From positions 3,646,501 to 3,710,500 of the forward strand of contig CP126199.1 in assembly GCA_030272155.1 (NCBI GenBank): a stretch of DNA of 64,000 nucleotides. Reading direction: 5' to 3'. The translations under genes and the position numbers were made by a program. Numbering within the stretch: position 1 is the stretch's first letter; each line of letters starts with the position of its first letter. This document shows, piece by piece, positions 1 to 64,000 of the stretch. A model generated the notes under the pieces. It was not told where the DNA came from and made no database searches. It was given only the letters and a program-made list of their open reading frames with translations. Source of the DNA: Tetradesmus obliquus (Eukaryota; Chlorophyta; Chlorophyceae; Sphaeropleales; Scenedesmaceae).

Positions 1-375
1 GTCAGCATCCCGGCCATTGGCAGTGACCCCTGAAACATGCTGGCAGGCAGCGCCAACTGCTGCTGCTGCTGCTGCTGCATTGGGGACATGCCTGCCATTG
101 CCCCTGAGCCTGCAAGCATGCTTGCCGGGTGCAACACTTGCTGCTGCTGCTGCTGCTGCTGCCACTGCATTGCCATTGGCATGACAGCAGCCTGCTTGCC
201 GCTGCCCTGACTACTCAGCACTGCTGCGACATCATCACATGCCAGCTGTTGCTGCTGTGCTGCTGCAAGCATTGGGCTTGGCGTTACTGATGGAGGCCCT
301 CGCCTGCTGCTGCTGTTGCTGGCAGGCTGTAGCAACTGCAGGCCCTTGGCAGCATGAGACGCCTTCCTCAGCTGT

Positions 376-436
<61 letters not shown>

Positions 437-1561
437 CGCATGATTGCTGAGCCTGTGTTGTCTGGCATGGGCGATGCAGCCACACGCCAGCACGCTATGC
501 AACGCTATCACCCCCTTGGTCAACACAGCACGAGATAATCGCAAGTATTTGCCATCAAGGTACTGCAATGTGCGCTATGGCTCACACAAGCGCCTCCCAG
601 CAGCCTAGCCGTGCAGCACCTGCTGCTGCTGCTGGTGCTGCTGCTGCTGCACAAGCCAGCATGTGTTGTATGCCGACAGCGTACCTGGTCTGGCGAGTGT
701 GCGAAGAAGCAGTAGTGGCGCGGGCATTCTGCGCCCTCGCGGCACATCTTGGTGCGGTACCGCTGCGGGTGCATCCCTGCAGGCCAGGCCAGGCAGAAGC
801 AGGCAAGCTGGTGAGGATGCCGGTGAACCTTATGAACAGCTGTAGCAGGGGCACATGCGCATGATTCTGTTGTTGCAAGTGCATTGGCAGTGATTTTACG
901 CTACAGAAGCCGCCACGTGTGCAGCTGCAAGGGCTTTATGATGACCCAGCAACGGGCGGCTGCCACACCAGTAGCAATGCAGCCAGCAGCAACCAAGTTG
1001 CAGCCTGCAGGTGTCCTACTAGCCTGATGGGGTTTGAATGTGCCATGTACTACATGTAGTAGCTACTCACAGTACTCAAACATGGAGTGTGTCATTGCGC
1101 AGCCCTCTCCCCTGGGGCACTCCCCTTTCTGCGACAGCAGCAAGGCAGGGCGAGGCAGGGCAGGGCAGAAACAGGAGGTTGCTGATGCCTCGCACACCTG
1201 GGTGGGAATAAGTAACTACAGCAGATGATGACGCTGCCAGTCAACAGCCGCCATGCGGATGTGCAGCTCAGTGCAGCAAAGTCTAGGCGGTTCCATGTTG
1301 CAGCCTGCAGAGGCAGTGAAGGTGCTGCAAGCTCACAACGCTGGACTTTGTCCTGCTCCAAATCATGCATGAATTGCATTTGCAGAGCAGCGGCAGCCCT
1401 TGGTGGATTCAGATCTGAGGGACTGTTGCCCCGCCGTAGTGCTGGTACGTGGGCATTTCACACATGGCTGCTCACTGTCTGCATGTCTGGGCACACTCGT
1501 GCCAGGTAGGGCTGCACCATTAGGCAGCGCCGCCGTGAGCGCTCATTTGGGTGCGCGTACT

Positions 1562-1599
<38 letters not shown>

Positions 1600-2385
1600 G
1601 GCAGCAGAGCTGGTGAGCCTTAGCAGCATGGACTGGCAGGTCTGCTGCTGGTGTAGGGGACCTCAGCTCACGTAGCTGTGGTTGGTAGGTGTGGGCTGGC
1701 TTGACGTTTTTACGGAAGGTGCAGCTCAAGCATGTTTAGATGCTGTTTGGTACCCGATGATTAGGCATCAAAGCATATTGTGCCTGCTGCAGCTGTGAGC
1801 TTTGGGAACCGGCCATTGCTTGCAACTCAGCAGGCTGTACTGCCGGCGCTGCAAGCTGTAACAGCCAGCCACGATGACATGTGTCTAACTTGCAGGACAG
1901 CTTCACTGGGTCTGGCAGCAGCGATATATGCAACTATTGGTGCTGAAAATACGGGATTTCAAGCGCTGGCATGTTGATGTGTAGGCCTGGTGCCCACTGC
2001 AGTACTGCGGTAGAGGGCGTCACCCATGATCCCAGCTGACAGCGCAGCACCACTTACTGGGCAGCAGCTCCAGTCGTGCTGCGTCTGCTTCTGGCAAGGT
2101 AAGACCTACGGCAGTTCAATGAAACAAAGCAGCCAGCTTGAACTGAGCCAAAGCTTGCGTGGTTGGGCCATCACCATCACTGCATGTTGACACACGGTTT
2201 ATACAACTGCCTCAGGGGCAAAGATACGTATAGCTTACCTTGAACAGCGCCATCCTGTAGGAGTCTTGATCAAACATGCCGTCTTTCTCGTTGTATTCAT
2301 CGATCAGCCCGTTGTCCTGCAGCAGGCTGGCCACCTGGAACTGGTGCTGCGCCACGGCATCTGACCTGAGCTGAGTCGTGGACAT
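1..2385 (-). CDS. RR-TZF (plant-type tandem CCCH zinc finger) protein A, 3' end beyond window
   Basis: Likely RNA-binding regulator of mRNA stability or translation (family knowledge). Exons 5'->3': 2385-2239, 2105-2058, 1559-1476, 1128-1071, 776-685, 371 to before 1; all phases agree. The ATG at 2385 is chosen because the paralogue at 53179 starts at the same alignment position. Residues 50-93 form the RR region: VLPC, then QHDWSCCP, then [11 protein letters not shown], keeping the C-X10-C spacing of Arabidopsis RR-TZFs. Finger 1 is C88-X8-C97-X5-C103-X3-H107 and finger 2 is C124-X5-C130-X4-C135-X3-H139. After HSPDQ the last exon encodes a Gln/Met/Ser-rich tail that runs off the window. That exon follows a long CTG run (minus strand) ending in an acceptor. 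Closest relative here is gene C (49787-53179). The family call is very safe; exact exon ends are good but unconfirmed. Confidence 0.88.
379..434. repeat. (CAG)n / (CTG)n triplet run in last intron of RR-TZF A
   Basis: Uninterrupted CAG triplets on the + strand, i.e. CTG on the coding strand, ending at the acceptor CTACAG that precedes the last exon (first base 371). The frame that joins finger 2 to the tail reads this run as Leu and is better explained as intron. Confidence 0.9.
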
Positions 2386-3047
2386 CAATAGGTTGACGCT
2401 CAAGCCACTCAAGGGCTGCCTGCTTGGCATCTCTATTCGTCGGGCGTGTTTGGACGTGAGGCCTGTCTTCAAGGCATGCTCGCACGGCTCGGCGTGGTCT
2501 GAGTTTGCATTGGCCTAAAGCAAAACAAAGTGTCCATATCAACCGAATTTGTGCTCTTGGAAGGCGTGTGATAAGACAAAAACGATGCGGGGGAGCAGGA
2601 GCGAGTGGGGTAAGACGATGACTTTGATGACCACCCAGATAATGGGCCAGATAGCACCACACCTATACTTATGGACAGATTTGGTTGCAAACTACAGATC
2701 GCCATACGTACGGCATCCACATGTGTAGCATAGCTGCTGCTGCGGTGACTGCACCTGCCCTGGCGAGGAGGTTTGAGCGATGGGTTGACACAGGAAGATG
2801 CGGGGGTGGCCTCATCTGCTACAACAAGACACTGATTTACATATAATGGTGACATTGGCAACCGTCCGCAAGTCCATCACACAGGATCACCCTTTGATAA
2901 ACTGCTGCCGTGTCTGGGCGAACTTGCCTCGGTGATAGTATGCCTCACGTGAAGTTGACACCGCAGGCCGCCCACGAATGTTCTCGTTCTATATTACAAG
3001 AGCTATCAAAGCCCTGCGATGCCTCAAGCGAGCCAAAACCTGTGCCC
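2386..3047. other. Intergenic: 3' flank of NOM1 and upstream region of RR-TZF A
   Basis: Lies between the NOM1 stop (3048-3050, minus) and the chosen ATG of RR-TZF A (2385, minus), both genes pointing left. Open frames here have no recognisable domain. It must hold the NOM1 3' UTR and the promoter and 5' UTR of RR-TZF A; I see no specific motif. Confidence 0.6.
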
Positions 3048-5744
3048 TCATCCCGCCAGAACTGCTGCAGTGCTGGACAGCAGCAGCTTCTCAGCTCGTG
3101 CCAGCCGCAACAAGCAGCAGTCTAAACTCTGCTGCTTCAACAAACCCGCATCTGCCTGTGCCACGAGCCACGGGCCCACTCGAAGCTTCAGGAACAGCCC
3201 AAGCGCCTTGCTCAGGGCCCCCAGCGCCTGCTGCTGCGCCAGCCTGCTGAACGCTGACTCAGCATCCGCCTCGCTGGCAAAGCTGGTCAGCAGCTGCTGC
3301 ATCGTGTGCCGCCAGAGGAACGTCTCCTTGCTGGTCCACGTGGCACATGCGTCAAAGTCGATCTGCAGCAACAGAACAGGTTGATAGCAGCGGCAGCATG
3401 CTGATGTGGCCATCCTTCACACTCCATCCCGCCACTGGCACTGCCGACCCACGCCAGCCGGCTCACATTCAAATTCATACAAAGCCACTTTGCACACATC
3501 CCTCCAAAAGGGCACTTGTTGTTGCAACAGCACTCACCGGCTTCACGATGCTCAGTGGCAGCACGAAGCTGCCCAGCAGGTGGCCCACCAGCCCGGCCAG
3601 GCACAGCAGGCGGCGCGGCGCTGCCGCAGCCACCTCCTTCCACTGGTCCCAGATGCAGTACTGCAGCGTCACCTGCAGCAGCAGCAACAGCACCAGCAGC
3701 AGCAGCAGCAGCGCACAACTCGTCCTTTTGCACACAACAGGGCAGGGGGGCTCCTGGTCCAGCATTGCTTGCAGGTATGCAGTTGTGCATCTACCGTGCG
3801 TACAACTGTCATTTCACAAAACACACCGCAGTGATCATGGCAGTGCGCGATCTTTGAGCAGAAGAGCCCAGCCAGCCAGGAAGAAGAGGGGGGCCGATGG
3901 AGCTATGGCTTGATGGGTAACATGATGATGATGAGGAGGAGGAGGAGGAAGAAGAGGGGTTTCACGGTGTGCACAGGCAACTACGCCCAGCCAGCCAGCA
4001 GTGCCAGCAACTGCAACTGTGTTGGTGTTTAGAGTCTGTGCTGAAGAGAGCCGGCTGCAACACAATGCACACCTGGCTTGTGCATATGCAGAGAGGTACG
4101 CGGTTCAAACCCTGCGCTGCGCACCTTGTGGCTCTTGCTGACTGCCGCCAGGCGTGCTGCCAGGTGGCCGTAGTAGGGGTTGTAGCGCGCCTCCTGCAGG
4201 CAGCACTCCACCAGCACACGCACCACCTCGCGCGACTGGTCGCCCTGCAGCAGCAGCAGCAGCAGCAGCAGCGGCGGCGGCAGCAGGCGCAGTTGGATTG
4301 GCCACTGATAGTTTGTTTGTCATTTGACAATGGCAAATGCGCTTGCAAACTGCGCCTGCGAGGCTTGCGCATGCTAACAGCGTAGAGGCTTCAAAGCAGC
4401 AGCCAAGCAGGCCTCCCCACCGACCACGTGCCAGACTGCACGCCAAGGTTTCTCCACAGACACCACGCATGCTGACAGCGCTTTGCTATCTCTGCCCAGG
4501 TCTTCCCACCATAACTGATTCCCACCATAACATAAACCAACAAAAGAACATGCAAGTCGCACCACACACCTTCAGCGGCAGCCGCAGCAGCTTCTCGCAT
4601 GCCTCCGCACAATCCTCGCTCCCCATGATCGCCACAAACGCCGCGCGCCGCGCATCAGTCGTCATTCGCATGCCAGCCGCCAGCTGCAGCAGCTGCGCAG
4701 CACTCGCGCCGGCACCGGCACCGCCGGCAGCAACCCCATGATCGTCGTCGCCGTCTGCTGCTGCGGCGGCTGCTGCTGCTGCTGCGCTGCTGCTGTGCAT
4801 GTGCTCTGCGAGGAGGCCTGGCAGCAGTCCGGCTGCAGCGTCTGTGGCTGCAGGGTGCCACCACATGCCTGCAGACAGGACAGGCAACGTGCACACGGAA
4901 TGAGGAAGCAGCAAGCACGGAGAAGATGAGCTGTACTGGCAGATTAAACATGCGGCTGTGCCGCAGCAGACAAGCATTGCACTGCCAGAGGCACGCTGCG
5001 CATCAGCAGCAAGCCGGTTCACTCTCCTGTACATATCGGCTAGTTTGCCGGCGGTATGTGCTCAGACTGCACCACCGCTAGCTGCCTGCATGCCGCCATA
5101 CCACTGTCGGGCACTCTGTCTCTTCCTCATGCTCCCTCCTTTCTCACAACGAGCCTGTCAAAGACAGACTCATCCAACGGCAGACACAGCTGCAGACTTT
5201 TGTGCACGCCTCCACCTGCCAGCAAGCACATTTCAGCGAAAGTATATAGATAACAGTATCACCAGATGGTATGTGTGCCTCCGTGCCTGCCTGTCCCCGC
5301 ACGCACCTTTCTTGTTTGGCTGCACCAACTTGGCTCAGCTGATGTTAGCCAGCGTCACATCATCCACCCCACCCCTTCCAGAAATGAAATTCTGACAGCG
5401 TGTCTGTCTGAACCCTTCCCTTCCCTCCTTCTGTCAGCATACCTGTCATCAATGCACTCGCCAAGTGGCAGACACTTTGCAGCTCTCCGTGCATTTCCCA
5501 CTCACCAGCAAGCAATTCTAAATCCCGTTACACCAGCGTGCCTGTGTGCCTGCCTGTCCCCGCACGCACCTTTCTTGTTTGGCTGCACCAGCTTGGCCCA
5601 GCTGATGTTAGCCAGCGTCACATCATCCACCCCACTCCCCTTCAGCCACTTCAGCAGCCCAGGTTGCAGCACCGCAGCAGCACCGCCGCGCCCGCCACCA
5701 ATGTTCTGCCCAGCAGCAGCCTTGCCCTTGCTGCCGCCCGGCGG

Positions 5745-5785
<41 letters not shown>

Positions 5786-6491
5786 GGCTGGCTTTGACAT
5801 CACGGGCGCGGTTGTTCTTTATGTCCAGGACAAGCTCCAGCATGATCTCTGCACGCTTGGTGAGGCCGGCAGGGCCGGCTGCTGCTGCGCGGTTGTGCAC
5901 CGCCAGCACAAAGTCCTGGCAGCAGCAGCAGCAGCAGCAGGAGGATGGAGCAGCAGAGTGAGGTTTGCTATTGCTGCCTGCAAAAGGCGGAGGCCTGTAC
6001 GCAGGCAGACCAGAGAAGCCGCAGAACACCTGTTACCATATCAACGCTAGAAGGCGCGAGTTGGTGTTAACCCCACATATGTCACCAGACCCAGCAGATG
6101 CAGCTGCTGCTGCACAGCTCACCTTCATTGCGACTGGGTCAGCTGCTCGCAGCTGCAGCCCCACTGCGTTCAGCAGTGTCAGCATCATCGCCACGTCAGC
6201 CTCTGCAAAGCGCCTCGTCAGCTCGCCCAGCACGCTGCAGCCGAAAACAACAGCAGCGCGGTGCAGAGCAAAGCAAACAGTGGCAGGGTTACAACACACA
6301 TTCCACATGTGATACTAGCTTGACACACACAAGCAATTGCAGACGGCGCAGCACATCAGGCGCAGAGGGTTGACCTGCACAGTAACAGGTATCGGTCACT
6401 CACAACACTCCCCAACCCATGCTGGGACACACAGCGCTTGTGCAGCATCACAGCATCACACACCGCGACCAGCAAGGTTGTGCGACCGCGC

Positions 6492-6549
<58 letters not shown>

Positions 6550-8065
6550 GCACCTGCACCTGCACATGCAGTCTGCTGCTGCTGCTGTTGCTGCTGCGCA
6601 CCTGTACATGCAGTCCGCTGCCACGATGCCTGCGCTGTAGCAGTAGGCCAGCAGCATGATCAGGTTGTGGCAGGCCAAGCCATCGTCAGCTGTATACGCC
6701 TGGCAGCACACAGAGAAGCACAGCAGGAGCAAGGGTGCAGCAGTGTCAAAAAGCAGTAGGCCAGCAACAATGATCAGGTTGTGGCAGGCCAGGCCATCAT
6801 CAGCTGCATAAGCATCGCAGCAGGAGCAGCAGCAGCAGCAGCAGCAGGCAGCAGCTCGTACTGCGGTAGCTGCTGGCTCGCATCAGCTTGAGCCACCAGC
6901 AAATGCATAGCAGATACACCAGCACCTTAGTACAGCACCCTGAACAGTACACACTAGCAGCTCAACACACCAACCCGCGGTTCACCCAACACACCAGCTG
7001 CTGAAAACAACATGCAATCAGACGTGCAATGCTTGCAGCTTGGCACAGCTGTTTGCTGTTGCAACCAAACACACCCACGTGCTGCATGCAGCGCCGCTGT
7101 TGGATGAACGTCACAACACTCACTGTGCCTGTCTCGATGCCGTTGCAACACAACACACCCACCTGCTGCATGCGAGCCACCAGCATCTCCAAAAACCGCG
7201 CGCTGATGTCCTGCGCCCGCGCCCCAGCCGCCAGCCCACCCACAAACACAGCCGCCACAGCCGCAAACTGCTCGGTGGCGCGCGGCCCTTCTGCCACTGC
7301 TGCCAGCAGGCCCGCTGAGACTGCATCAGCCACCAGGCGGCGGCCCTCTGATTCGTACAGGGCTAGGATGTCTCGGCAGATGGCCTGCAGGTTGGACTCA
7401 GCCAGCCTGTCACAGCATGCAAAACAACGGTTTGATACAGTGCCTGAATTATGTCCAATGAACCAAGGTAAATGCATGGTAGCATATGCAGGTTGGCAGT
7501 CCGTTTGCAGGAGACGCTGGGATACTTGGCGTGGGTAGGGCCGCAGTGAGAGTCCAGCAGCAAACAAATGACATGCATGCACGCTATAGCAATGTTTGCT
7601 TGACATTATGCTGGCAGAAGTTTTTCTGACTCTGCTGGTGTAAAGAGCCGGCAAACGCGTCAAGTCAGGCAGAAATAATGACGATACGCCTGCCACATGA
7701 GCATCTGTATGGCCAGGCGTTGCCACATCAGCAGCAGCAACCTCCACTCGACATGAGGCAAACACCCTGCTTGCTTCTCACCTGTTCAGCAGCCCAGTTA
7801 CGCGCCGCTGCACAGCAGGAGCCAACCCATCTGCAGCGCCGCTGCCCCCTGTTGCTGCTGCTGCCGCTGCTGCTGCTTCCTGTGCCCTCCGCAGTGCAGG
7901 TGGCACGTACTTGGCAGCACCTGGTGCAGCAGCATCCGGCGCCATTGCTGCTGCCTTGGGCCCTGCTGCTGCTGCTGCTGCCTGCTCATCTTCCTCATCC
8001 TCATCTGATTCATTGTCATCTTCGTTGCCACTGCTGCCACTGCTGCCGCCGCCACGTCTTCTGCA

Positions 8066-8106
<41 letters not shown>

Positions 8107-9097
8107 CGTCGTCCAGGTATCCATCTGCACTGTCACTCTCCTCACTCTCCCCTTCCTCTGCTTCTTCACTGCTGCCGCTGCCACCACTGCGTCCTAAGCC
8201 CTCCCTATCCTCACTAAACCCTTCCTCCTCTTCACTAAACCCTTCATCCTCATCATCACTGAACCCTTCCAGCCCTGCCTCCTCATCTTCCCCTTCCGCT
8301 GATTCATCATCATCATCCATGAACCCAGCAAACCCTAGGTCCCCGTCACTCTCGCTGTCATCGCCAGCGTCATCACCCTCGTCAGATGACGCCCCGTCAT
8401 CCTCGTCAGCGTCATCATCTGAGGCACCTCCTGCCTCCGCTGCTGCTGCTGCTGCTGCTGCTGCATCCACGCCAGCAGGCAGTAGCTGGCTGCCTGCTGT
8501 GATGCCTGACAGCAGCGCATCAAGCCCATCCTCCGGCCCAGACAGGGCCTTGCCCTGTAGCAGCAGCAGCAGAAGCAGCAGGGCAGCCGGCAGAGGTTCA
8601 CAGCACGATGGCAGACTTGCTTGCAAAAAGGTCCTGACCGTAAGGGCCGTTGTCGCCAGCAAGCTGATTGTTTGCAATGCATCTCAAAGTACACGGCATG
8701 CTTTCACGCACACCTGCATGACCCGATGTCACTTGCAAGTGCATCTGCCCTACATAAGCACAGAGCAACAAAGGCACTTCACTGGCGATGCTTGCACACA
8801 GACAATGCCAATGCAGGCCTACACCAATAGCAAGGCATACACTGGCTGGCTGATCCATCATCCAGTTGCTCAATTTTCACCTTCTTCACTTTGAGCTTCC
8901 GGGCCATTTCCCGCTCTAGGCGCAGATCAGCTAGAAACGCCTGCGTGCTGGCAGCGCCAGCAGCAGCAGCAGCAGCAGCACCGGCAGTGATGCCGTCTGC
9001 TGCCAGCATCTCGTAGAACTTTGTCTTGCTGCTGCTGTGGCCCCCAGCTGGAGCTGCTGCAGCAGCCCTGCTGCTGCTGCTGGGCTTCCTGTCTAGA

Positions 9098-9132
<35 letters not shown>

Positions 9133-9887
9133 CCGCTGCTGCTGCTGCTTTGCAGGTTGCTGCTCCAGCTTTGGCCGCTTCTGTGGCTGGCTGGCAGCAG
9201 CGTCCGCCTGATCAACAGCGACACACAGCAGCAAGCGAGACAGCCAGGGGTCGACATACGCAGCACACCTTGAACAGTGGCTGAAGTAACACAGCGGCCT
9301 GCAGCTCGTCCTGCAAGCCAGCAACTCTCCTATCAAAGCAGCAAGTGAAAGCAGCGAACATTGATGCAGCAAACTACTGCCAGGAGCGCAACTTCCTATG
9401 GCAGCAGCAGCTGCCAGGCCAGAGCTGCCATGGCTGGCAGCTGCAGCAAGAGTCACAACAAACAGCAGCTGATGTTACTAACACGTTACATAAACCATGT
9501 TAAAATCAGCATGAGGCTGAGCAATGCATCCCAGCTCACCTGCTGCAGCAGCCGCTTGCTGCCAGCATGCTGCTGCCGCGCCTGCTGCTGCTGCTGCTGC
9601 CGCTGCTGCTGCTGCTGGTGTGTGTGTCGCTGCTGCGCCTGCTGCTGCTGCACCTCAAACCTGTGGTGCTTCTTCTCCTGCCTGGCAGCCTTGCGCAGAA
9701 CCCTGCGGCTGGTGGGCCTGCCAGAACCCCGGCCTGGGGTTTTGCCGCCTTTGCTGAACCCTGACGGGCCCCGGCCCCTGCCAGCATTGCTGCCGCCTCT
9801 GCTGCTGCCTCTGCCAGCATTGCTGCCGCCTCCACGACCACCCCTGCCTGCAGAGGTGGAATTGACAATTTCCACACAGTCAGCTTT
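3048..9887 (-). CDS. NOM1: NOM1/Sgd1-like nucleolar MIF4G + MA3 domain protein
   Basis: Family role: 40S ribosome biogenesis in the nucleolus, recruiting an eIF4A-type helicase. Exons 5'->3': ~9887-9540, 9207-8881, 8554-7782, 7406-7163, 6699-6602, 6234-6123, 5915-5570, 4868-4570, 4244-4125, 3672-3538, 3362-3048; from 9207 onward they give 922 in-frame residues. In order: RGG-like and basic N-terminus (TSRRVLRKAARQEKK), KFYEMLAADG, RKLKVKKGKALSGPEDGLD, an Asp/Glu/Ser-rich stretch, YVPPALRRA, LLNRLAESNLQAI opening the MIF4G domain, FLEMLVARMQQ, HNLIMLLAYCY, LTRRFAEADV, IMLELVLDIKNN; then the MA3 part with MRMTTDARRAAFVAIM, VLVECCLQEARYNPYYGHLA and the C-terminal WDQWKEV and LPLSIVKP segments. 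This order matches NOM1 throughout. The initiator is unresolved: the 9887 exon enters in phase 2 with no ATG, so a short upstream exon is missing. The gene contains four exon-boundary duplications. Confidence 0.9.
5265..5650 (-). repeat. Exon-end tandem duplication in NOM1 (two copies)
   Basis: The end of the 5915-5570 exon plus its donor (about 5530-5650) is repeated about 263 bp downstream at 5265-5385. The intronic copy keeps the donor GTGCGT, but its Trp codon in NISWAKL is changed to TGA, so it cannot be an alternative coding exon in frame. Confidence 0.88.
6495..6549. repeat. (CTG)n run in NOM1 intron
   Basis: Long CTG/CAG triplet tract inside the intron between exons 6699-6602 and 6234-6123; it is not next to an acceptor I use. 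Confidence 0.9.
6541..6820 (-). repeat. Duplications of both ends of one NOM1 exon
   Basis: The start of exon 6699-6602 is repeated upstream (about 6641-6706 versus 6754-6820, offset about 113 bp); the upstream copy has one extra base, breaking the frame. The exon end with its donor is repeated about 50 bp downstream (around 6545-6572) beyond a CTG run. Confidence 0.8.
7059..7172 (-). repeat. Exon-end duplication in NOM1 (two copies)
   Basis: The last codons of exon 7406-7163 (RMQQ) and its donor GTGGGTGTGTTG reappear 84 bp downstream at about 7059-7092. The second copy reads CATGCAGCAC, so the last exonic G of the donor context is changed. Confidence 0.78.
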
Positions 9888-10718
9888 CCTGCAAGCTGAA
9901 GTACACCTTGTCGCTGGTTGACGCTATCCTGCAAGTCTGCCAAGATTGCACTTGAAAAGCAACAGCCATCATCATCGCCACTTGCATGGTGTTGGTCTAG
10001 TTGCAGCTGTGCTGGCAGGCTGGTGCCGGAGCATCCTGCTGACATGGCCGCTTGCCTGCTTGGCTGCATGCCGACTGCTGCTGCTGTCACTGCTGCTGCT
10101 GGGATAGCGATGTGTTCAAGTGTAACAGCTGCACACAGAGTTCAAGTGGCTTGCTGGTGCTTGGTTGCACGTACCTGAGGAGCCACCACTGCCAAGCTGC
10201 TGCTGCAGCAGCCAGGGTAGCTGAGGCCCCTTGTTGAAGCCCACACTGCCACCGCCCCGTGATGACATGAATTAGAAGAAGAAATAGTCAGTTTTTCAGC
10301 ACTGGGTGATGCCAGAAATCGGTGCAAGCGTGCTGTTGCTGTCACTCTGGAGGTTGGCTGGGACTGCAGGTGCGTGACAGCACAGACAACGTGAAGGAGC
10401 AGCGTGCGCCTCTCGTAATGCGCAGACCAGCAACGGATTGGCAGTTTTGTGCCTGCTTACCGGCGCAGCACCCTGGGCTATGTCACATGCGAACACCAAC
10501 ACAGTGACACCCAAAGCTCGCCTGATCGCCACTGGCCATCAGCAGGAACATACACTGAACCAGTACATGAAGAACAAGTGGTTTCCTGGCTTTTAATTTC
10601 TGACGTGCGTGCGAGATCGTGCCTCTGCGTCCTGGCAGAGTGCTGCGTGGCTGGCTGTTGTTACAGCGTACATTAGCAGCTTCTAAAGCATTTACTCGGA
10701 AACGTTCGAGCAGCAGCC
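9888..10718. promoter_or_regulatory. Divergent intergenic region between NOM1 and NDUFA8
   Basis: NOM1 runs left and NDUFA8 runs right from this interval, so both promoters, and probably the first NOM1 exon, must lie here. No TATA box or other element is convincing by eye. Position is observed; shared regulation is inference. Confidence 0.45.
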
Positions 10719-12057
10719 ATGGCTGACCGCCGGGCCACCAGCAGTGAGCTGTATGCTATGTCCAAGCACCTAGCTATGAAGTGCAGCCAGCCAGAAGTAG
10801 CATACCTGAACTGCAAGGACAAGCACAGCCACCCAGAGGACTGCTTGCAAGAGGCCAAGGCTGTCATCAAGTGCTCGGAGAACCTGTGAGTGTGGCATGC
10901 GCTGCTGCCACCTGCACCAGACCGGACTCTGGCCGCCTCTGATCAGCAACGATCTAGCCTCATTGCCCCCAGCAGTGCCTGAGAATGTTGCGCCATATAT
11001 CTGTAATTGTCTGTGTCGGAGTAAAGCAGCATTTGCAGGTTGAGGGCTCTCCTCAACGCACGTCCGGCCGATGATGCCCCGCCAAATGCCATCAAACTGC
11101 TTGCAGCAGCACTTGCAGCAGCAATGCCAGTGTGTAGCAAATGGCTGGACTTGCCAGCAGCAGTGTTGCAGCAGTTTTGGCCAACATCTTGGCCTCTTCT
11201 CAGCAGATGTACTGCTTGCTGCAAGTGGCGGCCACGACCGCGCTCGGCGGTGCCACAACCATGCAGTACTTTCGTAATACAAGTTTCCTGCAGGCAGCCA
11301 GGTTGTGCTGGCGCAGGATCTGCTCAGTCAGCTACCTCACATCAGGAAGCATGTGCGCGGTTCAAACCTTGCTTTGTAGGCTGCTGGAAATGTACGACAA
11401 GGCGCCACAGGAATTCAAGGACTGCGTTGAGTGCCTCGACTACTACACGTGAGCAGCAGTAACAGCAGCAGCGACCGCCAGGACTGCGTGTTGCAGCGTC
11501 ATACCATCAGAAGCAGCGGCAGCAGCAGCAGCACAACCACCACTAACGTGGCACCTGCACGGCATGCTCTTGTTGCTCGGTTGGTCAATGTCAGCATGCG
11601 TAGTTTCAGCTGGACGCACCAACAAGCACGGTCAGCATGTGACGTGGTTTTGCTATGCATGTGTGACCTGACGGTGAAGTCATCATAGCAGCATGAATAT
11701 AGCAGCATGAATGGATGCAGCTGTACAAGCAGACCGGTTGAGGCACACAGAGACAAACTGGCTCCAGCATTCAGCATTGATTGTGTGCCGGATCAACAGG
11801 TGCTGATCGTGCCTCAGGTGTCGAGCATTGCAGCACGGCAACAAACAGCATACATGCTGCAGTGTTAACCTCGCCACTGCTTTGCCTTGCGCACAGCGCA
11901 AGTGGCTAGCTAGTGCCACGTTCATTGCGCTTGATGCTGTCTCACCGCTGCTGCTGCTGCGTGCTGCTGCTGCTGCTGCTGCTGCAGCCTGGACCTGAAG
12001 AAGTGCCACAAGGAGCTCAAAACGCTGGAGCAGGCAGCACCCTTGGACGGCAAGTAG
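10719..12057 (+). CDS. NDUFA8: NDUFA8-like complex I accessory subunit (CHCH protein)
   Basis: Encodes a 101-residue mitochondrial intermembrane-space subunit of NADH:ubiquinone oxidoreductase (family role). Exons 10719-10885, 11380-11448, 11988-12057 join in frame and end with TAG. The first CHCH pair is C22-X9-C32 and C42-X9-C52; the second half has C71, C74 and C85, and CLDYYTLDLKKC keeps the C-X10-C spacing that follows the tyrosine-rich segment (CMYYYT) in plant NDUFA8. The shape MSKHLAMKCSQPEVAYLNC also follows the family N-terminus. At 101 residues it is close to plant NDUFA8 length. Start: ATG at 10719 is the first in frame and gives a basic, presequence-free N-terminus, as expected for Mia40-imported proteins. 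The third exon follows a CTG run (11947-11987) ending in the acceptor. Small CHCH proteins resemble each other, but spacing and length favour NDUFA8. Confidence 0.85.
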
Positions 12058-13654
12058 CACAGCAGTTGGCAGACATGCAAGGCGTTTGAACACCATGTTT
12101 TCCCAGGGCTTCAATTACTAAGTCGTGTAATGTTAACGCCTGGTTGTTGTAGATGCGCTGCAGTTGCCAAGGCAGGCTCAGTTTGCCGCAGCTGGGCACC
12201 TGCAGCGGCACCATGCAAGTGTGCAAGTGCTGAACTTTGCTGAAGCAGGCTGGAGCTGCAGCAGCAAAGGCAAGCAGGCATTGAGTTCTTTCAAGACCAA
12301 ACAACCCGAAAGCAGTGTGTTGTTGCCCTGCATGTCTGGCGAGGTTGCCGCAGTTCAGTTGCACGGTGCGTGGTACGCCGCCTGGTGTCTGCGCTCAGGC
12401 TGGCTGATATGCTGCTCAGGTGTGACGAGTGCTGGTCGCTGCATCCAGGAGATGTTGATATAGGCAGCAATGGATCTCCGCCTGGATCCAGGCTGGCTGT
12501 TTGTCAGAGGCTAGCTTGCATGTCGCGTGAACTATGAGTTTGCCAACTCTTGGACAAACAGCTTCTCTGCGGGCTTGGCTGTTTGACCAGCTGTCCGGTG
12601 CTGGATTTCGCTGCAGCCGCAGTTTGTGTTGATGAACCAGCTGTGCGTATGCACAGCTTCAAGCAACGCATTCATGTTGCTTCGAGAACACTGTTGTGTG
12701 GCACTTGGTGTGAATTCTGTTGCTGCCAGAGCTGGGCGTGATCAGCCGCGTGCTGCTTCTCAAGTTGGGTTTTCTCAGCACCAGTTGTATGAGGCTGTAC
12801 TGCTCTCCAGGGGGGCAGAGACGCTGCGTGTCTTTGCGCCATTGAGCAGCAGGCGGTCAGACACCCCTGACCCCCCCGATCTGGCATGCATGATGTGTTG
12901 GCGTGGTGGTCCGCACAAGACAATGCGCCATGTACACGGGCTGCGTAATACCAGCCTTCAATACGGGTTATGGGACCTCATGCTTGCAGCAGAGCTGTTC
13001 TGTCACTTGTCAGACCCTTTGTTCGCAACGGTCGTCCAAGGCTACCGTGTAGGGGGTTTTTTAGAATGAGCGCAAGCATTATTATATAAGTGAGTTGACT
13101 ACATCACCCGTCCTTTCTGCTTGGTGGTCGCCATTGGGCCGGGAATGCTGCGGCCCTCAAAACCCCAGAATCATTGTTTTCTACTGTCTCGAGTTTCGAC
13201 CAGCCTTACGCTCTCATAATAGCAGGACAGATACGTCTGCGAACTTCTGGGGGTGGACTTTTGGACAATGTACGGCATTGTACTGCCCCATTAGGACCAG
13301 CGCTCGCCGTTCCTAGCTCAAGAACAACATGATAAGTATTGCACAAAGCAAGGTTTGGCGAGTCCTCCAGTTGTCACGTGCTTTCCCCATGGTGCCCCTT
13401 GCTTCGCCCACACTCCAACGGATGCCCTACTACTCCTCGGCCAAAGTAGGGTTGTATCATGTCACAGAGGAGCATCATGCTAACCGAGCTTACAGAGCTG
13501 CACACTTCTGGAGACCCAGATCGTTGGACTAGAAGGAAGCAGCAACAATCAAGGCGGGACACCAAGACAGGACGCCTTCTAAGAAGCCAGCCAAAGCACC
13601 CGTCCAGAGCCACCAGTTCATCAAAAAAGTAGCTTAAGTTCAAGAGCTTGCACA
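12058..13654. other. Intergenic between NDUFA8 and RR-TZF B
   Basis: Holds the NDUFA8 3' flank and the RR-TZF B promoter and 5' UTR. Open frames such as 12626-13069 (+) have no recognisable motif and do not fit neighbouring splice patterns. A TATATAAG string near 13084 is a possible core promoter element about 570 bp before the RR-TZF B ATG. Confidence 0.5.
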
Positions 13655-16415
13655 ATGTGCTTTCAGAGTGCAGCCGAGCGGCTAGTAGAAGAGCAGCCAT
13701 CGGCCAAGACCTCCAACAACACATCAGGAAGCAGCGCCGCAGCAGACGAGTGGGATGACCCCAAGTTTCAATCAGACGACTTTAAGATGTGAGTGCGTGC
13801 TATTGGCTGTTAGGGTGCGCCCGGCCTAGCGTGCCCCGAGCCGTTCCAACATTCGTGTCGCCTGCTTGTGCACGTGGCCGGCAGCTGCCGCAGCCACGAG
13901 CCCTTACCCTAACCAACAACGCTCTAAATTGACTGTGCGCTGCCTGCCACCGCACTATATCTCTGCTCTGCAGCTACGAGTGGAAGGTGACACTATGCAC
14001 CAATGTGAGTGTCTTTGGCGAGAGGTCCTGCTTTTAGAAGCTTTCGTCTGGCTCCTGTCGACTGTATCATTTGCTTGGCGTTGCTACCTGCGTTGCTCGG
14101 CTGCCTGACCTGCTGCTGTTGTGCCAATGTTTGTGAAACTGCCGCCGCTTGTTGCTCATCACCTGCCTGCACCCTGCCCCTACCTGCTGTGCAGACTGAG
14201 GCCCACGACACAGACAAGTGCCCATTTGCCCACCCAGGAGAGAAAGGCACCAGGCGGGATGTGCGCGTCTACAAGTACAGCCCGGAGGCTTGCCCAGCAA
14301 CACAGGTACGAGCCAGCTGGCTGCAGCTTGCAGGAAAACCACATTTCAGTGTCCAGCTCTGCTCCACCGGCTGACACGGCACAATGCAGCTGTGCATGGT
14401 TTCAATGACTATAATTGTTGAACATGACGCGGTCTTCAGCAGCAGCCTGCAGCTCCCGCACTCTGTAAAGGCAGCCTGGCGTTCTTTGCTTGGCTCACAG
14501 CACCTGTCCCTCACCACGATCTTGCCCCAACCCTCTTCATGCCTGCAGCAGAAGAACGGCAAGTGCCCACGAGGCATGGACTGCCCGCTGTCACACACAG
14601 TCTTCGAGCGCTGGCTGCACCCACAGCGGTGAGCAACTGCTGGCATCCCTGCCATACATATGTTCGTAATTAGCTGTTTGATGCAGCAGCGTTCCCGCCT
14701 GCAGCTGCAGCCTGTCGCACTGCATCCCCAGCTGTGTGATCACACACGTGCACCTAGTAAGCGCTGGCCGCTGCCAAGTCATCACTGACAATGGCTGCCG
14801 CCGCCACCTGTCCGCACGCTTCTGCTCTTCCTGCAGCTTCCGCACGCAGCTGTGCACCAACGGCGCCGACTGCCCCCGCAAGTCCACCTGCTTCTTTGCG
14901 CACAGTGAGAAGCAGCTTCGGCGCGTAGTCCCAGACATCGTCGGCAGCTGCAGCAGCATCGCTAGCAGCCTCTCTCTGGCACCTTCTGTTGAGCGGGTGA
15001 GCTCCATCAGCAGCAACAGCAGCAGCGCCAGCGGCAGCAGCACACTCAGCGGCCTCAGTGCAGTCTCCTCTCCCCGGCTGCTGCAGCAGGGCAGCATTGC
15101 AAGCTGCTTCAGCGTCAGCAGCCGCAGCAGCACGCCGCCCAGCAGCAGCATCGATGCAGCAGCAGCAGCATCGCCCAAAGGCGGCAAGGCTTGCAGGCCC
15201 AGCAGCAACAGCACGCTGCTGTCTGGGCTCAGGAGCCCCGCCGCACCAGCAGCATTGCACGCGCTCAGCTCGATGATTGGCAGGCCTGATCATCAGGCAG
15301 CTGCCAAGCCATACAGGCCTGCCTTTGGCAGCAGCAGCAGCAGCGGCGGCATGGCAAGTGCCAGCCCAATGGATGGCGCCAGGGGCAGCAGGGGACCTGC
15401 CGGCAGGGCTACTGCTGCTTCGGCACTGGCTGCGCAGCTGAAGCAGCAGCTGGAGGGGCACCAGGAGCTGCTGTGGCAGCAGCAGCGGCTGCAGGAGCAG
15501 CAGCAGCTGGAGCAGCTGCAGGCGTTGATGCAGCAGCTGCCTGTGCCAGGCACTGACGGCCTCAGCAGCCCCAGCTCGGCACAGCACATGCAGCTGCTGC
15601 TGGAGCAGGAGATCAGCAACAACATGCAGCAGGCAGCCATGGCGGCAGCAGCGGCGGAGGCTGCCAACCAGCGCCTGCACGCGCTGCGCTACGCAATGCA
15701 CGCCCCTGGCATGCTGCCTGCTGCTGCTGCTGCTGGCGGGTATGCGGCAGCATCTGCTGCTGCAGGCTTCGGCAGCAGCACAAGCCCTGTGTCTCATCAT
15801 GGTGCTGGCCTCTTCAGCGGTCCTGCAGTGTGTGAGCCGTTGTCCCTTGGCCTTGACTGGAACAGCCACCAGCAGCAGCAGCAGCAGCAGCAGGCCCACA
15901 ACAACAATCTGCCGCTGCACATGCCCCTCGGCAACAGCAGCAGCAGCCTGCAGGGCCTGATGGGTGCTTCTGCTAGCAGCCCCGTGCTGCACCCACACCC
16001 CCTGGCATCCGCAGGGGCAGCGTATGGCCATGGCAACACCCACAGCAGCCACAGCAACAGCCACCTCAGTGCACTGGGGCTTGCAGGAAGCGGCGGCAGC
16101 CATGACGAGCAAGCTTTGCTGGCAATGCTGCTGAGCCAGATGCACAGTGGAAACGCCAATGCAGCAGCGCAGGGTGTGGCGGGTGGCCTGCATGGCATGG
16201 GAGTTAACCCACACTTCCAGGCAGCAGCCAACCCCTGTGCTTCCCAGGCGCAGGCAGCGGCGTCGGCACTGCTGGCTGCTGCTGCGGCAGCACAGATGGC
16301 ACCGGCAGCTGGCGGCCTGGCAGGTGCTGGCCTGACAAGCTTCACTGATGCCTCATTGGGTGCTTCTATGGCTATGCAGGCTCAGGGTGGTTGCCACAGC
16401 TTCTTCATGCATTGA
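13655..16415 (+). CDS. RR-TZF (plant-type tandem CCCH zinc finger) protein B
   Basis: 643-residue protein in five exons: 13655-13788, 13974-14004, 14195-14305, 14552-14628, 14837-16415 (TGA). Residues 42-92 are the RR region: DDFKIYEWKVTLC, then C53-X10-C64, PFAHPGEKGTRRDVRVYKYS. Finger 1 is C88-X8-C97-X5-C103-X3-H107, followed by FERWLHPQRFRTQLC. Finger 2 is C124-X5-C130-X5-C136-X3-H140, one residue longer in the third interval than the usual C-X5-C-X4-C-X3-H. The single long last exon encodes a Ser/Gln/Ala/Gly-rich, probably disordered tail with poly-Gln. The exon 4 acceptor has two adjacent CAGs; the second is preferred because it gives X8. Family role: cytoplasmic RNA-granule proteins that influence mRNA turnover. 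It is closer to land-plant RR-TZFs (HPGE motif intact) than genes A and C. Confidence 0.92.
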
Positions 16416-19400
16416 GAGTGTCTTGCGTGAATGCTGATACGGCAGTGTGTGTAGGCTGCTGCAGCGTGTTTTTGGCGTGCTGGTTTATGACGATCACTGT
16501 TCAGCCGCATGCACCTGCGGCAAGGTTTTGGCGCGCATTTTGGGATCACAGGCGGCGGTTTTGATGTGCACAGTGCGTGCTGCTGCGCTACGTACTACTA
16601 ACACAATCAGTTACGGCGTTGAACAGCAACCGGGACCTAGAGTGCAGGCTGCTGGTCACTCTATTGGATCAAAGCCTGCATGGGATGGGTGGTTGGCCCC
16701 TGGGTGCGCGCGTGCGCGGCTGTTTGGGAGTATTGTGACGGGGGTGCGTTAGCCAATTGACGGCTGTGCAGCGCTGCACAGCATGCGGGTATTCAGCAGC
16801 AGATTGGACTTGGGAGAGGAGGCATGCAGTGCACAATTTTGTGGCTGATGGATGCCTAGCCCGGCAATGGGTGGCCTTGCAGCAAGTGCTGCAGTTTTGG
16901 GCTAGCTGGGGACGCCTCTGAGCGTTGTTCATGCATTCCGCGCAGTAGTAGGTGCAGGTGTCTACAACGTGGCTGCGCTGCTCTGCCTGATGATACCTTC
17001 ATTGCTTGGGTCAACCATATGACCGATACTCGCTGTCTGCGGCCGGTCCATGCTGGCCTGCCGCGGTGTGTGTGTCCCAAGAAGTGTGGCTGTGTCACGC
17101 GCCGGTGCTGCCGCCTGCATTGCGGCAGCCATTTTGGCGGAAGTGGCAGGGCATTGCTTGCCAGCTCATCATCTGGAGGGACTCCCCTCCAGCTACTACA
17201 ATGGTCCTGTTTGATGCACTTGGCAGTTGCACAGTGATAGAGGCTGCTGTTGATTGGCAGCTGTGTGCTGCCTAGTTGAGAGATGTCAATGAGTTGTGTG
17301 CGCATCCTACTACTAATGGTGGTTCCTGCCCATCGCGTGTGTTGCTGTTGCTGCTTGGCTATGGTGGTGCGGCAGGTGGCGGCAGCGCAGCAGCAACGCA
17401 TGCAGCAGGGCAGGGTGGCGGCTTGCGCGCATGCCCTTAGAAAATCAAACCGGCATGTGCGCAGCCGCTGCACGCATGCTGCATGGTGGCTTGAGAGAAA
17501 GTGTGAGGTGAGAGTACGCCACATGGCACGTTCGATATTATACTAATACCATCCAGTAATCTAGGCCGCGGCGGCTGCGGTAGATGTCCAGTGGCGGGTA
17601 GGCTTCTGCTTGCATCCAATGTCAATGCTGCAGCAGTAATAAGCCGGTTGTTTGGTTGTTTGGGGGCTGCTTTGTTGGCGCTGGTGGGGGGAATGACAGC
17701 AGGCTTTCTCCTGGGCCTGTGCACCTTGCCATCTTCGGATGAGTGTGGCACTAGCCTGTTGTCGCCAGTGTCTGCTGGCTCTTGCGCAGCCCCCTTTGAG
17801 CATTGTTTTAATACGCCAGCGGCTCCATGCTGCTGCACTGGACGAGTGCGCGCGTGCACGCTCCCTGGCCGTTACTAATACGAGGAGAACTTTGTTTTCG
17901 GGATTGGCAGGAGATTTCCAGCCAATCTGGGCTTGGGGTGTCGAGCTGACTGTGGTGTGTCCATGCCTGGCTGCTTCGCTCCCATTGATTAGCATGCCAT
18001 ATGCGTGTTGTGGGGTTGTTAGGAGCTCCGCGCAGGCAGTGCAGCATGTGCTGCGTGTCTTGGGTGCTTCCCTTGTTGTGCCTGTGTGGGTGGCAGCAGC
18101 CAGCTAGGGCTGTGGGAGTGATGGCAGGTCAAACCGGAGCGCTTCTCAGCACTGTTGATACTACTCAGCGTGTGTCTGGCAGCTGCACAGGCAGCATTGC
18201 CTGCTGCAGCGGCTGGCGCGCTCTCAATCTGGCACCACCACAACCGCAACCAGTGCGTGTGTCACTCCTGGTGCGAATTCCGACCCGGCAAACTCTGCTG
18301 GTTGTACAGGGCGCCGCCGCCTGGCTCGCTGCATTCCTCCTGCATGCTGTTCCACACAAAGTGTCAGAGGGGCGTTCCTTAATATGGCAGAGTACGAGCT
18401 GAGGTCAATGTCCTGGGTGCGCAGAGATTGTAGTATCATCTCCTCTGCAGACGGTAGTAGCGTAGTATTTGTCACCTGGGCGGAGCGTGTTCTGGTTCAA
18501 ACCCTTGGGAAGGGGTATGGCTCAGATGTGTGGACCTGCGCATGCCGGTTCCTGGGTGCATGGAATTCCGTAGTACTATCGAGTTGCCGTGCAGCTTCCG
18601 TGGTGTCTGTTGATGTGATTGCAGCAGATTGTGTCGTGTCTGTCTGGTGGCGTATCTCCCTGCAATGCGTGTTGCTGGTGTTGAGCATGCACAGGTCTTC
18701 AGTGGTCTTGCTGATGTATCTGCTAGGCAGCAAAAGGTGCCGGCTTCAGCTTTAGCACTCCAGCACACACATGCGCTGTTGCTAATCACTTCCAGTTGCT
18801 GCATTGATGGGTCTGTTACCAACTGCAAGGTGGCAGCAGGCCTGCTACTAATACTATTACTGATGCCAGCTAGTTGTGCTTGGACGGCACCCCCTGTTGT
18901 TGTTGGGAGCCACACTCTGGCCTGTCCAGGTGGCAATTGTTGTCATTGTGTTGTGATCTCACTTGATCGCTGCGTGTTGTTGGCTGTGGGCAGCAGCAGG
19001 TGTTAGTAGCATCCACCTGCCTCTCGCCATCCTTGGTGCATGTGCAGTTTTGTCCCCACCATCCTATTACAGTCTAGCTGTGCTTCCTGTGCGGGCTGAT
19101 TCGCTGGGAGTGGCATGCTGCCTGTGCATATTATGCGTGTGGTTCACACATGCATCTTGTTTCGCATGCGCATGCGCAGTGGCACGAGATACATATACGT
19201 ACGTACTGAGCACTTGCTCGCTAGGATCAACCATGCTATGTAGAAGGCGCACAGCTTGCAGGCTTGTTGCAATCTTGAAGCAGGCTTGCAGTCAATTGAC
19301 TGCTTGGCTTCCATGTTGCTGTCCCTGGTCAGGCAATGCAAGCTTGCAAGGCTCAAGCCTTGACATGTCGGGCTGGCCGCTGCACCGTTGTTGCGCTGGG

Positions 19401-20101
19401 ATGGGGTTTGGAGCTGGGCGTGCACTGCAAGCATTGTGTTGGATCAATGCTCTGGGTGGCACGGACTCTGTCTGGCATGGCAATGCATGCCTCAAGTTCA
19501 TGCATTTCACCAACTTCGTACATGAACACAATCACTATTACATGTTTGGCTGGCGCTTGCCAGCTTGACTGATTGGCTGATGGGCGACTCAAAAGCAGCC
19601 GCAGGCGCTTGGCTCGAGCCAGAGCTCTGATATGCATGTGAGCATTGACAGAAACAGCATCCAGCTGGCAGCATGGCGCCAATTTCTGGTGTCTGCTGTG
19701 CCTCGCTGACGTGCATTGTTTACCTTTGCAAGCTGGCGCATCACCCCTTTTATGGGCTGTGCAGTTTGTGCGTTTTGAGCAGCGCTGCAGACTTCTAGTG
19801 CTTGCGCACATTACGTGGTAACATATGCCTTGGACATACTGACTGGATGAACAACACCGATGGCAGGAAGTGTGTACACGATGCCTGGCATCACAATGCA
19901 TGCTTGAAGATGCTCTTCGGCATCTTACAGCATGTAGCCCAAATCTGCAATTGCAAACTGGCTGCATGTAGCTGTAGCAGCTGCACAAACAACCCAACAG
20001 TTTTTGGGGGTCATGCACACTGTGCATGCGCGGATGGCATCTTTGCGTGATGATACCTTTTCCAGTTTTTAGAGGCAGTAACAGGCGTATCGGCCCTCTG
20101 C

Positions 20102-20125
20102 CAGTGACTGCAGCTGCAGTCACTG
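20102..20125. repeat. 24-bp perfect palindrome
   Basis: The 12-base half CAGTGACTGCAG is followed directly by its exact reverse complement, giving an uninterrupted palindrome. It lies in the gene-poor stretch downstream of RR-TZF B. Function unknown. Confidence 0.95.
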
Positions 20126-20615
20126 CCTGCAGGTTGCTGGAACGTTGCCTCAACAGCTCAGGCGACTCAGAACTTGGGCTGGACTGGCCAGCCTGGCCAA
20201 CGGTGGCACCATCACAGTGCACGGCGCAGCCCAGGCCTCGCACGTAGCTGTCCTGTCAGCCAGTGAGTCTGAAGCCGTTGTTATGGTTACAACAAAGCAA
20301 CGCAGCTGAATGAAACGGCTCTGTTACAAACACCGGCTGCCACACCAATGCACATGCCCCACTTGGCAGCATACGCTATGCACAGGGCTCTGCACCAGCA
20401 ACCGAAAGACGCCACACGTGCACCACAGCCAGCAGCCAGCCACACAAAGGTAGGCAATCGCCTGCTTGCAAGCCACCCGATGCAGATAATCTGTTGCCCA
20501 TTTGCATGCAAGCTGCCCGTACAGCAACCGTCCGGGCAGACCCTGGCTTGCCCTATGGACAATACAATAAGCACCTGGGCGAGCCATCAACGATCCTACA
20601 ATGCTTGCTAGCAAG

Positions 20616-20616
<1 letters not shown>

Positions 20617-20649
<33 letters not shown>
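20617..20649. repeat. (CTG)n run, intergenic
   Basis: Triplet run about 180 bp beyond the stop of the RGG protein gene, so in its 3' flank. Confidence 0.85.
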
Positions 20650-20827
20650 AGCTTGGCTTGCAGGAACTGTGCAAAGCTACACGGACCATGCAGCAAGACA
20701 CAAACAAGTAACAGGGCTGATCCAGACAAGAGAGACACCAGGCCACAGCTAAAGGCACACCTCGACTGCATCACTCGGACAGGGCAGACGTGCTATTAGC
20801 ACGCTGGCGCAAATACAGCCTTAGCTA

Positions 20828-22439
20828 TCACTGCCCATCCTTGCGGATGCGCCGAGGCCGGCCCTGCTGCTGCCACGACGGCTGCTGCTGCCCCGGCTGC
20901 CCCTGACCCGGTCCATCGCGCTGCTGCTGCGGCTGCTGCTGCTGCCACCCCTGCTGCTGGGGCTGCTGCTGCTGTGGCGGCCTCTGCTGCTGCCACCCCT
21001 GCTGCTGCCACCCTTGCTGCTGCTGATCGTAGTTGTTATAGCGGCCACCACCCCTGCCCCCGCCCCGACCGCCACCCCTGCCGCCGCCCCTTCCGTCGCT
21101 CCGGCCACCCCACTGCTGCTGCTGCGGCTGCTGCTGCTGCCACTGCGGCTCCTGCTGCTGCTGGTACCCGCCCCCGCTGCCGCCCTCCCAGTCCTGCTGC
21201 TGCTGCTGGTATGGCTGCTGCTGGCCCCTGCCACCGCCTCTGCCACCTCCCCTGCCACCCCTAGGCTTCCAGCCAGCCCCCCATTCTCTGTCACCCCTGC
21301 CGCCCCTGCCACCTTGCTGCCGGCCGCCACCACCGCCGCCACCCCCAAAGCCACCCCCGAAATCCCCACCAAGCCCCGCAGCGCCAAAATCCGCCATGTA
21401 ATTGCCCAGAGGATCTCCCATCTGGTCAAACGCGTCATCCAGCCCCGAGTCAAAGTCAAAGTCAAGGTCAAACATGTCAAATTCGCCGTCAGCAAAGCCG
21501 CCACCCACGCCGGCACGCGGCTTGATGTAACCGCCCTTTTCCGGGTCAAACGGCTGCCCATCTTCCGTTGCAAACAGGTAGTCGTCGACCAGGTCCGCGC
21601 CCGCGCCGTCAGGGCCTAGACCGCCGACGCCGGCGGCTGCGCTGAACCCTGCGTCGCCGTCATCGTCATCCAGGTCAAAGTCATCGTCAAACAGATCAGC
21701 CTCATCACCGTCATCCAGACCGTACAGGTCAGCGCCACCAGGGCCAGTCAAGCCCCGCAGTGCAGCAGCTTCCCAATCCTCTTCCTGCAGCAGCTGCTGC
21801 TGCTGCTGCGGTGCAGCTGCTGTGCTGCCTGGCCCACGCTTGCCTCTGCCACGGGCTGCCGGCGGTGCTGCCGCTGCCCTGCTGCTGCCCCTGCCGCCCA
21901 AGCTCCAAACTGCATTTGCTGCATCACCGGCGTCACTTTCAAAAGAGAGCTCGTCCAGGTCATCTATCAGTGCAGGCCCAGCGGCTGCCCACTGCTGCTG
22001 CTGCTGCTGCTGCAGCGGAGGTGATGCAGGTGCCTGCTGCTGCATCCTGCTGCTGATGGCTGCCGCAAGCGCGTCAGCGCCCGCATCAGCGGCCGCTGCA
22101 GGAGCTGCTGCTGCTGCCTTGCTGCCTGGCTTTCGGCCCGGCTTCTTGGCTGCTGCCGCTGCTGGTGGTGCTGCTGCTGCCGGGGCAGGTGGTGCAGGTG
22201 CTACGGGTGCAGCAGCAACACCCGCAGCAGCAGCTGCTGCTTCTGCGTCAGCTGCTGCAGCTGCCTTGCTCTTCCTGCCACGCTTGGCAGTGCTGCCAGC
22301 AGCCTCTGCAGGCACGGCAGCAGGTGCTTCCACTGCTGCTGCTGCTGCTGCTGCTGGTTCATCTGCTGCTGTGGCTGGTGCCGCTGACGCTGTGGCCCCA
22401 CGGGCCGCCCTGCCTCTCCTCTTCGGCGGTGCTGCATCA

Positions 22440-22470
<31 letters not shown>

Positions 22471-23115
22471 GTGGTGGTGTTGGTGGTGCTGCTGCAGGCG
22501 TCGCCTCTGCAGGAGACAGCGCTGCTGAGGTTTTGCGGGGGCGTCCAGCTCTGCGCTTTACTGCCGGAGCCTCTGCCGCGCCGATGCTAGCCGCGGCCTC
22601 CTCTGCTGCTGCAGCTGCAGCAGCTGCTGCAGCAGCGATGGGTGTGGCATCAGCATCAGCGCTTGCAAAATCTGCTGAAGCTGGCGCGGCTGCTTTGGTG
22701 GCTGTAGCTTTGCGGCCGCGCCTTGCAGGCGCTGCATTGCTGGCCGGTGCTGCGGCTGCTGCTGCAGCGGCTGCAAGGGTTCCTGCAGGCTCAGCAGAGT
22801 CTTGTGCAGTTGGGTCTGCAGGCGTGGCTGATGCTCTGCGTGTCCTGCGGCGCTGCTGTCTGCCTGCTGTTGGCTGGTCTGCAGCTGCAGCTGCTGTATG
22901 CACCACACGGGCAGGCTGGCAGCGCTGGCCCAGGAGCCCTGCAGAACGAACAAGAAGATTTTTATGGCAATCAGGCCCTGCAGGGACACAGCGGCACTGG
23001 ATCCACTGCCACTGCTGCTGTCTGGCTGGAAAAGGTTGTGGGCTATGGTCACACGAAGGGATCCAAATGCCAGCAGGAATGTGTGCATTCTGCTAAGATT
23101 GGCCCAGAACTGCAT
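20828..23115 (-). CDS. Unknown protein: AT-hook-like basic/Ala-rich N-part, acidic centre, RGG/Gln-rich C-part
   Basis: I do not recognise the family. One long exon, 22938-20828 (TGA), enters in phase 1. A short first exon, 23115-23055 (donor C|GTGTGA), joins it in frame, giving about 723 residues; a second in-frame ATG at 23088 is equally possible. The N-terminus (MHTFLLAFGSLR, LLGQRCQPARVV) has few acids and hydroxyl/Arg residues, like an organelle transit peptide (inference). Next comes an Ala/Pro-rich part with AT-hook-like cores (GRPRK, PGRKPGS, KRRGRAARG). Then an acidic stretch with Phe/Asp repeats (DDDFDLDDDD, FDMFDLDFDFDSG) around DPEKGGYIKPRAG. The C-terminal third is RGG boxes interleaved with Gln/Trp repeats (GWQQQ), ending in basic PRRIRKDGQ. 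RGG and AT-hook features suggest a nucleic-acid binder, perhaps organellar. Confidence 0.75.
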
Positions 23116-23707
23116 GGCGATGCCTCATATATTGTGCGATCAGTGCTGGCAAGGGCATGAACTGTTGTGCTGCTGCAAGCTGAGTTGCTAGCATGGCCAC
23201 AGCCAGCGGTTGCTGGACATCACTCAAAGGGGTTCAAGTCTATACAAATCATTGTTGATGCATCGAAACTGACCTCTGAGCGCCTGCAAGCGCGGCTGGC
23301 CAAGCATCAGCTGCATGCTTGCGTGGCCGCACACTAGGCTGCAAAATCCTAAATTCACACTACTGGATCCGAACAGCGCCAATGAGCTGTGCCAAGCGTT
23401 TGAACGTCGCTCAAGCAGCACGGATTGGGTGCAAGGGGTGGGCCAGTCCACAGTCCACTGCGTGTAAGAGTCAGCTAACACAGTCAAACGTTTACTCTGC
23501 GACGAAAGGGGATCCCCACCCGATGATTATCCAATCCAGGACACAGAGGCTGTACCACTCAACTCAACTGACAGTCTTTGCACCAAACTCCTCTGCTTTC
23601 AAGCTAGCTTTGCTCTGCCAGGTGTTGCAGTTGTTTTGAGTAGTACAGCAAGTATGGGCTCATAGTACAGCAACCAGAGGGGCTTGAGTGTGGACAGGTT
23701 TGCAGCG
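23116..23707. promoter_or_regulatory. Divergent intergenic region between RGG protein gene and ARF-GEF gene
   Basis: About 590 bp separate the two oppositely oriented start codons, so both promoters are probably contained here. I see no convincing TATA box or known operator. Confidence 0.45.
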
Positions 23708-25689
23708 ATGGAGGCACCAAACAGGCTGGCGCTGCAGCTGGATGCAGAAATCAGCGCTGTCATCACAGCTATGCGGCAGAATGCGAAGTGGGCCGTGGTG
23801 CCTGGCAAGTACAATGTGAGACACACCGAAGGCCCTTCTGCAGCGCAAACTACTCTCGATCCAGCGCGTCGGCAATCGTTTATGACTTCATAGGACACAA
23901 TCTATGAGATATACATGCTGTAGCTGTTTGAGTGGCGTTGGGCTGCCTATGGCCAAGCTGTGCAGATGGCCGGTTTGTTTGCATTAGGGTGCCTCTGTGT
24001 TGCGTTCCTGATCCCTGTCAACGCTGCTAAACGCTGCAGGAGGAGGACCAGATGGAGCCTGAACCCCATTATGAGGATTTCAGGTCCCTGAGGCGCAAGA
24101 TTTTTGACTGGGAGGGTACGTAGCTGCAGCTGCACTGCTGCAGGCGCCAGCTGCTGTTGGGCAGTATGCGAAAAGCAACCAACAGCACAGCCAGGAGTGT
24201 TACAGCAGTGAAAATACCAGATTGTGTCAACTGCATGGCAATTGCATGCTGTGTGCAGTGCCTGTCAGAGCTGTGCGGTGCAGGTAGCATCAGCCAGCTG
24301 ACTGTTGGCTGCAGCAGTTGAGCAAGTTGACACTGCAGCGGCATGCAGACTTGTCAGCGCTGCGTTCTGGAGCCGCTGCTGCCTCGTCCTGTTCCTGCAA
24401 GCAAGTCTGCTGCCTGCATGCTGCGACCACTGCATCTTCTGCTGCTGCAGACTGGTCAGCTGTGCAGCCGCTGGAGTTTCTGGCGCCATTCCTCAAGCTT
24501 GTGCGGGAGCCAGAAGTCAGCGGGCCTATCACAGGAGTGGCGCTGACTGCGCTTTGGCGCCTGCTGAGCAGCGGGGTGCTTGGTGAGAGGCCTGCACTGC
24601 AACAGCAGAGCAGCAGCAACAGCACACAGCAGCAGCAAGCAGGGTGTCAGCTGTGGGACCTGACCAGCTGCACCGACAGCAGCAGCGCTGCTGCCAAGGG
24701 GATCGCCTGCAGAGCTAAATCATTGCATGGCAAAGCAGCGGCAGGTGTCAGAGGCGTGTTAATCCAGTGCAAGGCACTATGACTCTTCAGCAGCTGTTGA
24801 GGCATGTGCCAGCATATCCACCAAGCTGCATGCAGGTGTGCATGTGCAACCAAGGACAGCGCTTGCAAAGCCTAATCTGCTTACCCCTGGGGGCTTGCTG
24901 TTGCGCTCCTGCAGGCGTGCAGTGCAAGGGGGCTGCCGAGGCAGTGAATGCGATTGTGGACAACACCACGCAGTGCAAGTTTGAGGCCACCAGCCCAGCC
25001 AGTGATGAGGTGGTGCTGTTCAACATCCTGCAGGTGAGTGCCTGGCAAACAAATGGTGTACCGATCGTATGTTCTTGTTTCAATCCTTGGCTTTGCAATG
25101 CGGCATCTTGACAGGCAAATTTCATGCTGTGTGAGATGTGGCGAGCGTCTTGCTCCTGCCATCTGCAGCCCTCCTGAGCAGTGTTGCTGTGTCAACTGAC
25201 AAGCCTGCGTCCATTAATGCACAATAGCACCAAGCAGCACGTGTCAAGCAGGGCATCCTTGGCAGCAGCTGACGCCCTCGTAGTTTGTATGCCGCTCTCC
25301 TATGTTCTCTGACGCGCTGCTGTGCTGTGTGGTGTGTGGACTCTGCTACTCATCGCAGGTGCTGCAAGCTGTCGTCAAGTGTGAGGCGGGGGTGTTCTTG
25401 ACAGATGAGTCCATCTGCAAGGCATACCAAGCTGCATTCATGCTTGGGAACCTGGATGCAGGTGAGGGCGAGGCACACAGCTGCATCGGTAGACTTCCTT
25501 GAAGCAGCTCAATAGACTTCCTTGAAGCAGCTCAAAGGATGCAATGAGTTGTGCATAACCTGCATTGGCAGGTTCGTTGCAGAGATCCAGCCCATATAAA
25601 TCAGTGTGTATCTACAGCAGTAGAGAACTATGATTAAGGTGCTGCTGGCCTGCATATGGGGTACGGTGTGAGCTGCTTGAGCTGTACTA

Positions 25690-25727
<38 letters not shown>

Positions 25728-28700
25728 AGACCTGCGCAGCAACCGCAACAGCCGAGAGGTCTCGGAGCTGCTCACGCACTACAGCAGGCAGATCATGGGC
25801 GAGGTCACCAGCGTGGTCTTTGAACGGCTGCAGGAGCTGGAGCCAGGCAGCCCCGCAGCAGACGAGGCAGCAGCAGCAGGCGGCGTGCTGCCACACATCA
25901 GCAGCGTCGTCGCTGCCGCAGCTGCAGAGGCAGCGGCAGCCAAGGCGGCGGCGGCGGCGGAGGCGGCAGCAGCGAACGCAGCCGTGCTGGCGGCGGAAGC
26001 AGAGGCAGCTGCAGCGGTCGCGGCGGCGGCTGAGGCAGCAGCTGCAGCAGCGCCGGCGGCAGGTGACGGCAGCAGTCCTGCGACAGAAGCAGCAGCAGTA
26101 GCAGACGCAAACACTGCAGATGCGCTTGACGTCCAGCTTTCAGTGCAGACGGGGAGCAGCGGCAGCCAGCTGCAGCAGCAGCCGGGCGCATCTGCAGCTG
26201 TCCAGACATCATCGGGCGGTGCTGAGCCCCGCTCGCCTGGCGCTGCAGCAGCAGTGGCAGCCGCAGCAGCATCAGCAGCTGCAGCAGCAGCATCCAGCGG
26301 TGGCAGCAGCGCTGCAATGCTGAACAGGCAGCTGAGTGCGACAGTTGGTACGACTGGCCACCACCACAACAGCGTGCTAGGTGACGATGCCAGCAGCGAC
26401 GCGGGTGCAACAGCCAACAGCAGTGTAGCGCCAGGTGACCTAGCCTCCTTTGCAGGATCTGTGTCGGGGCGCTCGCTTGCTGGCGGCGGCAGCAGCAGCG
26501 GCACAGGCCCGCACAGCAGCGCGCCTGGTGCTGCCGGCAGCTGCAGCGACCTGCACGGCGCCGCGGCAGCAGCAGCAGCGCCCAGCCTTGCTGCTGCCGG
26601 CATCACAGGCGGCAGCAGCATAAGTGCGGCACACAACACCAGCGTGAGCTACCGCAGCCGCTACAGCCACGGCCTGCCGTGTGCTGTAGAGGTGCTGTCA
26701 TTTTTAATCGATTGTGTAGCGCAGCGGCGGCTGGATGGCGAGGGCGGCAGCAGCGGCATGAGCAGCGGCAGTGGCCCAGATGACGAGTATGCCATGTTTG
26801 GGCTGGCCATGGTGCATCGCGCGGTGCTGGCAGGGGGCCCTGCGCTGCAGCTGCACGAGGCGCTGCTGGGGCTGCTGCACCGGGAGCTGTTTGCGGCAAT
26901 GACAGCAGCGGTACGTTACAGGATGCGGCTAGGTGACAGGTTGCGCGTTTGTTACGGTTGCGCATTTGAAAACAAGCCGGATGTGTCCTGCAAGCTAGCT
27001 AAACTTGCTGGGTTGTTGGCGTGCTTGCTGCTCGTATGGGTGTGGACGTCGGAGGTGCCGCTGAACGCCCCAGCAGCCACTCTGCACGCGCATTCACAGC
27101 ATCAGCAACCCATGTGCATCATGTTGCTTTGCCTGTCTAAGAAGCATACGGAGACTCTCAGCCGCACCTTGGAACTGTGCAACTCAGTCTAAAATATTTT
27201 TGCATGCATGCTGCACTGCAGGCGCAGAGTGCCTCGCTGGGTGTGGTGGCGGGCATCTGCCAGCTGCTGCTGGCGGTGTGGCAGGTGCTGGGGCCCTGCA
27301 GCATGCTCCAGATGGAGGCGGTGCTGCAGAGCGTGCTGCTGCGCCTGGCAGACGGTGAGCGCGCTGCACAGCAGGCTTGGCCACAGCATGGGTAGTGGTA
27401 GCCAGCAGGCGTATAGCGCTTCGCTCCAGGCATGACGTCAGATGCAGCTTGCTGATGTATCTGTATGTTGTATGCTTGTGGCAAGAGTCCATCTGTGACA
27501 GCTATGCTGCTGATGGAGGCGGTGCTGCAGAGCGTGCTGCTGCGCCTGGCAGACGGTGAGCGGGCTGCACTGCCCGAGCCACCAGGCATTGGGTAGTGGT
27601 AGCCAGCAGCAGCCGGGGCGATGCGCCAAGTTCTGGATGTGACATCAGATGCAGCTTGCTTGCGTGCTGGTGTGCTTGTGTGCTTGTGGCGAGAGCCGTG
27701 GATGGTTGTCTGTGTCAGCCATGGTGCAGGATGGATGGGCCTTGTTGTAGCACGCAGCAGGGCAGTGCCCAGCCCAGCCATCCACCAAGGGCTGTAGCTG
27801 TGCACACCCCTGCAACCAGCGTGCTGTGTTTTGTTTTGTTGTGTGCGGTGCTGCAGGCAAGGATGCGGCATCGCCTGAGCAGCAGGAGGCCGCGCTAGAG
27901 GGCTTGCTGGACCTCACGCGCTGCCCAGGCTTCATGCACGCAGTGTTCCTGTCGTGCGACTGCAGGCTGGAGCGCAGGTGAGCGCCTGCTACGGCAGTAG
28001 CTGCTCTACTGTTCACAGATACAGCTGTGCTGGGATGCGCAGCCGTGTGGTTGCTGCCGGGGCGATATGGAGCGCTGTGATGGCATCGGCTGCTCACATT
28101 GAATGCTGCGACAGACACTTGTGCAACTTGCTCATTCACTGTCATCAGCGTCTCATTCACTGTCATCAGCGTCAGTAACCATCGCTGCACGCTTGCCACA
28201 TCTCCTCCCACGTACAATGTGCCTATGATATGCATAAATGCTTCCTGTGTTGCTTGCTGCTGCGCTGCAGCAACCTGTTTGAGGACCTGGCAGGCCTGCT
28301 GTGTAGAACTGCCTTCCCTGGCGGCAGCAGCGGCAGCAGAGGCCTGGGCCCCATGCACCTCATCAGCTTGGAGGCACTGCTGGCGCTGCTGGCTGCGCTG
28401 GCAGAGAGGTGGGTGATTTGTCATAACATATGTTATAACATAGTTGTAACGTGCTCGTTGCTCAGCTAGGTATGTGGTCAGCCATCAGGAAGGCCAGCAG
28501 CAGGTTGCTGGTGAAGCGCCCAGCAGCTTGTTACAGGTGAACAGGAGCTGCTGTTATCACAAAACAAAAGGGGATGCGTGTGATGGCAGGAATGTGGCGG
28601 CGTGTCCTGCTGGCACTGCTGCAGCGTGAGTATCCTCAGCGCAACACCAGTATGCGCTGAAATGCAGAATGCACACGCACATCTGGCATGCTGCAGTCAG

Positions 28701-31700
28701 AGTCGAGTTTTTGACACCAGCTGCTGATGCATCTCCTGCATCTGTGCTGTGCTGATGCATCTCCTGCATCTGTGCTGTGCTGCAGGTTGAACGACCCGCC
28801 ACCCCAGCTGCAGCCCTCCAGCTGCTTGGGCAAGTATGTAGACGTGTGGGGCCCGGTGTGCAGGGGCGAGACGCTGCCAATTGAGCAGATCATAGGGCAC
28901 TCAGCAGCAACAGCAGGCCTGGCAGCAGCATTAGGAGCAGCAGCAGCCGAGCCGGTCGGCGGCATCACCAGCAGCAGCGGCACGCACTACAGCAGCTGGG
29001 CGGCAGCAGCTGCTGCTGGCGGCGGCTTGCAGGACCCGCAGCAGCAGCAGCAGCAGCAGAGTATAGGGATGTCGGTTGCTGCTGCTGCCGCTGCTGCTGA
29101 AGTTGCCGCGTTCGAGAAGGGTTTGAAGCAGCGAGTGATGCTGGCAGTAGACCATTTCAATAAAGACTACAAGAAAGGTTTCCAATTCCTGCAGGTGCGT
29201 GGCATGCAACTGCTGGTGGTGCTGTTGCTCGCGTTGCTGCTGAGGTTATGGGCACCTGCCAGGGCATCATGTTGCTGCTGCAAGCAAGAGTGGACTTTTT
29301 TACAATTGAGGTTGCCGGATATGCACGACTGCTTCCAACCAACTCTTCAAAGCTGTTTGCACATGCAGTCAGCGCCTGTTTTGATCACAGCTGGTCATAA
29401 GCAATGCCATTGGCTGTCTGCTGCTATGCACATACTGGTGCTGCTGCTGTGAATACAGGCCAACAAGCTTCTGCCAGAGCTGCGCATACAAGATGCAGCC
29501 GACAGCAGCAATGCATCAGCAGCAGCAGGCGCAGCAGCAGCAGGCGGCAGCAGCAGCAGCAGCGACCCGCCACCCAAGCATATCACCACCAGCAGCGCAG
29601 AGCATGCCGTGGATGAAGACACGCTGGCGCAGTGCATTGGGTACTTCCTGTGTGTGTGCCCGGGGCTGAACAAGACCACAATCGGCGAGCTACTGGGCGA
29701 GCCGGACAGGTTCTACCTCAAGGTGGGTGCATGAGTAGCCGCAAGGGGGTCTGGGGAAAAGGGAAGGTGTACTTGTGCGCTGCTCTATGCCGTGTGATCT
29801 GCACAGCGCTCAAAGCTGATGTTTTCAGCTTGCATGTCAGAGCATGAGACACACAGCCGGCGGCGTCCTGGCTGTTCACTCGTGCACGCATGCAAGGCGT
29901 TAGTGATGCCGTTGCCTGCGCTGTCTTCTCTCTCTGCCACCAGGTGCTGGACGCGTTCACTTCCACGTGAGACTTCTTCGGGCTTTGTCAAACAGGTGCT
30001 TGCTGTGTTGCCTCTCTGCCGCGTCAGGCGCTGGGCGCGTTCACGTCCCATGCATGCGAGCTGCTGCTCACCAGGCCCATCTTTCCTACGTGCGTGTTTC
30101 CCCTGTCAGGTGCTGGACGCGTTCACCTCCACGTTCAACTTTCTGGGCTGTCTTTCGACGTGGGCCTGCGCACCTTCCTGGAGTTATTGAAGCTGCCGCT
30201 ACATGCAAATCTGCTAAACTCCTGCCGCGTCCTGCCGTATGGTACTAGGTGCTGGACGCGTTCACCTCCACGTTCAACTTGTCTGGGCTGTCTTTCGACG
30301 TGGGCTTGCGCACCTTCCTGGAGTTATTGAAGCTGCCGCTACATGCAAATCTGCTGAACTCCTGCCGCGTCCTGCCGTATGGTACTAGGTGCTGGACGCG
30401 TTCACCTCCACGTTCAACTTGTCTGGGCTGTCTTGTCTTTTGATGTGGGCCTGCGCACCTTCCTGGAGCCGTTCAAGCTGCCGCTACATGCACTCCACTC
30501 ATCTCCTGCCGCTTCCTGCCGTATGTCACCAGGTGCTGGACGCGTTCACCTCCACGTTCAACTTTTCTGGGTTGTCGTTTGACGTGGGCCTGCGCACCAT
30601 CCTGGTGTCTTTCAAGCTGCCGCTGCATGCACTCCACTCATCTCCTGCCGCTGCCTGCCGTATGTTACCAGGTGCTGGACGCGTTCACCTCCACGTTCAA
30701 CTTTTCTGGGCTGTCTTTTGACGTGGGCCTGCGCACCTTCCTGGAGTCGTTCAAGCTGCCGGGCGAGGCGCAGAAGATCGACCGCATCATCAACACCTTT
30801 GGCAAGGCGTATTTCAAAAACGCGCCGGACATCTTTGCGAATGAGGACGCCGCGTACATCCTGGCGTACAGCGTGATCATGCTCAACACGGACCGCCACA
30901 ACAGCCAGGTGCGCGCGGGCGGCACTGCAGTGCGGGTGCTGGCAGGAGCGCCGGCAGGGTGCACAGGAGAGGGCGCAGGGCGGGTGCAGGGCATCCGATG
31001 GAGCGCACATGGTTCATCATGCAATGGCCTAGCCCTGTGTTGCGTGCGAGGTCGCAGAAAAGGCGGAGGCTGCGAGTACATTTTTGTGCGCCGCTGCCCG
31101 CTACCTGAGCTAGCTTACGTTGCATGCCCGCAATCACTGTGCTATCATTCAGCAGCACTGCACAGCAACCGCTTGTGTGTACTTAAGCGTCGTCACGCGT
31201 GTGCGTTTCTGATCTGGGGATAAGGAGAAGATGGGGGAAAAGGAGTTCTGCAGGCAGTGCAGTCATTTAATATAATGACATGATACTGCAACCTATGCAT
31301 GGGCTATGCGTTTGTGCTTGTGCGCCTGCAGGTGAAGAAGAAGATGGAGGAGGCGGAGTTCTGCCGCAACCTGCGCGGCGTCAACGCGGGCCAGGACTTC
31401 CCCAAGCCCTTCCTGTCAGGCATCTACCACAGCATCTGCAGCTGTGAGTGCAGCCCGGTGTATTATAGCCCGCTGGCTGGAGTGTTGTAGTCGTTTGGTT
31501 CTTATCAGGTGTCCGTAATGCCTTCCTGTCAGGCATCTACCACAGCATCTGCAGCTGTGAGTGCCTTTGTTGCTGGTCCTGTCCTTGTATCCTTATCATG
31601 TATGCCCTAACTGGTTTCACCAGATCCTTCCTGTCAGGCATCTACCGCACCTCCTACTCAGGTGTGTGCCTGCCATCCATATGGCCGCTGCTCCAAATGC

Positions 31701-33141
31701 AGTGTATGCTGCTCCCCTGCTGCTGCTTGCCTCACCACTGCTGCCTGCCTGCTGCCCCCGCAGCGCCGCTGCGCATGAGCGACACGGTGGGGCCTCCCGC
31801 CGTGACGGGCCCTGCCGCCACTGCGCTGTGGACGCTCATGGCTGAGCGCACCAGCAAGCCGCGCGGCAGTGCACTGATTTTGCCGCCAGCAGGTGAGCAG
31901 GGGGCATTTGCAGCTGCCGGGGTGCGGTCGTGTGCGTGTGAGTGTCTCTGTGCGTTGAGCGCACCAGCAAGCCGCGCGGCAGTGCACTCATCCTGCCCCC
32001 AGCAGGTGAGAACAAACCAGTGGTGCATGCTTTGAACAGGCTGTGTACTCTCTTTGCCCTGTCAGCCTGTCATTGGCCAAGGCGGACCGCTGCGTGTAAG
32101 GGTGTGTAGCTGTGGCTGCTGGGTGGGTGGGTGTGTACGACGCGTGCGTGATAGTTTGTGTGAGCGCATGTGTGGCAGAGGCTGTTGCGTGTGCATGCTC
32201 GGTCTATGTACTAGCAGTCTTGCTGTGCTCTTTGCTCCCTGCCTGCCTGGTTGCCTTGCATTTGTACGCCTGCTTGCCTCCATACCTTACAACTGCATGC
32301 CTGCCCGCCTACGCTAACCTGCCTCCCCACGTTCTGCCAATGCGCCGCTGCTTTCTGCACGTTCCTCTCTGCCTGCCGCCAGTGCGCCACTGCTTCGACA
32401 CCATGATGTTCAGCCTGGTGTGCCTGCCTGCCTGTCTGTCTGCTCGCGTAAACATCTCACACCTGCCTGCCTGCCCGTGTGTGGTTCAACCGGCCCCTCC
32501 CTGCCTGCCTGCCGCCAGTGCGCCACTGCTTCGACACCATGATGTTCCGCCTGGTGTGGGGCCAGTCAGTGCACGCCATGGGCGTGGTGCTGGAGCACGC
32601 AGAGACAGACGCAGTGGCGCGCGCCGCGCTGGACGGCCTGCGCACAGCAACGCGGTGAGTGCGCTCTGCAATAAGCTTTGATAGCGAGTGTCGCAGCTTG
32701 CAAGCACACTTTGGATTGCTGTATCGGTGTTGTAAGTGCGCCGCACTGGACGGCCTGCGCACAGCGACGCGGTGAGTGCGCTTTGCAAGGGTTGCGGACC
32801 TGCGGATATCTTGTATAGCTGGGTTGGTGTTGCACGTGCGCCGCATTGGACGGCCTGCGCACAGCGACGCGGTGAGGGCGCGCTGCAGGGGTGTGCAAGT
32901 GGTGCAGCTTGGCAACGCATTCGGGTTCACTTTGCCTTGAGGGTGTTCAGCTGCTGCCACTTGCAGTGGCTTCTGCGGTGCTGTCGACAAGTTGGCAGCA
33001 TGATGTCGTGGTGCTTGATGTATGCATCTGTGTGGTGCAGCTGTTGTCTGTTCAATTACACAGCCATGCAGGGCAGCCGCACAGTGTGTCGTGCTGGAAA
33101 GGCTGCTGCTGGTGCGTCGTGCAGCATTGTCTTAACCTTTT

Positions 33142-33172
<31 letters not shown>

Positions 33173-35023
33173 TTGGCTGCGCACTATGATGTGGAGGGCG
33201 TGGCAGATTCTGCTGTGCTGCTGCTGGCCAAGTTCAGCGGCAGCCTCACGCCCGCCATCCCTAAGCCGCGCGTGGCGTTTGGCAGGGACAAGAAGGCCTG
33301 CGCCGCAGTGGAGATGATGTTCCTCATCGTCACGAGGTGAGTCCTTAGCTTCACTTACTTAACTATCTAACCTGTGGTGGTGCCAATGTTTGTAACCGTG
33401 CGCTTTGATGAGGAGGGTCAGGGATCTGGGAACGATTGGCTAGCATGGTTGCACAATTGTCTGCAGACGTTGTTGCGTCGGTTGAAGTTGCATGTGGTTG
33501 AGCACATGCCGATACACGTCTGTAAACCAAAAGCGCCAGCTGCATCACAACATGCGTAACAACGCGCTGCGCTGCGCTGTGGTGTGCTGATGTGCTGTAC
33601 TTCAGGTACGGCGACTGCATCCGCAGCAGCTGGTCAAACGTGCTGGAGCTGGTGCTGCGGCTGGACAAGCTAGACATGCTGCCGCCAGCACTCGAAGCAC
33701 TCCTGGACTCAGACGTTTGGGGCGTGCCAGCAGCAGGCACTGGCGCTGTCACGGGGCCTGCGGCAACAGCAGCAGCAGCAGCTCCAGCCGTATCTGCTGC
33801 TGCCAACGGCAGCGTAGCAGCAGATGGTGCGGATACAGCAGCAGCAGCGCCGCCTGGGGGTGCTGTGGGGCGTCCGCTGCGGACTGCGCGGCAACGGCGC
33901 GCGGCGGGCGCGGGCAGCCGGCGTGGCGGGCTGGGTGGCGGCGTGGGCGTTGGCAGCGGTTTCCTGCGCAGCGTGACACAGCTCATCGCGCTGCAGGAGC
34001 CCGAGTATGAAGCCAAGGGCTCGCCGGTTAGTTCTGGCTGTCTATTTGTATTATCAAGACTATTATATGTTTTTTTTGGTGCAAGCCGAGCACCACGCTG
34101 AGGTCTTTTAGTTGTGCGTACCAACCCTGCTGCTGCCGCAGTTTGGGTGAGGTGCCGCCAGCTGCTGACACACGTGTAGTGCAGGCATGTACACATGCCT
34201 CATAACGGCAGCTGCAAAGAGTCAAGCCATGCGTTGACAATCAAGCTGATCATCCGCGCCATCTGCCTGCTGCTGCGCCTGCAGACTGAGAAGCAGTACG
34301 AGGCTACCGCGCTGGACGTGCTGCACAGCAAATGCGCCATTCAGGATGTGTTTGCTGACAGCAGGTTCCTCAAGCAGGAGGCGCTGCAGGTGAGGCAGCC
34401 GGCGCTCATGAATCAGACATCATTCATGTGCAGGCTGTTCGCCGTGTGTGCTTCTTCTGCTGCTACATCAGCATGCTCCCTCAGCTGCAGTTGCATGACA
34501 CAGATTTGAGATTCACAGTATGTTAAGGTGGCTCCCTTGCGTCGGCAGAGCTGCGTCGCGCCCGCACCAGCCGCAAGTAGCTGCTTGCTGTCACCAGCCA
34601 TGAGCCAGAGAGTTTGTGTGTTCAGCAGATCACTGCATATCATTCTATTATATCTTTATGCTTCTGTGCGTCTCTGTCCCGTGCAGGCCCTGGTAGCGGC
34701 CATCATCAGCGCCCCGGGGACGCTGCCGCGCCCGCCGCCGCTTGCAGCGGGTGGCGCGCAGCAGCACGCAGCAGCAGGCCCCGGCTCGGGCGATGGCGCA
34801 AAGCAGGCGCAAATAGACCGGTGAGCGGGCACAGCCGGCTGTGTGCAGGGGCAGCGCTGTTTTGGCGTAGCGGATGCCCTGTGCACGTTTGCAGCAGCTC
34901 ACCTGTGCTTGTGCAGACATTTCACACAATATCCTGCCTGTTGCTGGCGTTGGTTGTCAACTGCACATGGCAAGTGCAATTGGGGTCTGGGATGACACGC
35001 TGAGTATACTGTGGCTTGATTGG

Positions 35024-35054
<31 letters not shown>

Positions 35055-35673
35055 TCTGGCTCTTCTGCCATGGTGGACTGGGAGGCGGCTGAGCTGTGCC
35101 TGGACCTGCTGCTGGTGAGGAGGGCGCGGCAGCAGCAGCTGAACAGCAGCGCAGCAGCACATAACTGCACGCAGCAACAACAGCTGCACCCCGCTGTCCT
35201 GTTTGTAGCTTCAGCAATGACAGATATTGCCCACCCCACCAGGCTGCTACTGCCAGACACAGCCATGCATTGCTGGCAACACACAGGAGCTTCTCTGTTG
35301 GATGAACAATCAAACTGAGTATAGCACAGCAGCATGTGCGGGTGGCTCCTCTCAACTGTCGCTGCGCATGCCGTCAAATCGACATCGTGTTGCTGTGCCG
35401 CAGGTGGTGCTGCTGCGCAACCGCGACCGCCTCTCACTGCTGTGGCCACCTGTGTTTGACCACCTGTGCGCCATCATCCGCGGAAAGGGCGTGGAGGGCA
35501 CGCTGGTGGCGGCGGCTGCTGTGGGGCTGCTGCGGCTGTGCCAGCGGCTGCTGCCGTGCAAGCCGGAGGCAGCAGAGCCGCTGCTGCGGGGGCTGCAGCT
35601 GGTGCCCAGCCTGGACCCTGAGGTGGGTTGGCTGTGGCAGTGCCTTTCTGTGCTGTTGCACCCTTCCTGTGTT

Positions 35674-35718
<45 letters not shown>

Positions 35719-35806
35719 GGGGGCTGCAGCTGGTGCCCAGCCTGGACCCTGAGGTGGGTGGGTCTGGTGGCAGTGCTTTTCTGTGCTGTTGCACCCTTCC
35801 TGTGTT

Positions 35807-35860
<54 letters not shown>

Positions 35861-36264
35861 GGGTGCAGCTGGTGCCCAGCCTGGACCCTGAGGTGGGTTG
35901 CTGTGGCAGGGTTTCTGTGCTGTTGCACCCTCCCTGCATGTCCTGCTGCTGCTGCTGCTGGAGCTGGTGCCCAGCCTGGACCTTTGTGTGCTCTGGGCTC
36001 AGTCATTCACACACTTCGTGATGCTAAACAGTCCCTGCTGCTGCGGCTGCATGTTGCCTGGAGTTGAAGGGACGGCAGGCAGCACAGCTGCGTAGCGTTG
36101 CACGTGTTAGCTGCGCATGCGGCTGCTGAAGGAACTGCGCGCAGCATATCAGGGCATTGCGGGCGGCTGCGGCTGTCGACTTTTGCTCGCCTTTAGTTCT
36201 CAGCTTTCCTGTCATCTGCATTGCCCAGTCATGCCTGCACAAACCAGCCGACATTTACCAAGGG

Positions 36265-36295
<31 letters not shown>

Positions 36296-38919
36296 CCGCA
36301 CTGCTGCTGCAGGTCGCATGGTTGAATGCGGAGGTCATCGCTGCCGAGATGCTGGCGCTGGTGCAGGTGCGGCCCAGCCACTGCCCCGCCGACTCCTGGC
36401 TCCTGCGCGCTGCATGTGTTTCATCATCCGTCTGCATGCAGTGCGCTGTGAAGTACATTGCAGCATGTGCCAGCTGCCACCAGAAGCAGTGGTTTGCAGT
36501 GCATGCAGCATGACATAATACTGCCGCTGGCTGCGCGTGGTGATTGCACCTGCTCACCATCTGCTGCTCCTGCTGCTGCTGTCGTGCAGGTGGCATCCCC
36601 GCACATTAAGGCACAGTGGGCATGGGCGTCTGCCTGCAACCTCATCAAGATGACCAGCGTGCGCCCAGAGGCCTTCCCGGTGAGCTTCACGCCATGCATT
36701 TACGTAGCTGTTGGCAGAGAAACCAAACTTGCATGCAAGCTATCAAGCAAAGTGGCTGGCGTATGATGGATTCGACTAGTTGTGTGAGCTGCACTGCGGC
36801 CGTCCCAGTGAGGCAGTTGCGAGCTTCAGGTGCCCTGAGGCAGATGCACGGCGTTAGCTGCTCGCATATGTACGCTGCACCCACTATCAAATGGATGCGT
36901 ATTTCGTATAATCCAAAGAACGACGTGGATGTCTGCTGCTGCAGCAATCTGTCCAGTCGTGATGTCGGTTGCTACACCCCTGCACCCCGCATGCTGCATC
37001 TTGCTGCTGCCACTGCCAGTTTGCAGGTGAGCTGCTGCCACTGCCAGTTTGCAGGTGAGCTGCTGCCACTGCCAGTTTGCAGGAGGCGCTGCGCTGGGTG
37101 GTGATGCACAGCATCACTCCTGCTGCCGCCGTTGCTGCTGCTGCTGCTGCTTTGCTGCTGCCGCAGGTGAGCCTGGAGGCGCTGCGCTGGGTGGTGATGC
37201 ACAGCCTGACCCCCCTCAACTACGTGTTGGCCTTGGAAGCCTCCGTGTGGTTCATCGAGCGCGCTGCGCTGGAGCACACCAAGCTGAAAGAGCGCTGCCT
37301 GGCGCTGCTGGGGCGGCTGGCTGGCTGGCTGGAGGGCTGGTCTGCGAGCTTGGCTGGCGCGGGGCTGAGCGCGCAGCAGCTGGCCACGTTTGCGACTGCC
37401 AAGAGCGAGTTCTGGCTGTACCTGGTGGAGATGCTGGCCAAGCTGGCGGAGCACCCTGACCTGCAGGTGGGATGTCTGTGTCTTGCGGTGTGTGGCCGTC
37501 AACAGATGCAGCTTGCGCTTGCTGTTTGGGGCTGCATATGTGTTCCAGGTGTCGTTGTATGCATTTGTGTTTCAGGCGCTGTCGTCTGCAGCTGTGTGAG
37601 AAGGGTTGTGGATTGCAAGCGCTTCATGTTTGTGGCTGTACCTGGTGGAGATGCTGGCCAAGCTGGCGGAGCACCCTGACCTGCAGGTGGGTGGGGGTTA
37701 CTATGTCTGGCGGGTGGGGGTGGGGGGGTGCGGGGGAGTAGGAGGGGGAGTGTGAAGCTGTGGATCGATTGTCTGGCCAAGCACGCTGACGTACCCTGGC
37801 ATCTAAGCATTGGTCATAGTATCTCTGGCTGCTCTAGACAATGTTCAGGCTCAGCTGCATGTGCAGCCGCCCTGTTGGGTTGCAGCAGTTCATAGCTCAC
37901 ACCTCCCTCAACTCACTCGCACCATACCGCCGCCTGATGCTGCTTGTGATGCCGCCTGATGCTGCTTGTGGCGCCTGCAGGTGCGCAGCGCAGCCACTGC
38001 CATGCTGCAGACCGCAGCAGTGTCAGCGGAGGCGCTGGGCGTGCTGCCCGGCAGCATCGAGCGCGGGCTGCGGGAGCGCATGCTGCCGCCAGTGGAGCTG
38101 CTCAGCAAAAAGGTCGGCAGCAAGGCACGCGACATGCCGCAGGTGAGCCATACTGGAGCGATATGTGTTGCTTTCTGGCGGTGTGGTGTCTGGCTGGCTG
38201 TGTTTTCTTTGCCAGGAGGTGCAGCGGTGCCGGTGATGATGGGGGCAACTTAGTGAGGATGGTTGATGGCAGGCAGGTGTGCTGGCGCCTGGTTGGTTGC
38301 CATGTGTGTGAGGTGGTGGCTGGCTGTCTTGGTGCGCTGTAGAGGTGTGCTGCCGCCTGTGGAGCTGCTCAGCAAAAAAAGTCGGCAGCAAGGCGCGCGA
38401 CATGCCGCAGGTGGGCCTTATTGGCGGGGTATGTGTGTTGCTTTCTGGCGTTGTGAGTGTCTGGCTGGCCTGTGGGTTTTTGGCCAGGGGGTGCAGCGGT
38501 GCGGATGATTATGCGAGGGAGGGTCAGTGAGGATGGTTGATGGCTGGCAGGTGTGCTGGCGCGTAGTTGATCGCCATGTTTGCTGTGCCGGGGGCTTGCT
38601 GCCGCTGCTGCTGTTGGTGTGCAGGTCATTTGCGATGCCAGCGACTCTGCTGGTTGTGCTCAGAGCCCTGAGCTTTCTGCTGCTGCTTTGCTTGTCTGCG
38701 CACACTTGCACCCTTTCCCCGTGACCTGCAGGCCGAGGTGACATTGGCTGAGCTGCTCCGCGTGGTCAGCAAGGCCATTGACTATTGGCTGCTGCTGCTG
38801 CTGCTGCTGCTGCGTCGGCTTGTGCGCACATTGATGTTCACATGGATGTTCTGTGATGCCTGTAAGCCGAGGTGACGGTGCCTGAGCTGGTGCGCGTGGT
38901 CAGCAACGCCATCAACTAT

Positions 38920-38962
<43 letters not shown>

Positions 38963-40103
38963 GTCGGCTTGTGCACATGGATGTTCACATGGATGTTCTG
39001 CGATGCCTGCAGGCCGAGGTGACAGTGGCTGAGCTGGTGTGCGTGGTCAGCAAGGCCATGCTGCTGCTGCCTGTACATACAACCAACATTTCCGCTCTTT
39101 CGCACGACCTGCAGGCCGAGGTGACGGTGGCTGAGCTGGTGCGCGTGGTCAGCAAGGCCATGCTGCTGCACCTGCCGGTGCTGGTGGCGCTGCCTGGCTT
39201 TGCCTCGCTGTGGCTGGCAGTGCTGGGGGCGCTGGCAGCAGCAGCAGCCACGGGCAGCGAGGCGCTCAGCGAGGCGGCGGCAGCAGCGCTGCAGAACCTG
39301 CTGATCATGCTGCATGAGATGGTGAGCCGCAGGCTTTGTGTGGGTATGTGGGTATGTGGGTGGGAGTGCTGGAGGGGTTCATGGAGCGGCAAAAGGGCGG
39401 GTGGAATGCTGGTGGGCTGGCTGGGGTGGGCTGAATGACACGTCGCTGCATGCAAGGCATGCAAGGGCGTGAGGGCTGCGCGTGCGTGATGCCTGTCTTG
39501 TCGGTTGCTGTGGGATGCTTGTGGGCTGGCTGGGGCGGGCCGACTGCTTCACCTTGCATGCAAGGGTGTGAAGGCTGCGTGTAGCTGTAGTCGCCTTGCC
39601 CATCAGTTGCTGTGTGCTTTTGTAAGCTGCGAGCCATGTGTGTTGTGTCAGATGCTAGAACCTGCTTCACATTTCGTGAAGCACCTTGACATCATGTGGG
39701 TAGTGCGTGCTGTGCAGCCTTGGCAGACCCTCCACGCAGGATTACGGGGATGTGACTGATCTTGCCGTCTCTGACCGTATTGCTGTTACTGCTGCTGCTG
39801 CTGCTGCAGGGTGTGCTGCAGCCAACCTGGGCTGACTCGCAGCTGAACTTGTGGCAGCACACGTGGCACGTAGCACACAAGATCTCCTCCAACCTCAACC
39901 CCCAGATGCTGAGCCCTGCAGTGAACCCTGCCAGGCAGCAGCAGCAGCAGTCTGGGCCAGCAGGGCTAGCGTCACTGCCGCAGGTGCAGCAGCAGCAGCA
40001 GCAGCAGTATGTAGGGGTTGTAGAGGCGGCAGCAGCAGCAGTGTCAGACGGAGGTTTGGCGGGGGTGCCTGCAGCAGCAGTTCCGCCGCAACCTGCAAGC
40101 TAG
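23708..40103 (+). CDS. GBF1: GNOM/GBF1-type Sec7 ARF guanine-nucleotide exchange factor
   Basis: 1869 residues, 27 exons: 23708-23815, 24040-24115, 24451-24582, 24915-25033, 25359-25461, 25730-26910, 27222-27354, 27857-27977, 28271-28408, 28786-29194, 29459-29722, 30672-30908, 31332-31443, 31764-31892, 32519-32654, 33172-33336, 33606-34026, 34285-34389, 34687-34820, 35054-35114, 35404-35622, 36313-36366, 36590-36679, 37167-37466, 37981-38142, 39115-39321, 39810-40103. All phases close. Role: GDP/GTP exchange on ARF GTPases in ER-Golgi traffic. The N-terminus (ISAVITAMRQNAKW) starts the DCB domain; an Ala/Ser-rich insert fills about residues 220-480; the HUS region spans about 490-705. Sec7 is about 815-1044: KKGFQFLQ, LNKTTIGELLG, KLPGEAQKIDRI with catalytic Glu960, AYSVIMLNTDRHN. 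HDS regions follow (RYGDCIRSSW; LLRNRDRLSLLWPPVFDHL). Order and motifs match GNOM, not the BIG family. Eleven exon-boundary duplications lie in its introns. Confidence 0.95.
25691..25729 (+). repeat. CTG run forming the 3' end of ARF-GEF intron 5
   Basis: About a dozen CTG triplets run into the acceptor CTGCAG before exon 6 (first base 25730). The same arrangement precedes exons 16 (33142-33171), 20 (35023-35053), 22 (36267-36312), 24 (37134-37166) and 27 (39787-39809) of this gene. Confidence 0.9.
27311..27712 (+). repeat. ARF-GEF exon 7 end plus intron, tandem duplication of about 200 bp
   Basis: The last 44 bases of exon 7, its GTGAGC donor and about 150 bp of intron (from 27311) are repeated from 27512, offset 201 bp. 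The exonic part is unchanged (MEAVLQSVLLRLADG), whereas the intronic part has diverged. The copy has no acceptor of its own next to the copied codons. Confidence 0.9.
28722..28777 (+). repeat. 28-bp tandem repeat next to exon 10 acceptor
   Basis: Two identical 28-bp units (beginning TGCTGATGCATCTCC) lie directly before the acceptor of exon 10 (28786). A purely intronic duplication. Confidence 0.92.
29944..30765 (+). repeat. Five-copy (plus two decayed) array of the start of the Sec7 catalytic exon
   Basis: Acceptor plus the first ~90 bases of exon 12 (VLDAFTSTFN to FKLP) occur at 30110, 30249, 30389, 30533 and, as the functional exon, 30672; spacings 139, 140, 144 and 139 bp. Decayed fragments start at 29944 and 30028. 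Each upstream copy keeps a CAG or TAG acceptor but diverges right after the codons for KLP, before GEAQ, and shows no donor. Copy 30110 has lost one T, copy 30389 has gained five bases, and 29944 has a TGA. Confidence 0.95.
31408..31650 (+). repeat. ARF-GEF exon 13 end, three copies
   Basis: The end of exon 13 (LSGIYHSICS with donor T|GTGAGTG) begins at 31408, is repeated almost exactly at 31521 and again, diverged, at 31626. The third copy reads GIYRTSYS before another GTGTGT. The first copy is taken as functional because it continues the Sec7 frame. Confidence 0.9.
31844..32013 (+). repeat. ARF-GEF exon 14 end, two copies
   Basis: The ERTSKPRGSALILPPA codons and donor AG|GTGAG occur at 31844-31897 and again from 31957 (offset 113 bp). 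The second copy lacks a nearby acceptor. Confidence 0.9.
32334..32560 (+). repeat. ARF-GEF exon 15 start, two copies plus a decayed third
   Basis: The acceptor GCCGCCAG and following codons (VRHCFDTMMF) occur at 32383 and at the functional 32519, offset 136 bp; a weaker third match starts near 32334. Confidence 0.88.
32621..32890 (+). repeat. ARF-GEF exon 15 end, three copies
   Basis: The codons for AALDGLRTATR and the donor CG|GTGAG are present at 32621-32660, about 32738-32780 and about 32838-32880 (GGACGG anchor at 32631, 32748, 32848). The first is functional; the others lack an upstream acceptor. Confidence 0.9.
35585..35990 (+). repeat. ARF-GEF exon 21 end, four copies separated by CTG runs
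   Basis: LQLVPSLDPE codons plus donor AG|GTGGGT occur with anchors at 35601 (functional), 35732 and 35871, and a donor-less fragment at 35966. Each spacer repeats a CTGTGCTGTTGCACCC segment followed by a CTG run of different length (35675-35718, 35812-35860, 35943-35960). The copying and the triplet tract appear linked here. Confidence 0.92.
37002..37200 (+). repeat. 28-bp repeats plus duplicated ARF-GEF exon 24 start
   Basis: Units of GTGAGCTGCTGCCACTGCCA plus eight further bases repeat nearly three times before 37083. A copy of the exon 24 start (EALRWVVMHS codons) lies at 37083, 93 bp before the functional one at 37176. The copy diverges after the codon for Ser. Confidence 0.88.
37413..37690 (+). 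repeat. ARF-GEF exon 24 end, two identical copies
   Basis: The last 54 bases of exon 24 (WLYLVEMLAKLAEHPDLQ) plus GTGGG are repeated 220 bp downstream at 37633 without a mismatch by eye, suggesting a recent event. Confidence 0.92.
38083..38600 (+). repeat. ARF-GEF exon 25 end plus intron, about 265-bp tandem duplication
   Basis: Exon 25 end (PPVELLSKK to DMPQ, donor GTGAGC) and about 200 bp of intron are repeated with offset 267 bp (GTGGAGCTG at 38092 and 38359). The copy has two extra A residues in the Lys run, so it is frameshifted, and its donor is GTGGGC. Confidence 0.92.
38732..39160 (+). repeat. ARF-GEF exon 26 start, four copies
   Basis: Copies of AEVTVAELVRVVSKA codons start at 38732, 38866, 39013 and 39115 (functional), spacings 134, 147 and 102 bp. 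The 38866 copy has lost its acceptor (CTGTAA for CTGCAG). Copies 1 and 2 are followed by CTG runs (the second 38922-38962). Copies 1 to 3 end without a donor. Confidence 0.93.
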
Positions 40104-42942
40104 ACGTGGGATTAGCTTAAGACTGGCGTGGGTAGGGAGCAGCGGGGTAGGGAGCATTGCATCTTTTGCGGCTGTAGGCACGCATTGGACTAGGCATATG
40201 GCCACTGCACAAGTGTATCACATGCACCAGTGGCCTGGTCACCCTTGAGAGGCGAGACTGCTTGTTAGAATTCTAACATTCCAATGCGGAAGCTTCTGCA
40301 CCTCATGGTGCAAGATGCGTCGTGGGCTGGGTGATTTGCCAGCTTGTGAAGGGGACAGCTGTGCATGCAAGCACTCCATGGGCCCACGTCTTGCTTGGTT
40401 TCGTGAATTGATCCAGGCTGCAGCTGTTGCGTGGTATAAATGGTTCTACCAGCACAACGTTGCAACAAGGTTTACACACCTGACCGTCAGGATCCTGGCA
40501 CTCTGGACTGACTAGGTATATGCATTTCATGCTAGAATGTCCATCTTTACATGCGGCCTGCCAGTAACAGTAGTTACGCCTTACTTGAAAATACATGCGC
40601 ACCCGCACAGGCACGCCAGCGTCAGCACATCTGCAGCATAGATGCAACATCTGCGACCACCGTTCACTTGGCACAGCCTGTACACCGTGCCGTACGCTTT
40701 TTAAACGGCAGCAGGCTCAACTGATCCTCAGAAAAACACCCACACAGTGTACAAACAATAGTACAAGATCCATCTGGATCCACACATGGCAGGGGTAGGC
40801 ATTGTGATCCCTGTACACTGGCAAGCAGCCTGGACGCCAGCAGCACGACTAGATGCGCAAACGCGTCAACAACCGCAACCCAGCAGCAGCCAGGTTGCTG
40901 TGTACCTTTGCCCAGCGCACAGCTTAAGCAGCGCACGCGGCAGGTACGTCACATGTCATAACTCAATCAATGCAAGCGTGTCCCCCACATCAGTGGGATG
41001 GCACAGGGTGCAGCACATTGCAGATCATGCGGAACCCTGGTTAGCTGGAAAAACAAGCTGCAGGTTCAAGATGGACCTCCACCAAGGGCCACACTGCTGC
41101 CCATAAGCAAGTTGAAGTATTTTCTCAGCATGCATGCAACCACCCCGCAGTTTTTACAGATCTATAAGCACAAGCTGCCACTCAAAGGACTGCCGCCGGG
41201 TTCATCATTGTCAGGTCGTAACTCAAGCTAAAGCAACCCCATTGCTGAGCAGCTGTTGTGGCTGCAACAGACACGGCAAGTGCAACGAGTCACTTACTCT
41301 GTATACACGGTGTGTACATATGAATGTGCACAGGGTGCAGGTCGGGACCATACAAAGGCAAGTGGACGCCAAGGCACACGCAGCAAGCAACAAGTGGCAA
41401 GTGTCAGCAACTAGGTTTGTGTCGGCCGAGTGAGGGCCTAGTGCATGTTGCAAACACAACTGCAAAGCACCCACTAGGCAAGTCAGCAGACCATGCATCC
41501 CTTGAGTAATGCCTTCAATGCAGCAATGAACAAGCAGCAGGCGGCAAGCAAGACAGCAAGCATACCGAAATGGGCAACTAAACAGCAACTCATCATGCAA
41601 GAGGCTCCAAGGGACAGATGGCGTTTCTAAACAAACTGCGGGTGTCGTTGCAGCAGACACAGTGCTTGGCGGCTGTAAAGTGACACAGCCATACCAGAGC
41701 CTACTGCTGCAGGGGGAGAGCCTACAAGCAACACCAACATGTTCACAAGCTAAGTCAGCAACACCAAAGCGGTTGATGCAGTACGCGCGATGATGCAATG
41801 CTAGCGACGAGCGCGTGGCACGCCTGACTGAACAGAAGAACTGCCGGCCGCGCTAAATCCTTACCGATGCAAACCGTCGTGATACTGTGGCCATACCCTA
41901 AATGCGGCCATATCCTATGTCGCGCATTGCCACACATGCATTGCAGCACCAATGCCTCTTTGAGGACACTCCATTCCTGAGGCCAAGTGCAGGCACAACA
42001 CTCCACCCTGCATCCAAGCCTGAACAAATGACTCTGCAAATGACAGATGGTGCACTACAGTGACGATCACCACATACCACGCAGGGTTAAAATCTCCCAA
42101 CTGCCCGACGGACGGTCTGAAATGGGTTTTTAACCCTTTCATCAAATTGCAGCCAAGTGATAAGGCTGACCTGGCACTGTGACTGGCTCACATCTCAATA
42201 CCCCAAACTGCAGCCGCCGCAGCACAAACAAGAAGCTATGGCAAGTGGCACGCTGTCACATGCCACAACGCAGCTCCATGACAGTCATAACAGAGACCAT
42301 CAAACCAGCCAACCCAACAACGATGCATACTGTTTGCTATTGCAACAGTCAACAGCAACATAATCCACTAGGCCTCCAAGACCAACATACACATGGTTGC
42401 AGCTGCCCCTTTGGCAGCAGAACTCCAATCACAGCAGTGCTGCCTCACTGTGTGTCAATTGCTGGTATTGCGTGCTCTGCCACTTAGCCGCAAACTCAAT
42501 ATCGGGTTATTCCGACACGCGTGCCGCCGTGCTCTGCCTAATCGACCTCAACAACACAATCATAGCCAGCAGTACAGTTGCTGTTGAAACCTTAAGCTTG
42601 TCATTAGCATGACAAGCTGTTCAACATCTGTCAACCCCACCGAGTGCCTGTGGGTGCTGGTTGTGGTGCAGTTGCTGAAGCTGGCAGTTGCCTCTCAACC
42701 CACCACTGCTCAAAAGCCACCAGCTGCAGCCAAACAATGTGCAGCTGCACCACCGGACGTACACACACCACCACTGCTGCATCGCTGGTCAACACCAGCA
42801 GCAACAGCACCCCAGCTGCTCTCTCATTGCGGCTCCATGCTGCTCCTCCACACTCTACCGCCGCTGCGGCCTGCTGCAGCCGTCGCAGCTGCAGCTGCCG
42901 GCAGGTTCTTTCTCTCCCCAGTCAGCCTCCCTGAAGCAGTCT
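40104..42942. other. Intergenic, convergent 3' ends of ARF-GEF and F-box/LRR genes
   Basis: No open frame here shows a recognisable domain or matches a splice chain. It must contain both 3' UTRs. The right edge holds fragments related to the 3' end of the F-box/LRR gene. Confidence 0.55.
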
Positions 42943-43031
42943 CACTGCTCAGCAGCCGCCAGGTGCAGCTGCCCAATGTGCAGCTCCTTCATCCCAACCA
43001 GCACCCCAATGCTGCCAAAAATGCACGCCAA

Positions 43032-43062
<31 letters not shown>

Positions 43063-43284
43063 CACAACCAAGTTGCCCTCAGCACTGGAGGCTGCCCACA
43101 GTCTACCGCCAACACCAACTGCCTGTGGGTACTGCAGCAGCTGCTGCTGCAGCTGGCAACTGCCATTAGGGCCTCTTCCCTAGTCCTAGTCTGCCTGTCT
43201 AAAACCGCTTCACTGCTCAGCAGCCGTCAGGTGCAGCTGCCCAATGTGCAGCTCCTTCAAACCCGACAGCACTCCAATGCTGCC
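42943..43284 (-). repeat. Duplicated 3' coding end of the F-box/LRR gene
   Basis: The last 74 coding bases, stopping just short of the stop codon at 43210, are repeated at 42943-43016 (offset 268 bp). The copy reads SIGVLVGMKELHIGQLHL and ends with the same AAEQ-stop. It lies downstream of the true stop and is not translated. Confidence 0.9.
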
Positions 43285-45952
43285 AGGAATGCTCGGCAGC
43301 TCATGCTCAATACCCGGCACCGTGCGGATCTGCAGCTTGGTCAGCCTTGTCAGCCGCTCCATCTGCTGCGGCAGCTTTGGCAGCCCGTCAAACTCACTAT
43401 CATTCAGCAGATGCAGCTCTTCTAATGACTCTAACATGCCGATTGAATCTGGCAGCGCGTAGACGTTGGGCACTGTGTCTATGACCAGCCTGCGGAGCTG
43501 CTGCAGGTTGCCGAGGCCCTCGGGCAGCTGCTGCAGCCCTAGGCAGTGTGAGATGGTGAGCCAGGTGAGAGTGGTGAGGCGTGAGATGGAGTCGGGGATG
43601 TCGTTGAGGGAGGCGCAGTCGATGGTGAGGCGCTGCAGCTGCGGCAGGTTGCCGATGCTTGGAGGCAGGTGGTCGACGAGCCCGTGGCAGCCGATGTCCA
43701 GCACCTGCCGATAAGATGAGCAGGGCGCAGGAGATACATTGTTAGCCACAGGATTCCGTGTGAGTCGGTGATGCTGAGCGCCATACTGTTACTGTTCGGT
43801 GCTGGTGTGGCAAGGTCTCTCTGCAGGTGGTGCCACCACTTGTACGGCACACCATTCAACTGTTGGTCATCCCCCAGCCCTTTTGACACTCAATTAACAT
43901 ATTGACATAGAGGTATCTCGCATTTGAATGCAGTGCTGCACTGTGATGCTGCACCCTGAAGACATCCTGCATGGTGTAGCGCATTGTGAGTTGATCAAGC
44001 AGCCAGCAGCTAGGGTCTATTGACAGGTGCAAGAATGTTCTAAAAACGGCTGGAAGGGTTGAAGAACAGTTGGGGCTACAAGTTACAGGTTCTACGCGTC
44101 GAAGGCAGGCAAGCCTGCTTGAGCCTATGCTCTTCCGTGCGTAAAGGACAGGCCTGGGCCTGAGAGCTCTATGTAAGAACTCATTCCCATCCTACTACCA
44201 CAGTTGAGGAATGTGCTCTGACAAGAGCGCTACCCACCCGCAGGTACTGCAGCTGCCCGAGGCTCTCCGGCAGCTTGTGCAGGTGGTGGCAGTAGCTCAG
44301 TGACAGCTGCGTCAGGTTGCCCAGGCACCCCACTCCCTCAGGGAGCACCTGCAGCACAGCAGCAGCATGCAGATGTAATAGGACGATTTTAGGCACAGTA
44401 AAAGCATAACAGATGTGAGTTAATAGCATGAGGACAGCACAGATATGGTTGAGATGACCATGCTGCTAGCAGAGCGGCAGAATCGGTACGTTCCGTGCAA
44501 ACTGGCAGCCCAGTGTAGCAGAATTTCGCAGACGTCACAGCTTCAAACTCAGCCTTCCTCAACTCCCCTTGCTTTGCACAACACATCTCCGCAATGGCTT
44601 TCTTTTGCACAAGAAATCAAATCAAGTATCCCCCCACCCACCTCCAAACTGTTTGCGCCGTTGATGTGCAAGCAGCGCAGCGCTTGCAGCTGCTCAATCG
44701 AGTCTGGCAGCACCTTCAGGCCATGGCAGCCCTCCATCTCCAGCAGAGTGAGGCTGCTGAGCGCCCCCAAAGCATCTGGCAGATCTGTCAGTGCATTGCA
44801 GCCGCGCAGGCTGAGCTGCTGCAGGTGTGGCAGCTGGCAGGTTGCAGCTGGAAGGTGCTTGAGGGGGCTAGTTGTGATGACGGGGTCGTATGCTGGGTTG
44901 TCGCTGGCTGCCACATCCAAGATCAGCTGCCAGGGTTGTAGTGAGATGGCAGGGCAGGGCAGGGCAGGGCAGCGTGAATGTGTTGGCGATGGAGGCAGCA
45001 GCAACAGAGGCAGAATGAGTGCGTGGCAATTGTGAACAGGATATAGTAGACAGCTGGCCGCTGTGAACATTGAAATGGGAATACGCACAACAGCGATGAA
45101 AGGTTTGCGATTGTTAGGCGCCCCAAAATGCATGCACCTGTTGCTGCTGCTGCTTCTATGGCAAGCCGTACAGGCATCTGATTGACAATACCATCATCAC
45201 GCTGCCCCAGGCAAAAGCAGGTGGTCCACAGGCCAGCCTGCTGCTGCACGCCGTGCGAATCCTGCAAGTGATAAGCACTAAAGGAGCACTGGTAGTACCA
45301 CGTTCTGCTTGCGCACCGTGGTCAGTGCTGTGCAGCCAGTGATGCCTTCTGGCAGGGACTGCAGTGCACTGCAGTGCTGCAGCTCCAGCCTCTGCAGCTG
45401 CTTCAGTGCCCCGGTACCCTCCGGAAGCTCCTGCAGGCCACACAGCTGCTGTACCTGCCGGCTGCTGCTGCTGCTGCTGCTGTTGGGCTGGCCACTGCTG
45501 CTGCTGCCGCTGCTGCTGCTGTTGATGGAGCCGTTGCCCTTGGAGCTGCTGATGCGCAGGTCACGCAGAGAGGTGAGGTCAACGATGGATGGAGGTAGCG
45601 ATGAGAGTGCCTTGTAGTCGTTGAGTAGCAGCTGCTGCAGGCCGTGTGCTTGGCTCAGCAACTGCCACATCTGCCTGTTGCATGTCAGGCTGTCAGAGCA
45701 GCCTGACAGCGTTAATCTGACCAGCCTGTGCGCATTACGGACAAGCCATCGAAGCCATGGCTGATGCGCGGCCTGTTCTGCTGTTAGGCTCGCTGGTTGA
45801 GGCAGGGGTTGCTGGAGCGCTCGCCAGCGCCTGCAGACAAGGTCGCAGTTGAGCAGGTCGATGTTGCTCTGCAGCTTGCTCAGCACTCCACGCACGATGT
45901 CTTCACTTTCGTGCCATGTAAGCGCCATCGTGTGATTCACAGTTTCCGGCAT
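43210..45952 (-). CDS. F-box-like leucine-rich-repeat protein
   Basis: 508 residues, exons 45952-45317, 44926-44642, 44348-44238, 43704-43210, all joining in phase 0. Residues about 11-47 (LTWHESEDIVRGVLSKL, then LLNCDLVCRRWRAL) have the F-box pattern that would bind Skp1 in an SCF ubiquitin ligase (family knowledge). The rest is 23-24-residue LRRs of the plant type L..LP..I..L..L..L.L..C; each later intron falls near a repeat boundary, so exons carry whole repeats. A Ser-rich insert with poly-Ser interrupts the first LRRs. It could be a non-SCF LRR adaptor if the F-box-like helix does not bind Skp1. Start: ATG at 45952 is the only one before the F-box in frame. No signal peptide or membrane segment is visible, so cytosolic or nuclear. 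Confidence 0.85.
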
Positions 45953-48900
45953 GAATCAATCAGGCCAAGCACAAAGGCCTGGAGAGGTTGCGGCAAAGGA
46001 GGGCCAGACTTCAACGCAATAGCGTAGGATGCATGCCACAAAAGCATGAAGTATTTTAAGCAGGTCGCGTTGAGCACTCAGGAGTATTCAGGTTTCCAAG
46101 GTTCGGTTTCAGACGCGACAGCAATGACGGCATGACCAACACCGTCCGGCTGCGAGCTTCAAAAGAACTAAGAGCCTTTGATGGACCAGATTAGGTTATT
46201 GTTCATGGTTCACGTGCAAGTACGTTGGGGTACTCCGTTGCCACGCACACTTACGAACACATGTGCATAACCACTGTGCATAATCACAAACCACAGCACA
46301 TGTCAGCACCAGTACGACAAGCCACACGTGTCAACTGGCACTACAAAGGGTATATTGCAACCAGAGAAGCCCACATACAGTTGACCTGCCAAGCCTCGCG
46401 TCTAGACGCCTCTTTACCAGGTGCAGGACTGGCATATGCTGGCATATGCTGGCATATGCCAGCAGGCGGCGCTAGCCGGAGCGCGCAGCGCCACGGAACA
46501 ACAAGACAGCTCCACAATTTGCCTTTTGCAAAGACGAAGCCAAACTGCAGCCTTCACATGCGAAGACAACACAACAAGCATTCTGTAATGCTGGCCACTC
46601 TGTCCGGGCAACCTCAGGGCAGGCTGCCCTATTTGGCATGCCAAGCCTTGGCCTTGTAGGCCATGCAGGTAAAGGCATGGGACAACGCTGCTGCCGGCCA
46701 GCTGATCGTCACGTGTGACGAGCAGGTGCGTTGTGCAAGACAAGATGTGGCAATGTGTTTGCTTTGTTTTAAGAAAAAATGACGCCATCTGCAAGCGCGC
46801 GGAGCGCAAGTGATCCAACGTCGCATGAAATTCACAGGATCAACACTAAACAGCGGCTCTCACAGTGAGTACTGACTACAGGCAGGTATAGAGAAGGCGA
46901 TTCAGTACTGCAGGGTTCGGTCAACCCTATAACAGCACATAGCAGCAGCACAGCGCTGCAAACCACACGCTACAGTGCTGCAAACCACTCCCTGCCAAAC
47001 ATCAGCGTCCTGCAAGGTTCATGCATGCTGTGCTCCATGATATGAGGAGCCCGGGCGCATGCATGTTGTGCCGCGTCCTTTCATAACAACCACAACCAAC
47101 TGCCCACCAAATGTATACCTTTAATGCTGTGCTTTGCCATGCCGCGCCTTTAAAAACAAACGGATGCATTGGCACACAGCACACAAACTATGAAATCTCA
47201 AGAGCATGATCAACCCCATTGGTTCACGCGCTGACCAAAAAGCAACAGTGGTTTTGGTGGCACTGACCGTGCTGTGTCTTTCACCGCAGCTTGTTCGCAA
47301 AGACACCCAAAAGCACGTTCACTGCGTCTTAACCTCCTTCAAATTCAAACGACCGCTGAAGCAAGCACTGCACACTGCCACTGCAGCGTCCATGCACAGC
47401 TGTCTGCATCACAAACACCCCATCGCCGCAACTGCAACGCATTGCTCTCCTTGCCAGACTTTGTCAGTGCCTGGGGTTCAGGGGTTGTGATAGCCATGTG
47501 CTGGACCCCGGAGGTCACACCAAGCAAAGGTTTGGTCAACTTCAAATGCAACATTCCCTACCTGCTGCACGCATACGCCCACAAGCAGCTGCAGCAGCCA
47601 AGCAACAGCAGACAGCAACTTCCCACGCTGAGAGTGCAAAGTGCAGAGCTATATGTGCATTTGTTCACAGGCATGCCGCAATCGCATCAGGTTGTGTTGA
47701 GCCGCAGCTGCAGCTGCATATGTTGTCTACAGCAGCACGTGCATTGTAGGACCGTTGACTCGGCCCTGCTCGCAAAGCAATTGAGTGCATACTGCCCACA
47801 GTAAAAACTCTGCAAACTCCATGTTAACAGCCACCTGTGCCTGGACGTGCATGCTTGATGCATTTGCCAAGGCTGTCTCAGAAACCTCATATCGTGGGCC
47901 ATGGAAAGCAAAGCATGCATCGGCAGTCTAGCAGTATGATAAAGATTGGCAGCCAGGTTTGAACAGCCGCGTTTGGCAGCCATGTTTGAACGGCGGGTGT
48001 TCTGGCAGCCCTCAGCGTCATACGAAACACTGTGCTGGCACATCAGGACACGCTGCTGCGGCTGCCTGATCAGCTGTGCAAAGCCGTACATGCAGCTCTT
48101 CTACGCGGCAAATGCAGCAGACGGTCACAGGCTGTTTGATTCTAAAAGCAAAACAACAACATCGCAACCTACGCAAATACAGGTCTATTCAAATAAAGCA
48201 ACGCAGCCACTGCAGACACGCCACTGTGGTGATCCAAGAATCTGATGCGGTACCCAGCAGCAAAGTTTCCACAGCACAGCCGCGTGTGTTCAGTACTAAA
48301 TATGAATGGCTGTGCTGCCATGCCCCTGTCGATCCGAGCAAATGATGCGCCAACAGGATGCGAGCAGCTATCCAGCAGGCAACACAGCAACAGCAAGACA
48401 TTGCTGCCACTTCACCCTGCAGTGCACCTTGTATGCGCACGCAGACGTTGTCAGCAGCAGTGTCATTCAATGCACGCGGCTCTACAAGGCATTCAAAACG
48501 ACGACAAAGCCAGCGCTGAACGAGCGCCCGCTTCCTTAACTCCCAGCATCCCTACGCCCGGAAATCAACAGGTGGTGTGTCAGTATCTACTCAATACATA
48601 GCATACTGTCTCGATAGCTCCTGAGTACACATCACACACACAGCATGCACTGGCACAAGGGATTGAGCTGCTGCTGGCTCTGCACTGCACGCCTGCCTCC
48701 TGCAGCGCTTCAAAGCACGTGCAACGGCCGCGGCACAGCAGCAACATGCCTCATAAATATGCATTGAAAAGGCAACACGCCTGACGTGATTTCTAGCAGG
48801 TTGTATCATAGCCGCTGGCTCCACCCTGTGCACACCCTGTGTAGTGGGGATACTAGCAGGGTACCTGGTAGGACAGTCCTGGCAGGTATGTATCCACCCT

Positions 48901-49400
48901 GCTTGCATGCATCCCAATGCAGTAACTTCGTCAACATCAACATACACTGCCATGCATGTGCATTCGCAAGGCATGCACGCACACCACAATAACAGGGTGC
49001 TCGGCACTACAGCAGGTTGCCCGAAGATCAGCCACCTGGCAGTGCACTGAAGTGTCCAAGGTTCCGATTCTGCACATGTTGCTTTCGTGCTGTGGCTGTC
49101 GCTGTTGCAGCTGTGCACAGTGCCAATATGCAAACACTGCTCTCAAAACAGCACAGCAGACACGGCGCACAACAAAGCTGCTCCACCACACAGATGCCTC
49201 TGGCAGCTAGACGGCAGTTGAGCAACCGAATGCAACACACGGTTCGCTAGCGGAAAGGCGCGTGCAGCTGGTGAACCACAACACATGACATGGAGCCGTT
49301 GGGCCCGATAGCAGTGCTAGAATGTTTGTGTGCACACTGCGTTCCAATCAAGCTGTTGAGAGACGCCACTAATCATGCACTGTGCCCCCACAGTACTGCT

Positions 49401-49458
49401 AAGGTTGACTCGCTGAGACGAGTCACACTAAGGTGACTCGCCGAGATGAGTCACACCA
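49401..49458. repeat. Two tandem hairpins containing TGACTC/GAGTCA
   Basis: Two ~27-bp direct units, each a short inverted repeat: GACTCG ctgaga CGAGTC, then GTGACTC gccgagat GAGTCAC. Differences between units keep the stems paired. The TGACTC core resembles bZIP (GCN4/AP-1) half sites. Function unknown. Confidence 0.85.
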
Positions 49459-49678
49459 CCTGTTCCTTGTTGTGGCTCCTTGTGCAGGCAGCCGCAGCAG
49501 GGCCAGTCTTATCAGCAGACGTGTTAGGGGCAGCATAGTCCAACAAGACTTAAGCTAGTGCCCAGGTAAAACACATACACAGCAGCAGTCTCAACATGAG
49601 CAACACTGGCGCGGTTTCACACCCCAGCAGAAGTGCACTCTGGCAGGAGGCGCACAGATGAGATTCATCGACAAGATA

Positions 49679-49710
49679 CACATAGATATGCATAGATACG
49701 CATAGATATG
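49679..49710. repeat. CATAGATAYG decamer repeats
   Basis: Three to four consecutive copies of a 10-bp unit, about 80 bp beyond the RR-TZF C stop. Minor tandem repeat. Confidence 0.8.
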
Positions 49711-49786
49711 CACAGCAGCCTGCCAAGTTAGCTGCTGCTGCTGCTGCCAAGGTGTGGGGCATACTGCTGCAACATCAGTGTGTTAC

Positions 49787-49882
49787 CTACATAGGGGGCA
49801 ATGCAGAGGCCCCCGGCTGTTCTGCTGCGCCGTAACTTCCCGCCATGTACTGTTGCATGGAAGTAACCGGTATCATCACGAT

Positions 49883-49913
<31 letters not shown>

Positions 49914-52900
49914 GGATCTAGCAGCAGCCTCGCGCCATGGTCAGCCATTGCTGCTGTTGCTGGTGGTATGCCCAGAGCAGTTGGTGCCAGCTGAGGCAGC
50001 AGCAGCGCATTCATTGCCCCAGTGCTAGGCACCCCAGCGGCTTGGCTGACCTGCACCCCTCCCAGGCTCATCTGCTGCAGCTGCATCACTAAGGGCACTG
50101 CAGCGGGGCTGGAGTAAGCCGGCATCTGCCCAGGGCTGTGGTGCTGCCCGTGCAACTGCTGCTGCTGCTGCTGCATGAAGACAGGCGAGTGCAGCATGTG
50201 GTGCTGCTGCTGCTGCTGCTGCTGCTGTGAAAAGTAACCCCCAGCTGCAGCAAGCTGACCAGGGCTCATCATGGCATCGAGCGGAAGGGTGCCATGTGCC
50301 TGCTGCACCCCCACCGCGTCCGGCATTGCTGCCCAGCTGCTGCTGCTCGCGCTGCTGCTGCTGCTGCCGGCAGCTGCACCCATGCCGGACAGAGGCATGA
50401 TGCCACGCAGGCCCATCTGTCCACCTGCTGCACCAGCATGGAAGTGACCCATGCTGCTGCTCTGTGGCATGATGCTGTGCATGCCGCCAGGCCCTTGGAT
50501 CATATACAGCTGCTGCTGCTGCTGCTGCTGCTGCAGCTGTAGTGCTTGCATGCCTGCCTGTCCAGCAAAGGTGCCCTGCCGTGTGCTGCCAGCGCCATCA
50601 GCAGTGAAGGGCGCTGGGATGCAGCACGCGCCTGTGGCGGGCTGCAGCAGACTCGTGCCAGGAGGCGTATCGCTGCCCGGCCGGACCTGCAGTTTGCACA
50701 TGATCCAGAACATGACACCAACCTAAGTGTCAGCAGGAGCCAAGCTGTAGAGGTTTTGCTGGTGGCATGCCCAGAGCAGTTGGCGCCAGCTGAGGCAGCA
50801 GCAGTGCATTCATTGCCCCAGTGCAAACACAGTGGTAATGTTTTTCTGTTTTGCCTGCAGCTATGGGCGCATGGCGGATCGGGGCAGGCCTGGCAATGGT
50901 GCATGCAGCCGCCCCAAGCATCAGCTGCAAGCAGCATGCAGCACAAGGTCAACCACGTGTTTGACCATACGTTTGACCAACTTTGACCAAGTTTGACCGG
51001 GTTGCTGGCTCACCTCCTCCGGCGTGTGGGCAAAGAAGCAGAAGCGTTTGAGGCAGGAGGCTCCCTCGCGGCACATCTTCGTCTTGTACCTGACAGTGTG
51101 CAGGTGCAGCACAAGCAGCAGCAGGGAGTGAGTCCCTACGCATAAGCTGAGCTTGCATGAGGAAACTTAAAGGTACAGCGATAAGTGGTAAGCAATACGC
51201 GGCTCTGGGGACTAGTCCTGCAAACCCATCAGGCACTGCGCAGCAACGCACAGCTGGCCGCTGCTGTTGGAGCTCAGTGGCTGCCTTGGTTCTGACAGAC
51301 ATTCTGGTGCTCCAAGCGAACAGTATTTGCCAGCTGGCTGGCGAGAGCAATTAATTCTATGCTGACTTCATCTGCTGCCTCTTTGGGCTCACCTGAGGGG
51401 GTGCATCTGCATTGACGGAGCAGCAAGGGACAGCGCAGGCAAACCAACCAGGCAAACAAACGGCAGTCAGCACTTACTCAGGTTGAGGACCCGCTGTGCG
51501 GCAACATGCTGCAAGCGCATGGGTCCTGTGTGATGCACAACATCATGCACAGGCAGCACACAGCATTTGCGACATATGCTGTTAACGCTGTGCAGCTGCC
51601 GACCTTGCAGGCACTGCTGCAACAGTCTGCACTCCCTCAAATGCACGCTGCAGCTCCTGCTGCTGCTGCTGCTGCTGCCAGCAGGTGCAGGTTCCTCACC
51701 CAGTACTCAAACATGGAGTGTGTCATGGTGCAGGCCTCGCCCCTGGGACACTCGCCACCCTGCAAGCAATCGGCAGCGGGCTGATTGTCAACTGCGCATG
51801 CTGCAACTGTATATATTGTCAGCTGCGCATGCTGCACTGTATCTATTGTGAACTGCGCATGCTGCAACAGTTTTGGCTCGCGGCTGCACTGCAAATGACC
51901 TCCGAGCAATGTAATAGAGGCTTGAGGTTAACGATGTTTGCTGCGCCAGAAGCCGATGATAACACTGCCTCTGCTGCTGCTGCTGCTGCACTGCTGCTGC
52001 AATAAAGGCTTGACCGTGCAGCAGGTGCAGCTGCTGCCGCACCTTCTGCATGTCCGGGCACACTTTGATGGCATAGTTTGACAGCAGCAGGCAGCGCCTG
52101 CGTGCTCGCTCCCCGTGATGAGCGTACTGCAGGACAGATAACATGCGGGACACGCCATATGATTTCACATGTTCGGCTGCAGGCTGTGACACTGCAGCAG
52201 AGACGGTGCAACTTTGCACAGCAACACTGTGCATTCTAGTGTGGTTGGTTGCCTGCTGACCAGGTGTAAGGCAGCTGCATGCCTAGTGCAACCAATAACC
52301 GCGTGTGTCAGGCAGGTTTTTGTTTCAGGTTTTGCTTCTAGTGCTGCAAGAACGACGCGTATACGTGCACATTCCGTGCGACATCAGCAGCGTAAGGAAA
52401 TGACTGCTGCAGCTAACCCACCGGGCAGCAGCTCCAGTCATGCTGCCCTGACCGTGGGCAAGGCAGCACCTGCAGCGGCCAGCAGCAAAATATCAATGCC
52501 ATGCCATTGCCTCGGATTTGAGCAGCACGATCTGCCCATTGTTCATCTGCAAGAGCTGCAAGAGCTGCAACAGTGCTACTGCTGCTTTGTGCAGCCGTGG
52601 GAGCTCACTGCTAGTGCCGCTTTACCAGCTGTTCCAGCTGCCGGCCTGACTTTGGGCAATGAATGAACTATGATAGTACAGCTTCAGCTACTGAATGTGT
52701 GTCGACGCTGCTCAGACTGGCTTTTGCCTGCGCATCTGCAACTGCACATGCACACATCTGTGCCAGTGCTGGTGAGCGTTGCACTCAGTGAGCAGCATTG
52801 TCACTTGCCTTGAACAGACACATCCTGTAGCTGTCCACATCATACAACCCGTTTGCTTCATTGTACTCTGCAATGCATAAAGACATGTTTGAGAACTGGT

Positions 52901-53179
52901 GATTTACTGTGGGGCAGTTATCATCGGCAGTTGCTGGTCCAGGGGATGGCACCAACCAGCACAGGCCTGTCCCAAAGGCATGCAACCGGGTTGCTACGCA
53001 GATGCGAGCAGCGTAATTTGACAGCACCGTAAGGTGCAAGGACTGGTAAGCATGGGCGTACGCTGGAGCTTACCTGGTGATAGACCGAAGTGCTGCTGCA
53101 GCAGGGCTGACACCTGTGCCTGATGCTGCGTGATGGCCTCTGCTGCAACGCCACCAGCCGCGGCTCCATCGCAGTTCAT
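49787..53179 (-). CDS. RR-TZF (plant-type tandem CCCH zinc finger) protein C
   Basis: 448 residues, eight exons: 53179-53074, 52867-52809, 52469-52422, 52126-52043, 51759-51700, 51406-51393, 51089-51014, 50686-49787 (TAG). RR region: [23 protein letters not shown]. Finger 1 is C94-X8-C103-X5-C109-X3-H113; finger 2 is C130-X5-C136-X4-C141-X3-H145. Exon 6 is a 14-nt microexon encoding MHPL plus two bases of Arg; without it the invariant W-x-H-P-x-R linker between fingers is lost. Intron 2 uses a GC donor (AAG|GCAAGT). The C-terminal exon is Gln/Met/Gly-rich with poly-Gln. Exons 3 and 4 have exactly the lengths of the corresponding exons of gene A (48 and 84 nt), so A and C are duplicates. Role as for the other two: presumed RNA binding. 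Confidence 0.9.
49957..50823 (-). repeat. 68-bp coding segment of RR-TZF C copied into its preceding intron
   Basis: 49957-50024 inside the last exon (GAMNALLLPQLAPTALG codons) recurs at 50756-50823 in intron 7 with about four mismatches. Unlike the other cases it does not span a splice junction, and the copies are about 800 bp apart. Confidence 0.9.
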
Positions 53180-54421
53180 GACTGAAGATCAACGGAAAGC
53201 CCTGCTTGAGGGCACTTCAGGCATGACTGGCGCCACCATTCATGACGCCGTGCGATCACGAGGATGGAAACCCCTCTGATACAGTGCTCCAGGACAGGCT
53301 ATACTGATTTATATGATTGATGGTGGAACTGTCATCAAACTACAGCCAAACGGAGTATGCAGCCATGCCCTCCGTGATGTGAACGGTATGAGGAGGCGCA
53401 CACACAAGGCCTGAATGGCACGTTAAGCAAGCAAGGATCATGCATGCTACCAGCTTACAGCCATTGGGCTGTTCGATGGCCCGGCACCGGGCGCTGTTCT
53501 GCAAATCCAGTCAGGTCTAATTGGTCAGCCTTGGCTGCAACACCTTTGGCCACCTCAATGCTGGCGGAGAAGCCTTCAATAAAGATCAAAACGTTCTCGG
53601 ATGGCATTTAGTACCTTTTGAAAGCAGATAAACCACATCATATAGCCAGATCAAGTGGGTAAGGTCCTCACCCGACGCGACATCGGTGAGGTATGCCTGA
53701 TTGCCCTTCAGCGCCTTTTATTGCAACATATACAGGCTAAAAGTGATTATTCAGTACGCGGATGGACTGCATACCGCACATTGGAGATGTTCGTAGTGCC
53801 ACTGCTCGCTCCAGGTGTCATATAGCGATTGCGGCGATTGCCTGCAAGCCCGGCCGATGCTTTGAAATTGCGATGATGTCGTGTGTCTGCGCTCAGATAA
53901 TGTTATGGTGTTTTTTGCGCTTCAAAACAGGTGCCAGCCACTGGATCACCAGCTGGTGTCATCATTATCATTCTCATCATCGTCAGGTGCGACATCTTTG
54001 CCGAACATGGGACGCATTAGTTGCACCTTTTTGATACTACATTGCCAAGCGGTGAAGATTCTAGTTGAAGCGCCATGTAGGTGTACTGCAGCCATCACCG
54101 TGCACAATATTCAACGCAACGCTGTGGTGGCAGTCACGACGGGATACCTTCAGCATACTTTCGGTTTATAAAGAGACACGTGCGGAGCAAACACGCTGAA
54201 CATTGCCTTGGCTTTGGCCAGGCCTCAATGTAGGTGTAAGTGACCTGCTGCTGACATTACCACCCCCCCTTCTCCCCCCACCACCCCACCCCCTGCAGGG
54301 GAGAGACCCCCTCCAGGACATTACATCTACTCAGAACGGGGAACGCTCACAAACCATTTGATCTATCTGCTGGCATAACTACATGAGGTGTGCATCACAG
54401 GCAACCAGGCGACCGTGCATT

Positions 54422-54507
54422 TTACTACTGAGCCTGGCTACTACTGCCAGTAGTACTACAGTGTACTACACAGTACTAGTAGTACATTAGTACATTACTA
54501 CTGAGCC
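54422..54507. repeat. Short direct repeats flanking an AGTACT/GTACTAC palindromic patch
   Basis: TTACTACTGAGCC occurs at 54422-54434 and 54495-54507; between them GTACTAC, AGTACT and TAGTAGTAC strings can pair with each other. It could be a small foldback-element footprint; there is no coding capacity. Confidence 0.6.
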
Positions 54508-55459
54508 CACCTGGCTCTGCGGAGGTCGTTCGTGATCAGGGCAGTGATGGTGCGCCACGTGGCACACCCAAAAGTGTCATGATGTCACAATTTGTACAGG
54601 GATAAACTGGTTTAACCTGCAGTACGTGATCCCTCGCTTGACGCTGGTGTGTGAGTGCCACAGAACCCAGCGGCGACAAGTGTCCCATGAAAGTGTCTGA
54701 TCAGACACAGCCACCACCACAACTTACAGCACTACCCTGCCATTGTCATTTAACTAGAAAAAAAATGTAAAACGCTTTGGCAGGGCGTGGCATTGAGGGG
54801 AGGCAGCCAGCCTGCATAATCTGACAAAAACCTTGGAAAAGCTCGCACACAAACGTGTAGTGGGTCTGCTGCGCTCTGCATGCCACAGCGTCAAACAGAC
54901 GTAGGCGCTACGGTATCATCATTCACAAATGTGTGTTACACAACGGGAACAAAGCCTGCTTTCGAGCCGATGGCAGGCTCATTGGGCAAAACCTATTCCA
55001 TTCTGCAACAACAGAGGCAATGCGCACACGTCAACTCAGGCACAAAGCAGCTGCGCCGCCTGCTGAGCTCTAGAGCTGCAGTGGTAGTACTTCCTGCCGA
55101 TGATCACACAAGTAGCCGTGAAAAGACAGTTCTACGCATGGTAAATGCACAACTGCGCACCTGCAAGCAATGCTGCGCTGTGTAAACGCCCTACCAGCCG
55201 CATCAGCGACAAGGTGCCACGCCAGATGCTTCCTATTATGAGCTGCTGCATCATCATCCCTCTACCCTGGAATTGGGTAATTGTGACGCCAATCAAGCCA
55301 TAGCAACGTCGCCATCGGCCCCCCGCCCCTCAGGAGCGGCTGTTAACTGCTGCATGTTGGACTTGGCGCACGACGGGACACCTGCTGCATCACGGCATGC
55401 TTGCTGCATGTGGGCTGTGCATGCGCAACTGCATAAATGCCGACGAGCAGCGCAGGTTC

Positions 55460-55531
55460 CCTGCAAGCCGGCTGCAGGCAGGTTTTCCTGCAAGCCGGCT
55501 GCAGGCAGGTTTCCTGCAAGCCGGCTGCAGG
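55460..55531. repeat. 26-27-bp tandem repeat, nearly three copies
   Basis: Unit CCTGCAAGCCGGCTGCAGGC plus about seven bases, starting at 55460, 55487 and 55513. Each unit contains a near-palindromic core (CTGCAAGCCGGCTGCAG). Confidence 0.92.
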
Positions 55532-55795
55532 TGAGGGGTGGTGACGCTGCACGCTGCTGTTGCTGCTGCTGCTGGCCAGCAGCTGCCAGGGCTTGCAGGT
55601 GGCTTGGTGGAGACGCATGGTTTGCTTGTGGTGGCTGATAACTGTCTAGGATGGTGCCAGGACCCACATGTAACCAACTACCCGCTCTCGTTGCTGGTTT
55701 GGGCGGCCTGTGCTACTGGGCTGGTGGAGATGGTGTGCAGCTGCTTCAGGCAGCATGTGCTGTTGTCGTGGTGGTGACGCTGCGCTGTTGCTTTC

Positions 55796-55990
55796 AAGCA
55801 GCGTGGGCTGCCACCAGCTTAGGGCGGTAGGTGGTGATGGCCAGTGCATTGCTGGCCCGGTGCATTAATGGCCCAGTGCATTGCTGGTTTGGGCGTCTGT
55901 GCGGCTGGCGTGGCGATGACGATGCTTCTTCAAGCCGCATGTGCTGCCACCAGCTTAGGGCGGTAGGTGGTAATGGCCCAGTGCATCCGC
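55796..55990. repeat. About 135-bp imperfect tandem duplication
   Basis: GCTGCCACCAGCTTAGGGCG and the following GTAGGTGGTGATGGCC segment at about 55807-55856 recur at about 55942-55986, with GGTTTGGGCG strings at about 55697 and 55885 suggesting a further partial unit. No gene recognised here. Confidence 0.8.
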
Positions 55991-56358
55991 TCCACCTGCA
56001 CAATGAGACACCGCAACAACAACATGGTCGGCCAAAACAGCGTGACAAGTTATGTTGTGACTTGCGCCGAGGAATGAAACCATAGCAACGGCCCTAACAT
56101 GCAAGAGCCCGACATGTGGTGTGCTGCATCCGATCAGCAGAGCATTACTGTGCATTAGGCTCTTGCAGAGTGTGTTTCCTGCAAGTCTGTACACGCAAGC
56201 CTGCATGCATGCTGCCTTGTGCCACCACCTGCCGCTCCTCAGCAGCGCACCTGGTTAGGGGTGAGCAGCATGTAGCACGCATCCGGCACATAACTCTGCG
56301 CAGCAGGCAGCAGGCAGCACGTGAAAGCAGCGTGAGCGTTCCCTAGGGGACAGGCCTG

Positions 56359-57129
56359 TCATATGTATTTGTGAAGCATGTAATTTGAATCAACCGTGCC
56401 CTGAGCAACCAGGAAAATACAGCCCATCTCACTATGCATTGCATACACGTAACCGTGGTGAAGTGCACAGCAGCACCAGGGCTGCACGGCTGCTGATCTG
56501 CTCAGCTTGCTCTTGTAATGAACACAGCACAAGTTAAGGAAACAAAGGCATTCACCCTTGCTTTCACGACACATTTGAATGAGACTTGCTGTGTACAGCA
56601 CGGAAGTCAATGCAGAGAATGTGCTCGCACTGCTGTTCACTCCCACCTGCAGGTTCCATATGTTGTCCAGCACAGTTGCGCCGTCAACGCTGCCGTTGCT
56701 GCTGCTGCCTTCCTGTACTTTGCAGCTGCGGAACGCTGCCAGGTCAGCAGCAGCAGGCTGGCCGCCCGTGCGGAACTCAGAGCACCAGCCTGCAGCACAG
56801 CTCAGCACACATGGCTTTCTTGAGTCGGCTGTCGGCAGACCACTTGTGCAGCACGCTTATGCAGCATGCAACAAGTTTAATGTTATTGCAGCAACCACTT
56901 GCAATGACAGACAACCCTGTAGACGCGGTCGACAGCTGTATGCTGTAACAGATCTCCCTCGGCCTGCGCTGCGCTGTCACCTGAGAGTGCAGCCAGGTTG
57001 CCGGCAGCGTCTGCGTACGCGTCGATCTGCTGGTTGGGTGGCGTGTCCGCCACATCATCTGCGCCCAGCATATCACACGGCTGGGCCGATTCATGCGTGT
57101 GCATCAACCCCAGGTAGTGCCCGCACTGC

Positions 57130-57162
<33 letters not shown>

Positions 57163-60100
57163 GCACATGGGCAGGCAATGCAGATGGGTGTCAGGCTCGA
57201 ACCTGGGCCTACTGCACCTGCGCTTGCTGTGATGTTCAAGGAGATGATGTGGGTCTAGCTGCTGTCCGATGCAGGCCGGCGGCTGGCGCACCAGCAGCAC
57301 GCGTATGCACAACACTGCACGCATCTGTAAACCTTTTGACTGATACAGTCCCAGTACGCTCAATGATGTTGACACCTACTTCAGTTGAATGTGATCAGGA
57401 TGCTTACAAGCCACACACGAATTCTCTGTCAGCAGCAGGCGCTGCTGCTGCTGCTGTTGATGCTGTGTTGGCCAAGCAGCTGGACGCATCATATCCTGCA
57501 ACTTTCAGCCCCACCTCATGTGCAAATGTCGCACCGCCGCCATCCCAGAAGCGTGCAGAGTTGTGCGCTTTAGGGTTCATCATGTCCCAGGAGATGAACA
57601 GCCAGTTCTCATCAGATGCATCCTCACTCCAGGTGGGTGAGGGCTTGGCAGATGCAGCAAACCAGGGACCCTGCAAGGGAGTGTTGTTGTTTTGGCGGCA
57701 CGTCCACCAAGGTTTTGCTTGCAGAAAACTAGTTGGATGTGCTTCTCCATTGTTGAAAGCTGCTGTGGCTGGGCAGCAGCAGCCAAATAAAGTACTCAGC
57801 TGCATCAAGTTGCGCTGCCTGGTAGCTTCCCAGCATTGCTAAAATGGGCACACATGCATGGCCACCCCACGTGTAACACTGCATACAGCACAGAGATCAC
57901 CCGCTAGCAGTCACTACCCTCTTCACAATGCAGCTCGCAAGATCTGCCTGATGAAGATATCAATGATACACCTATAAAACCCTGGAGCCGCACGATACAG
58001 AGTGCCAATATAGATATTAATGCTCACTCACCTTTGCCCCTGAGTAGCCCAGTGAAATGCTGGCACACACCGATGTGCTGTCTGATGTGTCGCAGTACGT
58101 GCTGTCCTCGGAGGAGCCCGCAACAAGCACGTTGAGCACCTGCTGCTGCGTTGACAGCGCTGCAACTGAAGGTTGGCTCGCAAGTGCCTTCAAGCAGGTC
58201 ACGCCAGCGGTGCTGACGCTGTTGTGTGTGCAGGACTGGGGCACAGGGCAGGGACGGCGTAACGCCATACAGGCAGCAGGTGGTAAAAGGCACAGCTAAG
58301 AGGTAGGAATGTGGCCATACGTGGTATGCAGTGCTTTATTGGCTGGACGCAGGGCGTCTGCCTCAGTCAGGTGCAGGGGTGTGTGTAGGCACCTGCCAGT
58401 GCACATACTTTCACCATTGCTGCTGCTGCTGCTGCTTCTGCTTCTGCTGCTGCTGCTGGGCACATCTCTGCTGGCAGCTGCGCTGCATGCAGCCTGCGTC
58501 CGCGCACCTGCCACGCCTGCAGCGAGGGCAGCAGCAGGTAGGGGTGCTGATGCACATCTGACCGCACCTCCAGCAGCTTGAACCTGCAGCAAACAAACTC
58601 TCCGTCAACAATGTGACACATGCATGGGCGGTGACCAAACAAATGCACCAACCTCAGTGCGCTGATTACGCAGCACGCACAGAACATGTCAGGCACTCAC
58701 TGTATGGCTGTGCCTGCATACAGCTTGTTGTTTGTTGCTGCCTAGCATGCTGTGGCGTTTCAGCCAGACAGAAAGTTTCCATGCATGACAAAAACAGGAC
58801 AATCCGTGCTGTACATGCACAAAAGGTCCCGTACATAGTCATTGCCCTAGCAAGTGCACCGCCAGCAGTGTGTGATGCCATATGTAACTCTTTCACCTCG
58901 CAGGCACTCACTGTATGGCTGTCCCTGTGTACAGCTTGTTAGCCACATCCACTAGCCGCTGCCCTGCCTGCAGAGCGTCCCAGTCAGCAGGCGGCAGCAG
59001 CACGCCATCCCGCTTGAACCTCAGGCCTGCAACACAACGACAGCAGCAAGTGCGGCAGCGCTGTAGGAATCACTTGCTGTCAACGTATTCACATGCTGCT
59101 TGCATAGAGATGCATCTGCACAAGGGGTGCTAAGTGCAAGGCTGTACAGACGAAGTCGAGCATCCATGGGCCAGCTGCTTCAAAACCTTCCGATTCAGTG
59201 ATAAAACGCAGCAAGATGACGCCAGCGGCTGCGCAGTGCACGTGATCTCTTAAAGTTAGGATGCAAGCACACTACATATACAGACAGTTCCCAGGCTGCA
59301 GCACTCACAATGGAACACCACAGGCACAGTCAGCGGCTTGAAAGTGGCCAAGCTTGCGGCACTTGATGCCGTGCGAGCAGCAGAACAATCCACAGGCCCT
59401 AAAAGCACACCCGCTAAGCCTGATGGGCTCCAGCTGCGCATGCTACACAGCATGTCAGTTAGGCTCTGCAGTTTTGCTGCGCTGCCAGACCCCGGGGTCA
59501 GGCCTGCTGTTGCTGCTGCCGGCTGCGTGGCGGCGGCAGTGCTGCTGCTGCCGGCGCGGCTGGCGGGCGCGGGCGCGGCGCCTGTCATTTGCGACAGTAG
59601 CGCATTGGTGAGATCCGCTGCATCATTTGCACGCAGCCGGCGGCTGGCAGCACCAGCACGGACGAATTCAAACTCTTTCTGCTGCTGTTGCTGCTGCTGT
59701 TGCTGGAGGCGCCTGCCGCGTTGCTGCTGCTGCTGCTGCTGCTGTGGTCTGCTACTGCTGGCCACACCCTGGCGCTCTGTGGCGTCTTTGCTTGCCTGTC
59801 GCCTGTACCATGCATTCAGCTGCTGCAGGTCCAGCAGCTGCTGTACCTCAGCCTGCAGCTGATCTGGATCAACGCTTTCGTATGACACGCTACCGCTGCT
59901 GCTGAACTCGCGCAGCAGCTGCAGCAGCGCACTGCTGCGCGAGAAGCGCAGGTAGCTGAGGATATCCTGCGCCACCCGGATGAAGGGGCTTAGGTCCACG
60001 CTGCTGCTGCTGCTGCTGCCGCTACCGAGCCTGCTGCCGGTTGTGCTGCTTGCTTTCACAGCAGCAGCTGCTGCTGCTGGTGTTGCCACTGGCCGGTCAG

Positions 60101-60880
60101 CCCGTGTCACAGCAGTCGGCCCACTCAGGGGCGCAGCTGCATGCATGTCAGCCTGTCCAATCATCAAAGATTTAGCTGATGAGGCCTGGCTGGCTATGAT
60201 GCCTGCTGGCTGCGCATTTGCTGCTGCATCTGCTTGGGTCTGCAGGAGCTGCAGGAAGCTGCGAGTAGCAGCTGCTGTTATGACGTCGCTGTCGTTGTAG
60301 GTGCTGTAAAGCTCCACTACCCAGGCTGCACAGTGGATCAAAGGATGCAGCAAATAAGCGTGTTAGCAATGAGTGTTGAGGCGGCAATACGTCAGGCTGT
60401 GTCGTCCCTGCTGTCGCTCAGTTGCAAGACACTTGGCTGGTGGCAATTGCTGGGCAAGTGTAGAAGTGCAGCTCAGAGTCTGCAGGCTCCCATTGGCATA
60501 GCAGGCCGTCAAATTAGGCCAAGGTTGCACGCAGCTGTTCCCAGATACATAGTATGCAACTTCTGCACTGGCCGAAAGCACCTGACTAAGCACACTGCTT
60601 TCAAACACGGCTGCTGCCCACCTGGTGTGTCGCGTGATGCCAGCAGCTGCTCAGCTGCTGCACTGCCTGGTGGTGGCAGCTGCTGCTGGCCCCCTTGCCA
60701 GCTGCTGCTCTGATGCTGCTGAATGGCTGAACGCGCCTTGTTCTTCGACACTGACACGCCTATGAGTGCTGCGACTCCTGCTGCACATGCCACCATGACT
60801 GTGCCAACAATGAGCCATTTCCAGCGGTGTTTGCTGCCCTTGCTGTTGGCCCAAGGCCAGCAGCTTTGACGCTTTAGCAT
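56359..60880 (-). CDS. Type II membrane-anchored M43-like (pappalysin) metalloprotease, 3' end unresolved
   Basis: Exons 60880-60622, 60325-59309, 59026-58912, 58583-58508, 58235-58032, 57670-57515, 57125-56981, 56789-56647 join in frame for 705 codons. Residues about 19-46 (WKWLIVGTVMVACAAGVAAL) follow basic residues: an uncleaved signal anchor placing the catalytic part in the lumen or outside. A long Gln/Ser/Ala-rich stalk follows. The catalytic part begins at VPVVFH and continues with QQVLNVLVAG and SISLGY, as in M43. The zinc site HECGHYLGLMH (608-618) fits HExxHxxGxxH, with the intron between Glu609 and Cys610. Then CDMLGADDVADTP, the M43 GDxVxDTP motif. DNIWNLQ lies where the Met-turn (NYMDY) is expected, but no Met is seen. 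Reading on without splicing ends at 56359; a further exon is equally possible. Gametolysin (M11) is a less likely alternative. Confidence 0.78.
58691..58940 (-). repeat. Exon-end duplication in the metalloprotease gene
   Basis: The donor and last coding bases of exon 3 (58902-58940) recur at 58691-58729, offset 211 bp, in the following intron, with a few mismatches. The donor GTGAGT is kept. Confidence 0.85.
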
Positions 60881-63254
60881 ACTTGCTGGGCCGAAGAGCT
60901 TCTATCTGCCCACGACAGAGCGCCACGGCGGGCGTGGCATGGTTTTGGGCTCAGCTCCTATTGCTGGTACTGCTGCTGCTGCTGCTCTCACGCCTGCATG
61001 AGCCGTGTGTCTCGGCAGTAGATACTTGATGAATTATATTCAATTTCGTCCGACTCAACAGCTACAAAGGTTTCTCATCAGTCGCGCGCCCGCGATTTGG
61101 TCACTGCTTTCAGTGCAATTCGGTGTAAAGGCAAGAGCCGCACTGTTTCGTTGCCACCTACAGCACTGGTCGGTAGCTCAAGATCAGCACAGGGAGCCAC
61201 TGCAAAGTGTGAGACTCTGGTTGCACTGGAGATTTGCTGCCTGTCACATAACCGGCTGGAACATCGCGGAAGCACCACATGGCTCAACAAAGCGCCCGCT
61301 TTCCACAAGCAAATGTACTGCCAACAATGATGCAAGCGGCGAGACGGCCGGTTGACGGTACTTCAAGGTACGAACCTTCTAAGTCAATTGTCATCACTTC
61401 AGTGACAGGCACATGGAAGCTCCCTGGCCAGCCCGACAAAGCACACAAAGTGCAAATTGGGGAGTCTCAACTCCGTATCCCGGACGATTGTTTCCTTGCG
61501 TGTGTGCGAGGCACGCGCCATTTCGCATGCACGCATGGGTGCAAGTGCTGAGCCACGTGGACAGTGCACTGTCACAGTTGTTGCCTGGTATGAAGCCATC
61601 CGGCCACCCACCCACCCCTCCCAGCCCCTACGAGGCACTTCATTACCTTTAGTTACATTGGAAAGTATCTTTTCGTGACGTGCGATCGGGAAACACCTGC
61701 CTGCAAACTCTGGCAAAGTCGAAACCCACAGGACAAAACATTGACCCTGGCGAAGAGAGGCACAACTGGACGTCGTAAGTTGCACATTTGCTTAAGCACA
61801 TTGCCTAATAGTCTACGCGGCAGCATATCTGGCCTGATTCGACGTATTTAGCGAATGTTACTGCCATTTGTCGCTCTGCAATGCCTGCGCCTCGCGCCCT
61901 CAAAGTTCAGCTATATTACTGGGTTGAGCCTTATAGTGCAATGAGCCCGTGTGGCTCGTCGCAGCTCCAGTGGATTCGGAGCAATCGGAGTCGGAAGAGC
62001 CCTAGCGATTCAGAAACGGCGTCTGAACGTGGCTTTGAAGGGTTTTGGTTCTTACAGCTAGCAAAGTAATGACGGGCTGTGTCAAAGTCCAGCTGTGTAA
62101 TCCCATGATTTGGTACAGCACCAAGCAAATAACTCTTAATCTTTTGAATCGTATTCATGGCACGCACGTGCAATGACCAGACGCAAAATGCAGCACAAGA
62201 AAGATTCCGGGCAGCTGCAGTATACCAGGCAGTGATGTGCTACGAGGCATGATTACCTGTGTTCAGGATTAATTTGAGCTCTTCGTGAGTTTTGCAGTGA
62301 AATAACTGCACGCCACCTCTGGCAAAGTCAAAACCCACGCCTCGAAACACATGCGGCCATTGAACCTGGCATAGCAGCGACCTTGCGGGCTGTAAATCTC
62401 CAGACATGAAACCTTACGTAATTAAATACGCAAAACACAGCGTTCTGGGCCTGCTGCAACGTATCCAGCAACTGTTACTGCCGTTCAACGATTTGCAATG
62501 CCAGGCCCCCCCCCGCACTTGAGTTGAGGATATAATGCCGGAAGACAAGTTTAAGCACCTTGGCCACAGGAGCGCCGTCTGAGCCTCAGCGAAACCTGAG
62601 CAATTCACGGGATACGAGCAGGTGTAATGCCGAGCCAACTACACCACCCACCCTACCGCGCCCGCAAAAATGTCACCCACCCCTTTCCATGGGTTACAGC
62701 AGCGTGCCAAAAAAGTAACGCTGGCCGGAAGGCCACAGTCTCCGTCCTCATTCTATTCGTCCGGGTACAAACGGTGCTTGGCACCTCACACTCAACAACC
62801 CTGCAGCTATTGTAAATATCAAGGATCAGAGCAGGCATTGCTGCATTGCTGCAGTCAAGTGCCCTGACGTGTAACCGCAGGTGTACCATCAGAACCTCAG
62901 CCATCAGCAGCCACCCGCCAGATGGTGATGCTAATTGAGCCGTGCACTCAAAGACCTGCCAGTGCCCATTACCATGCAATTGACATGAAGTATACGCTGC
63001 GCACAGCACCATGTACAGCTGTTCACATGCACAATGCAATGCCTGCCTGCAGGCATCAACCACCCTGCACTTGATAGCAATCTCACAGCATCCGCCACGG
63101 CTGCACTTGCATCGCACACAGCCTGGCTGCAGTGTGTGCGCTGCTCGCCGCCCACCGCTGCCACTGCCAGCCGCAGTGGCTGTTACCCATCACTAAACAT
63201 TAACTACTAAATTGCTGCTGCTGCTGCTGCGGCTGCCGCCGCCGCTGCTGCTGC
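60881..63254. other. Intergenic between metalloprotease and CCT2
   Basis: No recognisable gene. It holds the protease promoter and the CCT2 3' flank. Two diverged segments about 610 bp apart resemble each other (CTGGCAAAGTC at 61711 and 62319; GTTACTGCC at about 61858 and 62471), so an old duplication is likely. A CTG/CGG run lies at about 63213-63255, just past the CCT2 stop. Confidence 0.5.
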
Positions 63255-64000
63255 TCAGCCGCTTCTTTGCCGCGGTGCGCAGCGGATGATGTCATCCACG
63301 CGCAGGATCATTTCTGCTGCCTCTGTGGCGCTCAGCAGCACCTGCGGCACCAGCACAGCACCAGCAGCACAGTTGTGCGTGAGAACAAGCAGCACAGCAA
63401 CAAGGAACCCAACCCCTACTACACATGTGCTTTGTAAAAAGCAAGCCAGTGGCTCAACGCACCGCGCACATAGTACTACGGCAGGCTGTGGCCCGCGACT
63501 TGCATAGCACGCGAGCAGATGTGTACCCAATGGCATGTTGACATACAGAGACTGCAACCAGGTTTCAGGTGCACGTCAGCATTCTAGCAACAGCGTCTGC
63601 TGATCATGCGTTCAACTACAACAGTGACAAACACCGCATGTGGCCAACCGCCTGTATCATGTCACATGATGTTTGATGCATGTATCGTCAGCCGCCGCAC
63701 CTGCGGCTTGACCTTGAAGCTCTCATAGATGCCCAGCTTTTGATCCCCCAACCAGGCGTGTGTGCTCATGTGATGTGCCTATCAGTTGCACACCCCATGC
63801 CATTCATGATGCCGCACCTGCTGCTTGACCTTGAAGCTCTCGTAAATGCCCAGCTTTTTATGCCCCCAACCAAGTGTGTGTGCTCATGTGATGTGCCTAA
63901 CCCACGCACACCTCATGCCATGCATGATGGCGCACCTGCTGCTTGACCTTGAAACTCTCGTAGATGCCCAGCTTTTGCTGTCCCCAACCAAGAGTGTGTG
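63255..64000 (-). CDS. CCT2: Chaperonin CCT subunit beta, C-terminal end (gene continues beyond window)
   Basis: Two exons are visible: 63977-63936 (QKLGIYESFKVKQQ) and 63341-63255 (VLLSATEAAEMILRVDDI, then IRCAPRQRSG and TGA). Together they match the C-terminus of CCT2 (LLSATEAAEMILRVDEI...CAPR in plants), the beta subunit of the cytosolic TRiC/CCT chaperonin that folds actin and tubulin. The small exon is present three times in tandem; the copy at 63977-63936 is taken as functional because only it keeps an acceptor (GGGGACAG). Splicing is phase 0. The remaining subunit lies to the right of the window. Confidence 0.92.
63701..63977 (-). repeat. CCT2 penultimate exon, three tandem copies
   Basis: 42-bp exon copies at 63977-63936, 63859-63818 and 63742-63701 sit in units of about 118 bp. 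All keep the GTGCG donor; in the two downstream copies the acceptor CAG is changed to CAT or to the GAT of GGGGGATC. The copies differ by one to a few bases (one has Lys-Pro-Gln for Lys-Gln-Gln). Confidence 0.93.

Follow-up and report, generated by a model that had tools for sequence, protein, structure and literature searches.

Exon edges recur as same-strand tandem copies, about 118 bp apart, in the adjoining introns of Tetradesmus obliquus

Copies of exon edges, lying on the same strand within the adjoining intron, are real and common in the genome of Tetradesmus obliquus, and extend beyond the 64-kb window (the whole stretch of DNA above, 64,000 nucleotides) in which they were noticed. Over 264 kb drawn from three chromosomes of the one genome, including the window and two further blocks (A and B), 59 of 402 exon–intron junctions had such a copy. 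Exon boundaries were those of ab initio gene models from a retrained gene finder (354 exons in 44 genes); visual inspection shows at least one boundary to be misplaced (modelled exon end 30983, donor by eye 30908). Junction counts were limited to introns of 61–1499 bp, which excluded, from 211, five of at most 60 bp and five of at least 1500 bp. The totals of 59 and of 71 junctions used below include eight array rows whose array members were scored as exons by the gene model, namely three in the window (30249-30299 edges twice, 30533) and five in gene A4, a Clp protease.

Repeats in the window were sought by masked self-BLAST for local direct repeats and by a junction-anchored search. The former gave 22 clusters, of which 14 paired an exon with non-exonic sequence, two were exonic in both copies and six lay outside confident exons, two of these six proving on inspection to be exon-edge copies (63694-64000 and 38828-39058). 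The latter gave 16 pairs at 76 junctions, three of which fall in the Sec7-exon array (30107-30671), where the gene model had called them exons. Together with the chance controls given below, these results bear out the preliminary description, made from the letters alone, that exon–intron boundary segments recur locally. The source edges and copies are as follows.

5570..5643, minus strand: end of a NOM1 exon, donor side, source edge
5307..5380, minus: intronic copy of this NOM1 exon end, 263 bp off, with a 2-bp gap and an in-frame stop
6639..6699, minus: start of a NOM1 exon, acceptor side, source edge
6753..6813, minus: intronic copy of this NOM1 exon start, 114 bp off, acceptor AG lost
27299..27354, plus: ARF-GEF exon end, source edge
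27500..27555, plus: copy of exon end 27299..27354, donor included; the whole tandem unit measures about 200 bp
29939..29984, plus: incomplete copy of the start of the Sec7 exon, upstream of the 30107 array
30107..30671, plus: four intronic tandem copies of the Sec7 exon start and preceding intron, unit about 139 bp; true exon start 30672
31219..31251, plus: weak copy (83%; one synonymous, four nonsynonymous differences) of exon start 31332-31364
31408..31443, plus: ARF-GEF exon end, source edge
31521..31556, plus: identical copy of exon end 31408..31443 with donor, 113 bp off; another at 31626-31649
31843..31892, plus: ARF-GEF exon end, source edge
31956..32005, plus: copy of exon end 31843..31892 with donor, 113 bp off; four synonymous, no nonsynonymous differences
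32519..32558, plus: ARF-GEF exon start, source edge
32383..32422, plus: upstream copy of exon start 32519..32558 with acceptor, 136 bp off
32621..32654, plus: ARF-GEF exon end, source edge
32738..32771, plus: copy of exon end 32621..32654 with donor, 117 bp off; another at about 217 bp
35597..35622, plus: ARF-GEF exon end, source edge
35728..35753, plus: copy of exon end 35597..35622 with donor, 131 bp off; another at 270 bp
37082..37112, plus: copy of the exon start at about 37175-37205, 93 bp apart; both fused into one exon by the gene model
37410..37466, plus: ARF-GEF exon end, source edge
37630..37686, plus: copy of exon end 37410..37466 with donor, 220 bp off
38081..38142, plus: ARF-GEF exon end, source edge
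38349..38410, plus: copy of exon end 38081..38142, donor included; the whole tandem unit measures about 268 bp; gap of 1 bp
39115..39161, plus: ARF-GEF exon start, source edge
38866..38912, plus: upstream copy of exon start 39115..39161, 249 bp off; others at 102 and 383 bp
38828-39058: self-BLAST repeat of the exon start at 39115
58912..58940, minus: exon end in gene model 55930-60796, source edge
58701..58729, minus: copy of exon end 58912..58940 with donor, 211 bp off
63694..64000, minus: tandem copies of a chaperonin exon end, unit about 118 bp; true end outside the window, near 64124

Pfam matches agreed with the names proposed earlier for the NOM1-like gene (MIF4G and MA3 domains) and the ARF-GEF (Sec7 domain). 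The supposed F-box/LRR gene showed its leucine-rich repeats, with no F-box match among those listed, and the supposed CCT2 is a chaperonin (Cpn60_TCP1, from exons beyond the window end), the name CCT2 being that of the preliminary description. Gene model 55930-60796 had no Pfam match. Two diverged Sec7 genes were seen, on C15 and C10.

Chance as a source of the matches is excluded by the inverted and unrelated-intron controls. At the score that gave 59 of 402 junctions, neither inverted copies nor copies in an unrelated intron were found (0/402 each). Exon-terminal 60-mers matched their own intron in 56/402 cases at a score of 34, and the inverted own intron or an unrelated intron in 0/402 each; at a score of 24 the corresponding numbers were 69, 7 and 5 (n = 402). 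Held-out sequence, a non-random choice of two Sec7 paralogue regions and the right flank of the window, gave copies at 12 of 44 junctions and no inverted copies. At least one copy was present in 60 of 223 introns (54 without the array rows), the lowest of the three large stretches being block B with 14 of 99. The alignment ended exactly at the junction in 47 of the 59 junctions with a copy, marking the repeated segments as boundary-spanning. Direct copies in the own intron were found for 55/402 exon-terminal 40-mers, and for 34/394, 14/366, 6/349, 2/305, 1/247, 0/178 and 0/137 of those taken progressively deeper into the exon; intronic 40-mers gave 13/384, 13/378, 11/366, 12/354, 13/330, 14/314 and 4/266 with distance, and inverted copies of either kind were absent at every distance.

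The spacing of the copies is narrow. First-unit distances ranged from 72 to 163 bp with a median of 118 (50 pairs; 117 in the 44 pairs without array rows), second copies lay at about twice the 118-bp unit, and no distance among the 71 junctions with copies fell between 164 and 200 bp (largest-gap p 4e-4). Two or more copies were present at 24 of the 71, spaced 100–174 bp apart. Copy-bearing introns exceed the others by roughly one unit, at 450 nt (n=50) against 291 nt (n=151); once the offset was subtracted they measured 262 nt (p 0.28 versus introns without copies). In first-unit pairs, the intronic part of the unit measured at least 54 nt for 22/22 donor cases, and for 25/28 acceptor cases it measured at least 45 nt; the shortest modelled introns are 57–67 nt, except for four 43-nt introns in the Clp-protease array. 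As this minimum of about 45–54 nt, which holds almost throughout, comes close to the length of the shortest modelled introns, we infer a survivor filter on the copies.

Edge preference, same-strand locality, unit length, periodicity and added intron length are observed on the gene models. To account for them, we propose, with confidence evenly balanced for and against, that exonic DNA in this genome undergoes tandem duplication, characteristically in units of about 118 bp, and that edge-straddling events survive as intron. Duplications wholly within exons would mostly be purged by selection, whereas those straddling an edge would persist because the original splice site keeps working, the extra unit (exon end, donor and intron start, or intron end, acceptor and exon start) joining the intron. 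Each event would add one unit to intron length, and further events would build up arrays of two to five units, the copies then decaying. A bolder version, in which a distinct process, perhaps inter-homologue misrepair, copies exon edges, splice sites included, into neighbouring introns at about 118-bp steps and is a main source of intron lengthening and spare sites, is conceivable and rather doubtful.

Duplications might instead be born uniformly, those inside exons being purged and noncoding pairs decaying faster, with both copies neutral, so that edge pairs alone stay visible; exonic pairs, having one constrained copy, would be recognisable for longer. Decay is indeed faster in the intronic parts of the units, and residual intronic similarity with indels was seen by eye at 31444 and 37467, in two pairs scored as having none. 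However, uniform births predict that near-identical pairs are mostly noncoding, and 9 of 11 clusters of at least 95% identity involved an exon, against 27% expected (p 2.5e-4), as did 5 of 6 full-length clusters of at least 85% identity (p 0.004). Among 67 clusters with at least one non-exonic copy, 56 (84%) involved an exon, compared with 26% by random placement (p 2e-22); both copies were exonic in 10 of 77 clusters, some of which are arrays scored as exons. Tandem Repeats Finder (TRF) separated two classes: 67 arrays with units of 15–47 bp, all of them away from exon edges, and 15 longer-unit arrays (105–274 bp), of which 13 by label and, on inspection, all 15 were at an edge, against 45% expected from random span placement (p 0.001 for 13/15). 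The exon-edge class is thereby unlike minisatellite arrays, and 44 of the 67 short-unit arrays lie in noncoding DNA, so noncoding repeats are detectable. We therefore regard uniform birth as unlikely, and a preferential link of the duplications to exon edges as supported; we infer that the bias arises as duplications form rather than as they are retained. The null offered in the preliminary description, that duplications occur everywhere and only edge ones are noticed, is accordingly rejected on the ab initio models by the clusters and arrays alike. The purely intronic repeats cited there (28722, 37002 and 37930) exist, with units of 28, 28 and 22 bp that place them in the separate short class. 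Its suggestion of a process tied to splice junctions or transcription gained support as to the link to exon edges, while splicing or transcription would be a conjectural cause; these sequence analyses found no molecular cause of the exon bias.

Counting against the proposed duplication process, the exonic part of a unit is better kept than the intronic part. The latter was alignable in 23 of 67 testable pairs, at 80% identity, with whole-unit arrays in 15 TRF rows, and 0-fold exon sites differed by 4.6%. Neutral decay predicts about a twofold difference between intronic and exonic parts, less than that seen; part of the contrast may be due to indels accumulating fast in introns and to selection of whichever exon piece aligned best. 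Exon edges and their copies differed at 99/2166 0-fold and 102/620 4-fold sites (90/1885 and 83/535 in the 63 pairs without the eight array rows), synonymous differences exceeding the neutral expectation overall (p 2e-5). By block this excess was singly significant in A (p 1e-5; window 0.28, B 0.38, held-out 0.37), and, resting on block A, it is not built upon here. Gene conversion was set aside by reasoning only, as it cannot lift the 4-fold/0-fold ratio above 2.

The synonymous excess would fit repair between diverged homologues in a diploid alga: because exon homology ends at the edges, synthesis running past an edge would be end-joined, leaving the other allele's edge and splice site in the intron. 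The strength of the kept splice sites, the often unalignable flanking intron and an intronic part rarely below 45 nt also favour such repair, as does the likely diploidy of a related Scenedesmus, for which the accessible part of one report describes alternate haplotype contigs (PMC7955037). Against it, the excess is significant in block A only, and arrays with units up to 98–99% alike would need a different step; we hold this origin to be quite improbable.

Where GT or AG was kept, median scores of copy and real site were equal (6.5 and 6.5 for donors, whose score takes in three copied exon bases, and 6.9 and 7.0 for acceptors), compared with -0.7 for random GT and -0.2 for random AG. Such scores, and the gene finder's taking some copies as exons, could point to alternative exons or decoy splice sites under selection. 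However, no partner splice site beyond that of control introns was found at the other end of the copies (mean percentile 0.58 for 34 donor-type and 0.53 for 25 acceptor-type copies), the offsets ignore frame (17/21/21 of 59 modulo 3), 16 of 71 copies carry non-triplet gaps, and AG was lost in 8/25 acceptor and GT in 2/34 donor copies, so that a function of this kind is very unlikely. With splice sites kept, partner sites lacking, frame ignored and some frameshifts, the copies look like intronic relics. As a class they are not conserved or mutually exclusive alternative exons, though single cases may be, and protein repeats are ruled out by offsets that ignore frame. A dispersed, introner-like element was also rejected, in that 655-bp and 2019-bp stretches searched against their own genome matched themselves and one neighbouring 34-bp piece, in a search that skips simple and very common words; a 2-kb ARF-GEF stretch showed no homoeologous gene copy at the DNA level. 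An assembly artefact, through false duplication from unmerged haplotypes of a probably diploid alga or sequencing stutter, is barely credible, as the copies bear substitutions, indels, stops and lost splice signals, the arrays are graded in divergence, and random misjoins would not be expected to favour exon edges, with so narrow a unit, across several chromosomes.

To our knowledge, boundary-spanning duplications have appeared in print as single cases. The parts of the open-access literature accessible to us held no report of exon-edge-restricted duplication in T. obliquus or a related alga. In a potato RdRp gene, a tandem duplication across an intron–exon boundary resembles the copies described here, and the accessible part of that report describes one event from which a novel, spliced intron arose through recruitment of a donor (PMC4974935); here, in contrast, dozens of events affect donor and acceptor edges, and the copy lies in a modelled intron with no partner site. 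The AGGT duplication of Rogers and co-workers is likewise short, tandem and intragenic and doubles splice signals, but, as far as the accessible text goes, it involves an exonic segment whose stretch between two AGGT becomes a new intron (PMC3443670), whereas the unit here straddles an existing edge. The copies lie within modelled introns running to the next exon, not as a new intron between duplicated exonic AGGT, and partner sites do not exceed chance; intron gain through these copies, raised in the preliminary description, thus finds no support. The internal gene duplications of Gao and Lynch (2009), some with whole introns and flanking exon, are also intragenic, as cited in the available parts of PMC4974935 and PMC3443670. 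MicroDNAs, small circular DNAs of 100–400 bp, come from gene-dense regions, as here, according to the accessible part of PMC5587290, and their reinsertion as exon-edge tandem copies would be speculation by analogy. The known parallel is boundary-spanning tandem duplication; what seems new is the scale, the narrowness of the unit and the confinement to edges.

With copies in 60 of 223 introns, one genome could serve to study on a large scale how duplicated splice sites arise, decay and are occasionally used. The copies offer a measurable source of intron growth and material from which introns could be gained, and they are a systematic pitfall for annotation, since gene predictors can take them for additional exons. 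If the narrow unit and the preference for exons hold across the whole genome, a mutational mechanism able to recognise exons or exon edges would be needed to explain them.

The preliminary description of the window had claimed that, in six genes, boundary-spanning segments of 25-270 bp recur in the neighbouring intron, and had raised the question of an overall rate of duplication versus a process linked to junctions. Self-BLAST together with a junction test established that these repeats are real and general beyond the window. The window (C9:3646501-3710500; the genome has 17 contigs totalling 104,662,953 bases) was supplemented with 100 kb from each of C1 (block A) and C2 (block B) and with 5 kb of its right flank; two Sec7 paralogue regions, one each from C15 and C10, plus the chaperonin gene past the window end, served as the held-out set. 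Exons were modelled ab initio by an HMM gene finder covering both strands, whose self-training started from 14 ARF-GEF exons picked by eye, and were termed confident at a coding score >5 and a length of at least 50 bp. Domain search backed the window models through MIF4G and MA3 (NOM1), Sec7 and LRR, with one of four window proteins unmatched; the Sec7 match, obtained with hand-joined exons from which copies were omitted, spans profile positions 17-182 of 183, crosses two exon joins and reaches a third. All seven proteins chosen from other stretches were matched, and domains in models outside the window include Cpn60_TCP1, Clp protease, protein kinase, aspartokinase-homoserine dehydrogenase, nucleoporin, H2TH and CAF1. 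Inspection by eye shows at least one modelled boundary to be misplaced (exon end 30983 in the model, donor at 30908).

Masked self-BLAST gave 22, 36 and 19 local direct-repeat clusters in the window, block A and block B, respectively. These 77 clusters comprise 56 pairing exonic with non-exonic sequence, 10 exonic in both copies and 11 non-exonic, at least two of the last being exon-edge copies on inspection. Two exon-edge copies are located as follows:

63694-64000, chaperonin exon-end copy; true copy near 64124, beyond the window
38828-39058, exon-start copy; source is the exon start at 39115

In the junction-anchored test (402 junctions, introns of 61-1499 bp, exon-terminal 60-mer as query, match score of at least 34), a direct match in the own intron was found at 56 junctions (window 16/76, A 25/128, B 15/198), and at the same score neither an inverted match in the own intron (0/402) nor a match in the intron of another gene (0/402) was observed. 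Exonic 40-mers matched at 55/402 junctions at the edge, then at 34/394, 14/366, 6/349, 2/305 and 1/247, reaching 0/178 at 140 bp, and intronic 40-mers at 13/384 beside the junction and, deeper in the intron, in 4 to 14 cases out of 266 to 378. Extending the query to at most 120 bp of exon gave copies at 59/402 junctions. Copies were also present at 12/44 held-out junctions (C15 1/16, C10 4/14, chaperonin 7/14), with no inverted copy (0/44). Altogether 60/223 introns carry at least one copy, or 54 when pairs from the Sec7-exon and Clp-protease arrays are left out (window 13/38, A 23/64, B 14/99, C15 1/8, C10 4/7, chaperonin 5/7, array pairs included), and the distribution over 33 genes is uneven (permutation p = 0.0096).

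Of 71 pairs, 50 have an offset of 72-163 bp and 21 one of 201-334 bp; the interval from 164 to 200 bp is empty (largest-gap p = 4e-4). Two or more copies occur at 24/71 junctions, successive copies being spaced by 100-174 bp, and the upper mode therefore consists partly of second units. First units, the 50 pairs at 72-163 bp, have a median offset of 118 bp (117 without array pairs), and their exonic share lies below uniform (KS p = 2e-4), although local alignment shortens the exonic length. Their intron-derived portion reaches 54 nt or more in 22/22 donor cases and 45 nt or more in 25/28 acceptor cases, close to the shortest modelled introns (57-67 nt, Clp array excluded); we read this minimum as a survivor filter in which a true splice site has to be separated from the copy by enough of its own intron. 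Median intron length is 450 nt with copies (n = 50) and 291 nt without (n = 151), and copy-bearing introns minus the offset measure 262 nt (p = 0.28); the copies are additions to intron length. The favoured explanation, which in our judgement has about an even chance of being right, is an exon-linked process of tandem duplication whose unit is near 118 bp; selection would act as a filter and leave the duplications that straddle an edge.

The simplest null of the preliminary description, that duplications occur everywhere and those at edges are merely noticed, was rejected on these gene models. When each repeat shape was placed at random within its own block, 26% of the admissible placements brought one copy into an exon, against 56/67 clusters observed (p = 2e-22), and the excess is clear in the window, A and B alike. 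It extends to full-length repeats (16/18, p = 1e-8; 5/6 at no less than 85% identity, p = 0.004) and to repeats of at least 95% identity (9/11, p = 2.5e-4). The main rival, uniform duplication followed by unequal decay, is at odds with the young repeats and is rather unlikely. Tandem Repeats Finder, whose arrays are found independently of exon models, with exons entering only through labels, returned 83 non-CTG-like arrays with units of at least 15 bp. The 67 short arrays (15-47 bp units; 29 intron, 23 exon, 15 intergenic) are never at an exon edge in the 264 kb of window, A and B (0/67 versus 7% expected, p = 0.007), and a single array with a 69-bp unit is exonic. The 15 long arrays (105-274 bp) are at an edge by label in 13 cases versus 45% expected (p = 0.001), and the other two, 38788 and 63694, proved to be exon-edge copies by inspection, giving 15/15 (p = 6e-6). 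The two classes are therefore distinct in both unit length and place. Separately, simple repeats, CTG/CAG runs among them, lead to masking of 4-7.5% of the window, A and B, and show as Ala, Gln and Ser runs in predicted proteins.

Some features of sequence divergence do not fit exon-linked duplication cleanly. The alignment ends exactly at the junction in 47/59 pairs, with a contiguous match of at most 8 bases past it in 41 of these 47, and intronic homology was found in 23/67 testable pairs (80% identity over aligned columns, 1631/2044). Two introns scored as lacking homology (after 37467 and 31444) do align by eye, with indels, so that fast intron indels account for part of the deficit; the remainder could stem from an allelic source, from conversion by the exon or from a preference of local alignment for the best-preserved exon piece. 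Exon sites differ at 4.6% of 0-fold and 16.5% of 4-fold positions, a ratio of 3.6 versus ~2 for a neutral copy (p = 2e-5), the synonymous excess being carried by block A (p = 1e-5), with p = 0.28 in the window, 0.38 in B and 0.37 in the held-out set. At block A junctions 20159, 37393 and 15269, synonymous/nonsynonymous differences are 5/0, 7/1 and 6/2, as if both copies had long been translated. Repair between diverged homologues where exon homology stops would account both for the confinement of copies to edges and for splice sites being preserved; we regard it as improbable, more so than unequal decay.

Copies retaining GT or AG score like real sites (medians: donor 6.5 and 6.5, acceptor 6.9 and 7.0), these medians leaving out copies that lost the signal (GT 2/34, AG 8/25). 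No partner splice site was found at the copy's other end beyond control introns, offsets modulo 3 are 17/21/21 (59 pairs), non-triplet gaps occur in 16/71 copies and some contain stops. On these sequence features the copies appear to be relics, not exons; functional copies and an assembly artefact are jointly the least likely explanations. At individual loci, three 28-bp units (37003-37083) directly precede the exon copy at 37082, each resembling a tiny donor-to-acceptor cassette because it runs from GTGAG to TTTGCAG. A Clp-protease-like gene (L004:9320-9859, block A 19320-19859) holds 4.6 near-identical units of 118 bp (98% match); the model divides each into an exon of 75 bp and an intron of 43 bp, and the array could be taken for a single exon repeated. 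In the LRR gene, a 69-bp piece of the first modelled exon recurs (49957-50025 and 50756-50824, 96% identity) at 799 bp, farther than junction-anchored copies, with the second piece outside the gene model.

The nearest precedents are a boundary-spanning duplication that created a new intron in potato RdRp (PMC4974935) and intron gain by tandem genomic duplication (PMC3443670). In the open-access literature searched, no genome was reported with such duplications at a quarter of introns and a narrow unit. Within 24727-40103, the ab initio gene finder takes exon-edge copies as extra exons, producing false tandem peptides such as MLAKLAEHPDLQ twice, and the annotation of the T. obliquus genome may likewise hold false exons derived from copies.
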